Positions 1-64,000 of a DNA stretch of 64,000 nucleotides are shown here, piece after piece. Numbering within the stretch: position 1 is the first letter of the stretch; each line of letters begins with the position of its first letter. The stretch covers positions 868,001-932,000 of the forward strand of contig JANVFP010000020.1 in the NCBI GenBank assembly GCA_027919835.1, given 5' to 3'. Origin of the DNA: Lentinula raphanica. Lineage: Eukaryota; Basidiomycota; Agaricomycetes; Agaricales; Omphalotaceae. A model generated the notes under the pieces. The model ran no database searches, was not told the DNA's origin, and saw only the letters and a program-made list of their open reading frames with translations. Made by a program: the position numbers and the translations under genes.

Positions 1-805
1 ATTTGAACGTCACGCTGATTTTGGTCCTCATCAAGTATGTCTCTGTTTGTTTGCTCAGTGCTCCTTTTTAAAACAATGATGACCTTACTGTCGATGATTT
101 AGAGCATGATCTACCAGTTGCAATGAATGTAAGTGGCTGGACTCTGCTTCCTGTCATTCTTACTGATTGTCCTTTTGGCTTATGCGCACTCTTGTGGCTT
201 CTTTAGCCTAGCACTTCAATCTCTGTCAGCTTGGACCATCGAGCTGATCTCTCGAAACGTGGTGATGATGATTCAAAAGATGGACAGCTGATATCAGCCA
301 GAGAGGTCTGTGTTCTACCTACAATCGGACAAATCCATTCTTATTGATTTCTTTCATTCACCCTTTCCATGCTCAGGTTTACAAAAAGCTTATGCACTTC
401 TATCCTCATCCTCATTCATCTTGATCTGCACCACCTGATATCAATAAGTTTTATAATGTAAGACTGTGTTCAACAAGGTTCGGTCTCATTCGAAATATCA
501 TCCTCAGATGACCATCTGTTTATTGAGAAAGGTCAGAGGCCTGGGGGTCTATATCAGGCTCTAGCTGTCAAGTCAATCCTTCTAGAATTCATATACTGGT
601 TCCAATGCTCACACGACTTTAAAAAAACCAGATATCAATTGAAGAATCATTGAGCCAAACTATTGGTAACCTATCACTGACCAGATATCAAGAAATAAGC
701 TCTTTACTACAGCATTTTGCCAGTCAACAGATGACACATTTGAGATAGAGCATGTTGAAGGTCCGACAATTCCCCAGCTTAAAAGGCCACCATATGAGTG
801 TTAAA
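1..805 (+). CDS. 3' part of an unknown intron-rich gene, cut by the window edge
   Basis: Short coding-like stretches separated by GT...AG introns can be followed from the left edge. One reads FERHADFGPHQ, then a GTATGT donor. A second (about 79-127) ends at GTAAGT. A third (about 209-304) is serine and aspartate rich. A fourth contains VYKKLMHFYPHPHSS. The last exon (about 690-805) ends FEIEHVEGPTIPQL... with a TAA stop. The fourth exon carries an in-frame TGA near 432, so the gene may be broken, or an intron may be mis-drawn. I recognise no domain. It lies just upstream of, and in the same direction as, the EF-hand/ZZ gene; only about 50 nt separate the two, so the exons could in principle belong to an N-terminal extension of that gene. 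Confidence 0.3.
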
Positions 806-855
806 CCTTGATCCTCCAGTTGCATGTTATATTTTTCTACCAGTGTTTCTGTACA

Positions 856-3800
856 ATGTCCATGCAGAGATTGCAAGAAAAAACAAGTTTGTCAAGTTCA
901 TATCTAGCATTGTACTGAACTAACCATCTCTATACCAGCAAACAGTGAATTCAATATTCCAGAGCTTGAATCTACACCTTATACTGAGGCAAACAAGTTC
1001 TACAATGAGCATCAATTCATTTTTGAACTTGTAGAAAGCTTGGGAAAGCCCATAGATGGCGATCCAAACATTTTTGACTCAATAATGTCAAGAATTAATT
1101 TATATGCCCCGGATGTTATTGAGGGTCTTCAAGCCCTCAGCCAATTGCATCCATTCATAAGCTGTATGTAACAATCCAAAAATATCCCACTCATATATAT
1201 TATGTTGATCTTTTATTCAGGCATTGTTGCACCTTTTGCTGCAGTGATTCGTAATGATCAAACAAAGAGAAATAATGATAGGAAAGTTTCTGCTCTAATT
1301 ATTCAGATATGGAATACAGTAATGTGCTTATGGGAGTAAGCATGATTCCACTGATATCTCAATCACTGGGAGTCTCATGCTATATTCAGAATGCGGCATA
1401 TAAAGTCCCCAACCATAGGAAAGACAAATAAGGATCACATGACCATGTGTATACAAGCAATGGAAGAGGATATCAAAAAAGCTGGTATATTGTGTGACAA
1501 TTACCTGAAAAAAAAATCATTAAGTGAGTATGTGTTTGATTTCCTACTCATATTAGTAATAAAAATATCAGCAAAATATTTTCAGTCAAAAACATATGAA
1601 GACAAGGTAGAAAGTTACATTACCCGATTCAATGCTCATCGCCAAGAGCTTGATCGTGCCCTTGGCTTGCACAATACTCACATGATTGAAACATTGTCAT
1701 CTAAACTTGATAGCCTAGATCTTGTTGCAAAACAATGTCTGGCAATCTTGAAGCAGCAGACACTTCAAGAGAAAAAATCCAGGAGTTCATTGATAAAAAT
1801 CATGGTGTAGAAGCCTGCCTAGAGAATGAGCAGCTTTTATCAAAACTTATTGATTTCACTGGGGAGCCAATCATTGCAATAACCTATTATAACAGTGGAG
1901 ATAAATCACAAGATCTGCAGATGGCAAAAAAGAAGCTTATCCAGGAGTTGGATGAAGATATTGAAGAGGTTATCAAAAGGAACATGACAATATTTGAGCA
2001 AAAAATGACTATGAATTTGCAAATCTTGGTAGATTCATTTCATACTCATGCTCATCAAGTGAAGGATGCTGTTAGTATATCATTCTATTGATATATATAA
2101 TGCTAATTATTTTCTATATCATATAGGACGTGAAAAAACTATGGGATGAAAATGTGAGACTCTTTCTACTACTGTTTGTTTGCTTTACAAAATATTGATT
2201 TTGAAGAGCTGGAAAAACAATGTCAAAGCTCAACATTTTGTATTGGCATTGCAGGAATTTTACAAAGATCAGCCTACCAATCAAGACAGCTTACCTGCAT
2301 CCACTTCCATACCTTCTTCATTGTCTTTACCAGCAATTGTTAAGAAGGTGGTGACTGTACCTGAACAAGACCAATGGGCTATCTCTTATCTCAATGTTGC
2401 CCAGATGCAACCCATATTAGAAGCTATAGATAATGACTGTACTGGATTTATCAGTATCAAGGAGGTGAATGAGTTTACATCATCCAAGCCAGTTGACTGG
2501 AGGTGAGTCTATTGTTACTAGAGAAATTATAATTCCTTACTGATATGCTTATACAGTTTGCCTAAGTGGATTGCTTACTGGGCTGTTGGTAGGCCATCTA
2601 ATGTTACTAAACACTCTATAATCAATCAATTTATACTTCCTGACAGGCTGGCATATAGATATGATTCAATACAAAAGGAAAATCCAAGTCATCCTCTCCA
2701 AAATGTACCAAGTTCTGGATTCTGATACACTTCAAGAACTACCAACTGATGCACCAAATCTACCCTGCAATTTTGGACGAAGTCTCCCTTCAAATCGTGA
2801 AAGTCTTGACATGTATTTGAACAATTGTTCATCTCACATTGCATTACTTTCACAATCACTCCAGCCTTTTGATTCTGAGACTGAGGATGTCAGATTGACA
2901 GAAGTTATAAAATATATCTCTGACAAGGAGGAGCAAAGGCTTCAAAAGAATCTCAAGGCCATAGCATATCATATTGATTTGCCAGCAACTGCAGCTCTTG
3001 TCATGGGCATTGACTCCAATGGACATATTGAAAGGGTAGGTCTTTGATTATAAGAATGTATGCATACTTACTAATATATCTGTAGTTTATTTTGCCCTTA
3101 ATCTATCTTATCTTGAAAAGACATCTGGAAGTGTTTTACCTGTGTCAAACTCATATTTTAGATAAGAGGGAGTTTGGAGATATGGAAACATCTTTACAGA
3201 ATGTTTTTGCTATTCTTAATGAACGAATTGCAAGCTTAACAGGTAAATTATATTACACCTGATGATCTATTATCACTTATACTATTTCAGCAATCTTTCA
3301 GCAAACAGCAACAGATGTCTCCAAGTATTTCAGCAACTTTGCTTGTGGTCTGGTAAGAGTTTTCTTTAACCATTTTAGCCAATTTGAGACAATATGATTA
3401 ATATAATTGTTTAGCTTTACTTGACTTATTATGATAACAATAATCCAGATGAAAAATCTCTCCATCTACCAAATGAGGATGAAATTGCTATTTCTGCAAT
3501 TGACACAATGGAAATAGATAACACCCCTGCTGAGGGTTCAAACAAGCCTGAAGATATTCTGAGATATGGGACACAAGATGCATGGAACCTGGATATATAT
3601 ACAAAATCTCTTGCACTTTTCCAATCAAAGGAAAATTCTGTGACAGATTTGAAACATGTTCTGTGTGGATATTGGACAGGACATCTCTTGCCACCCTCAA
3701 GACCATTCCTTGTTCCACCAGTTGGGGTGCTCATGCAGTTATCAATTGATACTGTGACTGATCAAGAAATTCATGGCAATGCAGAATCTGCTCATGGGCT

Positions 3801-5115
3801 TTGGCAAATCTGTGGACAAGTCAATAATGATGACAATAGTCTAACTATGACTTTCTTCAACAGTAGGATGTCCTGGTCTTTTGATGGAAAGATGGACCAA
3901 GATAAAAACATCCTTTATAGCGATATTGAGTTGACAAGTCATGGCAAAGAAACAGAGAAGAATATGTCTACTGATCTAGTAAAGGCATTTTTCTTCACAA
4001 GAAACCCTATATTTGTGTGGAAAATACGAGAACCTTTTGACAGAATTGAAACACCTCACAAGAAATGGGCTTTTGTGAAGAATGTTGTATTGTATCAAGT
4101 ACGGCAAAAGCAGTGGTCCTTGGAATATACAAGAAGCTATATGTCTGAATGGAGATGTTTTATACAGTTGTTGAAGCGCTTAGGAACAGAACACCAAAGC
4201 CCTTCCAATCCCCTCACAGTTGATGAAAGAAGAGAGTTTAGAGTTATTTTGGCAAAACTACATCCTACCGATGCTCACTTTCTCAACTCTATAATTCAAC
4301 ACTTGATAAACATCAATACTATCTCACATTTGTAAGGCAATTTTCTCTGTTATCTTGTAAATTTGCAATAACTTTGATTATGTGTAGGAACTTTTTATGT
4401 GATAATTGTGAACTGGAGATTGTCAAAAGCAGACAAATCTGTTTGGAGTGTACTCCCTATGACTTCAGCACTACTTTTGATTTGTGCATGGAGTGTAAAC
4501 ACAGTTCCTGCAGAACAGATACAGCAATGCATACACCATCTCATGCAATGCTCAAGGTTGACAGAGTGATTCACAATGGTGAATTGGCTAGGGAATTACC
4601 TGAAGCTAGAGAAATAGCAGCCCGTGTGAAAAAGCTTTTTCATTTGAGGCAGTCTTTGGTTGAGATACCATTTCACTTGAGGAAAAAGTTTGAAACATTC
4701 TGCTGCTGTTGCAAAAGGGAGGTCAATGTTCCTTGTTGGGTTTGCTTGTATTGCAGTAAGCATTTAACTTTTAAATCATAATCTCTTAACTAATTGTAAA
4801 TTTCAATATAAACCTCTATCAGGGCCTGACACATACATCTGCATTGAGTGTGAAGCTGCCAAGACTCCAGTATCATCCAGTAGATTGCATAAGCACAAGC
4901 ATCATCTGATTTGGATCTATGATACTATCCGGCCCATAGATCTACCCACAGTAGATGAAAGAATTATGAAGTTGGAGGAAAAACTTGCAGATATCCAGCT
5001 GAAAGTCAACAATCAGTTGACAAAAGTAGAAAGTATGCTTCAGCAGGTACTTTCTAAGTTACATGCATCAGGAGACACCAAGGAACCCAGTTTTGATGTA
5101 TATGGTCATGATTAG
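856..5115 (+). CDS. EF-hand and ZZ-type zinc-finger protein, Agaricomycete family, with one frameshift
   Basis: Fourteen exons can be joined: 856-886, 939-1163, 1221-1335, 1390-1523, 1572-2070, 2127-2153, 2207-2502, 2557-2588, 2647-3035, 3086-3242, 3291-3352, 3415-4331, 4388-4755 and 4823-5115, about 1180 codons. Introns are 48-67 nt with GT...AG ends. The ATG at 856 follows a stop and its first intron keeps the frame. In order the product has a helical N-terminal region (HPF, then a charged NDQTKRNNDRK stretch) resembling the helical-bundle N-termini of fungal signalling proteins, an EF-hand (DNDCTGFISIKEVNEF, about 2424-2472), an aromatic segment LPKWIAYWAVGWH, a Cys-rich ZZ-like finger (CDNC, CLEC, CMEC, about 4396-4560), a second CxxC cluster (CCCC, CLYC, CIEC) and a C-terminal coiled coil. 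Between about 1714 and 1810 the frame must shift by one base, and no intron of normal length explains it. Either this copy is a recent pseudogene or the base call is wrong. A calcium-sensing role is inferred from the EF-hand only. Confidence 0.8.
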
Positions 5116-5699
5116 ATATGAGAGAAAGTAACTATGATGGATAATTCAACCTCATAGAAACTCACAATATTCATACTCCAATGCCACTCCCTTCCCTTTT
5201 TTTCTAGTAGTAATTGAATGATTTTTAAAGTTCTTCACAAGTAATAACATAATTCATAAAAACAGTACTTTTCAGCCAGAATGTGTACAGTGTTATGAAT
5301 TATATATATTACTACACCATCTCTATTATAAAGTGCCAAATGTGTTATCATTTTCCAATGAGCTAGGGATATGACATGTTTTATCAAGGACTGTGAAAGC
5401 AAACAAATAGTTATCAGGAATTATAGAATTGTTGAGAAAGAAAAAAACAGTGGCAAGAATAAATTTGACAATGATAACTATGAGAACAAAAAACAACCAG
5501 GTAGGTGAGATACTATTAGTATGTTCAAATTTTTAACTTCTTGAGAACTACTCTGCTTGACAAATTCACAAGACCTATGATTCTATGTAAGTACATGCTA
5601 GACTTATAGGTGAAAACTGTAAGTACTAGAGATAGAAGTAAGGGAAAGAATAGATGTACCCTCCAAAGATAAGCTCTGGCCATCAGCAAAACCTGGCTC
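5116..5699. other. AT-rich intergenic stretch
   Basis: Follows the stop of the EF-hand/ZZ gene and probably holds its 3' untranslated region and polyadenylation site. I see no coding exon. The short reading frames here have no motif and no splice structure. Confidence 0.5.
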
Positions 5700-6200
5700 G
5701 CTGATCCCAGTGCGCCTGACATTGTATTATGCTGGACAGCATTGCACAACTGTCCGGCACTGTCCCAGCATGGTACAGGAGTCCGCTACTGTGCAGCATA
5801 ATACACATACTGGACAGTACTGCATCAGCAAAACTGACCTGGTGCCTAGGCTGCCTAGAGATACCCCCCAAAACCTCAGCAGTTTAAAAACTTTGAGTTT
5901 GCCTGAAAAAGCCTGAGCAAGCCTGAGTTTGCCTGGAAAAGCCTGGGCAAGCCTGAGTTTGCCTCAGATTCCTTTGGGTGCTTTGGGAGAGCCTAGGTTT
6001 TGGAGGGGTATCTCTGGGTTACCTAGGCCAAGGGTAATTTTCCTGATGTGAATGGATGCTGTCCATTACCGGCCAGCACTTATTCAGTCACCTGGACAGC
6101 ATTGAATGGATGCGGGATGGCATCAGTTCAATGCTGTCCATCAACCTATTCATTTCTCTCGCAACCTCTTCTATTTGCAGATTTGTATTCAAGTTGGCAC
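5700..6200. repeat. Element built of CTGGACAGCA-like words, split by a MITE
   Basis: Direct and inverted copies of a word close to TGCTGGACAGCA occur at about 5727-5815 and again at 6056-6145. Between them sits the MITE at 5823-6048, which has a TG duplicate on each side. Removing it joins the two halves. Dense short palindromic words are typical of subterminal transposase-binding regions, but I could not find the ends of this element. Confidence 0.45.
5823..6048. mobile_element. CATCAG-family MITE 1 (226 bp)
   Basis: Begins CATCAGCAAAACTG and ends AATTTTCCTGATG, so the ends are imperfect inverted repeats. Inside, the inverted similarity continues (a CCTAGG then a run of C at the left; a run of G then CCTAGG at the right). 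The dinucleotide TG flanks both sides (5821-5822 and 6049-6050). The middle holds repeated AAGCCTGAG/TTGCCTG words. No coding capacity. Confidence 0.8.
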
Positions 6201-7209
6201 CGCCAGCGCTTGCACTTCAGGCACCCTTAAATCCTGCCGACTTAGGGGGATTACCGTCCAAATACCCTCCCCTAATAGGGGGCAATACTGGGCAATTACC
6301 CAAACTGGGTAATACCCTTCCTCTAGTGTCAGGGGTCCTTGTCAGGTATTACCCCTGTGGGTAATACCACCCTCCCTATACACATTGTTATCAAATGAAC
6401 ACATAGCTTCCCCTCAATATTACTGCTATTATACTATTATGACTCAGTCTCCTGACTACACTAACTTACTTACTGAGACTATATACTCAGATTGTCTGTA
6501 CAGTACACTCTTATAGATTTATAATACATACTGGTAGGACATCAACACATCCTTTCCTCAGGGACCCATACTAGTACTTCCTATACACATTATTATCAAA
6601 TGAACAGTAAGCTTCCCATTAATATTTGGCTATTATACTATTGGAACCCATACTAGTACTTCCTATACACATTGTTATCAAATGAACACTAAGCTTCCCA
6701 TCAATATTACAGCTATTATACTATTACAACTCAGTCTCCTGACAATAATAATATACTTACTGATACTAAATATAAATACTTAGACTGTGTACACTCTTAT
6801 AGATTTATAATACATACTGGTAGAATATCACACATCACATCACATGTATTAATAATTACCAAACACATCCTTTCCTCGGGAACATATGAGCTGGTACTAA
6901 TACTAATCAGTGTTCTGATATCAATGGCAGATTCATACTGTTACAATGAGTAGGATGTTCATTCTCACAGATGCTAATACATTGAGTTACTTAGATCTAT
7001 AACACATCTATATGGGATATCATATATGATTTATTATGTGGTCAAATAAGCTGGGTCTTGCAAGGTCTTGGAATAAGTCTTGCTAGTATTCACTTATATA
7101 ACCAGTATTGTAGTACCAATGACCTACGCCACCAGGTATTACCTGTAATATATACCTGCACTGGGCATTACCCTTACTAGGTAATACCCTTACTGCACTG
7201 GGTATTACC

Positions 7210-7442
7210 CATCAGGAAAAGTACCTTTGGCCCAGGTAACCCAGAAACCCCCCCCCCCCCCCCAAAACCTAGGCTCTCCCAAAGCACCCAAAGAAATCTG
7301 AGGCAAACTCAGGCTTGCCCAGGCTTTTCCAGGCAAACTCAGGCTTGCTCAGGCTTTTTCAGGCAAATTCAAAGTTTTCAGACTGCTGAGGTTTTGGGGG
7401 GTATCTCTAGGCAACCTAGGCACCAGGTCAGTTTTGCTGATG
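7210..7442. mobile_element. CATCAG-family MITE 2 (233 bp)
   Basis: Starts CATCAGGAAAAGTACC and ends CAGTTTTGCTGATG, flanked by CC on both sides (7208-7209 and 7443-7444). In reverse complement it matches MITE 1 nearly throughout, so the two are close copies in opposite orientation about 1.2 kb apart. It holds a run of C at about 7249-7263. Non-coding. Confidence 0.8.
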
Positions 7443-7528
7443 CCCTGACTAGGTATTACCCTCACTAGTCTTACATTACCCTCACTAGTCTTACTGGGTA
7501 TTACCCTCACTGGTCTTACTGGGTATTA

Positions 7529-7876
7529 CTGTACCGTTTCGACCACATGTTCAGTCACAGGTCACACAGGCCCAAAATGAACAGTTCACAAGGGGGTGTC
7601 ACCAGTCACCTAGGCCTGTGAACACCATGACAACCAAAATTAAACAAAATTTTCTCAGTTGGAAGGGTGTTTGAAAGGCTATTTTCTTTGCCAATACAAT
7701 CAAATAATGCAAGTGATGTTATTTTTTGCTAGAGGTACTGAATATGAGCTATGTAACCCCCAGTGAACAACCTTTGTAGGGGTTGTCACAGGTCATACAA
7801 GATTATGAACACCCAAAATACTGAACAGGGGGTGTCACCTGTCACATGCCGTGAACAAGTGGTCGAAACGGTACAG
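7529..7876. mobile_element. TA-flanked MITE (348 bp), Tc1/mariner type
   Basis: The ends are an inverted repeat beginning CTGTACCGTTTCGACCAC, and a TA dinucleotide sits on each side (7527-7528 and 7877-7878), as expected for Tc1/mariner target duplication. Short repeats such as GGTGTCACC and CAGTCAC/GTCACAGG lie just inside. It interrupts the GGTATTACC-word element. No reading frame of note. Confidence 0.75.
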
Positions 7877-8021
7877 TACCTTCAGTGGGTATTACCCTTA
7901 CTAGGTATTACCCTCACTGGTCTTACTGGGTATTACCCTTACTGGGATAGTTACTCACTTTGAACATTAACCTGGGCTTTACACTAAAACAAGATGATCA
8001 CCTAGTCTTTGTACAGAATAC

Positions 8022-8569
8022 TTATGTTGGCCTGGTTTTTCGGTTGATGGGAGGGGGACGTTTCTTTACCTGAGAAGCAGATGGACCAGGCGAAGGTGAT
8101 CGAGAAACGTCCTTGGTGACAGGGAGACACTTCTTTGCCCAAGGAGCAGATGGGCCAGGTGATGAAGATATGAAAAGATCTGATGGTGTCGTTGATTTAT
8201 GGTGGCTATTGTCTTCCTCTTCCTCATCTGTATCTGACAGCCCACCTTTCCTCGCATGAAGATAGCTCTTTGAGTGAGCCACAGCAGCAACAATGCTACC
8301 ATTCTCATCCAATACAGTCCCAAGCTTTGCTTGATCCTTGAGAGAAAGTTTCCGTTCATCTAAGTATGCATTAGAAATAAGTTTCATGACCTTGAGCAAT
8401 AACTTACCTTCACTCCGTTAAACAATCTCAAAATATGTTCGCTCATGGTCCGCAACCTCTTGTCCCTGTGCCTTTGCCATTTCTCGCTCAATATGTTCCC
8501 TTCGGGGATCACAGATGCTTTTAAGGTCCTTGTTCTTGACCTGGTTTATATTCTCGTATCCCTCTATGA
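8022..8569 (-). pseudogene. Fragment of an unknown gene, 5' part lost to an element insertion
   Basis: Read on the minus strand, an exon (8569 to about 8422) encodes a charged helical segment containing NINQVKNKDLKSICDPRRE and EREMAKAQGQ. A GTAAGT-like donor follows, and a second exon (8399-8022) encodes KVMKLISNAYLDERKLSLKD..., an acidic stretch (DTDEEEED) and a tail with two SPGPSA.. repeats. Palindromic element F begins exactly at 8570, so the upstream part of the gene is missing here. The two proline-rich repeats (about 8047-8160) also show as a DNA-level duplication. No domain recognised. Confidence 0.4.
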
Positions 8570-10180
8570 CAGCTGAAGCTGTAAGAACTTCACGAAGTAG
8601 ACTGAGAAGTCTCCATATATGCTTTGCAAAGTAACAGGAGTGGCTTTCCAAGCTTAAAAAACTCTTCCGGGCAGGCCAGTAGGGCTCCGGGGGTACCCGG
8701 ATATTTATTATATTTATTAATATTATATAGTTCTTTTATTAATTAATAGACAAGCTCCTTACCCGTGCCTACGTCACTGTGATATGCATTTTTGACTTAT
8801 GGTTGATACAGATATCATGCAATAAGAAATAGCTATAAATAAATTGAATAAAATATATGTACACTAATATTTCTACTAATCAAGAATGACTTCTGGATAT
8901 ACAATATTTTGTGTTACACACTCAGTATCACCTTGAACAAAATAAAATGATGATGAGATTCATTGTAACACTTGTCAAAGTAGTAAACTCACCTTCTGCA
9001 AATATTACTTTAACTCCTTGTTTAGTAGTACTTCGTGAAAGAGCTACATACAATTGACCATGTGTAAACACTGGAGTTTGTAGATTTAAGCCAACCATTT
9101 TAACTGATTGTCCTTGGGCTTTATTAATGGACATTGCAAATGCTACACAATATAAAGCCACCACAAAAATTATTGAGTGTGGTATTAATGAATTTTGACT
9201 CAAAAACACCAAATAAGCACCCAAAACTCGTTGTTATAAATGTGTTATAGTATAACAATGTCCCATTAAAGGTGTGTTATACTTACTGATGAAGTGTGTT
9301 GAGTGTAAAAGTATAATGAGTGAGAACACTACTCCAAGGTTTTGATTGTTAACTGTGTTATATTCATTGATGAAGTCTGTTGAGTATAACATGCAGTAAC
9401 ACTGATCTGAGTTTTTTTTTCATTGTTAAGTGTGTTAAGTATAATACACATGAGCACCATTCCAGGTTGTTCTTTTCATTATTCAGTATATTGAGTCAAG
9501 TGTGTTAAGTATAACACACATAAACACTGTTTCAAGGTTTTTCATTGTTAAGTGTGTTAAGTGTGTTGAGTATAACATACATGAACACTGTTCCAAGGAT
9601 TCTTCATTGTTAAATGTGTGAAGCATAACACACATGTTACTGTTAAAAGGTTTTTTCTTGTTAACTGTGTTAAGTGTAATAAACATTGAGTATAGTAAAT
9701 ATATTGAACGATTTAGGCTATCTGAGTGTTTGAAGGCACTAGGTGTGCTAAAAATAGCATATAGATCATCTATACATAATGCCTGATGGTTCTGGTATCA
9801 TTTGAAGTAATAAAATTTTTGACACTTGTCGCGTATTTTTTTTTTTTTTGCATTTTCAGGGCCAACAAAGCAAGCCTGATTTTTTTGAGTATTTTTAATG
9901 ATTTTCAATGATTTTTTGCTACCTGATGAGATCAAGTTCTATTTTTAGACAAATTTCCTTGTTAGGCAATTTTGATGTGCCTGAGGTAACCAGGACATCA
10001 CTGCAGCTATTTTTGGTTCCCTGTGATTTTTAGCATTTGAAGATCAATGATGTCATATTATACATTTTTTATTCAAAAAGGCAAGAACCGAAAAAGGAAG
10101 GTGATGATATAATGATGTAACCCTAATTTACCTGATTTCATAATTGCCGTAAACGTAGTCACTTTGCAAAGTGCAGCCCT
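8570..10180. mobile_element. Palindromic element F, truncated and chimaeric
   Basis: Starts CAGCTGAAGCTGTAAGA like intact copy C and shares with it the GGGCAGGCCAGTAGGGCTCC segment near 8668. It then departs into a Helitron helicase piece (about 8990-9145) and returns at about 9165 to the right arm of the family: the end of the conserved small ORF, the AAGCGCCCA-like words, then tandem units of TTAAGTGTGTTAAG and CACTGTT with TTTTCATTGTTAAG to about 9690, and ACACTTGTCGCG (near 9820). The match ends near GTAAACGTAGTCACTTTGC (10151-10169). The right terminus is lost. Confidence 0.65.
8990..9145 (-). pseudogene. Helitron (PIF1-type) helicase C-terminal fragment
   Basis: The minus strand encodes [13 protein letters not shown], then [20 protein letters not shown] and [12 protein letters not shown]. 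These are the final helicase motifs ([18 protein letters not shown]) of the PIF1-like helicase of Helitrons. Only about 50 residues remain. The frame is open, but upstream it runs into palindromic-element sequence, so it cannot be a working gene. A GTGAGT after the last helicase residues may be an old splice donor. Rolling-circle transposition is the known role of the full protein. Confidence 0.7.
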
Positions 10181-10843
10181 GTGTTGCGCCATCCAGTCAT
10201 CGCGACCCGCTAAGTCGCACGTATCGCCCATGTCACCTGTGTCGCGGTCCTCTCCATCTTTCAGTCCTGGTCTGTTTTGTCTTCTTGTGCCCGTCTTCAG
10301 GAATCTTTGTTACAATACAAGTGGAATAGAGAAAGAGAGGGAAAAGAGGAAGAAGAGGAAGAGGGAGGAGAAGGAGAGGGAGGAGAAGGAGAGGGAGAGG
10401 GAGGAGAAGGAGAAGGAGAGGGAGGAGAAGGACTCGGCCGTATTGTAGTTCATCCTCGTTGTCGAGTTTTGTCCTCACCACCTTAGGGTTCATCCTCGTC
10501 ATCTTGTTGGGTATGGGTTTGGATACAGAACCGTTCCTGTAGGGAAATGGAGGAGATGTTGAAGAGAAGATCATAGCAGTGGGCGTACCATCAAACTCCC
10601 CACTCTTCAATGTCATCAACGTCTTGCCGTCTCATAGTCTCTCATCCGCTTGTCATTGTCGTCCGCTTGTCATCTTTGTCGTCTGCCTGTCGAGAGGGAG
10701 GAGAAGGAGAAGGAGGAGAGGGAGGAGAGGGAGAAGGAGAGGAAGTGTTGTCCTCTGCTCTCCTCATCCTGGGTCCACTTGTTGTCATTGTCGTCCGCTT
10801 GTTGTCATCGTTGTCTGCTTGTCATCTTCATTGTCTGCTTGTC
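10181..10843. repeat. GA-rich microsatellite and GTC-rich minisatellite
   Basis: Two purine-rich tracts of GAG/GGA units (about 10328-10435 and 10688-10742) lie within an array of short units like TTGTCATTGTC and CGCTTGTCATC (about 10610-10850). The same array resumes at 11891 on the other side of the hAT element, so this is one array split by that insertion. Reading frames across the GA tracts are compositional artefacts. Confidence 0.7.
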
Positions 10844-10851
10844 GTTGTCCA

Positions 10852-11890
10852 CTAGTGATTGGCTCGGGTCGGGTTGGTTGTCTCTAAGTCAGACCCGACC
10901 CGGAAACCGGTAGCCAACCGTACCCGTACACCCGGGTTCAGGTCACCCAGTTCACCCGATAAAACCGGTACACCTGGCAGATTGATAGCTGACCCGACAA
11001 CTCCAGTCGGGTCCTCAATTGTAACAAACGAGTACATAGACTACGGCACTGTATACATAGATGATATCTCCCCAACACTTTTTTGCATGCGTGGTGAGGT
11101 TGCCTTTGGGCCTTGGTGAGTTCTTGGTATACTCGTTCATGCAAGATACTCACCCGTTGATCCTTTGTCTCCAGTTTGTATCCCTTGTTTGACTTTAAAC
11201 GCACACAGGCCGCAAGTAAAAACGAAGTAGTCGGGCGTAACGCCGTCTTTCTTGAACTCAATTTTGGGCTCGGCGGAATAGAATGCATAGATAGATGCCT
11301 TTCGTCTCTTAAAATCTTTTCCTATATGTGATATGGTGAGCACCGAGGTTTTCTTTTTCCATCCAATGTTTGCACTCACTAATCTTTTTAACCGCTTCTT
11401 CTTTTGCAGCCTGCTTTTTAGCTGTGATATCTTCTGGGTCATCATCGTCATCTTTGTTGCCTTCACCCTCATCATCGGTTTTGTCTTGGGTAGTCTCGGA
11501 AGCTCTTGGTGTTGAGTCCTCACCACTGTCTATATACTTTTGTATCACCAGTTGCCATAACATTCTATATTACTTGGACTTACCTGTATCACTGTTTGGT
11601 TTTTTTTTGGTCTGTTTTTTAGTTACTTTGGCCGTTTTGTTAGCCACTGCTGATCGATTTGGTCGTGCCCGTTTCATAATGTAGTTGGTTCGTACAAAAC
11701 AGGTATTTAGTAAAAATGAACGTCGTTGGTACTCTCATCACGTAAATATGAACACCGGGGGCGTGAACTCAGTATCTCGAGTTTGGGTTGTTGGGTGGGT
11801 GTCGGGTCCTGGGAATCAGAACCGACCCGACCCGTTAGGGCTACCCGACCTGGAAACCAGCAAAACCCGGCCAACCCGAGCCAATCACTA
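10852..11890 (-). mobile_element. Non-autonomous hAT element (1039 bp) with exact 8-bp target duplication
   Basis: Both ends are the inverted repeat TAGTGATTGGCTCGGGT (left 10852; right end reads as its complement at 11890). TTGTCCAC is present immediately outside each end (10844-10851 and 11891-11898), the 8-bp duplication expected for hAT. Subterminal regions are rich in GGGTCGGGT and its complement. The inside keeps the first exons of a hAT transposase (BED finger), with the RNase-H-like catalytic part deleted. Confidence 0.9.
11060..11684 (-). pseudogene. hAT transposase N-terminus with BED zinc finger
   Basis: Starts at the ATG at 11684 with a basic leader (MKRARPNRS...), followed by an intron, an acidic stretch (about 11480), and then IYAFYSAEPKIEF and a finger: CGLC (about 11207-11218), then STG, and after an intron NLTTHAKKCWG (about 11075-11110). 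The C-x2-C ... H-x3-C arrangement is the BED finger that binds hAT termini. The frame change around 11340 needs either a very short intron or a frameshift. The sequence ends in the subterminal repeat soon after the finger, so no DDE core is present. A trimmed DNA-binding protein of this kind could compete for termini; that is inference. Confidence 0.65.
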
Positions 11891-11898
11891 TTGTCCAC

Positions 11899-12120
11899 GT
11901 GTCATTGTCATTGTCTGCATGTCATCGTCGTTGTCCGTGTGTCATCGTCGTTGCCTGCTTGTCGTTGTTTTCTGCTTGTTGTCAATGTTGATGTCTTGTC
12001 ATTGCTGTTGTCTATCCTCCTCCTCCTTTTCTTCTCCTTCTTGTCTTCTCCTCCTCCTTGTCTTCTCCTCCTCCATCCTTGTTGTCTTGTTCTCATTAGT
12101 GTCCATGTCATGTTAAGAAA
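11899..12120. repeat. Continuation of the GTC-rich minisatellite
   Basis: Units such as GTCATTGTCATTGTC and CGTCGTTGTC continue from the left side of the hAT insertion, then pass into a pyrimidine-rich TCCTCC tract (about 12016-12090). No gene. Confidence 0.6.
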
Positions 12121-12169
12121 ATGGGGTGGAGATGGTGGAGGTGGAGAGGCAGGGAGCTAAGGGTCTTCA

Positions 12170-12450
12170 GCAGGTCAGGTAACCTGTGAGTACTTGCAGG
12201 TAAGATCCGTGGGAATACCTGCAGGTTTTGTGACCCGCAGGTCCAGGTACCTGTATGCACAGGTCATAACAGGTCACAGGTCAGACTCAGAAAAATATTT
12301 TATAGGGACAGATCCAGGTAACCTGCAGGTATTGTCAAATTACTTGCAGGTATACCAGGACTTGCAGGTCAGGTACCTGTGAGCACAGGTCAGCAACAGG
12401 TCACAGGTCAGGATGTTGGAGGCAAAATACCTGCAGGTCAGGTCACAGGT
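12170..12450. repeat. ACCTGCAGGT / ACCTG-word array
   Basis: Dense direct and inverted copies of CAGGT and the palindrome ACCTGCAGGT, with longer units CAGGTACCTGT and CACAGGTC, in about 280 bp. The structure matches the word arrays of other elements in this window but with its own word. No terminal repeats or coding sequence were found. Confidence 0.5.
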
Positions 12451-12459
12451 ATGACTCGT

Positions 12460-12730
12460 CCGGGACTCGTGAAGACCCTTGCAGGGAGCAAATCGCGAGA
12501 ACAGATAGAATTACAGTTCTTTTGGCTTGGATACCGAGGCGCCGGATAAGCGCTGGACCAGCATAAGCTCGGCCAAGGCAAAAATGTGCATGAACAAGAC
12601 ATTGTGGACCCAAGAAAATAAGGCAAAATTGAGAAAAATCAGGGTTAATCCAAAAGAATGGTAAAACCTTTTGTGAGGGGTCTGGAGTCATTATACAGTA
12701 ATGAGGACTGTGAGAAAAGAGTCAAGCCAA
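12460..12730 (-). repeat. LTR-derived fragment
   Basis: Contains TTGGCTTGGATACCGAGGCG followed by GGATAAGCGC and AAGCTCGGCC, the reverse complement of the block at about 15871-15910 in the LTR at 15714, and close to the block at 55486-55528. The A-rich stretch that follows also matches. Only part of the LTR is present. Confidence 0.5.
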
Positions 12731-12734
12731 AAAA

Positions 12735-12845
12735 GATCCGGGTATGCAACCTGGGTCCCGGGTCTCAGATAGCTGAACCGACCTGACCCAAAATAGCCAC
12801 CCGACCCAGAACCCGGCACAACCTGGCCCACCCGTGATCTTCACT
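12735..12845. repeat. GGGTCGGGT-type hAT terminal fragment
   Basis: About 110 bp rich in CCCGACCC/CCCGGG words, like the subterminal zones of the hAT element at 10852 and the fragment at 43118. The exact terminus TAGTGATTGG is not seen, so it is a relative or a damaged end. Confidence 0.4.
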
Positions 12846-12849
12846 AAAT

Positions 12850-15571
12850 CCAACCCACTTACGCGAGCTGAGCTGCGATATCTTTCGCCTGCGTCAGCAT
12901 TTGAGTTCCATTCCTTGCTTTGACCTCCTGTAAGGCTTGAGTTGATACCAGATTGATGGTTGAGCATTGGGGTGAATGATATATCCTCCAATATGAAATC
13001 CAGTCTCTTGGTATACTTGGTTTGCCTTAGATGACAGTTAGTACACAAAACCTTGCACTCCATAAAAAAAACATACCATGTTGATGATTGGACGAATGAC
13101 CTTCCGCACCATGCCCTCAGACTTTCCTTTTGCAACAGACTGTTGGACAAAACTATCATAGTGAGCCCAATACCAGTCAATTTGCTGCTGCAGTGCTCGC
13201 TCCCGGGCATTGGGGTCCTTAAACTCTTCATTGGACAATCTTTTGTGCAAGAAGTTGTCCATTGCTTTACTGACGATTTTCGAGTATTCACCGATTGGCA
13301 CTGAGGGTTTAAATTTGTGAATGAGCAGCCAGATTGAGTGAGAAGCAGATACATACTTTCCTTGGGATGCTTCTGGTCTCCATGGTACTTGTACCATTTC
13401 TGCCATATGTTCCACATTGTCATTTTGCACGTAGGCCCTGCCTCAGCATTGACATACTTGAAGCAGGTTTCAACCGGCTTGCCAAACTCCCTTGCAATCT
13501 TTTCAATTTCTGTGTTCTTTTCAGTGATTATGGCATCCAATCAATCTTTTGCTGCTTGAGGAAGAGCACCCCTGCCCCCTTCGACTGGTGGACTGTTTGG
13601 TCGGGAGCATGGTTCAGTTTGGGGCATTTCCGGAGGAACTCAACATTTGCCTGTGGATTTTTTGGACTTGCTCAGTTTGGCAGGCGGCTGTCTGGACTGA
13701 GCCAACGCTTGACCACAACATTTAGTCCGTTTAGTAAGAAGGGTGGAGGGTTTTGGTTTGCATGAACCGCAAGAACGATGTTGAGGAATTTTGGGGTCTT
13801 CTTCATCCTCATAATCCTCTTCCTCCTCTTCTTCCTCCTCCTCCTCACTGGCGTACTTGTCTGAGTCATCCTCATCATCCTCTCCTTCCACATTTGACTT
13901 GGACAAGTTCCAACTGTCGTTGTATTCTTCTTCTCTCAGTCCGGAAAAGGTCGAGGCCTGCGATCTGCTCAAACGGTTGGACCTGCGGGGTTTGGGGAGT
14001 GATTGCTGCTATTTGGGCTCGTCCTCGTCCTCGTTCTCTTCTTCATTTTCATCAACAACTTCTTTTGCTTTACCCTTGGAATTTTCCCTTGCCCTCTCGA
14101 GAACATCCTCGTCGGGTTTCAAAGGTGGTGATTGAGCAGAGCTGGCATAACTAACAAGCTGAACAGGGGAAGATGGGTGTTCCGGAGAAGGTGGGCATTT
14201 TGGAGAAGGTGGGCATTTCAGAGAAAGAAGATTGTGGTTCAAGGGAAGGCCGATGCTGAACTGGCTGAAGGCTTCCAACAGGCTCTTTGAGTCAAATGTT
14301 GGATAACTTTATAGGTTCACCAAAACAAGCAGGGTACCAAAGGGAAGTTTTGGGTATCATATTCATGGTCAGCTCCCTTAGCAGGTACATGTGGTACAAA
14401 TAAACACCCCAGAAGCCTTGAGGATTGATTTCCTTGATATACTCGGCAATCTGATGGGAGGTGGCAGTATCTGTGTCTAAGGGAAGGGTATTGTTGTATG
14501 CACGATCTGCAGGAACGACTGCCAAGGCAATTAAATAGAACCTGAAGCGATCCAAAATCCTTTGAACTGTTGTCGCATAAGTCTGGCGTGCTTTCGAACT
14601 GTTGTCGTATAAGTCTGGCATGCTCTCAGAACATACTCATTGCGAAACTTAGCCAAGGCGTGATAATCCTGTGTAAGGATTGCCAACATCAGACCATCAT
14701 CTTCATCCCAGTTGTCAGGAAAAGAGACGGGTTCTGGAGGTAATTTCTCCTCCTCTTCTTCTTCAAGCGCACCAACAGGAGGCGGCGAAGGCACACCAAC
14801 AGGAGGAGGTGAAGAGGAATAGCCTACAATATCAACTACCGGTGTAGCTGATGGCCATGGGGTTTTTGTAGGAGCAATGGAAGGGGTGTCTGCAGCAGCA
14901 CATGCAGCCAATGGCGAAGGTATATTTGGAGCAAGAGAAGGAGAGGCTGCAGAAGCAGATGGCGCAGCGCCAGTGGGAGACATGACAACGGCTGCATCGG
15001 GGACTGTAACCTTGGCAGGTTGAGCTGTCTTCTTGATTTTCTTCTTCCCCTTGCGTGGTGGGCCAACACGGTCATTAGTTGGTATGGCAGAGTCTTTGTC
15101 AATGATATGCTCATTCTGGTGTCCGCGTGGTGGGCCAACACGGTTGTTAGTTGGTATGGCAGAGTCTTTGTCAATGAGATGCTCATTCTGGTGTCCAAAA
15201 ATATCAGAAGTGTGAATATGGAGGACTTGAGCAACATACCTGTTCTGAGTTGTTGATTTCAGTGGAAGTACCAGGAGCTCGACTGGCAGAATCTTCATCA
15301 AAGGGAGACTCATTCTAGCGTTAAAATTTAGAAATGTGTACGTGGAGGTCGCAAGGGACATACCTGTTGACTTTTCTTATTTGGAGGCCCTTCCTGTTTG
15401 CTATCTGTTTCCTTTTGTTCTTTTTTGCCAGCCTACCAGAAATTGAGCGCAAGTGTAGGACGGTTGTAATACAAACCTACCTTGGCTCATTTTTTCCGTT
15501 TTTGAGCCACAGCTTCTACAGAGGAAAGAGACACCTGGATGACACCAGGAGTTGAGTGAGTTCGTTGTTTC
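12850..15571 (-). pseudogene. Decayed Agaricomycete orphan gene with acidic and proline-rich regions
   Basis: Exons can be followed on the minus strand from MKQRTHSTPG (ATG at 15571), through a lysine-rich segment, NESPFDEDSASRAPG, a 24-residue repeat (15196-15053), a proline/alanine-rich region, DDGLMLAILTQDYHALAKFR, FYLIALAVVPADRAY, GFWGVYLYHMYLLRELTMN, a long acidic stretch (about 13800-13860), LDAIITEKNTEIEKIAREFG, and WNIWQKWYKYHG to DWYWAHYDSFVQQSVAKGKS. In-frame stops lie at about 15495, 14008, 13639 and 13541, and a 33-bp tandem duplication near 14570-14630 shifts the frame. The intron pattern is otherwise good. I recall similar multi-copy uncharacterised proteins in mushrooms, but no biochemical role is known to me. 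Confidence 0.5.
15053..15196. repeat. 72-bp tandem repeat, two copies, coding
   Basis: Two adjacent 72-bp units differ at only a few bases and keep the reading frame of the minus-strand gene, giving a repeated 24-residue block (IDKDSAIPTN and VGPPR within it). A unit length divisible by three in an otherwise stop-ridden gene suggests the duplication arose while the gene was still coding. Confidence 0.8.
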
Positions 15572-15713
15572 ATTTGCGTGTGCATTGTTCTATGCATGAT
15601 TGTCGAATGTCAGACCGGCAGTTGAAACTCAGCATTTTCTCTCTTTTATTTAACCACTTACCAGTTGTGGATTCCCACAGTTCTATCGCATATAATCTAC
15701 TGATGTATGTTCT

Positions 15714-17159
15714 TGTTATGAAGCATAACATGTACTTCTAAGCCCCTACAAATTGCTCAAATATTCCCAGCATATCCCCTGATTTTTCCTGATTTTCCTA
15801 CTATTTTTCCATATTTTTCCATCATTTATTTGGGCTTAAACAACCTCTGCAGTCCTTTTCTATCAATGGCCAAGCTTACGCCGAGATGGCGCTTATTCGG
15901 CGTCTTGGTATCCAAATGTGGAAGCACCATCTTTTTCCTTCTCCCACGCTCATCCTCTCTCCTCGCTCCTATCTCCCCTCTTCATCCTCAACCTCCCAAT
16001 GCGATGGAACCAACGGATCAACACCAAGGACATCAGGACGGGCTAGAAGGGTGGTGAAGATGATGAGGAACGACCTTAGAGGGCTGAAGACCGCAAGGAC
16101 ATGGTCTGCCAGCCAATATCCTTATTGGTGCGTAATCCATTCAATGAACTGATTACATCCTAACTGACAAAGTCCTGTCGTCAGGATAAGGACATCGTTG
16201 ACTCACGTCGACAATTCCCGACTCCTTCGTGCTCATCCCGGATCTCAACGCCTCCCATAAACCCCCGGAACCGCTTTTTCATGTCAAAACCCCGGTTCCA
16301 CTGTGTCAATGACACATCGCCGCTCCATTCTCCATTCAACTGTCCCTCGACTGGTTTCCATCATCCTCGGCCTGGTGACGCTACGTTTAGTCGTCTTTAG
16401 TGAGGATACAAGCCCAGCAACCCTTCTTCTGTGTTACACCTTTGGTTCCGCCTTGTCAAGCTCGTCCTCACCCCTCTGTTCTTCCGTTTGGCACTTTGTC
16501 AACCCATTACTGTCATCTTCCAGCTCACTACACCTTGTTTGGTCATCCCTGATGACCATACACACCTTGGCACCCTATCTTGTGTTGGTGACCTTTCCCA
16601 ACCCCCACTCTCGACATCCCAGGCTCAAATAGGCGTCGTTCAGCCCTTGTCTACTTAAACCGCGTCGCCATCAACTCGTTCATGTGTGTCATCAGTTTTC
16701 CTTTCATTCCCTGCCCTTCTACTTACCCCATTTAGCCTTTTCATAGGCGTACCTTCAGCCTGGTTTGCTTCTTTCAATGACAGGCGATGCAAGACAAGTC
16801 ATGGTGACTCCTTGCCTGTCATCCTTTCTTATTGTTTATCTCATACTTTCTTGTCATTTAACCGGCCAGGTCAACGCGTATGCCTATGTTGACTCGCGCC
16901 TTCTTTATTTGACTTATCATTGAGTCAAATTGATGATGATTGACAATGACATGGCTCCGGGACTTGTCATCATGGTGACGTGTCCCACAGCCAACATTTA
17001 TTTACATTACTTACCTTTTATATCTTTACCTACCAAAAACCTATATAAACCCTATGTATTTTGTAAACCAATCCCCAGATTGGTTATTTTTATAGGTTCT
17101 CAATACAATTTGGTTTTATCTCTCTCATCTTGGTCTGGTTCCTTGCCAGTGTAACAACA
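15714..17159 (+). repeat. LTR-like sequence, about 1.4 kb
   Basis: Starts TGTTATGAAGCATAACATG, itself a short palindrome and a start also seen (reverse complement) at 55684 and, diverged, at 19826. Near the end are a TATA-like CTATATAAACC (17041) and a downstream region ending GTGTAACAACA, followed by TTTGTATCATCAA, which resembles a primer-binding site. The block GATGGCGCTTATTCGGCGTC (about 15885) is shared with the fragments at 12460 and 55239. The 5-bp flanks GTTCT and GTTTG do not match, so a solo LTR is not proven. Reading frames inside are not convincing. Confidence 0.5.
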
Positions 17160-17783
17160 GTTTGTATCATCAATATCCAGGTTTCAGTGACCCCTAACCA
17201 CTTGGAGTCCAGATCCTCGGTGTAGACCTATTAGCTTAGCAGCTTGTCTACAACATTCTTTGGACTGAATGCTTGTAGCCTTCATCTTTGGTGCTGTCGA
17301 GGGATAGAGCAACAAGCACCTAACAGTTCTCAGGTCTCCATTCATCATATGTGTAACTGAAACAGTGAAACTACATATGAGTTTCTGTCTAAACACTACG
17401 CTACTACTATTCAGTTGCCAAATAAGTTCCCTATGTAAAGTAAGCTAAGCCTCACACTATAAAGAAACACAGAAAACATACCGCACTGTGGTGACGATGT
17501 TACTACCTACCGACGCAATGCGAAGACAAACTGACTGCGCTGTTGTAGTAGTGTTGAATTCGGTATATAGCCCTGGGTTGAGGCCATATTAGTCTTCATC
17601 ACCTCACGACATATCTGGCGACCAAATATATGGGATGAGGTCGGGAGAACAGATGTAGGGATGAGAGCGATAGATGTACTGTGAGATGAGTGTCGAATCA
17701 GCTCCGGGTGTCATAGGGAATCCAAGACGCCTCGGCAAAGATGGGAGTTTGAGAAAAAGAAGAGAAATTGTTCACGTGATAAT
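17160..17783. other. Unassigned, no gene seen
   Basis: Follows the LTR-like block. Short open frames here lack motifs and splice structure. It may be the start of the internal region of a retrotransposon that has otherwise gone, or simply host spacer. Confidence 0.35.
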
Positions 17784-18784
17784 GTGATTCCGGATGACTT
17801 GCTGGAACTTTGGAATTTCCGATTTGAATGGATTTCTGCTATTTTTGTAGTGGAAATCCATTTGAATCAGAAATCCCAATCGGATTGGCAGGAATGTAAA
17901 ATGAATCCATTCATACTGGTAGAGGCAGAGGAGGACGATGAGGAAGAGTTTGAGAGCGACAACGAGCCTGGTGTCTTCATGGAAGGAACTACGCTCGATG
18001 ACTTTCAATTGCAACAACATCTTAGACATTCAATGTACTACGAACGAATAGACACAATCCTTGCATGATACGAGTTGTCCCTCCCTCCTATTGAAACTTC
18101 CATTTCGTTGCCTACTCATCCACCCTCCGCATCTCTTTCAAACTCCCCTTCCATTAATACTGTTGATGGACTCCATCGCTGCCCTAGACTATGATAATCT
18201 TCTAGGATTACCTGGTAACAATGTCGATGATCTCAAAGTTACGGTAGACCCATTACTCCTAGGCCTCATGGAGGAGCTCGTTCAAAAAGCTTCAGAGTAT
18301 AGTCTCCTCAAGGTTTACGTGGTATGGTGCGAGCACAGTTCAGAGAATGATATTATCTCCCGCATTCAGAATGACATCGCTCACAAACTCGTGAGCCCTG
18401 ACATGTTGTGGAATGTGTTCCATTCCCAGTTCCTGGGGCAGGTCTACTTGCATGTCCACAATATGAACAGGTTCAACGTTTATCTCACAGCATATCTGCA
18501 ACGAGTACCAGGTTTTATCTATCCCAACAGGCAGCCGATCTCTCATCCAACTTCTCACAAGAACCAACGTACTGACATCAAACCTGATGGTACCTCAGTC
18601 ACTGCGATCATGTCCAATATTCCTCCCCTCTGGGAATCAGCCCATCTATTGATGCCTATCCACAGCCTTATTCCTTGGCATGACAGTCCTTTAGCCTTGA
18701 ACCACAATCTTCTCCTCCTCTGCTATCAGGCTCAACAGGATATAGTCCAAGCCGGAACCTGGGTCAGGAGAGTTAGCCTGTGAG
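17784..18784 (+). pseudogene. SPT5-like protein (acidic N-terminus and NGN domain), truncated
   Basis: The first part encodes NPFILVEAEEDDEEEFESDN, the acidic N-terminal style of SPT5. An in-frame TGA at 18066-18068 follows ERIDTILA. In the next frame VYVVWCEHSSENDIISRI, then SQFLGQVYLHV and LQRVPGFIYP fit a NusG N-terminal (NGN) domain: a tryptophan strand, a helix, then the F-x-G-Y/Q-V-Y strand. The last residues, AGTWVRRVSL, look like the entry to a KOW motif, where the similarity stops at about 18780. True SPT5 is an essential transcription elongation factor of about 1000 residues. Short SPT5-like copies are multi-copy in Agaricomycetes, so this is more likely a decayed member of that set. 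Confidence 0.55.
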
Positions 18785-19325
18785 TATCTCAGTTTTGATT
18801 CTGAGATCAAAACTGAGAAGGAAGCTCATTACTTCTAGCTTATGGATGAAATGGAGAGGATTTGATTCTTGCTCAATGATATTTTTTGGAATCTTGATTT
18901 GGCTTTCATACTCTTTTTTATTGAAATAGTCTCTCATTTGTATCTTATATAATATATTTTGGTTAATGTTTGGCTTATATCTAGGGATGTTCATAAGTGA
19001 AAAGTATTTCCAAGTATTTGTGAGCTTTTTCATAGTTGTGGCTTGTGAGTCGAGTGTTAATAGCCTCTTGTGAGAGCTGCTTAGTCAGGAGAGGAAATTT
19101 TGTCTCCTGACTAAGCAAAATGCAAGGTTGAGGGCCATGACATCATTGATTTTTACTTTTTTGTAATGATGTCATTACCTCAACTTGAAAGAGCTGAAAA
19201 TTCAGCTGCAGCTCTTCTGAGTTAAATTCCCCTGGATGGCATTTTGTATAACAGTGAATCCATACATTTCTTTGTATCACAAGTACCAAGGATACTTGAG
19301 TATGTACTCCTGAATACATCTACTT
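18785..19325. other. AT-rich spacer with two hairpins
   Basis: Contains an inverted repeat of CTCAGTTTTGATT near 18787-18820 and a perfect-looking stem of GCTTAGTCAGGAGA with a 10-nt loop at about 19078-19116. These may be remains of element termini. No coding sequence. Confidence 0.4.
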
Positions 19326-19800
19326 ATATCAGAGGAAGTGATTGTGAATGTGATAGACCTCTCCTTGACAACTCTGCAAGATAATCCTGCCACATGTCCT
19401 GTGCTATGGTATCCCATAATGTTGACACCCTTGTTGACTCCTCCATTTCAGAAGACAAGACTGCTTCACCATCAAGATCTGGTGCAACCAATTCTCGCAC
19501 TGTTGGAAGCTGGAATGGTAGCTCTGGTGGATCATAGATGATGATGAAGTTGTGAAGAACTGAGATGGCCAGTGGCAAGAGGCTTTGAGTGTGCATTGAG
19601 TACTCACTGCACTCACAAACAATCTTTCAGGTCCTTTTTGTCAATTCAAATATGTGCTTGATTACATTCTGGAGCTGAGCATGATGAAGATTAAACAGCT
19701 CTTCCTTATTTTGAGGACTGCAATGAGATCAGATAAAATGATAGCTCCAATACATACTGGATATTAGCAGCTTCCCATTCTCTCAAATGATAGCAAATAT
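19326..19800 (-). pseudogene. PIF/Harbinger transposase C-terminal remnant (DDE_4 nuclease)
   Basis: On the minus strand LREWEAANIQ is followed by a GTATGT...GCAG intron, then NKEELFNLHHAQLQNVIKHI and, after an in-frame TGA, EYSMHTQSLLPLAISVLHNF, ending near DIAQDMWQDYL. The pattern N-x-x-E-L-F-N-L-x-H-A...V-I-x-x-I-F...HNFI is the C-terminal end of PIF/Harbinger-type DDE nucleases in mushrooms; the glutamate of EELFNL is probably part of that catalytic region. The N-terminal two thirds are absent and the stop breaks the frame. Confidence 0.65.
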
Positions 19801-19825
19801 TCCAATATGGAACTATGAGACTATC

Positions 19826-20230
19826 TGTTATGAAGCATAATACCCCCCAGCCCTCTACTATTTTTTTGTATTTTTTCCATATTTTTACAAGCCCTAACCA
19901 GCCTCAGAATGACGAAGACCCCTAAAGAATCACATAGATGCCGAACCGGCGCTAATTCGGCATCACATGTTTACCGCCGCTGTTAATGCCATCATCTCTT
20001 TCTTCTTGATGGGTTCGTGGCAGTCATCTTCATCTTCCGTCATCACTAGCACTCTCTGTCTCCCCGTTTATCCCCTCAACCTCTCCCCTCGTCCCACCAA
20101 GTCAACCAACGTTTCCTCAGAACCAGCTTTGCAATTCCTTCCCCTTCTCCACCCGACCCAATGCGACGTCGGAACACCAAGTGACTGGTTTGGATCGTCC
20201 TAGCCCAAGCATCCTTGGGATCGTTCTCCC
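19826..20230 (+). repeat. Diverged LTR fragment
   Basis: Starts TGTTATGAAGCATAATACC, then an AT-rich stretch, then GATGCCGAACCGGCGCTAAT, paralleling the order of blocks in the LTR at 15714. Similarity fades after about 20230. Confidence 0.45.
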
Positions 20231-20259
20231 AATTGATCTTTCTTGGGGTTCGTCGAAGG

Positions 20260-21118
20260 TTGTTGTAAGATAGAGAAGACGAAGGAAAGGATGGGGAAAG
20301 AACGAAGGACAGAGGGGAGACAAGGGCGAAAATGCAAAGCCACTGACGATACCCGACGATTCACCATTTGATTAAAGTGGAGTGAAGTGCAGGGTGAGGG
20401 CGTTTCAGCGAGGGATTTTCGAGTGTGTAGTAGGAGTCGGTTTGGAAAATGAGAAGAAGGATGTGAGTGGGGGTGGCTGGTGAGAGAAAACATACCATCA
20501 CACCAGCCCTCAACTGGATATTATCATATTGAGCAAGCCTATCTGGTATCCACCCATAACCGATTATCATCGGTGGCTGCCGCACGGGGAACATAGAAAC
20601 ATTTCGCAGTATTCGGGGAAGGGTTCTGGAGGGGTTCCTCAAACAAAGATGAAAGTGGGGGAGAGGTGGAGGAAAGGGGTGGAGGAGTGGAGATGGTGGA
20701 CGAAGAACTTGAAAAGAGAAAGTCTAGGGTATGATCCTGTTAAATATCCGAATTGTACCCAACAAATACAACTATTTACCAGTGCATGCCTTCGGAATTT
20801 GACTTGACCCACACCCCACACCCCACACCCCACGATATGTTGTTTCCAACATGTTTGCCCTCCTCCTTTCTCAGTCGTGTATTATATATCCCTGCTTCTT
20901 GCGAGCATTGTCTGCTGACCGAAGCAAGTTCATCGACGAAGACCGTTTGCATGGACGTCTTCGAGCAAAGACCGAGAGCTCGATGGTGTTGAATGGATGG
21001 AGCAAGAGGGAGGAAGGGGAGGGGAGAAAACGGGGTTCCAAATTTGATTCGTATGTTCAGGCTTGATGAGGGATTATGAGAGGTTGAGTGGGGGGAGAGG
21101 TGGGAGGGAGCGTGGACG
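20260..21118. repeat. Repeat R, copy 1
   Basis: About 860 bp similar in order and orientation to 24640-25380: a GTGGAG/GTGCAGGGTG block, GTGTAGTAG, a GAGAGAAAACATACC or GAGAGATGCTTAC block, GACTGCCGCAC/GGCTGCCGCAC, GGTGGAGATGGTGGAC-like purine tract, and ...GAGAGCTCGATGGTGTTG. In reverse complement the blocks begin with splice-donor-like GTATGT/GTAAGC, hinting at a decayed minus-strand gene, but I could not build a protein. Confidence 0.45.
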
Positions 21119-22297
21119 TAGATATACAGCTGAGGATGTAAGATCTATGCGAAGTAGCCCGATAAGTCTCGAGCACAGCTTCACGAAGTACACCGATACT
21201 CTCTCAAAGGGTCAAATTTTGGCTCTGGGGGCTATTATTTTTTAATAATATATATATATTAATTGTATTTTCCATTAAAAAAAATAGGAAAAAAATATAC
21301 AGCTTTGCGAAGCGGTGTGGCAAATATCACAAATGATGGCATCAGCCAAAATGATGAGATCTGCATCATTGATTTGCCTTTTTGGGAAAAAAAAGATTTA
21401 TATTGAAACCAGGGGTCATGAGAGTGCATATGAGTGTTTAAAAATAGGAAATATCATATAGGAAGCATATAGGGTATCCCAGGCACATCAAAGTGGCCTA
21501 AAAAGGAAATTGGTCTAAAAATAGAACTTGATCTCATCAGGTAGCAAAAAATCTGAAAAAATCATAAAAATACTCAAAAAATTCAGGGTCACCTCGTTGG
21601 CCCTGAAAACGCAAAATAAAAAAAAATACGCGACAAGTGTAAAAATTTTTATCACTCCAAATCATACCAGATCCTCTATACATTGAGTATATATGATGTA
21701 CATGCTATTTTTAGCACCCCTAGTACACTCAGACACTTAGAATGGCTTATATCATTCAATATATTCAGCACACTCAATGCTTATTATACTTAACACACTT
21801 AACAATGAAAAAACTCGGAATGGTAGTAATGTATATTATACTCAACACACTCAACAATGAAAAACCTCAAAACAGTGTTCATGTGTATTATACTTAACAC
21901 ACTTAACACACTTAACAATGAAAAAAAACTCGGAATAGTAGTAATGTATATCATACTCAACACACTCAACAATGAAAAACCTCGAAACAGTGTTCATGTG
22001 TGTTATACTCAACACACATAATGCACTTAACAATGAAAACTCTCAGAACAGTGTCCATGTGTATTATACTTAACATACTCAACACACTTAACAATGAAAA
22101 AACTCAGAACAGTGTTCATGTGTGTTATAACACACTTCATCAATCAATATAACATACTTAACAATCAAAACTCGGAGTAGTGTTATCACAAATTATACTT
22201 AACACACTTCATCAGTAAGTATAACATACCTTCAATAGGACATTGTTATACTATAACACACTTATAACAACGAGTTTTGGGCGCTTATGGGCGCTTA

Positions 22298-22507
22298 TTT
22301 GGGGTTTTTGAGTCGAAATTCATGAATAGTACACTCAATAATTTTTGTATGGGCTCCATATTGTGTCAGGATGTTGTCTATATCATATTCTTCTAGATAT
22401 AATTTGGAGAACTTGAAAATACAACCTGTGTGGCTAGCTATACTATAATCTTTTGTGATATAACAGTGTTTTATGTAAATGCCAATGCATATGTCCATGT
22501 AATGCAA
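22298..22507 (-). CDS. Conserved 70-codon ORF in left arm of element A
   Basis: Reads from MHYMDICIG through YIKHCYITKDYSIASHTG to EFRLKNPK and a TAA just before the GGGCGCTTAT words. It is the mirror copy of the ORF at 22740. Counterparts at the same place occur at 42735, 53867 and 60287, and in more diverged form at 34721. I recognise no domain. The part entering the element centre differs between the arms but stays in frame. It may be a real peptide, or an open frame carried by recent copies. Confidence 0.35.
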
Positions 22508-22739
22508 GTATACTGATGCTGGTCCATCAGGAAAGCACTCCTACAGTCTACTGGCAGTGTCTGTACATGGTTCAGATAGTTATCATAAAGGTTGGACACT
22601 GTGATACACATGTACATGTTTCATGTACACTATAGATGTCTACACTTAAATGTAACAATAAATGTCATATTCAATGACCCCCATTACAGATCTCTTGGAT
22701 GACTCTTTTCATGACCCAGCAGCAGTTTGACTTCATAAC

Positions 22740-22943
22740 ATGGGTGTATGCACTGTCATTTACATAAAACACTGTTATATTACAAAAGATTATAGTATAG
22801 CTAGCCACACAGGTTGTATTTTCGAGTTCTCCGAATTATATCTAGAAGAATATGATATAGACAACATCCTGACACAATATGGAGCCCATACAAAAATTAT
22901 TGAGTGTACTATTCATGAATTTCGACTCAAAAACCCCAAATAA
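22740..22943 (+). CDS. Conserved 67-codon ORF in right arm of element A
   Basis: Starts MGVCTVIYIKH, continues LEEYDIDNILTQYGAHTK and ends EFRLKNPK. Same protein as the left-arm copy apart from the N-terminus, with stop at the same motif. The two genes diverge from the element centre, so the 275-bp centre would have to hold any promoters. Confidence 0.35.
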   Translation: MGVCTVIYIKHCYITKDYSIASHTGCIFEFSELYLEEYDIDNILTQYGAHTKIIECTIHEFRLKNPK

Positions 22944-24118
22944 GCGCCCATAAGCGCCCAAAACTCGTTGTTATAAGTGTGTTATAGTATAACAATGTCC
23001 TATTGAAGGTATGTTATACTTACTGATGAAGTGTGTTAAGTATAATTTGTGATAACACTACTCCGAGTTTTGATTGTTAAGTATGTTATATTGATTGATG
23101 AAGTGTGTTGTAACACACATGAACACTGTTCTGAGTTTTTTCATTGTTAAGTGTGTTGAGTATGTTAAGTATAATACACATGGACACTGTTCTGAGAGTT
23201 TTCATTGTTAAGTGCATTATGTGTGTTGAGTATAACACACATGAACACTGTTTCGAGGTTTTTCATTGTTGAGTGTGTTGAGTATGATATACATTACTAC
23301 TATTCCGAGTTTTTTTTCATTGTTAAGTGTGTTAAGTGTGTTAAGTATAATACACATGAACACTGTTTTGAGGTTTTTCATTGTTGAGTGTGTTGAGTAT
23401 AATATACATTACTACCATTCCGAGTTTTTTCATTGTTAAGTGTGTTAAGTATAATAAGCATTGAGTGTGCTGAATATATTGAATGATATAAGCCATTCTA
23501 AGTGTCTGAGTGTACTAGGGGTGCTAAAAATAGCATGTACATCATATATACTCAATGTATAGAGGATCTGGTATGATTTGGAGTGATAAAAATTTTTACA
23601 CTTGTCGCGTATTTTTTTTTATTTTGCGTTTTCAGGGCCAACGAGGCGACCCTGAATTTTTTGAGTATTTTTTATGATTTTTTCAGATTTTTTGCTACCT
23701 GATGAGATCAAGTTCTATTTTTAGACCAATTTCCTTTTTAGGCAACTTTGATGTGCCTGGGATACCCTATATACTTCCTATATGATATTTCCTATTTTTA
23801 AATACTCATATGCACTCTCATGACCCCTGGTTTCAATATAAATCTTTTTCTTTCCCAAAAAGGCAGATCAATGATGCAGATCTCATCATTTTGGCTGATG
23901 CCATCATTTGTAATATTTGCCACACCGCTTCGCAAAGCTGTATATTTTTTTCTATTTTTTTAATGGAAAATACAATTAATATATATATATTATTCAAAAA
24001 TAATAGCCCCCAGAGCCAAAATTTGACCCTTCGAGAGAGTATCGGTGTACTTTGCGAAGCTGTGCTCGAGACTTATCAGAGTACTTCGCGTAGATTCTAC
24101 AGCTATGGGTGAGATATA

Positions 24119-24640
24119 GAGAATGCCCGAAATCTGCCCAATGAAAGCAGCCACTGTGAACAATGAGCCTCACATCGTCTTTGACCACATCTCTACTTCT
24201 CACCGTTTCGGTCCCTTCTAATCAGAGGACCAATGAAATCATTGTTCTCCCGCCAGAGTTCTTCATCTAACACCTTGATTGTTCTAAGCTAATTTAGGAC
24301 AGAAGAATCATAGGAAATGATAAAACGGGTGGAAAGAGGGAGACAGAAGATCAAGCTCAAGGGTGATGAGGAAGAGGAAGGATGAGACGGTCAACCCAAT
24401 GCTCTTTCCTCAGCCTGTCTCTCCCCTCCTCCACATCCTCCGATCCTCCCCGCCACCTTTTTCTTCGCAACATCACTCATTCTTCCCTCTGCTTCTCCCC
24501 GATCTGCACCTATATGGCAGTATCATTGACCCTCCAAGGTTTGCACTCATACACTGTCGCTGATGCAATAGGCTACCCGTCTCCCCCTGACGGTGTTGAT
24601 TCGTTTGGGCAATAAAAGCTTCATTATGAGGAGAAAGGGA
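24119..24640. other. Unassigned stretch right of element A
   Basis: Follows the flanking duplicate of element A. Holds purine-rich and pyrimidine-rich runs and short frames without motifs. No gene called. Confidence 0.35.
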
Positions 24641-25380
24641 AGAGAGCTTCCTTGAGACTCGACCAACCTTCATTGGCCTTGACGTCAGTTTGGGTGAAGT
24701 GGAGGGTGCTGACGTGTTGAGGAGGATTTGTTTCAACGTGTAGTAGCGATCGGCATGGGAGTTTGAAGAACGAGCATGATTCTTGGTAGATAACAAGAGG
24801 GAGATAAGTGGGGGGCCGGACGAGGAGAGATGCTTACTATAGAACTGCACATCCATTCAACCCAAACCTCAGCCGGATCCCACCAGTTTGAGCAACAATT
24901 CTCATGAGTGACTGCCGCACAGAGAATGCAGAAAAGATGCACAATAATTGACATCTGTACATGGAGAAGAACGGTGACCAGAGAAAGAAGGGCAATGAAA
25001 CGAGTTTCTGTAGGAATTCCCAAAAACGAGAGGTGAAAGCGGGGGGAAGGGTGGAGATGGTGGACAAAGAAGGGAGAAAGTCTCGAAGAGAAAAGTGTAT
25101 CCTGTAAAAGAAAACCCAACCACGCCTGCAGTTCATCAGAAACCTTGTTCACTCCTTTCAAGTTCGCCTTGGCCCTGGGTTCTTTCTGACATGTTGCCCC
25201 TCCGGCGTTCTGAGCTGTGTCGATCCTTGTTTATTGCGAGTGTTGGCTGAAAAAAGGGGTATTTGTAGCTGCCAGCTGGAGGCAGAGTGAACACTGCACG
25301 TCCTCTTGAGAAGACCAAGAGCTCGATAATGTTGGAGAAATGGCAGAGGGGAAGGGGAGACAGTGTGGAAGTGCTGTCTG
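24640..25380. repeat. Repeat R, copy 2
   Basis: Same orientation as 20260-21118 with the same order of blocks, much diverged. The two copies lie on either side of palindromic element A. Reading frames on the minus strand (up to 142 codons) are rich in Leu/Ser/Phe with no domain, and are not supported by splice structure. Confidence 0.45.
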
Positions 25381-25384
25381 CCTC

Positions 25385-26510
25385 CATCAGCAAAAATGTT
25401 CTGTGCTCAGGGCTACCCAACATAGATCTCAAAGAATTTCAGGTTGCCTGGGGTCTCTAGAGTCTTCAGTGTCTCTGGTGTCTCCTGAGACACCCCCCAA
25501 AACCTAAAGCCTTTGGAGTTCCTTGAATGTCTTTCAAAATCTCTGAATATCTTTGGATATCTTTAAAAATCTTTGAATATCTTTAGAAATCTTTGAATAT
25601 CTTTGAGGATCTCTGAAAGTCTTTGAGAGATATTTAGATATCTTTCAAAGATTTTTCAAAGCTCTTTAATGAGTTCAAATGATTCAAAAAGTTATTCAAT
25701 CACTTTTACTTCATCATATCATACTCTATCTATTGCTCTTATATTGACTGTATCTACTAACACTCATATATTATGATATACTGTATTTGAACTTGATAAT
25801 TATTGATTTCGGAATACATTCTGATTATATGTATCATATATATATTATTACAACCATTATATATGTGTAATGTTAATAAATATAATAAATAACAATGTAT
25901 ATAGTATATGTTATTATAGCTATATTCAGATTTTGACCTGGTGAAGTTCTTTTTGATTGTACACAGTCTACGGTGGCAGGTCATGTGAGCACCTATATCA
26001 TTGACAACTGTGAGTTGTAATATTTTAACTGATATCTACAGTGTATTACTACACTATATTATCTTCTAGATGTTAAGATGCAATAATATCTTATTGCTAT
26101 TCAATATCTCAAATTTCAAATTTTTGAAAACACTCAAAGTCTTCAGAGAAGCTCAAATATCTTTCAAAGATGTTCAAAGATATACAAAGATATTCAAAGA
26201 TCTTTCAAAGATATTCAGAGAACATGAAAAATCTCAAGAAATCTTCAGGATATTGGAAAAAACCTAGGCAGCTCAGGGTATCCAAGCTCTCTAAAGTATC
26301 TGAAGAGCTCAGGTTATTCCCAAAAACCTAGAGCATTTTAGAGATCTCTGAGTTACCTTTGAACAACCCAGAAACAATTCTAAAGAATCTCAAGGAGACC
26401 AAATTTTGAGCCCTTTTCCCAAAGAGTTCTGAGAGTCTAGATACTTTAGACTTTTGGGGGAATCTCTGGTGTCTTTGAAAGACCTCTGGTCAGGGGTATT
26501 TTTCCTGATG
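25385..26510. mobile_element. Long CATCAG-family element (1126 bp)
   Basis: Begins CATCAGCAAAAATG and ends GGGTATTTTTCCTGATG, with TC on each side (25383-25384 and 26511-26512). The left half has many TCTTTGAATATCTT units and the right half AAAGATATTCAAAGAT units, i.e. the same word in inverted order. The AT-rich middle includes GGTGGCAGGTCATGTGA. A second copy starts at 44266. No coding sequence. Confidence 0.8.
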
Positions 26511-26512
26511 TC

Positions 26513-27540
26513 ATTGGTAGACAGTATCCTTTGCATAGGTTCTCTTCTTGAGGCTCTTGTTGTTCGATTTTCCTTCGTTCCGATTTCTATGGCCAAATCG
26601 GTCACATGTATTGCTTACTGTACATTAGATTCAACTTCGGTTCCTTCTTTCTTTTCTTCCACATCGTTCCACTTTGACTTGCCCTATGTTATATGTTTTC
26701 TCACTCTCGTCTGGACCGTATCGACGTGGATCAAGTATCGCCTGAACACTGGGAGCGCGGAAACAGTCAGATGGGCCAGGTTTAGGTGGCTGAGACTAGT
26801 AATTTTCCAATTCTTTGAATTTCCTTTCATTCAATTCTTATCCCACCAATCCCCTCGCTCGACCGGAGTCTTGGGCATCGAACTACCATCGGAACGTACC
26901 TGTGTATGGGCAGCTCATTCGTCTTCGCTGAGGGCAGCAGCGAAGTAACCTACACTGTTTACTCATCTTGTATGTATCCTGTGGGGCTCTCCATGTGCTG
27001 ATGATGATGGAACGGCTATCTCTTTCAACTTCGAATTATGGAATGCTCATTTGATTTTGAATTACCTATGTTACCTATTTCTTTGCAGCACAAGAGTACG
27101 CGCGGCTGTCGAGCCATACTCATTGCGGTATATGTATGAAATTTTATCTCTCTTGACCATTGACTCTCGTGTGTGTGTATTACAGAACTTTGTTGTCACC
27201 AGAAGAGGCGACCAGTGTGAGTTTTCTTTGATTTTGTTACTAACATCAATTTACAGAAAACCTTCTACAAAGCCATCTACCGCTAACCTATATACGAGAC
27301 CCGACTGAAGCCTCGTACGGTCCTCGCTTGGACCAATAACCCTTTCTTCAACAGAAGAAGACGGGGTAACAAGCTAGCTTCGTACGGTCGGCCTTGATGA
27401 GGGGGGTAAGAGAAGTGGAATGGGGAAAAAGAGGAGCTGGACAAAGAAAAAGAGACGAGGAGAGGGAAGAAATGACGATATGATGTATCATTGAAATCTT
27501 CTCAATGAAGACAACTACTACAGAGTTCATCGATGATCGG
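26513..27540. other. Unassigned, no convincing gene
   Basis: A hydrophobic plus-strand frame (about 26515-26948) and a second (27051-27308) are open, but I found no shared splice structure or domain. The stretch lies between two CATCAG-type elements. Low-confidence host spacer or decayed gene. Confidence 0.3.
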
Positions 27541-27795
27541 CATCAGCAAAATCACTTCTGGCCTGGAGTCTCTTAGAGACTCCAGGCATACCCCCCCTTT
27601 TCCTACAGGCTCTAGAGTCTCTGAGAGAGCTTGAGAGAGCTTGAGAGACTCTAGAGAACTTGAAAAGACATTCAAAGAAACTTCAAATTTCCTCAGGGTG
27701 CCTAGAAACTCTCAGAGACTCTAGAGCCTGTAGGAAAAGGGGGGGTATGCCTGGAGTCTCTTAGAGACTCCAGGCCAGAAGTGATTTTGCTGATG
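27541..27795. mobile_element. CATCAG-family MITE 4 (255 bp) with long, nearly perfect ends
   Basis: About 88 bp at each end are inverted copies (CATCAGCAAAATCACTTCTG...), the best-preserved member in the window. GG flanks both sides (27539-27540 and 27796-27797). Inside each arm is a further palindrome GGAGTCTCTTAGAGACTCC. The middle holds AGAGAGCTTGAG repeats. Probably a young insertion. Confidence 0.85.
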
Positions 27796-27797
27796 GG

Positions 27798-28355
27798 GTA
27801 GCTCACGTTCAACCCACGCCTTGTTCACTCTGAGTCAACGCAAACCACTTTGAACGTTGAGCATGTGCCACAGATGTAGTTGAGTAGTTGAGACTATATA
27901 GTATTCTATCACGAGCTTGTACTACAAGCATTTCGTTCAAAATTAGAGATTACCAAACTGACTGTGTAAGAATCAATGAATGAATGGCAGGAATATCACT
28001 CACTATATCCTTCGTCCTCTCTCAGTGTCCTATTCTTTCATAGCTCAATTCCAAGCCTAAAGAATCCCACCAAATGACCAGAAGAAGCATTGGTTTGAGG
28101 AACAACCGGAACCCGTGAAGTAGGCTGAAGTAGGCCGTCCAACGTCAAGGTCAGAGTTTACAAGAGCAATCATAGCGGATATTTGGTTTGATGAAAAACC
28201 CTAACCCCAATGTAATTCTAATTAGCACCCATACTGCGGCTCTTGCACCTCTCATTCTTTCACCCTGCAACTCGTCCCAGGCTCGTCCTATATCTAATTC
28301 CGCCATCGTCATAGGCTCTACAATCCTATCCCTGGTACTGGTCTGCTCTCAAACC
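27798..28355. other. Unassigned spacer
   Basis: No motif-bearing frame. The plus-strand frame starting 28188 (79 codons) is antisense to the possible minus-strand gene and looks compositional. Confidence 0.3.
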
Positions 28356-29188
28356 TCAATAATCGCCGCAGTGATGGGGAAAAGGTACAACAAGGAATTG
28401 CTGAAGCTTTTGAAGGATCTGTCGTAGGCCTCGATACATCATTTGGAAGACTCCGGGTACAACTCTGCTGCTATCTACACGCTTATAATAGCATCTTAAC
28501 TCATTTTTTATCGAATCAAGCAATCTCTCTTTTCCTAACCTCAGTCTTTCATGCTCTCCAAAATTCAAACCTGTAGGCTCAAGGACATCGGAAAAAGGTT
28601 TCGCTTGACAGATCACAGCAATTTGGAGGTTTGTGACCAGTTTCGTATTGTCTTTCACAGATTACACTGCCGTTAACTCGCCAACACAATGTCTCATTGA
28701 ACAGAATGATTTCAGGTCTGTCCGGTGATGTGGTGAAGAGTGTTGCAAGTTCGTCTGCCTCTTGCTGGTACCTGACCGTGACTTCAAATGCTGCTTTTAT
28801 ATACTTTTTCAATCTCGACACTAAAAAATCCTCAAGCCGGCACTGGAAGAGTTTCAACATTGGTTATGCTCCACTTATACACGTTCTTGCCCCCAAGATT
28901 GAAAAAAATCAAAGGTCACTACTATCAAGGAATTGAAGAGCTGATTTGGCTAGGATTGTTTGGCAGACGGTCAATATCATTACGGATGCTAGATGGTACG
29001 TTTTGCGCACACACTCTCTCTCTTCTTAAACTTACCAGGGTAAACACCTCCACAGAGACTGTAGACAATCTGGGATTTTGATTTGGACAATCTACAAAGT
29101 TTCCTACTGTATATACCTCATGCCCATCAATCATCCACTCTATAAATCCATGAATCAAATTCCGTTTGTCTTCAACTTCAACATCCAA
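28356..29188 (-). CDS. Possible multi-exon hypothetical gene
   Basis: From an ATG at 29188, MDVEVEDKRNLIHGFIEWMI... runs to VEVFTL and a good GTAAGT donor (about 29038). After one or two introns ending at CTCTTCCAG (about 28848) the product continues CRLEDFLVSRLKKYIKAAFE, TSPDRPEIILFNETLCW, then KDNTKLVTNLQIAVICQAKP, LNFGEHERLRLGKE and YYKRVDSSRVVPG. The later segments look like real protein (mixed, low in repeats). I do not know the family. The exact introns are uncertain. Confidence 0.35.
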
Positions 29189-29199
29189 AATTCAGCAAA

Positions 29200-30572
29200 C
29201 GCAGTCTAGCTGTGAAACCACAAGAGGCGATGCAACACCTTGATTCAGATTTGACTTGATGACTTGATTTTGATCTTTGTTCTCAGGAAGACAGTGGTGC
29301 GATCGATGTGTTTTGATGAAGAATAGGTTCAGAGCTGGATATCAAAATCTCATAGAGGGAAGGTGCGTATGTGTTTATGAGTGCAGTGCCATGTCACAAA
29401 TCCTGATATCCACCTAGCTTCAAGTTTTTGGCACTGCTTTTGAGAATGTCAATACTAACACTCATAAAATATCCTTGATGTCGACGTCCAGCAATTCTGC
29501 GGCTTTTTGAACTTCACATCCATTGAGCATCATGCATATTCTGACTCTGAGGGCTCATATATGACATGACAACTGATGACCGTTCAGACTCGGAGAAAGC
29601 CATTGCCATCCCACGAAAAGTGCACTAAGCTCCATATGAGGCTTTCTCTTGAGTCTCTGGCTCTCAACCAAACTCCGACATCTGATCCTCATGATTCCGC
29701 ATCTCCCTTCATCTCCTTCCAAGACTTCACCTCATTATACACACAACGAGTTCTTCTTCAAATGTGCAGAACAAGGGGTGATCTGATTTGAATTTTGCGC
29801 CTTGATGTGATCTGATATTGATTTAGCTTGCTCACCATTCTTCACGGAAGGACCACGCTGGTCCAGATAGAAGAAGAGGCTGTGCATCAGAAATCAATGG
29901 TGTGTTCCCATCCACAGCAATTTTCCCTTTCCTCTGCTCATTACTCCTCCTCCAGTTGCATGTGCACGCAGCTTCTTTTTCCCCACATTCATGTGTTCAT
30001 TTGAACAAGTACTCTTGTCCCTCCCAAGGCATAATTGGCAACATGTAACCAATCGACCTGGGGTTTCCAATCTGCCACTGATGCCTCTCTTCAACACTTC
30101 ATGATGAGCCTGATATACATCATCTTCTCTTCATAGCAGGACACTATATTGACAAAAATATGTCAAAGGATGAACGAATCAACATTGCTTGAGATCTGAC
30201 TCAAAGTTCTGGAAGAAGAGCTAGAAACTGGCTTAGGCAGCTGACGGTGTTATGAAGACACCAACAACTGACATGGTGGCTATTAGCGGGTATCCATGTG
30301 TCAATCAACTTATGGACTCTCTGCAGACTACATAGCAATAACAATGTGTAATGATCCCAGATTAATTCAATAGCATTGTGAGAGACACTTCAGTGACAGG
30401 CAGAATGAATACAATGTCAGTTGACATAGTTGAAGAACACTGGAATTCCCAGGCATAGAGTTTATAAACTAAATGAATGGCCTTGATTTTTCCACACCCC
30501 CCCCTCCAACAAGCTACCTTCCATTGCAACGCACATTCCATTTTGTAACCATTCCTAAATACCAGTGATAAA
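29200..30572. other. Intergenic region upstream of the DUF6535-ankyrin gene
   Basis: No coding exon found; a 71-codon frame at 29576 has no support. The last few hundred bases should contain the promoter of the gene starting at 30573, but no clear TATA box was picked out. Confidence 0.35.
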
Positions 30573-32954
30573 ATGAGCACATTCAATGCAACGTGGTCTC
30601 ATGCAAGGAATCAGGGTGAATATATCAGTGGTAAGTCAATTTTCAACCAGGAAAGCTGGTTATCTTAAATTTCACAGGAAGCCGATCTTATGACTATAGG
30701 GAGAAGTATGAGGATGATGCTAAAAAAGAATGGCTAGCAGAAAATGCTAGAGTTTGGAAAGTATATTTAGATGAAGCAGAGCTGAAAGATAATGAATTAT
30801 TGGCAGGGTTTAAGGACACAATTGATGCACTTTTAATTTTTGTAAGGTTCACCTTCATTGAAAAGGTATTCTTCACTCATAGCTCTTCTAGGCAGCACTT
30901 TTTTCTGCAGTTGTGACATCCTTCATAATTTCCACAATAACTTCCCTTCAACCCAACTATACACAAATTACTGCAGTCCTTATGGTGGAGCAGATAAATT
31001 TGCTAAGAGCTGCTGGTAACTTGACAGCAATCAACCCTATCCCTGATTCCAATGTCAATCTTGACATGACAACTCCTGGCACAAAAGACCTTTGGATCAA
31101 TGGTCTATTTCTTGCAAGTTTATCACTTTCTCTTGCCACTGCACTATTATCAGTGTTAGTCAAACAGTGGCTTCAAGCATACACTGCTATATCCTCAGGA
31201 AACGCAAGGGAGCAGGCTATGCTTCATCAATTTAAATATTCAGGATTAATTCAATGGAAAGTCCCTGAAATAATTGGAACTCTACCACTCATTTTGCATA
31301 CATCCCTGGGTTTATTTTTATTGGCCTGTCATTGTATATTCATGAGCTACACACTAGTCTCTCTTGGATTGTAATTGTTGTGACAATCATTGCTGGCATA
31401 TTGTATGTAGGAAGTATCAGTTTGCCTTCTTTCTGGCTTAATTGCCCATACAAAATTCCACTGCTTTTCATCCCAAGCAAATATATCATATATATGATTA
31501 ATGTCATTGTATGGGCTATTAAATGGACCAACAGCAAGCTTTGGCATCTTCAAAAGGAGGATAAATATCCACAACTCTCCTTGAAGTCATTGCATAATGC
31601 TGAAATTGATTATATCCATGATCTGGACATTCTGCAATTGCTTCTCATAGATATTCTCAATAGTCTTTGTTCAATTTTTTCAAATCAATCAATTCAGTAT
31701 ATAGCAGCACAAGCATTCAGTGGAGCATTCTTTTCATTTCCAGAGAATTTATGGTCTAGTTTTGATAATCAGGAAAGATTCCAGGAAAATTGTGCAGAAA
31801 AGCTTGAATATTACTTGGGATCTATTCAGAGAGCCATATGGAAAGGCCTTGCTATTGATAAAGATGAAAATGTACAACATTGGATAGATATAATCAAGGA
31901 GTGGACCAGAAAGTCGGCTTCCAATACTAGTCCATTGAAGGAATTTGATACAAATCTAAAAATAAAGCAGTTTTTGGAAGCTGTTGTGCAGGACAATCTT
32001 GAGACTGTGAAATTCCTAGTGCAAGATAAATATGTAGATATTCATACTGAAAAAATTTCCATAACTGCATTGAATGATGCTGCATTGCTTGGACACTTGG
32101 AAATGGTAAAGTTTCTGGTTGAAAAAGGAGCAGACATCAATGCTCAAAACCAGTTTGGTAGTACTCCATTGCTTGCTGCTATAAGCAGAGGCCACTTAGC
32201 AATTGTGGAATTGCTGATTGAGAAGGGTATAGATATTGAATCTCAAGACCAGTTTCAAAATACTGCATTGGAAATTGCTATACAAAGAGACCACTTAGCA
32301 ATTGTGGAATTGCTGATTGAGAAGGGTGCAGATATTGAATCTCAAAACAGATTTCAAAATACTGCATTGCATACTGCTATAGACAGAGGCCACTTAGCAA
32401 TTGTGGAATTGCTGATTGAGAAAGGTGCAGATATTGGATCTCAAGGCTCGTTGCAACAAACTGCATTGCATACTGCTGCAGCTTCAGGCCACGTAGAGAT
32501 TGTAAGATTGCTGCTTGAGAAAGGTGCAGATATTGAATCTCAAGATGGATTACAAAATATTGCATTGAATACTGCTGCAGCCTGGGGCTACTTAGAGATT
32601 GTAAGATTGTTAATCGAGAGCAGCTCAAATGTTGAATCTCAAGATAGTCTTTATAGTATTGCATTGCGAGCTGCAGCTACCTCAGGTCATTTAGAGGTTG
32701 TAAAATTATTAATCAATAAAGGTGTAGATGTCAAAGCTCAAGGTGGTCATTATGGTATTGCATTGATAGCTGCTGCAGTTAGAGGTCATTTGGAGATTGT
32801 GAGGTTTTTAGTTGAAAAAGGTGCAGACATCAGAGTTCAACATGATATGTATGAGACTGCATTGCAAGCTGCTGAGCTCTTTGGCCATTCAGAAATTGTC
32901 ACATTCCTCACTCATTTGGGTGACAACACTACTGACACAATATTAGAACTGTGA
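30573..32954 (+). CDS. DUF6535 membrane protein fused to ankyrin repeats, one frameshift
   Basis: Exons 30573-30630, 30678-30841 and 30892-32954, with canonical introns. The start MSTFNATWSHARN is followed by RVWKVYLDEA and the DUF6535 core: membrane segments ALFSAVVTSFIIST and INGLFLASLSLSLATALLSV, the KQWL motif, FKYSGLIQWKV, and a further membrane pair ending before NCPYKIPLL. After a linker come about ten 33-residue ankyrin repeats (from about 31960), with consensus GHLAIVELLIEKGADIESQ, to the stop at 32954. Near 31306-31325 the frame shifts by one base: the protein reads HTSLG in one frame and FIFIGLSLYI in the next, as if one A were missing. Ankyrin repeats bind proteins, and DUF6535 has no known function. 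A membrane-anchored recognition or scaffold role is inference. Confidence 0.8.
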
Positions 32955-33574
32955 ATATCAAGTACTATGTATAAAAAATGTAAATTTATAAATGATATTT
33001 CATTTGAACCTAATAATATATGTGTATTAAGTGAATGTTGAAATCAGCATTGAATTTGCAGGATCAAATAGAGGTAACTATTCATAATCTTGAGTCATGT
33101 TGCAAAAGCAACCTCTTCAATGAAACTCCCTTCCTTTCCTCCAATAAATCCATCTTGAAATTTTCTGTAACAGTGTATCATCTGACCCATTCAATGCCAT
33201 CAAATGAATCAACAGAGTGTAGTCCTTCAGGTGTAAATGATACTGCTACATAATTGATAAATCACAAGTGTAGCTTGTAATCATTGACTTTCCTCATCAC
33301 ATCTCCGAATATGCATTTACAGTGTATGTATCTACATATCTCAGCAGTTTCGAGCTTCATGAGCATTTCTCCTTGGGAGTTTTGAAACTTGTTTTTCTTT
33401 TCAATTTTGTGAATACGAAGTTACAAACACAATTTTGACATGAAATGCCATGCTATGTTTCTTTTCCAATGGGGGTGTATTCATCTCCCACTTGTCACAG
33501 CTGAATAGAGCACAAAGGGCGCAGACCGGGAAGAAAGAAAATGGAGGGGGTAATGCCTTGGCCCTTTAATCAAG
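32955..33574. other. 3' flank of the ankyrin gene, no gene seen
   Basis: Probably includes the 3' untranslated region. The 72-codon frame at 33035 has no motif. Confidence 0.35.
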
Positions 33575-33582
33575 GTTTGACT

Positions 33583-36565
33583 CACTTCAGGCACCCACCA
33601 AACAGGCCTTCTTAGGCCAAAAAAATGGTGTACCTAAATAGGCCTAAGAGGCCCAAAATATGGGTAGGCTACCCTGGGGTCCTTAAGGTAGGTAGCTACC
33701 ACAGGCTGGGTAGCTACCCCCATAGTGTGAGGTTTTGAGATGGGTAGCTACCCTACTTAGGGTGCCAGGGGTCCTTCTGAGGTAGCTACCCTATGTTTTT
33801 GAAAAATTGTTAGGTGTAGTTTACTAATACTCTGGTAACATTAGTTATCTCATATCTTATGCAACAGGATAGAGCCTTTCAAGATGTACTTGATCACAAT
33901 TACTAAACTTGAACAAAGTGAATACAGGTAGCTACCCTCTGTAAAAGGTGAATCAGGGTAGCTACCCACTCTACAAAATTAATTAGGGTAGCTATCCCAC
34001 ACTCCTGGGTGGCTACCTACTTACAACTTACAAGGTCAATCATGGTACCTACTTAATACACTCATTGCCCATAACATCAAAAATATAATACAGTAGTGTG
34101 TATTGAACCCATAGTTAATACAATAAATTGCAAGAGTAATGATATGTATTATACTTGATACACTTAAACACTGGTAACAGTGTAAGAACTCAGATCTGCA
34201 TTACTGCATCACTTCAGGCACCCCCCAACTAGGTCTTCTTAAACTACTATATGTCAGTATTCATACCTAAGAGGCCCCCCAAATGGGTAGGCTAACTCCT
34301 ATCAGGGTAGCTACCCATGGAGGAGTTTGAGTTGGGTAGCTACCCATGGGAGAATTTAAGTTGGGTAGCTACCCAAGATATTTTACATGAGGGGTAGCTA
34401 CCCACCATAATGCTTTAGTTGGATCAACTTGGATGATGGATCACTCAATTTCATTCTTAGTATATTAATTTCCTTATACACATTAGACTGAGCAACTAAA
34501 AACTTACATATAATATACTTTAACATACTCAATACTTGCACTTCATTATTCAATATAATACTCACATGTACACTGAACAATCAAATAATCAGAGCAGTAT
34601 TATCACTAATTACACTTGTTACACTCAACATATCTCATCAATAAATATAACACACCTTCAATACAACATTGTTATACAATAATAGGCATATAGCAATGAT
34701 TTTTGGGCGCTTATGGGCGCTTATTTTGGCTCTTCAACTCGAAATTCTTGAATAGCACATCCTATAATTTTTATATAAGTCTTATATTGTGTCAGGATGT
34801 TGTTCATATCATATTTATCAGGAATTAAATTTGAGAACACAGTAATCCATTTTCTAGGGCAGGATTTATAGTGATCTTTTGTAATGTAACAGCAATTTGG
34901 ATAAATTACACTGCATATATCCATGTTTTGCTGGGAGACTGATGTTATCTCATGTGAAATTTACTGCAACAGTCCACTGACAGTGTCTGTACATGCTTTC
35001 AGTGGTCATTATGATGATTGGACTCTGCATCCTACATTTACATATTTCATGTACACTTGAAATATGGATAGGTGCATGTAACTGCAGATGTCATAATCAA
35101 TGACCCCCATGGTGAATCTCTTAGCTGTATCACATGGAGGTATCCTAGAATGGGTCATAGAGTGTTGCTTTTTATGCCCCAGTAGCAATTTGGCTGCATG
35201 ACATGGATATATGCAGTATGATTTACACAAATTGCTGTTACATCACAAAAGATCAATATATATCCTGCTCTAAAAATGAATTTCTGTGTTCTTGGATTTA
35301 AATCCTAAGAAGTATGATAAGAACAACATCCTGAGACAATATAAGACTTATATAAAAATTATAGGATGTGCTATTCAAGAATTTCGAGTTGAAGAGCCAA
35401 AATAAGCGCCCATAAGCGCCCAAAAATCATTGCTATATGCCTATTATTGTATAACAATGTTGTATTGAAGGTGTGTTATATTTATTGACGAGATATGTTG
35501 AGTGTAACAAGTGTAATTAGTGATAATACTGCTCTGATTATTTGATTGTTCAGTGTACATGTGAGTATTATATTGAATAATGAAGTGCAAGTATTGAGTA
35601 TGTTAAAGTATATTATATGTAAGTTTTTAGTTGCTCAGTCTAATGTGTATAAGGAGATTAATATACTAAGAATGAAATTGAGTGATCCATCATCCAAGTT
35701 GATCCAACTAAAGCATTATGGTGGGTAGCTACCCAACTTAAATTCTTCCATGGGTAGCTACCCAACTCAAACTCCTCCATCGGTAGCTACCCAAACAAAA
35801 ATCAGCATTGATGGGGTAGCTACCTATTGGTCAGGTAGCTACCCACCTAAACATCAAATATGACATGCAGTAATGCAGTTCTAAGTTGTCCACTGTTAAA
35901 AGTGTTAAGTTCATCAGGTATAACACATATTATCACTGTTCCAATTTTGTAAATTGTTAGGTGTATCAATTGTGTTGAGGATAATATACAGTACTACTGT
36001 GTTAAATTTTCAGATATTATAGGCAATGAGTGTGTTAAGTAGGTACCATGATTTACCTTGTAAGTAGGTAGCCACTCAGGAGTGTGGGGTAGCTACCCTA
36101 ATTGATTTTTTAGAGTGGGTAGCTACCCAAATTAACTTTTAGAATGGGTAGCTACCCTGATCAACTTTCCAGAGTGGGTAGCTATCCTGATTGACTTCTC
36201 AGAATGGGTAGCTACCCTGATTCACCTTTTACAGAGGGTAGCTACCTGAATTCACTTTGTTAAAGTTTAGTAATTGTGATCAAGTACATCAAAGGCTCAA
36301 GCCTGTTTTATAAGATATGAGATGACTAATGTTACCAGAGTATTAGTAAACTAAACTTAACAATTTTTCAAGGGGACCCCTGGCACCCTAAGTAGGGTAG
36401 CTACCCATCTCAAAACCTCACACTATGGGGGTAGCTACCCAGCCTGTGGTAGCTACCTACCTTAAGGACCCCAGGGTAGCCTACCTATATTTTGGGCCTC
36501 TTAGGCCTATTTAGATACACCATTTTTATGGCCTAAGAAGGCCTATTTGGTGGGTGCCTGAAGTG
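33583..36565. mobile_element. Giant palindromic element B (2983 bp) with exact 8-bp target duplication
   Basis: Termini CACTTCAGGCACCCACCA and its complement; GTTTGACT flanks both sides (33575-33582 and 36566-36573). Outer arms (about 33660-34400 and 35715-36470) hold roughly 40 copies of GGTAGCTACC-type words. Inner arms carry the AATAAGCGCCCATAAGCGCC words and the small ORF, as in elements A and C. Centre near 35075. The left arm also contains a second copy of the terminus at about 34205 (CACTTCAGGCACCC) with no match at the mirrored place, so a related element has inserted or the end was duplicated. No transposase. Confidence 0.9.
34721..34924 (-). CDS. Diverged copy of the conserved 67-codon ORF in element B
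   Basis: Reads MDICSVIYPNCCYITKDH, then a variable stretch, DKYDMNNILTQYKTYIKII and EFRVEEPK. Same length and same stop as the copies in A, C, D and E, although roughly half the residues differ. On the minus strand from 35230 there is another frame (LLLGHKKQHSMTHS, CDTAKRFTMGVIDYD) that also has a counterpart in element E at 53543 (LLLGHEKSYPTTYS, WDTAKRSVMGVIEYD). Frame kept at this divergence argues for past coding function. Confidence 0.4.
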   Translation of the reverse strand: MDICSVIYPNCCYITKDHYKSCPRKWITVFSNLIPDKYDMNNILTQYKTYIKIIGCAIQEFRVEEPK

Positions 36566-36981
36566 GTTTGACTGTATGTGAACCACTGACTCAAAGCTCT
36601 ATTCTTCCATCCTATATATTGTATGTAGGCTGACTAGTCAGACACAATAATGTGTGTTATTGAGATGTGGTTCATGTTGGCATTGGTAGATAGGATGGTG
36701 TCTGGCTGCTGTTACGAGGTAAAACAGGTGCTGAGTTATGAGTTGAGAACAGAAGGGTTTAGGTTTATTTGGACCAAGTATCCACACACCTCAACCATCA
36801 TCTGCTTGCAAAAGGATGAACTGTAGCAAGGACAAAGACTCAGTGCCTATTGCTTATGCAGGCTGTTTCTCTCTTTGTCCACCACCAATCACTGGCACCA
36901 CCCTTCTTCACTCATCTCTGTCTCCCTATCCATCATGAACCAAATTGTAGTCATTAATCAATGATTCCATGGCTTGCCGAC

Positions 36982-37352
36982 TGTTAGACAGTAACTCTTC
37001 GTCTCATTTATCTATATCTTATCTATATTGATTACTCAGCCTTGTATTACTAACCTGGGACGAGGCAAGCCCCTTTAACGCTTCTTGCTTCGTACCAGGT
37101 AACGATTCTATTCGTTGTATATTTGTACAGTACTCAAACGCTTCTTGCTTCGTACCAGAATCCCATATTGTGTCAACCTTTAATAGGTTATGGGCCCCGA
37201 GCTCTAAATCACTGCAAAAACATCAACAACACACTAGCCCCTTTATTCAGCATATTCAAACAATATGGATTTGACCGACGAAGCAAAGGACTGGAAACAC
37301 ATCACTCTGCTCCCTATTAAGGAAGCCGAAGATGGTTCCAATAACTATAACG
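36982..37352 (+). mobile_element. Ty1/copia 5' end: short LTR, primer site and gag start
   Basis: An LTR-like block begins TGTTAGACAGTAAC (36982), contains two copies of ACGCTTCTTGCTTCGTACCA (37078 and 37138), and ends near TTGTGTCA (37175). TAATAGGTTATGGGCCC follows, which resembles a primer-binding site. The ATG at 37265 opens MDLTDEAKDWKHITLLPIKE then AEDGSNNYN, the style of a copia Gag N-terminus. The frame is cut by the CATCAG-type element at 37353. No other part of this copia element was found in the window. The 36574-36981 stretch to its left holds no gene I can see. Confidence 0.5.
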
Positions 37353-37929
37353 CATCAGGAAAATACCCCCCATACTCAGGCCTGTATAGGCTTACTCCAG
37401 TGAATAGGGTTGCCTTAAGGCATATAAGTTGATCAATTCTCTTCAGTGACTTGAGCCAAGGTTCACTTTTTTGCTGTACTTAGGTTAGCCTGAGGTTAAC
37501 CTGAGTAACCCAAGCTGCTTCCAAGTCCACCCAAAGACCATTAAGGCAACTTGAAAGTAGCTGAACCCAACCTCAATCTAACTTAATTAAACTTCTGTAA
37601 ACTTAGGTCAACTTGAAGTCCTATTGATGCAACCTAGTTCTGTACCAGACACGCCCAAGATAAACCAGGTTGTCCCAAAGCTCAACCAGGTAATCTGGGT
37701 TAACCTCAAGGAAACTCTGATGCTCTCAAGTAGAGTAGAAGATCATTCAGTATCTTTTAAATTCACTCCAACATAATCAAAGGGACCCAAGGCCACAAGT
37801 ATAACATTAAATGATCTATATAATAGGTGTAAAGAACATAGTCAAAGGGTATCAAAAAGACACTAGGAATATTAAATCTGCTATAGAATACTATATCAGT
37901 AGGTTAAAGAATGTTAAAAAAATAGGAAA

Positions 37930-39242
37930 TTAAAGATTGGTAGAAGCACCAGCTGCAACAGCATTGGCCTCAAGGGATGCTAAGTCCACTTCCTTCATAT
38001 CGTCAGCCTCAACATCCAGAAGGAAAGTCTTGTTAGATTGATTGCTAAGAAAGTTTGTCAACAGATAAGGAGCTATATTGAAATAGAGACGTACAGGACA
38101 AGGTTGAACAGGTTCATCTCAAACCTATCAGCCCAGGTGGGTGCTGCTTGAGCTACACGGTTGTACGAAGCTAGATGGAAATGATAACTAGAACATATGA
38201 TCAACGTCTTTGAAGAAGCTTCAGCTAAATCGAATTACACACCGTGACTTGGCAGAATCAGTAAATTCTGAATTGCAATAGGTACCCTCAGAGTACTCCA
38301 TAAGGGCGTGCTCTAACTATATTCCTTATAAGTTTAATTAATACTAATAGGTAGAAATAACTCACCACAGTGATTATCAAAGCGACAGTAGGTGCTTTGA
38401 TGCGCTTCGCAGAAACCATTTCCTTGAAGACGGCAATATTGGCTCCTCCTTTGGTAGCAAAATATTCCAGCCTGAGAAGATGAGCTATACCGTCAGCTTC
38501 AAACGGCTTCTGATTGTCAAAGGTTTGGGTCTAATCATCATACTATCAGCTTAAAGCTCAAGGTTGAGCAAGAGGCAATCACTCACCTCTATATTAACTC
38601 CTCCGTACTTGAAGTGACCATCTGTAAGAAGCCAAGTAACTATCTCTTTGACCTCAGAAGGCTTTCTAGTCCCGGGAAGTGCATAGTAGCTGGCAGTGAA
38701 TTCACGTGCTTTCTTGGCTAGTGAAGTAAATAAACCCCCTCAAGCATAGCCCATCTGAAAAAGCACATTAGCTTGGCGTAGATAAAAGAATGAGACTCAC
38801 AAATGAGGTTAACAGTTTTTGAAGATCAGTATCTTGTTTTAAGTCTTCAAATACTTCGACCAGAGATTCAGCAGAGGCAGTAGACCTTGCTACGTCAAGA
38901 AAAAAAGAGTGCTTGTCCATAGGAAAGGCTTCCTCAATAGTAGAAACCCTACGTGCATGACGTTTGGCAGCCTCAGCAAGCTTCCTCGTTTTGGGCGTAA
39001 ACATATTGGAGGTGACCTTGTGCTTTATGCTCTTGGGCCTTGACGTACTCAGCAGCCCTAGGTCCTAAAGGAACTGGAGTACTAGTCCTCTTTACAGTAG
39101 CCTTGGTGACTTTCTTAACCGCTGGCTTGACAGCAGGTTTGGGAGCAACAGCAGAAGAATGCGATGACCTGGTAGTTACTTTGCCGGAGGTAATAGAAGA
39201 AGCAGATGAACGTGTGGTACGAGCATTTTTCTGGTTGGCCAT
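37930..39242 (-). CDS. DUF6532-like Agaricomycete protein, probably frameshifted
   Basis: From ATG at 39242: a Ser/Thr/Lys-rich N-terminus (MANQKNARTTRSSAS, then KPAVKKVTKATVKR), next TPKTRKLAEAAKRHARRVST, then SLAKKAREFTASYYALPGT, ADGIAHLLRLEYFATKGGAN, and a last exon ending VDLASLEANAVAAGASTNL before the stop at 37930. The YYALPGT...GGVNIE...PF..DGI segment resembles the multi-copy DUF6532-type proteins of mushrooms. Between about 39005 and 38990 the frame changes without room for an intron. Several later introns are canonical, for example GTACGT...CTTAG near 38080-38040. Function unknown. It is the last of three genes in the same direction within the TIR element. Confidence 0.5.
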
Positions 39243-39352
39243 AGGAAGATATTAGGGAAAAAGAAAACTAAACAAAAGTAAGTAGTGGATGAAGGTAAGA
39301 AAGAAACGTTCAAAGGTCGTATTGGTATAGGTAATGTGATTAGGTAATGTGA

Positions 39353-40829
39353 CTACAATACATACATATTACCATCCCAGCCGTTGCCGTCCTTTTGATA
39401 AGATAAACTGTCCTTGTCAGAATGAATCACAGCAGAACAACGTATACCAGAATATCTCAAGTTGAAATGAGTAAAAAGCCTACAAGGAAAAACCACCCAG
39501 TCTCCATGAACTAGATCAAGAACTACTTTGGGTTCAAACAGACAAAGTCCTCCACCTGTATGACTTCCCAAATCCAGAACGATGCAAAGACTGTTATCAC
39601 TGTTATCCTTGTGGGCTACTGTTTCAACATTGAGATTGAGAACAAAACTGGTGAAAGGTTTAACAGGGGAATGATCATTGAGGGGAAAAGTATCCAGGTT
39701 TGCTTCAACATTTTTCAAATCATCTGGAAATAAGTGAAGCACCTATGAAGGATTGTTTAGATCTGAATAAGGTTTTAGAACGTTAACTCACTTTTTTCAC
39801 TATTCTTTCCAACAGTTCTCCAAGTATTTCACATACTAAATCATATTCTTTGGAATGCACTTGAAGATCATGAGAAGACCTCATGAAGAATTGAGAGGTA
39901 TTGGTTTTGCTTCCGTTTGCCTGTCGCAGAAAAGTTGGATGAACTTTGGCAGGAGCTCCATGACCCTACGTTTCATGTTAGATATCAGGCAGGAGAAGAA
40001 AGAGGATCAGTGAGAGATACTGACATTTTGACCGTAATGACCCCAGGTGGAGAAATGAAAGGTAGAAAACATATTTCTTCCTGGTTTGTTTTTATCTCTA
40101 TGAACGAGAGAAAGACCAGCAGGCTTGGTATGAAAGAAGGTGGTCAGAGAAACCAGTAAGCGTCTACACTCTGCTGGACTGAGGGTTCCATTGGAATAGA
40201 AAATTAACTTCTTGTCGGAATCCATAACCTTAATCTCACGTCTAAAAGCAAGGTTCTGAGTCTTCTGTAAGCAAGACGCAGCATAAATTCTTACCCTTGA
40301 ATCAACTCGTTACTTACTCGAAGCCACTTTTGACTGTTCTTCAAACAACCAGGTTTACCTGATACTTCTTTATCATTGTAGAATCTACTTCTCATCTTAT
40401 AGGCAAGAAGGTGTTAGAAATATAACGGTGGGAGCTTACTTCGAAGATACTTACTCCTTGAGCTAGTTCATCTAGAGTTTTTGCTACTGTGCCTTCCTCA
40501 GCCTTCTGTCGCATCTCCTCGGTCCAGCTTTGGCGGTTGTTTTTGGTAAAAGGATACTTTTTCTTTCCTTTGGCTGATTTGGCGTAAGAAAAGGTAGAAA
40601 ATACAATGTTTATGTTTTCTTGAGTGGTGAAGTTGTCAACAAATATAGGGAGGTCGCTCTGATCACCCAGGTTGTCTTTTTCATCCTCCGTGTCTGGCTC
40701 ATGGGATATCTGAGATCCCCCAAGATAAGACGAGGTCAAGGGGCAAAGGGAATACTTCTCCACTGGCTCTTCTGAGACCGTGACTTCCTTGAATTCTTGC
40801 CAGAAGATATTCAACCTTGGCAAGGCCAT
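39353..40829 (-). CDS. TET/JBP-family 2-oxoglutarate/Fe(II) dioxygenase
   Basis: Exons run from MALPRLNIFWQEFKEV (ATG 40829) through SWTEEMRQKAEEGTVAKTLD, MRSRFYNDKEVSGKPGC, VMDSDKKLIFYSNGTLS, FHFSTWGHYGQN, and GHGAPAKVHPTFLRQANG to the catalytic exon (39742-39353). That exon has the core: VAHKDNSD with the iron-binding His-x-Asp (39613-39605), GGGLCLFE, HGDWVVFP, the distal His in FTHFNL (about 39469) and the 2-oxoglutarate Arg in SGIRCSAVIHS (about 39442). All junctions are GT...AG and in frame, and the length (about 390 residues) suits a single-domain enzyme. Family members oxidise 5-methylcytosine (or thymine) in DNA. Neighbours lie within one TIR element, so this is mobile-element cargo. 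It reads as intact, unlike most genes here. Confidence 0.8.
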
Positions 40830-40871
40830 CGCAGTACTAAGGAACTATGTTAATAACCTTACTGTTCAAAG

Positions 40872-42375
40872 TTAACCAACGCACTGCTGAAAGAAAAGAT
40901 CAAAATATTGATCACTTTCCGACAAATCCCTGCAGTCAAGAGTTTTGGAAAGCTTAAAGTATTTCAGTACTTTCTGATGGAATAACATTGGTATTTCCAG
41001 AGGGATGGTTTTGGCGACTTTGATTAAGAGAGGGACTACACATTCCCTCAATATATTTTGGATTTCTAACAGCCAAGAAATTTCAAAAGGGAGCTGAAGT
41101 GTTAAACCCATACTTACCAGGGGTGTGAGGATATCTTAACATATTGGCTAGCTCCACAATAGTGGTGGAGGTCACCCTCTTTCCTTTGAGCTTGGAGGCT
41201 ATTGAGGGCTTACGTGCTATGACCATCAGCAGGTACACAGTGCCTAAAACCCAGGTTGATTAGATATTTGTCTGAGAGATGTTAAGGGACTAACCACCAG
41301 AAGCCAATCTCCCCCATCTAGAACCAGCTGAATACCAACTCAGCAAAGAGCGGAGCTGGAGCTTCTCATCTCGAATCAACTTTCCCAATATTGGACGCAA
41401 AGTAGCCTTTTGCACCTGACCAGACTCCTTCTGGCACAAGCATTTATGGTGGAGAATACTAAAAGAAAGGTGAACGCCCGTCAGACTTCTCTAAGAGGTG
41501 AAGAGGTGAAACATGAACTACCTGTTCATTTTTGCTGCAAACTGGAGTTCCGTCATGATTTTCAAAAAAGTTAGCCCGGTATCTAGGGCTTCCAGCCTGG
41601 AAAGTCATCTTGTAAGACAGACCAGGTTATTAGCCTGGAGAGACTCTAGGTCCTCCCAAGAACTGCCCTTGATAGCCTCTAGAAGATCGCCTAACCAGAA
41701 GGTGCTCTCTGAATATTCCAGAGAAGTCCCTTCTCCCATGCCTATCTCCAGAAGCAACGTCATAGCAGAGTGGCGAACCTCTGGTGATGCGGTAGCAGGA
41801 ACACTGGAGACAGTCCACCTGGAGGTAGCAGTCTCTTGGGAATTCTTCTGATTCCCCTCCAGCTCACCCCCTTCAAGAACACCGGGGTCAGAAACCGTGT
41901 CTTCTTCCTCATCCTCCTCTTCTCCGAAGTTATGATGAGCTGCTTTCCTCCTCTTATGGGCATGAATGCTCTGTCCATTGCATCCACACGACGCATGAGC
42001 GGGTCTTCCTGGTTCTCCTCTTCCTCCTCTGCCACCTCCTCCATCCCCTGCACCTACGGAGCTCTCCTCCTGAGAGCCTTGCTGAGATCCTTCGTGACTG
42101 AGTTGACGCTTTCTTGAAAACGGGAAACCAGAAGAAGTTGAAAGTGAAGGTGTTCGACTATCCGACTAGGATGGGCATCAGACGCTTACACTAAGTGGAG
42201 GAAGAGGTCTCTTGGCTCACCTCTTGAGGGATGCTCAAAGCTTCCACTTGGAGGGCTAACCAATTCTCTACTTCTCCCAAGTCCTCTGCCTGAGTTTGAA
42301 ACCATTTATCTGTAAAATCATCGGACTCGACCAAAGTTCCCTCGTCGTCGGTGTAAGCCTTGAAAGGCCCTAGGG
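40872..42375 (-). CDS. Orphan gene linked to the TET/JBP gene, possibly broken
   Basis: Segments on the minus strand: KAYTDDEGTLVESDDFTDKW and GEVENWLALQVEALSIPQE (about 42365-42220), an intron GTGAGC...CCTAG, a Gln/Gly-rich stretch, then an acidic stretch (EEEDEEED), STFWLGDLLEAIKGSSWEDL, RLEALDTGLTFLKIMTELQF, QLRSLLSWYSAGSRWGRLAS, GGSVYLLMVIARKPS, VPLLIKVAKTIPLEIPMLF and DLSESDQYFDLFFQQC, stop 40872. The WYSAGSRWGRLASGGSVYLL segment recurs, from memory, in multi-copy mushroom proteins without a known role. A TGA near 41610 is in frame unless an intron removes it. Confidence 0.45.
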
Positions 42376-42426
42376 GGCTTGAAAGCAGCTTTTAGTGGCT
42401 GAGAGCTCAGTACATTTTTCCTGATG

Positions 42427-43112
42427 TTTTATGTAAATGCCAATGCATATGTCCATGTAGTGCAAGTATACTGATGCTAGTTCATGAGGAAAGCACTCCT
42501 ACAGTGTACTGGCAGTGTCTGTACATGATTCAGGTAGCTATCATAAAGGTTGGACACTGTGATACACATGTACATGTTTCATGTACACCATAGATGTCTA
42601 CACTTACATGTAGCAATAGATGTCATATTCAATGACCCCCATTATGGAAATCTTGGCTGTATCACATAGAGTTAGCATAGAATAAGCTGTAGGACGACTC
42701 TTTCCATGACCCAGCAGCAGTTTGACTTCATAACATGGGTGTATGCACTGTCACTTATATAAAACAGTGTTATATCACAAAAGATTATAGTATAGCTAGC
42801 CCCACAGGTTGTATTTTTGAGTTCTCCAAATTATATCTAGAGGGTTATTATATAGACAACATCCTGACACAATATAGAGCCCACAAAAAAATTATTGAGT
42901 GTGCTATCAATGAATTTCAACTCAAAAACCCAAAATAAGCACCCATAAGCACCCAAAACTCATTGTTATAAGTGTGTTATAGTATAACAATGAGTGTGTT
43001 ATGTATATCAAGTAATATTGTTCCAACCTTTTGACCGTTAAGTGTGTTTAGTAAGTATAGTGACTGATAACACTGTTTTGAGTGTTTATTGTCAACTGTG
43101 TTAGACATAATA
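42427..43112. mobile_element. Palindromic element D, centre and part of right arm only
   Basis: Begins abruptly at TTTTATGTAAATGCCAATGC, the inner edge of the left arm in element A, and continues through the centre, the small ORF (42735-42938, 67 codons, ending QLKNPK), the AAGCACCCATAAGCACCC words and the first TTAAGTGTGTT units, to about 43112. Left arm and outer right arm are missing. It abuts the right terminus of the 5.07-kb element. Confidence 0.7.
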
Positions 43113-43117
43113 CATAG

Positions 43118-43262
43118 TGTGTATCTCAGGTCGGGTTGGGTCATTTCTGAGCCAGCCCAACCCGGAACCTGGTGGCTACCCGCACCCGGAACCTTGGGTC
43201 CCGGGTACCCAACTTTGACGGGTGACGGGTTTCAAGTAGTCGGGTCACACTTACACCACTCA
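43118..43262. repeat. hAT-type GGGTCGGGT terminal fragment
   Basis: Contains CAGGTCGGGTTGGGTCA, CCAACCCGGAACC and GGGTCCCGGGTACCC, the same style as the ends of the hAT element at 10852. Its outer terminus could not be fixed. Confidence 0.4.
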
Positions 43263-43373
43263 GAACTTGGTGAGTTGCTCATCATCTTGAGTGAATCTGG
43301 GCTCATCTAAATCGTCTCAGAGAGGTCTATTTGCATATTTAGCTTGCATACTGAATACTTGCACGGTCTCTTA

Positions 43374-43571
43374 CATCAGGAAAAATACCTCAGCTCCAAA
43401 GACTCTAGAGACACCCCCCAAAAGCCCTGAGATCTTTGAAGTGCTCCAGAGAGTCTGAAAGCACTTTCAGGATGCCTGGAGAAACTCAAAGTGCTTTCAA
43501 AATCTCTGGTGTCTCCAGGCTTTGGGGGGGTGTCTCAGAAGACTTCAGAGTCAGAAACATTTTTCCTGATG
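43374..43571. mobile_element. CATCAG-family MITE 5 (198 bp)
   Basis: Starts CATCAGGAAAAATACC, ends ATTTTTCCTGATG, flanked by TA on both sides (43372-43373 and 43572-43573). Just inside are a run of C (left) and of G (right) as in the other members. It sits inside the first unit of the tandem array. Confidence 0.8.
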
Positions 43572-43968
43572 TACAATCCTCAAAGTTTGGTCTGACAAGT
43601 ACAATGAAGTAGGGAGGCACATATCTTGGTAAGTTGCTCATCATCTTGGTAAGTTGCTCATCATCTTGGTAAGTTGCTCATCATCTTGGTGATTCTGGGC
43701 TCATTTAAATCGTCTCAGAGAGCTCCATTTGCATATGAAAATTGCACACTGAATGCTTACACAGTTATACTACAATACTCAAAGTTTGGTCTGACAGGTA
43801 CAAGGAGGTTGAGGGGTACATACCTTAGTGAGTTGCCCTTCATTTTTAGCAGTTCTAGACTCGTCTAAATCATCTCAAAGAGGACTATTTGCACATCCAA
43901 TTCGTGTACTGGACACTTGCATGGGCCTCTTACAATGTTTGATGTTTGGTCTGACCAGTACAAGGGGC

Positions 43969-44192
43969 CATCAGGAAAAATATATCTAGGCCCAGGTTGC
44001 CTAGAATTGCCTGGAGACACCCCCAAAATCCCAGGCAGTTTGAAGACTTTGAAATTATCTCAAGTCAACCTAGTGTCTTCAGGCTTACCTGAGTTGCTTT
44101 GAAAATCTTTGGAAATCTCTGAGTATCTCTGGGAAGCCTGGGCTTTAGGGGGTGTCTCTAGGCTCTTTGGGCTGAAGGTATTTTTCCTAATG
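43969..44192. mobile_element. CATCAG-family MITE 6 (224 bp)
   Basis: Starts CATCAGGAAAAATATATC and ends GTATTTTTCCTAATG (one change in the right terminus). Flanks are GC and GG, so the duplicate is imperfect. In reverse complement it closely matches MITE 8 at 48697. It sits in the third unit of the tandem array. Confidence 0.75.
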
Positions 44193-45054
44193 GGGGTAGG
44201 GGGGCCATATGTATATACCTTGGTGAGCTGCTCTTCATTTGGAGTGATTCTAGGCTCATTCAAATCATCAGCAAAAATGTTCTGTGCTCAGGGCTACCCA
44301 ACATAGATCTCAAGAAATTCCAGGTTGCCTGGGGTCTCTAGAGTCTTCAGTGTCTTCAGTGTCTCCTGAGACACCCCCCAAAACCTAAAGCCTTCAGAGT
44401 TTCTTGAATGTCTTTGAAAATCTTTGAATATCTTTAGAACTCTTTGAATATCTCTGAGAATCTCTTCCAGGGATATTTAGATATCTTTCAAAGATTTTCC
44501 AAAGCTCTTTAATAAGTTCAAATGATTCAAAAACTTATTCAATCACTTTTACTTCATCATATGATACTCTATCTATTGCTCTTATATTGACTATATCTAC
44601 TAACACCCATGTATTATGATATACTGTATTTGAACTTGATAACTATTATTGCTGTTTTCACAAGAGTTGGCGCCTCGTTCGCACGCTTCATCTCTTTTGC
44701 TCGAAAACCGTCCAAAACTAAAACAGCAATATCTCGCTCGTTTCTTGACCGATTCCTTCAATTTTGAGTGCGTTTAACAGCGGTAATATAGCTCCAGACA
44801 GCCCCATAGTTAGATTTGGAGAATATAAAAATCTTATATACTGCAGATTTTTGAGGCCAAATTGTCTCAAAACATGAATAACGCCTCTTCCTGTTGTCAG
44901 ATATCCACGCAAAATAGATATGATGCTCGCAAGGTTGCATAGAAGTGTGCCCCAGGCTGCTTGTTGTACAAGATGAATGTACCAATGTGAAATTGGAACC
45001 TGACCCTGACAACAACCATTTTTTGTTTGTTCACCACCTCGCATTTGCATCCGC

Positions 45055-47060
45055 ATGGGAAACCAGGCCAATGCCAGGCGAAGGACATCTGGCAAGCGCA
45101 AAGTTAAACAGCCAGCGTCAGCGTCATCAGCACATGAACATGAAAACAAAAACAGCAGTGGTTCAGCTTCTGCAACACTTTCTCCTCCTCCTACTCGTCC
45201 TACTCCAAAACCTTACCACCGTGGTATTCCGGCTTATGACAGGGTACATCCTGCTGGTCATAGCCTGGGATTAGATACCATAGATGAAGACAACACTACT
45301 GCGGCTGCAGCATTGATGTCACTCTCCAATGCTGCTGGTGTCTTTCAGCAGGCTACTCCTGTGCACTCTCACACCACTGCAGCAGCTACATCCTCAGTCC
45401 ACCGCGGCAGAAAAGCTCAAATCCATTCTACACCAGTACCCCAGCCTACCATCCATTATAGGGCACCGAGCTCACCTACCTTGAACACTACTAGTATTCT
45501 GAACTCGGATGATGACGCTCTCATCCCAGACACCATCCAAAATCACAGCAATGCTAATCCAGACAATGACGACCGCTACTTGAATGATCAACGAACTGCA
45601 TATTCTCAGACAAAGAGAAAACCTACAGAAGCCATGGATATTAGTAGTGAGAGTGAAGATGATAACGGTGCGTCGATTTCTCATAATGCCTTACCGCTTT
45701 TACATTTACATACAGTTATTTGCTCAGATGACAGCGAAGACCCTTGGACTGCACATGTCAAGTCTGTTCGGCAGTTCAAGATCCCGTTTGAAGTTCCATA
45801 TCGCAGTTCGAAACGGAATCTTTCCACCATTACATCCCACACGAACTTCGATACCTTTATGAACGAGTTGGCAGCGGCAATGGACACACGGGTTTCCCTC
45901 CTTCGCAATATATCATACCTGCCTTCATACAAACCGAAAGCAAAGGCTCACGAAGGACCAAACGATATTCTGCTTGAATGCGAACAAGACTGGATCAATC
46001 TCATTCAAGGTGTCGAAGGTTATCTTGATTCACGGACTGCGCGCCAGCAAAAGCAGAGCTGGTCAATCACAATCCTCGACAAGACCCCGGTAGACAAGGC
46101 TCCAGTCAAGGATAGTTCAAAGGTATGTTCATCGTTTGCAAAACACAGATACGGTGAAATGCTAACACTCAGTAATGTCAGCTGACGAAGAATTCCTCCT
46201 CCGCTGCTGCGGCTGGTTCTGAGCAAGTTGTGTCTATGTCTGATGCGGCATTGCTGGTTTCTCTTTGGAAAGAAACGCGATGCTCCGCTTGTCAAGCACC
46301 TTGCTATGTGCTTAGCAGCGGTGACCATTATCAATACACGGATGGTGACTTGAATATGTGGGTCGACCTTGCGGTACGTTGTCACCAGATCACAATGACC
46401 TTCAATCATAACTGACACCGGCACACTATTATAGTCAAAACATAAAGCAGTCATTGACAAAAACAACCCTCCCGTTGAAATTCTCAAAATCTCGGTGAAA
46501 ATCTTTCTCGACAGAATCGGCGTACTACCAGTACCGTGGCGCCAATGACTCCTGCACCTATTCAATATATACCTGCTCCTGCTCCTGCAGCACCAGATAT
46601 AGCAGCCCGAATGCAGGAAGTGGTCATGGTCATGGGTGCTGTTGCTCCCCTCATGCAGACCATGATGCAATCACTGAATCCCCAGAATTCCTCGTCGAAC
46701 ACATCACATGCATCGAACTCCTCGAAACGCCCCCGTTCAGATAGTTCTGTGGCTCCCACATCTTCCCCAGCCGGTAGTCCACAAAAGTCGAAGGCAGCAC
46801 CTTCCAATAAGAAGAATCTGGAACTCTGTGATTGGTTGCCACAGATCGACATGGATCCTGAGCGCTCAAAACGGGGTGGAAATTATAGACAATATACTGA
46901 TATCCTCCAAGAACGTGGTTTGTTTGATATGGAAGATTTGTCAGGACTCAAAGAGGAGACCCTGTCGCAGCTTACCGGAATGGAATATGGGTATGCACAA
47001 CGTCTAATTAGATGGGCAAAAGAGGACTTAGGATTGATCAAACGGCCTCGTTTCAGTTAG
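45055..47060 (+). CDS. Accessory protein of the Tc1-like element, SAM-like C-terminus
   Basis: The first exon runs from MGNQANARRRTSGKRK to about 46123 (basic, then Ser/Pro-rich, with acidic patches DDDALIPD and SSESEDDN). After the intron GTATGT...GTCAG (46124-46181) comes SDAALLVSLWKETRCSACQA with a CSACQAPC cysteine pair, then a second intron (GTACGT...TATAG, ending 46437). The last part is Pro/Ser-rich with a basic KRPRSD and ends in WLPQIDMDPERSKRGGNY, YTDILQERGLFDMEDLSGL, LTGMEYGYAQRLIRWAKEDL, which has the helix pattern of a SAM-like domain. The frame between 46437 and 46536 needs a 20-nt intron or an indel, so the join is uncertain. A DNA- or partner-binding role in transposition is inference. 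Confidence 0.6.
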
Positions 47061-47073
47061 AACACAGATAATT

Positions 47074-48274
47074 TCATTCTTCTATATACCCACAATGTCC
47101 AAAGAATCCTTGAGCATCTTTGCTCGTAATAGAATATGTCATTCGCAAAATGTGTGTATAGACATACCCATCATCAATGTCTGGGTCATAATCTTCTCGT
47201 GCTAACTCGCCATGCCGCCGGACTTGTGCTTTGATTGCTGAGAAACTGAGCTCGATGGGATTATAATCTGGAGAGTAGGGTGGAAGGAAAAAGTAGCGCA
47301 TCCCACTGGTACAGTGTCAGTATATGTTGATCTGCACGATGAGAATACGAACCGTGATTGAATGAGGTCTAAAACTCGTGGGTCCTTGTGGATACGAGCA
47401 TTATCCATAACGATTACAGATTTCGGAGACGGAAAAGGTTGCATGCATGTCAGAAGTGCTTCGATAAAGTCGAAGAACCTTTGTGCTGTGAAAGATCCTT
47501 CGACGACTTTGGCATAGAGGATACCACCAATAGAGAGTGCAGGAAGAAGAGAATAACCAAAAAGAGAAGATCATGAATGGCTTTGAAAGAGAAGTGTGTA
47601 GAAAGAGACGAACCGTCGACCTCGTACAAAGAATGTACTCTTGAACACCCGCCTTCCACGAACAGCCCACCCGCGGCGCCTATATGGTGTACGTCGATCG
47701 AAGGAGCTTTCATCTACAAAAACAAGCTGTCCAGCTGTATAAGAACGTGCATAGGTTAATTTGAATTGTGCTCGTTTCAGCTTGTCACGCTCAATTGCTA
47801 CACGAGTGATCTATGAAGCTGGGTTTGAGACTGATATGCTTGTCCAATGATCAAGTGTACGGACCTTCTTGAGACGATATCCACTTTGTTTCAACATTCT
47901 CCAGATAGTTGCAAGGCTAAGGTGTACACCCCTACGCTCCTCTAGTTGTTGTTGTAGTTCATCCAGATACATGTCGGGTGTATGAGCGAGGAGTCCATGA
48001 ATGAACTGGGTTTGCATGAGATTTCTTGCAGAAAGTCATGAAAATAGCAACGCACCCTCATATCCTGAGTATTGAATTTATGCTTCCTCCCTCGAAGATC
48101 ACTTCTTGTAAGTCTAAGCCCTGAAATGTTCTTCTGGTGTTCTGCCAAGATGCGCTGCACTGTCCTTCGTTTGCATGCTGATTTTGCAACAACTTCCTCA
48201 AGGGAAGCACAGTTTCTACGAAGATTCACAATGGTACGCCGAAGATCATCTGAAAGACGTTTTCCACGGGCCAT
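47074..48274 (-). CDS. Tc1-like DD34E transposase, one damaged splice site
   Basis: Starts MARGKRLSDDLRRTIVNLRR (ATG 48274): paired-type helix-turn-helix, with CKRRTVQRILAEHQKN. Next FIHGLLAHTPDMYLDELQQQ, SLATIWRMLKQSGYRLKK, intron GTCCGT...CATAG, ITRVAIERDKLKRAQFKL, then the catalytic core: LVFVDESSFD (first Asp), VIVMDNARIHKD (second Asp), and after an intron PPYSPDYNPIELSFSAIK (Glu), with 34 residues between the last two, as in Tc1. Ends at 47074. The intron after FVRGRR begins GTTCGT, but its end reads TTTTGG where AG is needed to restore YSLLPALSIGGIL; a 31-nt gap after NTQDMR is also unusually short for an intron. The catalytic residues are intact but this copy may not be spliced properly. 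Confidence 0.75.
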
Positions 48275-48696
48275 CTTGCAGTGGTAGAGGTGTGTGGCAT
48301 GGAAGTCAGAGAACAAGGATAGAATGATGACTAATGCAACCTATAAAGTTCGAAACCGAGTTCAATTGCTAAATTCTCGAGTGGGGCACACTTATACGCA
48401 ACCTTGCGAACATCATATGTAATCTGCATGGATATCTGACAACAGGAAGAGATGTTATTTGTGTTTTGAGACAATTCGGCCTCGAAAATTTGTGGTATAC
48501 AATATGTTTATATTCTTCAAATCTAACTATGGGGCTGTCTGGAGCTATATTACCGCTGTTGAACGCACTCAAAATCGAAGGAATCGGTCAAGAAATGAGC
48601 GAGATATCGCTGTTTTAGTTTTGGACGGTTTTCGAGCAAAAAGAGATGAAGCGTGCGAACGAGGCGCCAACTCTTGTGAAAACAGCAATAATTTGA

Positions 48697-48920
48697 CATC
48701 AGGAAAAATACCCTCAGCCCAGAGAGCCTAGAGACACCCCCAAAAGCCCAGGCTTCCCAGAGATACTCAGAGATTTCCAAAGATTTTCAAAGCAACTCAG
48801 GTAAGCCTGAAGACACTAGGTTGACTTGAAATAATTTCAAAGTCTTTAAACTGCCTGGGATTTTGGGGGTGTCTCCAGGCAATTCTGGGCAACCTGGGCC
48901 TAGATATATTTTTCCTGACA
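48697..48920. mobile_element. CATCAG-family MITE 8 (about 224 bp)
   Basis: Starts CATCAGGAAAAATACCCTC and ends ATATTTTTCCTGACA, the last two bases changed from the usual TG. It lies only a few bases from the right end of the Tc1-like element, within the split long element. In reverse complement it closely matches MITE 6. Confidence 0.75.
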
Positions 48921-49125
48921 AGTTCGGAACACATTCTGATTATATGTATCATAATATATTACTACAACCATTACATACTATGTATAATATTAACAAATAT
49001 AATAGATAACAATGTATATAGTATATGTTATTATAGCTATATTCAGATTTTGACCTGGTGAAGTTCTTTTTGATTGTACACAGTCGATGGTGGCAGGTCA
49101 TGTGACCACCTATATTATTGACAAC

Positions 49126-49571
49126 TGTGATGACAGATTCGCGGGATCTATGAGCCTATGTGAGTACACATGAGAGCCTCAGAACAAACACAAGTTCTCG
49201 TTGGTTACCTATGAGCCTATGTGAGTACACGCAAGAGCTATAGATAACTATGTTTAAGATATATAGACAGGGAACCAGAGTAAGGAAAAGACGTACCCTC
49301 AGAACGAACACAAGTTCTGAGGGGCATCGCACGATTTCGTATACGTATAAATAGATAGTGAAAATTGTAAGTAAAATTTTACAGACCTTAAGCGAGTGAC
49401 TCGAGTCTGGAACTAGGGTACCCTGAAACCTAGGAATGAAACTGACGCAGGGAGCAGTGCTCGCAGAAGTATATGCTGAACAATGGTCCCAACAGCTGAG
49501 TGTATGTGTTTCCTCAGAACGCCAAACGCTCACGTGAGAAAACACACTACGCGTTGCATCCAAACTCAACA
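49126..49571 (-). repeat. copia 3' LTR (446 bp)
   Basis: On the minus strand it starts TGTTGAGTTTGGATGC and ends CTGTCATCACA. The polypurine tract CCAGGGGGAG lies directly upstream (49572-49581). Internal short repeats include GAGCCTATGTGAGTACAC twice and AACACAAGTTCT twice. The junction with the left neighbour is clear because the interrupted repeat has an intact copy at 25385. Confidence 0.85.
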
Positions 49572-52310
49572 CTCCCCCTGGCGTTCTGAGTACCACCAGT
49601 CCAAGCCGAGAGCCAATACGATATGCCGGTGTTTATCTTTTGGAAGAGATTTGGTCATGATGTCGGCAAGGTTTTGATTGCTTTGAACCGGGTGGACGGA
49701 TACAAGACCGCGTGCCACAACGTCGCAAATGAAGTGATAGCAGATGTCGATATGTTTAGAAAGACTGTGTTCTTTGTTTGTTTTGGTGAGACTGATCGCC
49801 CCTAGGTTGTCACAAAAGATGTCTATAGGAGAGTCGCCCAAGCCCATATCAATCTCATCAAACCAACTTCGAGTCCACAAGGCCTGCTGTACACCTCTCG
49901 ACATCGAAATATACTCCGATTCCATGGAGGATAGAGCAACGGAGGATTGTCGTTTCAATGACCAAGATACGGGAGCGCCATTCACTAGGAAGAGGTAACC
50001 TGACATGGACTTGCAGGTCACCTTGTCACCTGCCCAATCTGCATCGACATAACCTATGGGTTTGATGGTGCCAGAGGATCCAGGGCGATATACAATGCCA
50101 TAATGAATGGTCGCAAAGATGTACCGACAAAGCTTGATGGCAAGCTCCCAATGGACTCGCAAGGGAGCGTCCTGCACGGTGGACAACACACTACAAGCGA
50201 ATACAATGTCAGGACGTGTACAGCTGGCACCCCACCAACAGCATCCCAGAATCCCTCGGTAAGGCTTGTCCTTCATAAACTCAATATCTTCGGAGGTCCG
50301 TGGTGTTAGTGAGGACAAGGAGAAGTTAGGCAGCAGAGGAGTGAATGAGGGATGAAGTTGGTCGATGATTCCGAAGATTCGGAAGGCATTTACGAAGAAG
50401 GGAGCTTGGGAAATACATATGGACCCATCGTTTCGATGATCCACGGTAAGACCCACTAGAAAGTTTTTGTCTTTAACATCGGTGAGGTCCCAAATTCTAA
50501 ACCCATTGACTACACCCTCGGCTTCGGAGGATGAGGAAGAACCACTGAAGACATCGTCCGTATGTACAGAGGCAATGGAGTACTCGTTGGTAGAAGGGTC
50601 GCGTCGATATCTGATGCATGGATCTGCTCGAGATGATTTAAAGCCTAAGCATTGGAACTGACCCTCCAAATCCTTGTACCAAATATGTCCAGCTTGCACT
50701 ATACCATACAATGGTTTGTGCATTAAGCAGACTTTATCCTCCTCCCCCTTAGCAGTGAACCCGGTAGGTTGATGCATGTAGACAGGCGGGTCTTTCGGGA
50801 GATTTCCGTTGAGATAAGCGGCGGAGAAATCCCGCTGACGAGTTTGAAGATGCTTAAATGCACAAATGGCAATGAGGAGGCGGACCGATTCACATCTGGC
50901 CACCATAGACCAGCTCTTTGAAAAAATCCACTCCGGGGATCTGCATATCACCTCTAGCCACGTATCATGCCTTCCTCTTCAAGATGATGCCCTCACCATC
51001 AACTTTGAGATCATACACCCACATTCCGCTTAGAATCCGAGCATCATCAGGTCGATCAACCAATGACCAACACCCACGCTTGATGAGAGAGTCAATCTCT
51101 GCCTGCATAGGGGGTAGCCATCCTTCGGAGTCTCTCATTGCTTCTGCATATGACCTGGGGATGCTGACCTCTCCTCCCCCTTTGATGGTGCTGGCCAGTA
51201 TGACAATGTTCGCCCACTCTTCATTCTCTTGGCGGGCAGTAGCTTTGTCCTTCTCAAACTCCATGGATTGCAGTAGGCAAGCAGACGGGACGCGAGTACG
51301 CGTGGAACGACGAAGAGGAATTGGAGCTGGAGGACCAGATTCAGAAGAAGAGTGAAGATCAGAGGAAGAGGGAGTAGAATCATTCGAGGAGGTGGATTCG
51401 GCAGAAGACTTCGAAGTTTCGGCACTCTGCCGTTGATCCGAAACGAGGTCCGAGTCACTTGGTTGATTTTGATTATTGGCTAAGTCTGAATCCTTGACGT
51501 CCTCTGCTGCATGCTGAAGAGTACAACAAGGAATCCCCTCCTCAAATACGACGTCTCGAACAGGATAAACCCCCTTTCGCCTAATATCCCATATCCGATA
51601 CCCTCGACGTCCAACGTAACCCACGATGCGACCTTCCCAGGCTTGTCTACCAAGCTTCCCCTCGAGGTGATCAAGGTCGGTAACCCAGCATTTACAACCC
51701 CAATGACAGAGATGCGACACATTCACCTTTCTCCCACTGGCTTTGAACCACTTCTCCCAAGGAACAACACCCGGATGACGATTAGTGGGGATCATTCCAT
51801 GAATATAGCAATACACAGAACTAGCCTCGGCCCAGAAACGATGGTCGAGGTCAGAATCCTCTATCATTGCACGTACTCCAGAGATAATGGTGAGATTTGC
51901 ACGTTTGACCTGCCCGTTGGCTGCCGATGATGCCTTAGGAACTTTCTTGACGAGGATTCCACGGTTAGCACACCATTCATCAAACAGCTTGTTATCGAAC
52001 TCTTTACCCATATCGATTTGAAAGATACGGACCTGACGACCAGTTTGGCGTTCTGCCATCGCAACAAACTGTTCAACAAGATGTAGGATGACCGTGGCTT
52101 CTTTGGTTGCACTGAAGGAGGGAAAGGGAATGCCTGTGCCATCGTTGCAAGCCAGAAGCATGTAGTAAGCACCACCAAGGCTTTTCGTACGAGCTCGACC
52201 TCAGAGGTCAAGACTAACTCATTCAAGTGGCTCCAAGGCAGGTACAACAATGTCATAAAATGGGATTCTCTTTGCCTTGGCAAGAAGGCACACCTCACAC
52301 TTTCCACAGA
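49566..52310 (-). pseudogene. copia pol: integrase, reverse transcriptase, RNase H, decayed
   Basis: From 52310: CGKCEVCLLAKAKRIPF (end of the integrase zinc finger), integrase core with SLGGAYYMLL, IFQIDMGKEFDNKLFDEW, KASSAANGQVKRANLTI, then the linker FWAEASSVYCYIHGMIPT. Reverse transcriptase: DFSAAYLNGNLPKDPPVYMH, PLYGIVQAG, and SVHTDD where active copia has YVDD. RNase H: GYVDADWAGD, SSMESEYISM, IFCDNLGAISL, IMTKSLP. The stop lies inside the LTR at 49566. Defects: TGA after ILKRKA (about 50967), another stop near 50900, and Lys in place of the catalytic Glu of integrase (GQVKRAN instead of GVAERAN). So it is not functional. Confidence 0.8.
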
Positions 52311-52479
52311 GAGAGAAGTGTAAGGAGTTGGTTAACAACGCCAATCACGGACCCAAAGCTGGTTCACCAGGAAGTAGATTATCCTGGGGTTATCACCAAT
52401 AACAGCTTCTAGAAAAACACACAGACCTTTGCTGGAATGTTACTTCAGCAAAGTATAAAAGGGTGTGGCTACGTTGTCT

Positions 52480-53060
52480 GGAATATTACGTCAGACAGGT
52501 AATCACGGTTGTTGCAAGGCTGGGATGGACGTTAGACAATGAACAAAGAGCGATCACAAAGCTGGGTTGGACGTCAGTCGATGGATCGAGTATAAAGGCT
52601 TGCTGGAACTTGGTCGTCAGACAAGAGAAGAATAGTGACCGTAAAGCTGGATTGGACGTCAGATCAAGGTAGATGCTTGCTGGGATGGACTTCAGACAAG
52701 AAAAACAACATGTGCAGTCAAAAGATGCTGAATCAACAGTGGGTAGGTGGGGGTACAAGAATAACTAGTCTAGGGTACAAACAAGTTTCTAGGGTGTCTT
52801 ATATACCAATCTACAATGCCTCATGGATACCTCATGTATGCCTTGTGTATGCCTCATGTGTGCCACATGTATCCAGCATACCACATGTATGCCTCATGTA
52901 TGCCTGAGTGTAGATATAATCAGACACATTCACAGTCGTACCTGGCGCACAAGCTCACAATTGTTTTGCTCACGCTCACATTCGTTTTGCTCATACTCAC
53001 ATTCGGGCCGCCCATGCTCACGTCGGGAGGCTCACAGTCACATTCGGTAGGCTCTTAAGT
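52480..53060. repeat. Left minisatellite arrays of the MULE-like element
   Basis: Three arrays in series: about 52515-52700 with CTGGATTGGACGTCAGA-like units, about 52815-52910 with CTCATGTATGC-like units, and about 52955-53055 with GCTCACATTCG-like units. The last is mirrored (as GAATGTGAG) at 62410-62540, so the arrays probably form long degenerate inverted ends. Confidence 0.6.
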
Positions 53061-53401
53061 CACAGCTGCCCAATCATACTGTACAGGTCATAGAAAATTT
53101 CAAATGTCTGTTGATTTCAATAAACAAATACTATCTTTCCTTTCTACTACAACCACGACGCGTGAATGGCCAGCCAAATCAGCCAGAATGAGAATGAAGC
53201 GATATCAATGGTCAAAAAGCTTCCCGTTCATATATTGGACGCGTTCCGTAAGCATGTTAGTCTTCTTGCGTGTGGTATCCTTCTTTGTACATGATATTAA
53301 CATTCCCATTCATTCAGTCATTCGACGCCGACTTCATTCAGAAGCATCCCAGCATCTTTCTCACATGGGATTGGATCAATATCGACGCGTTGAGAGACTG
53401 T

Positions 53402-55238
53402 GTTTTTGAGTCGAAATTCATTAATAGCACACTCAATAATTTTTGTGTGGGCTCTATATTGTGTCAGGATGTTGTCTATAGCATATTCCTCTAGATATAA
53501 TTCAGAGAACTCGAAATTACAACCTGTGAAGCTAGCTATACTATGATCTTTTGTGATATAACACTGTTTTTATGTGAAAGACAGTGCATACACCCATGTT
53601 ATGAAGTCAAATTGCTGCTAGGTCATGAAAAGAGTTATCCTACAACCTATTCTATGCTAACTCTATGGGATACAGCCAAGAGATCTGTAATGGGGGTCAT
53701 TGAATATGACACCTATTGTTACATGTAAGTGTAGACATCTATGGTGTACATGAAACATGTACATGTGTATCACAGTGTCCAACCTTTATGATCACTAGCT
53801 GAATCATGTACAGACACTGCCAGTAGACTGTAGGAGTGCTTTCCTCATGAAACAGCATCAGTATACTTGCACTACATGGACATGTGCATTGGCATTTATA
53901 TAAAACACTATTATATCACACAAGATCACAGTATAGCTAGCCACACAGGTTGTAATTTCGAGTTCTCTGAATTATATCTAGAGGAATATGATATAGACAA
54001 CATCCTGACACAATATAGAGCCCACACAAAAATTATTGAGTGTGCTATTAATGAATTTCGACTCAAAAACACCAAATAAGAGCCCATAAGCGCCCAAAAC
54101 TCATTGTTATAAGTGTGTTATAGTATAACAATGAGTGTGTTATGTATATCAAGTAATATTGTTCCAACTTTTTGACTGTTAAGTGTGTTAAGTATAGTGA
54201 CTGATAACACTGTTTTGAGTATTTATTGTCAACTGTATTAGATATAATACATATCACTACTGTTCTGAGTTTTAGTATGTTAGGTGTGATAAGTACCAAG
54301 TGTACTGAACATATTGAGTAATAAAAATTGTTCTGAGTGTTCAAGGGTACTAGGTGTGCTAAAAATATCATGTACATCATATTTACTCAATGTTCTCAAT
54401 CTGGTATGATTTTTGAGTAATATGAGCTATTCTTAGTGATTAAGAGTGCTAGAGGTGCTAACAATAGCATATACATCATATATACTAACTTTATAGTGGA
54501 TTTGGAATGATTTGGAGTGATAAAAATTTTTACACTTGTCGCATATTTTTTTTTATTTTGCATTTTCAGGGCCAATGAGGCACCCCTGAATTTTTTGACT
54601 ATTTTTATGATTTTTTTCAGATTTTTTGCTACAAGATGACATCAAGTTCTATTTTTAGCAAAATTTCCTTTTCAGGTAATTTTGATGTCCCTGGGGTATC
54701 CAGTGCCACATAATAACCTATTTTCAATTATATATAATATTTATCTATTTTTAGACACTCATATGTACTCTGAACCAATATGTTCTATAAATAGAATATT
54801 TAACATTTTTGATCTCTTACCTCATTATTACCTTTCTGGTTATTTTTAGTATTTTTATTATATTTTTATCATTTTAATTATCTATCTAGACCCTACATTG
54901 TATTTTGCTATATAAGGATATTTTGCATCATGTGATTTTTAACCTTCTTTTTGGTAACCTAGACCTCCCTGAATTTTTTTGGTATTTTTCCGATTTTTTA
55001 ACCATTTTATTTACCTATTTACATCATATATATGTAATATTTCCCAAAAGGGTAATCATTTAAAAACCCCCTCGGAATAATATTAGGACCCCCGGGCATT
55101 TCAAGCAAGTTTTCGGGCCATTCCAGCACCCCCCGGTGAACTTTTTAGTACTCTGTGAAGTTCACAGGAAATAATACAATACACTACCGTGAACTTCACA
55201 GTGTGCTTTAAAGATTCTTTACTGCTACAGGTGAGGGT
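53402..55238. mobile_element. Palindromic element E, left arm cut short
   Basis: Starts inside the left arm (GTTTTTGAGTCGAAATTCA), passes through the centre (with ORF LLLGHEKSYPTTYS at 53543) and the right-arm ORF (53867-54079), then the AAGCGCCC words, TTAAGTGTGTTAAG units, CACTTGTCGC and an AT-rich outer region. It ends with CTGTGAAGTTCACAG-type palindromes and ACTGCTACAGGTGAGGGT near 55238, like the CTACAGCTACGGGT end of element C. The MULE-like coding sequence stops at its left edge. Confidence 0.75.
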
Positions 55239-55684
55239 AATCCGTTCAGATGAATGGATTACGCACCAAGGATTTGTTGGTTGGCAGACCACGCCCTCGT
55301 GGTCTCCAACCCTCTAGGTTAGCCCATTATCGTCCCTGCTACCTTGCTACCCTGTCTTGTATCCCTAGATGTCGTCCCGGTGGCCCTATCGCGTTGAGGA
55401 ACGAGGTGGTAGTTGAGGAGATGGAGGGCGAGGAAGAGGAAGAGGTGTGGGAGAAAGTAAATGGACGGCGCTTCTGCGTTTGGATGCCGAGACGCCAAGT
55501 AAGCGCCGACCTAGCGTAGGCTCGGCCATGGATAAGAGAGGCTTGCAGAGATGCTTTAGGCTCGAATAAATGTTGGAAAAATGAGGAAAAATACCAGATA
55601 AATCCGGGAAAATCCAAGAATATTGAGGGATAATTTGTGGAAATTTGTGGGGTCTAAGGAGTACATGTTATGCTTTATAACACC
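55239..55684 (-). repeat. LTR fragment, reverse orientation
   Basis: Reverse complement of the first 450 bp of the LTR-like block at 15714. It ends at 55684 with the complement of TGTTATAAAGCATAACATG and includes ATGGATTACGCACC and GCTTCTGCGTTTGGATGCCG. It lies between element E and the resumed MULE-like exon, so it is part of the same insertion cluster. Confidence 0.65.
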
Positions 55685-57764
55685 AAGGTTCCCACTGCAT
55701 ATCTGATTGATCTCAGCGACCCGGTTTACAAATGAGATGGGGAAGAAGTGGAGTTGGACCAACTCCTGGCAGACGAGGTATGAAAACACTCAATTTCGTC
55801 GGTATGATACTTACTTCTGCATTTGGTCCAGTCACAAGAGCATTGGACGTATGACTCACGAGGTTTCAATGACTCTCTTTCTAAAATCCAGATTATCGAA
55901 GGTCATGGGTCTGTTGCTTGTCGTCGAGTCCGGCAAATCTGCGCAGGTATTTATGCTTGTGAGCGGGTTGACCCAAAGTACCTCAATGTGGAGAGATACG
56001 AGCTTGATATCACTGCTCATGAATCTCTAATTGAGGCTCAAATATGTTCCCGCGTGGAAGAAGCTTCCTCCTTTGATAAGCGGACTTTGACGTTGAGTGT
56101 TACCCTCATAATGGAAAATATCTTACTGACAAGAGCATGATAGGTTTTGGATGGTCATCAATGCCCGATCATGCAACGCTGTTGATAGCGAAGGTGAGCA
56201 ATGCATGGGAAAGCCTATTGTCAAACGTCGTAAGGTACTGTACATCTTTTTCTTGCCATATACGTTCAATTCAAATGCAATATGTAGACTCCTAATGCAA
56301 AAGGCCACCTTCACTTCATTGCATGCTCAGGTTGGACCAAAGACTGGCGAAGTGGTCACCGTTCTTATTCAGTACCTGAGGGTGTTGATGAGAATGCGTT
56401 AATCAAACTCTCGAGTTCAGTCGAACTCGACAGTATTGCTCGTATCCCAACCTGTACACGGATTCTTCGTTCCCAAAATGGAGGTTTGAAAAGATTCTGC
56501 CGTATGATTTCTGCTCTCAGATTGATCCTAAAAGCATGCTCAATGTTAATTCAGATTATCCACACAACGCTGACGGATCCCTCAGCAAGCTTCTCAAACA
56601 TAAATGTGATGCTTATTGAACTATCTTTGTTCCTACTGATAAAGCTATACGGCAAGCGGTCATCATTTACGGTACCAAACAATCTCGCTCTCTCATAGAT
56701 CCGAAACCTCATAACCATCCAATACTTCCTCAAACGAAAGTCACTCACACTGTTCAGAGCCTGTACCTCAAGTGTATAAAGGCTCGAGGTATTGTGGGCA
56801 GTACAATACTTACGGTTCAAAATGGTATGCCTACTTTTTTTTGTAATATCAGTGTTCAAAGACAACCGTTTTTAGCGCCATCGACCGCTTTGATTTTGGA
56901 GGGAAAACCCCTGAGACCCTCCATCCTGCGCTCTCTGATAGCCAACAACTGCGAAGAATCATTAAGACAGAAAAAGCGAAGCATTTTCCACATGGAACGG
57001 GTTGGAATGGTAAGCATGCATGAATCCTCACTTGCTGTATCTGCATACTGAATGTAACATCAGGCATATGGTATGAATATGAGAAAGGGATGAAAAAGCC
57101 TATTTCAGAGAGATACATTCACCAAATCGTCACATCCATCACGGGCGGGCGCATCATTTTCACCCTTGTTCCAGGTCTGATCAAACTCATTCATGACATG
57201 AAGCAAATCCAAGGCGATGGAACGTTCAAGCGTGTGGAGGGAGAGTTTGATGAATATGAGATAACTGTCTGGCATGAGGCAACAGCTCGAAGTATGTATC
57301 AAAAGTGATCTAAGTTTGTCAGCGCTGATCCTCTTTTTAGCTCTCACCATTGCGTGGATCTATTTTGACAAGAAAGATATACCAACGTATAAATCTATCT
57401 TCAATGGTCTCCAAGAACTCGTTCGTCATCTCACTGGCAAAGATTTACGGTTCAAAGCCCTCCACCCTGAGGGTAACCTTCTCGCCTTCAGATCAGATAT
57501 GGAGCTCGCCGAACTACAGGCTGTAGGAGAATCATTCTGAACCTCTGTCGATCATGCGCATTTCGGAATCCAAGAGCCAACAGCCGAAGATATTATGAGG
57601 CACATTTCCCGTATATGTCATGTTCACTGCAAACGGTATAGTTCTCTCTCATCCAGTACGATATCCTACTGACAGCATTCTACTTTAGAGGCGTTGATAA
57701 CCTAAAGGGCAAGATATCACCTGAGGTACACGAATGGCTCATGCAATTCATGTACCTACCAACC

Positions 57765-57914
57765 AAAGAAGCCGTTGAAGAGTTTACTGCATGGATTGGC
57801 AGTCTGAATCAGCCGCAGGTTACAGGTGTGTGTTAACTTAAAGAAGCCGTTGAAGAGTTTACTGCATGGATTGGCAGTCTGAATCAGCCGCAGGTTACAG
57901 GTGTGTGTTAACTT
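57765..57914. repeat. 75-bp perfect tandem duplication in the MULE-like gene
   Basis: 57765-57839 and 57840-57914 are identical. The unit begins AAAGAAGCCGTTGAAG and spans the end of an exon (EAVEEFTAWIGSLNQPQVT) and the start of the next intron (GTGTGTTAACTT). The duplication therefore doubles a splice donor. Confidence 0.9.
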
Positions 57915-58643
57915 GTATGATTGCCCAAAATCCAACTTAGTCCACCACCAACAGCTTGGTGGAATCACAAATTACAGCCATTTATTCTGCCGGGAATCAT
58001 CCAATGTTGCTCAAGCATGAGCGCTGAGACCTGGGCAATGACGGATTCAACCACGAACATGAATGAATCTCAACATGCTTGGACCAACAAATTCACTGGG
58101 ACCAAACTTTCACTGGTCGAGGCCATTCTAACGTAAGTCTGGTTGTGTCTGTTCCAGCACTGACTCATTGTTATCTATATTCAGTGCTATGAAACTTGAC
58201 TTCGACACTTTCAACTCGGTCCAAGCATCTCTACAAAGTGGCGTTCTCAAGAACGCTTACAACTCTGAGTTTGACCGAACAATGCGCAAAGTCAATTGGC
58301 AAGCGGCGAAGACCAGGAAACGGAAGACGCGCAACCTTCAGAATGAACAAGTCATCAGTCTTCGACAGGGAATAGCAGACTTGAAGGCTACGACGAAAGC
58401 TCTCGAAGATCAGTTGAAGGCAGCTACAGGATCACAGCCAAGGACCCGGAAAAGCCATGCGGAGTCAAGCTCAAGTGGTTGCGCACCTGCAGTTAAGGAG
58501 TTCCAAGCACGAGCTCATCAAGCTGTGGCACCTTATTCAGTAACAGCAGCCGGTATGCCCTTATCTGTTTCATTCATGTTTTTGTCTTCTAACTGAGTTA
58601 CAGAAAACACCACTGCTACGACTTCAGCTCTTTCCGATATCAC

Positions 58644-61600
58644 CAGCTGAAGCTGTAAGAGCTTCGCGAAGTAGTCCGATAAGTCTCCAAGATTACTTTG
58701 CGAAGTAACCCGAGTGGCTCTCGAAGCTCAAAAAAACCTTTCGGGCAGGCCAGTAGGGCTCCGGGGGGTGCTCGGCTATTTAGTATATTTATTAATATTC
58801 AATAATTCTTTTATTATTTAATAGGTATATTATAATAAATCTACTTCGCAAAGCTATGCTGCACTTCGCGAAGTGACTACGTTTACGACAATCATGAAAT
58901 CAGGTAAATTAGGGTTACATCATTATGTCATTGATTTCCTTTTTGGGTTATAGTATTTTTGAATAGAAAAATGCATGTTATGACATCATTGATTTTGGGA
59001 TGCTAAAAATCACAGATGAATCCAAAAATGGCTATAGGGAGGTACTGGCTACCTTAGGCACATCAAAATTGCCTAAAAAGGAAATTGGTCCAAAAATAGA
59101 ACTTGATCTCATCTGGAAGCAAAAAATCTGAAAAAATCATGAAAAATACTCAAAAAATTCAGGGTCACCTCATTGGTCCTGAAAACGCAAAATAAAAAAA
59201 AATACGCGACAAGTGTAAAAATTTTTATCACTCCAAATCATACCAGATCCTCTATACATTGAGTATATATGATGTACATGCTATTTTTAGCACCCCTAGT
59301 ACACTCAGACACTCAGAATGGCTTATATCATTCAATATATTCAGCACACTCAATACTTAACACACTTAACAATGAAAAAACTCGGAATAGTAGTAATGTA
59401 TATCATACTCAACACACTCAACAATGAAAAACCTCGAAACAGTGTTCATGTGTATTATACTTAACACACATAATACACTTAACAATGAAAAAACTCGGAA
59501 TAGTAGTAATGTATTTCATACCCAACGTGACACTCAACAATGAAAAACCTCAAAACAGTGTTCATGTGTATTATACTTAACATACTCAACACACTTAACA
59601 ATGAAAAAACTCAGAACAGTGCTCATGTGTGTTACACTTAACACACTTCATCAATCAATATAACATACTTAACAATCAAAAACTCGGAGTAGTGTTATCA
59701 CACATTATACTTAACACACTTCATCAGTAAGTATAACATACCTTCAATAGGACATTGTTATACTATGACACACTTATAACAACAAGTTTTGGGCGCTTAT
59801 GGGCGCTTATTTGGGGTTTTTGAGTCAAAATTCATTAATAGCACACTCAATAATTTTTGTGTGGGCTCTATATTGTGTCAGAATGTTGTCTATATCATAT
59901 TCCTCTAGATATAATTCGGAGAACTCGAAAATACAACCTGTGTGGCTAGCTATACTATGATTTTTGTGATATAACAGTGTTTTATGTAAATGCCAATGCA
60001 TATGTCCATGTAATGCAAGTATACTGATGCTGGTCCATCAGGAAAGCACTCCTACAGTCTACTGGCAGTGTTTTACATGATTCAGATAGCTATCATAAAG
60101 GTTGGACTCTGTGATACACATGTACATGTTTCATGTACACTATAGATGTTTACACTTACATGTAACAATAGATGTCATATTCAATGACCCCCATTACAAG
60201 TCTCTTGGCTGTATCACATAGAGTTAGCATAAGATAGGTTGTAGAATGACTCTTTTCATGACCCAGCAGCAGTTTGACTTCATAACATGGGTGTATGCAC
60301 TGTCATTTACATAAAACACTGTTATATTACAAAAGATTATAGTATAGCTAGCCACACAGGTTGTATTTTCAAGTTCTCCGAATTATATCTAGAGGAATAT
60401 GATATAGACAACATCCTGACACAATATAGAGCCCACACAAAAATTATTGAGTGTGCTATCAATGAATTTCGACTCAAAAACCCCAAATAAGCGCCCATAA
60501 GCGCCCAAAACTCGTTGTTGTAAGTGTGTCATAGTATAACAATGTCCTATTGAAGGTATGTTATACTTACTGATGAAGTGTGTTAAGTATAATGTGTGAT
60601 AACACTACTCCAAGTTTTTGATTGTTAAGTATGTTATATTGATTGATGAAGTGTGTTAAGTGTAACACACATGAGCACTGTTCTGAGTTTTTTCATTGTT
60701 AAGTGTGTTGAGTATGTTAAGTATAATACACATGAACACTGTTTCGAGGTTTTTCATTGTTGAGTATGTTGAGTATGATATACATTACTACTATTCCAAG
60801 TTTTTTCATTGTTAAGTGTGTTAAGTGTGTTAAGTATAATACACATGAACACTATTTTGAGGTTTTTCATTGTTGAGTGTGTTGAGTATGATATACATTA
60901 CTACTATTCCGAGTTTTTTCATTGTTAAGTGTGTTAAGTATAATAAGCATTGAGTGTGCTGAATATATTGAATGATATAAGCCATTCTGAGTGTCTGAGT
61001 GTACTAGGGGTGCTAAAAATAGCATGTACATCATATATACTCAATGTATAGAGGATCTGGTATGATTTGGAGTGATAAAAATTTTTACACTTGTCGCGTA
61101 TTTTTTTTTTATTTTGCGTTTTCAGGACCAATGAGGTGACCCTGAATTTTTTGAGTATTTTTCATGATTTTTTCAGATTTTTTGCTACCTGATGAGATCA
61201 AGTTCTATTTTTGGACCAATTTCCTTTTTAGGCAATTTTGATGTGCCTGAGGTAGCCAGTACCTCCCTATAGCCATTTTTGGATTCATCTGTGATTTGTA
61301 GCATCCCAAAATCAATGATGTCATAACATGCATTTTTCTATTCAAAAATACTATAACCCAAAAAGGAAATCAATGACATAATGATGTAACCCTAATTTAC
61401 CTGATTTCATGATTGTCGTAAACGTAGTCACTTCGCGAAGTGCAGCATAGCTTTGCGAAGTAGATTTATTATAATATACCTATTAAATAATAAAAGAATT
61501 ATTGAATATTAATAAATATACTAAATAGCCGAGCACCCCCGGAGCCCTACTGACCTGCCCGAAAGGGTTTTTTGAGCTTCGAGAGCCACTCGGGTTACTT

Positions 61601-61658
61601 CGCGAAGTAATCTTGGAGACTTATCGGACTACTTCGCGAAGCTCCTACAGCTACGGGT
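58644..61658. mobile_element. Giant palindromic element C (3015 bp)
   Basis: Arms about 58644-59990 and 60310-61658 are near-perfect inverted copies. The outer zones hold ACTTCGCGAAGT palindromes and GGGCAGGCCAGTAGGGCTCC; the middle holds the AACACACTTAACAATGAAAA units; the inner part has GGGCGCTTATGGGCGCTTAT and the small ORF. GATATCAC is found on both sides (58636-58643 and 61659-61666), consistent with an 8-bp duplication, though this word is part of the palindrome GTGATATCAC, so the exact boundary is less certain than for B. It lies in the C-terminal coding part of the MULE-like gene, whose frame resumes beyond it. No transposase. Confidence 0.85.
60287..60490 (+). CDS. Conserved 67-codon ORF in right arm of element C
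   Basis: MGVCTVIYIKHCYITKDYS, ending AINEFRLKNPK and TAA before AAGCGCCCATAAGCGCC. Almost identical to the copy at 22740. The left-arm counterpart (about 59825-60020) is broken by a one-base loss near 59964 (TTTTTGTG for TCTTTTGTG), so only one arm is open here. Confidence 0.35.
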   Translation: MGVCTVIYIKHCYITKDYSIASHTGCIFKFSELYLEEYDIDNILTQYRAHTKIIECAINEFRLKNPK

Positions 61659-62349
61659 GATATCACACAACATGAGACTGTTCAAGCTTCCGCTTCGTCT
61701 CACTCTGGGACTGCTCCTGGTCAAGATTCTTTGTTATATCGTGGGTATTCCTTGTCACTTTTCTCGATTCAAACGGTTCATCTTCTGCGGTCATTAGCAA
61801 TGGATCCACATCTTTTCACCTCAAATTCCATGCAGCTGCCATTCTTGTTACCTCTCCAATCTTCCGGTGCGTCATTCCGATAACATCTCCTTACTACAGC
61901 TCTAACGGAGAGAGCAATCCAGATGTGCTACCACCTCTGGAGCAATTTACAGACACGGCGCTGGGTTTTAACATGGGCTTCGGTTCCGACTTCACTAACT
62001 GTGATCTTGGATCTATCTCAGACTACGGCTACAACAGACTCAGTGGGTACGGCAGTACCATGTAGTCGTATATCGTATAGACAATCCGTCGTGTATAGTT
62101 ACTATTGATCACCTTCAAGCCTGTCAGCGCTTAATGCTAGCTCATTCATGTCATGACTAAGCACTGGGTTTTGCCTAGCTTTGCTCGCTGTCATTGTAGC
62201 ACTACAACAGATTACCTTTTTGGGCAGATGAATTACATTTTCAACCTTCTCATACCTTCGTCTACTTTCACCTATTCATACTCTTTCTCCTTCATGCTAT
62301 TGGCAGGCAAACATATATTTATTGGCAAATCATGTCTTTTTCTATAGCT

Positions 62350-62830
62350 ACAAGGGCAAACTGGGGGTGAGAGTTGAAAGAAATTGACGGTGAAGAGTTG
62401 AAATGTGAGCATGAGATGCTGGAGCATGACTGTGAGGCTTCGGGATGTGAGTGTGAGGCATAAAGATGTGAGTGTGAGGTGTTGGAATGTGAGTGTGAGG
62501 TGTTGGAATGTGAGTGTGAGGTGTTGGAATGTGAGTGTGAGGGCAAGGTACGAACATGAAGGTGTCCAAATGTGTTTACACCGTGTATGCCTCATGTATA
62601 CCACATGCATGCCACATGTACACCTCATGTATACCACATGCATGCCACATGTACACCTCATGTATACTACATGCATGCCACATGTACACCACATGTACAC
62701 CACATGTATACCACATGTACACCACATGTACACCACATGTACAGCCTCATGCCCTGGATTTGCCTCATGGACTGCATCATGGACTGCCTTATGGGTTGCC
62801 TCATGTTGTCCTGAGTCATATTGATTTGTC
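62350..62830. repeat. Right minisatellite arrays of the MULE-like element
   Basis: About 62410-62545: four or more units of GTGAGGTGTTGGAATGTGA. About 62575-62740: units of CCACATGTACA and CTCATGTATAC. Order and words mirror the left arrays. Long frames on both strands here are produced by the repeats. Confidence 0.65.
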
Positions 62831-62940
62831 TTGTGTTCTGTGAGTTATAATGGTGATTGTTGAGTTGCTGAAATAAATATTCTGGAGTTTTGTAGTACTG
62901 TAGAGAAATAGGCTGGCAAAGGTGGAATGAGATCCTGGTT

Positions 62941-63993
62941 TTAGGCAGGCAATGCAAAATGCCTGATTCCTGACAAGAAGTCCATAACCTCAAGTCCATC
63001 TATGATTCCACATTTGGCCATTAGACAAATCATATTGATATCTGCATGGCCAAAACGCGTGTGCCACATTTCAAGAGAACACGGCTTCGAGCGGGACCGT
63101 CCCGAGGCAAGCACAAAGGTGAAGTCGGGCTCCTCCTGTGCACGATGAAGACCAGAGCTCCGGCGATCCAGATCATCAACCACGTTGACCTGGTAGAGCC
63201 CATGTCCACCACGATGACCAGCAATACTATGGCCATCTACAATAACTTGCCCAGAAGCAGGATCACAAACATCGATCCTCCCGCTCCCCCACTCTCCCTT
63301 CAAGCTCTTTCTATCCATGCTGGGCAAGGACAGTAGATTCATAGCAAAGGTGGGAGTGTGAGATGCCAGAAATTGTAAACAATGAACTGATCCTTCATCT
63401 GTTTTCACAGTTATTTCTGCAATGCCATGTCCCTCAATCTTGAACGTCCCCAATGAACCCTCTGCCGCCATCCGTCCGACACTCTGCATTGGTGTATAAG
63501 TTACGAAGCGAGATCGCTCACAGATGCACCAATGTGAAGCACCACTATCAATAAAGGTAGGAACGTCCTTAATGACATTGACATTCAACAGACTGACTTC
63601 AGATACAGAGGATGACTGTACTCTACTCGCACTGCCCACCTCATCGCTCAAAAGGGCAAGATTTTCTTCAATTCCCAGTCTAGGAGCATGAGGATCAGGA
63701 GAAGTGGGCATAGGCGAGAGTTCAGTCATATCTCTGAAATCATAGTCCGAGAAGTCATAGATCGTCGCGGCGGCGGTGAAATTTTCCTCTTCCTCTTTGA
63801 TAGAAGCAGCGGTGATAGATTTGGCAGGGGGCTCTAAGCCCTTTGGAGCGTGATACCAATGGGGAGCTTTTCCTTCCCTCCCACCCCCTTTGGCCCAGCA
63901 ATTCTTCTTAACGTGGCCAGAACGCTTGCAGTTTTGGCATACAATGCCAGGATTTGATCGAGAAGGGACAGCAAGTGTGTTGGGAGCAACCAA
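62941..63993 (-). pseudogene. copia Gag zinc knuckle, protease and start of integrase finger
   Basis: Open from the right edge. In order: CQNCKRSGHVKKNC (CCHC knuckle, about 63939-63898), a linker, protease motif FIDSGASHWC (about 63570-63540), MAAEGSLGTFKIEGHG, LLSLPSMDRK, and the pre-integrase finger start MWHTRFGHADINMICLMAKC. It ends at 62941 where the MULE-like element begins. The rest of the finger and pol are at 52310-49566. The frame has no stop over 350 codons, so this half decayed less than pol. Gag further upstream is outside the window. Confidence 0.8.
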
Positions 63994-64000
63994 AGTTGAG

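What the first reader, a model, noticed from the sequence alone, without database searches (positions are those of the whole stretch)
21127..61658. A family of ~3-kb near-palindromic elements with 8-bp target duplications
Elements A (2984 bp), B (2983 bp) and C (3015 bp) each consist of two inverted arms of about 1.35-1.4 kb around a ~275-bp centre. B is bounded by exact GTTTGACT duplicates, C by GATATCAC, A by TAGATATA/GAGATATA. Partial copies are D (42427), E (53402) and F (8570). Lengths agree within about 1 % although B's outer arms have no similarity to those of A and C. Seen: arms, lengths, flanks. Inference: a mobile family moved by an unidentified transposase making 8-bp duplications (hAT, P and several other superfamilies do so).
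Basis: seen in the sequence. Interest (0 to 1): 0.8.

Follow-up and report, generated by a model that had tools for sequence, protein, structure and literature searches.

The report
Palindromic transposons that swap their ends
The repeats are a family of gene-less, nearly palindromic jumping DNAs in what looks like a mushroom-type fungus; they share one palindromic core but carry different outer arms, and their ends match much larger elements that encode a known transposase, KDZ, which suggests that one passenger core has moved by borrowing more than one enzyme.

Summary
Two points change. (1) A and C duplicate 7 bp, not 8: 25 of 33 complete A/C-clan copies have exact 7-bp duplicates; A is AGATATA, C ATATCAC. 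B makes 8 bp: 10 of 14 copies, 8 of 12 independent. One B copy sits inside a C-type element with a clean empty site. (2) The "unidentified transposase" is most likely KDZ (Kyakuja-Dileera-Zisupton). A/C-type ends bracket a 9.3-kb KDZ-bearing element with an exact 7-bp duplication. B's 13-bp tip brackets KDZ-bearing elements of 8.7-23.5 kb; all 7 pairs whose ends were fetched have exact 7-bp duplications, so B's own 8-bp donor was not found. The end types examined enclose one homologous palindromic core. B and T3 have other outer arms than A/C, joined at (nearly) mirror-image positions; arms are homogenised within copies, yet the two tips of A/C elements stay different. Anatomy resembles Drosophila Galileo; the enzyme differs. 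Class: new variant of a known kind, KDZ-moved foldback elements with exchangeable outer arms.

The parts
21120..21126 (.). 7-bp target duplication AGATATA, left of A
21127..24111 (+). Element A, 2985 bp, A-type ends (end 1 CAGCTGAGGATGTAAGATCT; end 2 CACCCATAGCTGTAGAATCT)
24112..24118 (.). 7-bp target duplication AGATATA, right of A
33575..33582 (.). 8-bp target duplication GTTTGACT, left of B
33583..36565 (.). Element B, 2983 bp, ends CACTTCAGGCACCCACC on both sides; 23 copies of GTAGCTAC in its outer arms
36566..36573 (.). 8-bp target duplication GTTTGACT, right of B
34539..35587 (.). B's copy of the shared palindromic core (about 71% identical to C 59644-60653)
58637..58643 (.). 7-bp target duplication ATATCAC, left of C
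58644..61659 (+). Element C, 3016 bp (end 1 CAGCTGAAGCTGTAAGAGCT; end 2 CACCCGTAGCTGTAGGAGCT)
61660..61666 (.). 7-bp target duplication ATATCAC, right of C
59644..60653 (.). C's copy of the core shared with B
59787..59811 (-). 25-bp block AATAAGCGCCCATAAGCGCCCAAAA, left arm of C (place read)
60486..60510 (+). same 25-bp block, right arm of C (place read)
8570..10177 (+). Fragment F: intact end 1 (CAGCTGAAGCTGTAAGAACT) at 8570, core-arm piece 9145-10177, no end 2 found
42425..43116 (+). Fragment D: central piece, no ends found
53399..54797 (-). Fragment E: centre plus one arm, no ends found

Best explanation
A, B and C are non-autonomous, palindromic (foldback) cut-and-paste DNA transposons moved in trans by KDZ-superfamily transposases. 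Shown: each is an inverted-arm palindrome; most complete copies have flush exact duplications (7 bp for CAGCTG.../CACCC... ends, 8 bp for CACTTCAGG... ends); an empty site exists. Shown: the same end sequences bracket much larger elements with a KDZ transposase domain inside. Inferred: KDZ proteins cut at these ends and paste the palindromes elsewhere. Shown: the end types examined (C, A, T3, B, one AAAACT element, fragment F) enclose one homologous core; relative to A/C, the outer arms of T3 and B are different sequence on both sides; private mutations are shared by the two arms of one copy. Inferred: arm-to-arm gene conversion, or hairpin-templated repair, copies a change from one arm to the other, so a new outer arm gained on one side can become symmetric, and the core can pass to another KDZ transposase. 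The A/C tips stay unequal (end 1 versus end 2) although the arms behind them are homogenised; inferred: transposition needs one of each.
For: Duplications: 25 of 33 complete A/C-clan copies exact at 7 bp, swapped-flank control 0 of 1056; B clan 10 of 14 exact at 8 bp, three of them probably one duplicated insertion, so 8 of 12. Empty site: of nine B loci whose flanks were joined, L064 aligns 392/392 bases at 97% to a C-type copy; L067 aligns to core across the joint at 82% with gaps; seven gave no A/C match. KDZ: of 100 listed CACTTCAGGCACC ends (142 exist), 10 have a KDZ gene 1.8-4.0 kb inward in opposite orientation, 0 in the other, 1 outward; contig-shift control on 93 of the ends, mean 0.44, 0 of 1000 reach 10. 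Of 100 listed CAGCTGA.G ends (129 exist), 4 have a same-oriented KDZ at 6.4-7.0 kb, 0 the other way, 0 outward; control on 95 ends, mean 0.14, 0 of 1000 reach 4. hAT: 1 and 0 (distance windows chosen). All 7 large pairs whose ends were fetched have exact 7-bp duplications; C7:674351-683687 has A/C-type ends and exact AGTATGG. KDZ domain of one of the seven: Pfam PF18758, 1.3e-56. Precedent: Kyakuja makes 7-bp duplications with CA..TG ends, Zisupton 8 bp (PMC12730594, passages); Cryptococcus KDZ1 8 bp, KDZ2/3 4-8 bp (PMC12810828, passages). Arms: variants seen in exactly two arms lie in the same element for A 42/43 (chance 3.3), C 20/53 (2.3), T3 7/18 (2.0), B 30/81 (9.0). Breakpoints from the two ends: C-T3 362/363, C-B 1001/1007, L020-L066 948/946. 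Tips unequal in all 24 A/C-clan elements aligned; from the listed ends, 45 mixed-end pairs of 2.0-4.5 kb (43 of 2.9-3.6 kb) versus 4 same-end pairs of 1.5-4.5 kb.
Against: The palindromes encode no transposase, so the link to KDZ is by ends and duplication length only. KDZ-bearing elements with B's 13-bp tip make 7 bp, B makes 8; no 8-bp KDZ donor was found (the B-specific search did not complete). Only one KDZ element with both A/C-type ends was found, and its KDZ match has four in-frame stops, introns or decay. Kyakuja is described as lacking TIRs; these have long inverted arms. Outer arms of A and C are diverged versions of each other, not replacements (80.7-87% over the whole arm). Two of five breaking comparisons are less symmetric: L020-L034 260/348, L034-L062 997/1052. 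Many doubletons are shared by same-side arms of different copies (C 27/53, T3 8/18, B 45/81), and arms closest to their own partner number 3 of 24 (C), 12 of 14 (A), 5 of 10 (T3), 5 of 10 (B), so homogenisation is uneven.
Confidence: 0.75

Rival explanations
1. hAT transposases move them (hAT usually duplicates 8 bp; a fungal hAT7 group duplicates 7 bp).
For: Duplication lengths fit (hAT7 in PMC12730594, passages); 78 hAT dimerisation-domain matches exist in the genome; one 2.8-kb pair of CACTTCAGGCACC ends, C4:1802288-1805044, encloses a hAT match, not read.
Against: hAT genes show no repeated place inside the ends: 1 of 100 B-type ends (by my reckoning from the lists C1:493518, not read) and 0 of 100 C-type ends in the windows where KDZ gives 10 and 4.
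Confidence: 0.1
2. P-superfamily (Galileo-like) foldback elements.
For: Closest anatomy: long inverted arms with tandem repeats, 7- or 8-bp duplications, arms of one copy 98-100% alike, chimeric copies without duplications (PMC4168063, PMC3573991, passages).
Against: Matching ends bracket KDZ genes here. A P or THAP transposase was not searched for.
Confidence: 0.04
3. Outer arms are exchanged by nested insertion: the core element inserted near the centre of another palindrome, whose outer ends then move the composite. (About how ends change; not exclusive with KDZ as mover.)
For: B copies do insert into A/C and B elements (L064, L067, L074); in the winC-winB and L020-L066 comparisons the core boundary read on the B side falls at CACTTCAT on both arms, its first 7 letters being those of the B/KDZ tip; a second B-like tip lies inside B at 34210.
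Against: Only some nested insertions seen are near a centre; CACTTCATCA also recurs in a tandem unit inside C, so the boundary may be coincidence; no target duplication was noticed at the core boundary.
Confidence: 0.3
4. Palindromes are assembly artefacts.
For: Long inverted repeats are hard to assemble (general knowledge).
Against: 35 copies (25 A/C-clan, 10 B-clan) with exact flanking duplications, and copy-specific differences between arms.
Confidence: 0.01

Closest known systems
Kyakuja (KDZ superfamily) DNA transposons of Agaricomycotina (PMC12730594, passages seen)
   Same: 7-bp duplications, 5'-CA..TG-3' ends; a KDZ domain in the large ends-matched elements here
   Different: A/C are gene-less palindromes with about 1.35-kb inverted arms; the published Kyakuja are transposase-bearing and described as having no TIRs
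Zisupton, and Cryptococcus KDZ1-3 (PMC12730594, PMC12810828, passages seen)
   Same: 8-bp duplications (Zisupton, KDZ1; KDZ2/3 4-8 bp) as in B; KDZ transposase family
   Different: KDZ1-3 are about 9-11 kb with 139-241-bp TIRs and encode the transposase; B is a 3-kb gene-less palindrome and its 8-bp donor was not found
Galileo (P superfamily) of Drosophila (PMC3573991, PMC4168063, passages seen)
   Same: foldback anatomy, 7/8-bp duplications, arm homogeneity, chimeric copies, TIRs of one subfamily around the interior of another
   Different: different transposase superfamily; in the passages seen the subfamilies are not split by duplication length
Mutator/foldback element Tm1 (PMC3169594, search listing only)
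   Same: foldback element by its title; long inverted arms (recalled)
   Different: recalled, from no call: MULE transposase and about 9-bp duplications

Membership tests
KDZ superfamily (as non-autonomous derivatives) | KDZ transposase domain encoded by the element | tested here: not met
   No ORF of 130 aa or more inside A, B or C; hence non-autonomous at best
KDZ superfamily (as non-autonomous derivatives) | Ends shared with KDZ-bearing elements | tested here: met
   C7:674351-683687 for A/C-type ends; seven large elements for B's 13-bp tip
Kyakuja | 7-bp duplication and CA..TG termini | tested here: met
   A/C clan 25 of 33; KDZ-bearing elements 7 of 7 and 1 of 1
Kyakuja | no terminal inverted repeats | tested here: not met
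   Long inverted arms, although the two tips differ at 4-6 positions in the first 17 bp
Zisupton | 8-bp duplication | tested here: met
   B clan 10 of 14
Zisupton | ends shared with a Zisupton-type transposase element making 8 bp | tested here: inconclusive
   Ends-matched KDZ elements make 7 bp; B-specific end search unanswered; KDZ subgroup not resolved by a tree
hAT | hAT transposase within matching ends | tested here: inconclusive
   1 and 0 of 100 ends in the windows used; one 2.8-kb end pair on C4 encloses a hAT match; neither case read
P / Galileo | P/THAP transposase within matching ends | not tested
   no search made
Foldback elements (structural class) | long inverted arms with short middle and target duplications | tested here: met

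The most novel reading that the evidence does not exclude
One palindromic core is a transposase-hopping parasite: without a transposase gene of its own it has changed its outer arms at least twice (T3 and B relative to A/C) and has been mobilised by enzymes of two cutting classes (7 bp and 8 bp), because the palindrome copies a newly gained arm onto its other side while transposition keeps the A/C tips asymmetric.
Probability: 0.4. Interest if true: 0.68.

Novelty: new variant of a known kind. Interest (0 to 1): 0.52.

Why it matters
It gives KDZ transposons abundant non-autonomous partners (43 end pairs of 2.9-3.6 kb are visible from exact patterns in partly capped lists alone; some are the copies counted), suggests which ends KDZ enzymes bind, and shows two duplication lengths around the same 13-bp tip. 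It also offers a natural series in which non-autonomous elements appear to change transposase by symmetric replacement of outer arms, akin to what was proposed for Galileo, and testable here with many copies. Palindromes of this size may also promote rearrangement: 8 of 33 complete A/C-clan copies lack duplications.

Tried and rejected
hAT as mover was tried first (Pfam PF05699) and put second. An 80-aa open frame in both core arms (for example window 22298-22540 minus) looked conserved: omega 0.32 between B and C consensus, but 107 of 2000 neutral simulations did as well and within clans the codon positions vary evenly (a first try used only 2 B rows and was replaced). Pfam gave nothing above cut-off for it and a protein search gave one short nameless hit; I treat it as a relic at most. 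The large B-type copy L060 was checked as an autonomous candidate; its extra 2.5 kb holds frames that look like host-gene pieces (recalled resemblance, no family search), with nothing I recognise as a transposase. Reciprocal recombinants among the copies were sought and not found.
Full report
What is there. The window is part of contig C20 (868001-932000) of a 49.06-Mb, 75-contig assembly. No call names the species; KDZ abundance and the kinds of protein in the window suggest a mushroom-forming basidiomycete (inference). Self-comparison confirms A, B and C as near-palindromes and D, E and F as partial copies. None of A, B or C holds an ORF of 130 aa or more.

Ends and target duplications. A core query (59700-60250) gave 80 matches from the 40 scored of 511 candidates. 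I fetched the 39 full places outside the window (L009-L047) and added A and C. With end 1 = CAGCTGA.G.TGTAA and end 2 = CACC..TAGC.GTA, 33 complete copies were found (31 loci plus A and C); 8 loci had no complete mixed end pair. 25 of 33 have an exact flush 7-bp duplication and none matches flush at 8 bp; the other 8 differ at 4-7 of 7 positions. Swapped flanks matched 0 of 1056. For B, 20 loci chosen plus the window were examined: 7 loci had no complete pair; 10 of 14 outer pairs have an exact flush 8-bp duplication, none a flush 7-bp match. L069, L072 and L073 share one target sequence (one of them reversed) and are probably one duplicated insertion, leaving 8 of 12. The swapped-flank control for B gave 5 of 272; by my reckoning all five come from L072/L073 and from inner and outer pairs of one locus that share a flank. 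Of nine B loci whose flanks were joined without one duplicate, L064 aligns 392 of 392 bases to a C-type copy (L013) at 97% without a gap; L067 aligns to core sequence across the joint at 82% with 10 gaps; seven gave no A/C match.

The enzyme. Pfam KDZ (PF18758) matches 158 places (the 150 listed were used), hAT dimer (PF05699) 78. CACTTCAGGCACC occurs 142 times (0 in the reversed control), 100 listed; CAGCTGANGNTGTAANANNT occurs 129 times (control 0), 100 listed. KDZ genes lie inside these ends at set distances and orientation; the distance windows were set after seeing the distances. Ten B-type ends have such a KDZ gene; for seven a partner end was listed, and the ends of all seven were fetched: 7 of 7 have exact 7-bp duplications, 0 of 7 match at 8. 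Their lengths are 8.7, 17.6, 14.6, 14.5, 16.7, 23.5 and 17.8 kb. Five of the seven, and B, share CACTTCAGGCACCC and CTTAGG at positions 29-34; the other two have (C)TTAGG one or two bases further in. For A/C-type ends four loci have a KDZ gene at 6.6-7.0 kb; a matching end 2 was found by exact pattern for one, C7:674351-683687 (9.34 kb), with exact AGTATGG duplicates. Its ends match C-type palindromes over about 100 bp at 82-84%; the next 500 bp on the left match none of the fetched copies and look like a reading frame to me. So palindromes and this KDZ element share their ends, not their interiors, as far as read (outer 610 bp on the left, 110 bp on the right).

One core, several outer arms. 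End types seen: C (..AAGAGCT), A (..AAGATCT), T3 (CAGCTGATGTTGTAAAAATACT), AAAACT, F (AGAACT) and B. The centre of one AAAACT-type element (C11, 3132 bp) is 82% identical to C-type copies over 500 bases. A and C align over their whole arms (80.7-87%), so their outer arms are diverged versions of one another. T3 and B differ from A/C outside the core on both sides: breakpoints from the two ends are C-T3 362/363, C-B 1001/1007, L020-L066 948/946, and less symmetric for L020-L034 (260/348) and L034-L062 (997/1052).

Arms evolve in concert. Arms of one copy are at least 97% alike in 21 of 30 elements compared; four comparisons between subfamilies gave 78-87%. Variants present in exactly two arms fall in the two arms of one element in 42 of 43 cases (A), 20 of 53 (C), 7 of 18 (T3), 30 of 81 (B); chance 3.3, 2.3, 2.0, 9.0. 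Against this, others in C, T3 and B are shared by same-side arms of different copies (27, 8 and 45; in A 1), and arms closest to their own partner number 12 of 14 (A), 3 of 24 (C), 5 of 10 (T3), 5 of 10 (B). Homogenisation is therefore real but uneven. Used here: 29 elements; L029, the complete copies without duplications and incomplete copies were left out. Homogenised sites reach to 78 (A), 58 (C), 316 (T3) and 44 (B) bp from the end, yet the tips differ at 4-6 fixed positions within the first 17 bp in all 24 A/C-clan elements. That set was chosen with mixed ends; the end lists, not so chosen, give 45 mixed pairs of 2.0-4.5 kb (43 of 2.9-3.6) against 4 same-end pairs of 1.5-4.5 kb. B's tips are nearly symmetric.

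Reading. The best account is a KDZ-moved foldback family whose palindrome lets a new outer arm spread to both sides. KDZ as mover is strong for A/C (7 bp, CA..TG, shared ends) and moderate for B, whose 8-bp class fits Zisupton or Cryptococcus KDZ elements but whose donor was not found. Nested insertion is a serious rival for how outer arms are exchanged. Galileo is closest in behaviour; chimeric copies, and TIRs of one subfamily around another's interior, are reported there (PMC3573991, passages). Five literature searches listed, by title and start of abstract, no paper on palindromic KDZ-moved elements; the library holds only part of the literature.

Also seen: a 25-bp block, AATAAGCGCCCATAAGCGCCCAAAA, invariant in 16 of 16 aligned core arms; two of 18 arms lacked the seed used to pick rows, so this is partly by construction. 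It may be a protein-binding site (inference).

Noticed in passing
window 6213: A solo KDZ-type tip CACTTCAGGCACCCTTAAATCCTGCCGACTTAGG, nearly the same tip as five of the large KDZ elements; no partner end found in the window within 4 mismatches of the B tip.
   Followed up: partly
window 5822-7443: A separate 1.6-kb inverted-repeat element with ends GCATCAGCAAAACTGACC (187-bp arms, 97%); no obvious target duplication.
   Followed up: partly
L060 (G000:C1:307500-313600), 2350-4869: A B-type element with exact 8-bp duplicates carries about 2.5 kb of what look like host-gene pieces (one recalls Ctf18, from memory) in one arm: possible gene capture or nested insertion.
   Followed up: partly
window 34210: A second B-like tip (CACTTCAGGCACCCCCC) inside B's left arm, after TACTGCAT; L062 has it too; the right arms of both lack it.
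   Followed up: partly
window 22298-22540 (-) and 60281-60487 (+): Open frame of about 70-80 aa in core arms, possibly a relic of a captured exon.
   Followed up: partly
G000:C4:1802288-1805044: A 2.8-kb pair of CACTTCAGGCACC ends enclosing a hAT dimerisation-domain match.
   Followed up: no
window 32033-32905: 99-bp tandem repeat, ankyrin-like by eye, inside a 561-aa open frame (31269-32954).
   Followed up: no
window 49566-52200 (-): Copia-type retrotransposon polyprotein frames, apparently broken (read by eye).
   Followed up: no
window 62562-62759: Tandem array with an 11-bp period.
   Followed up: no
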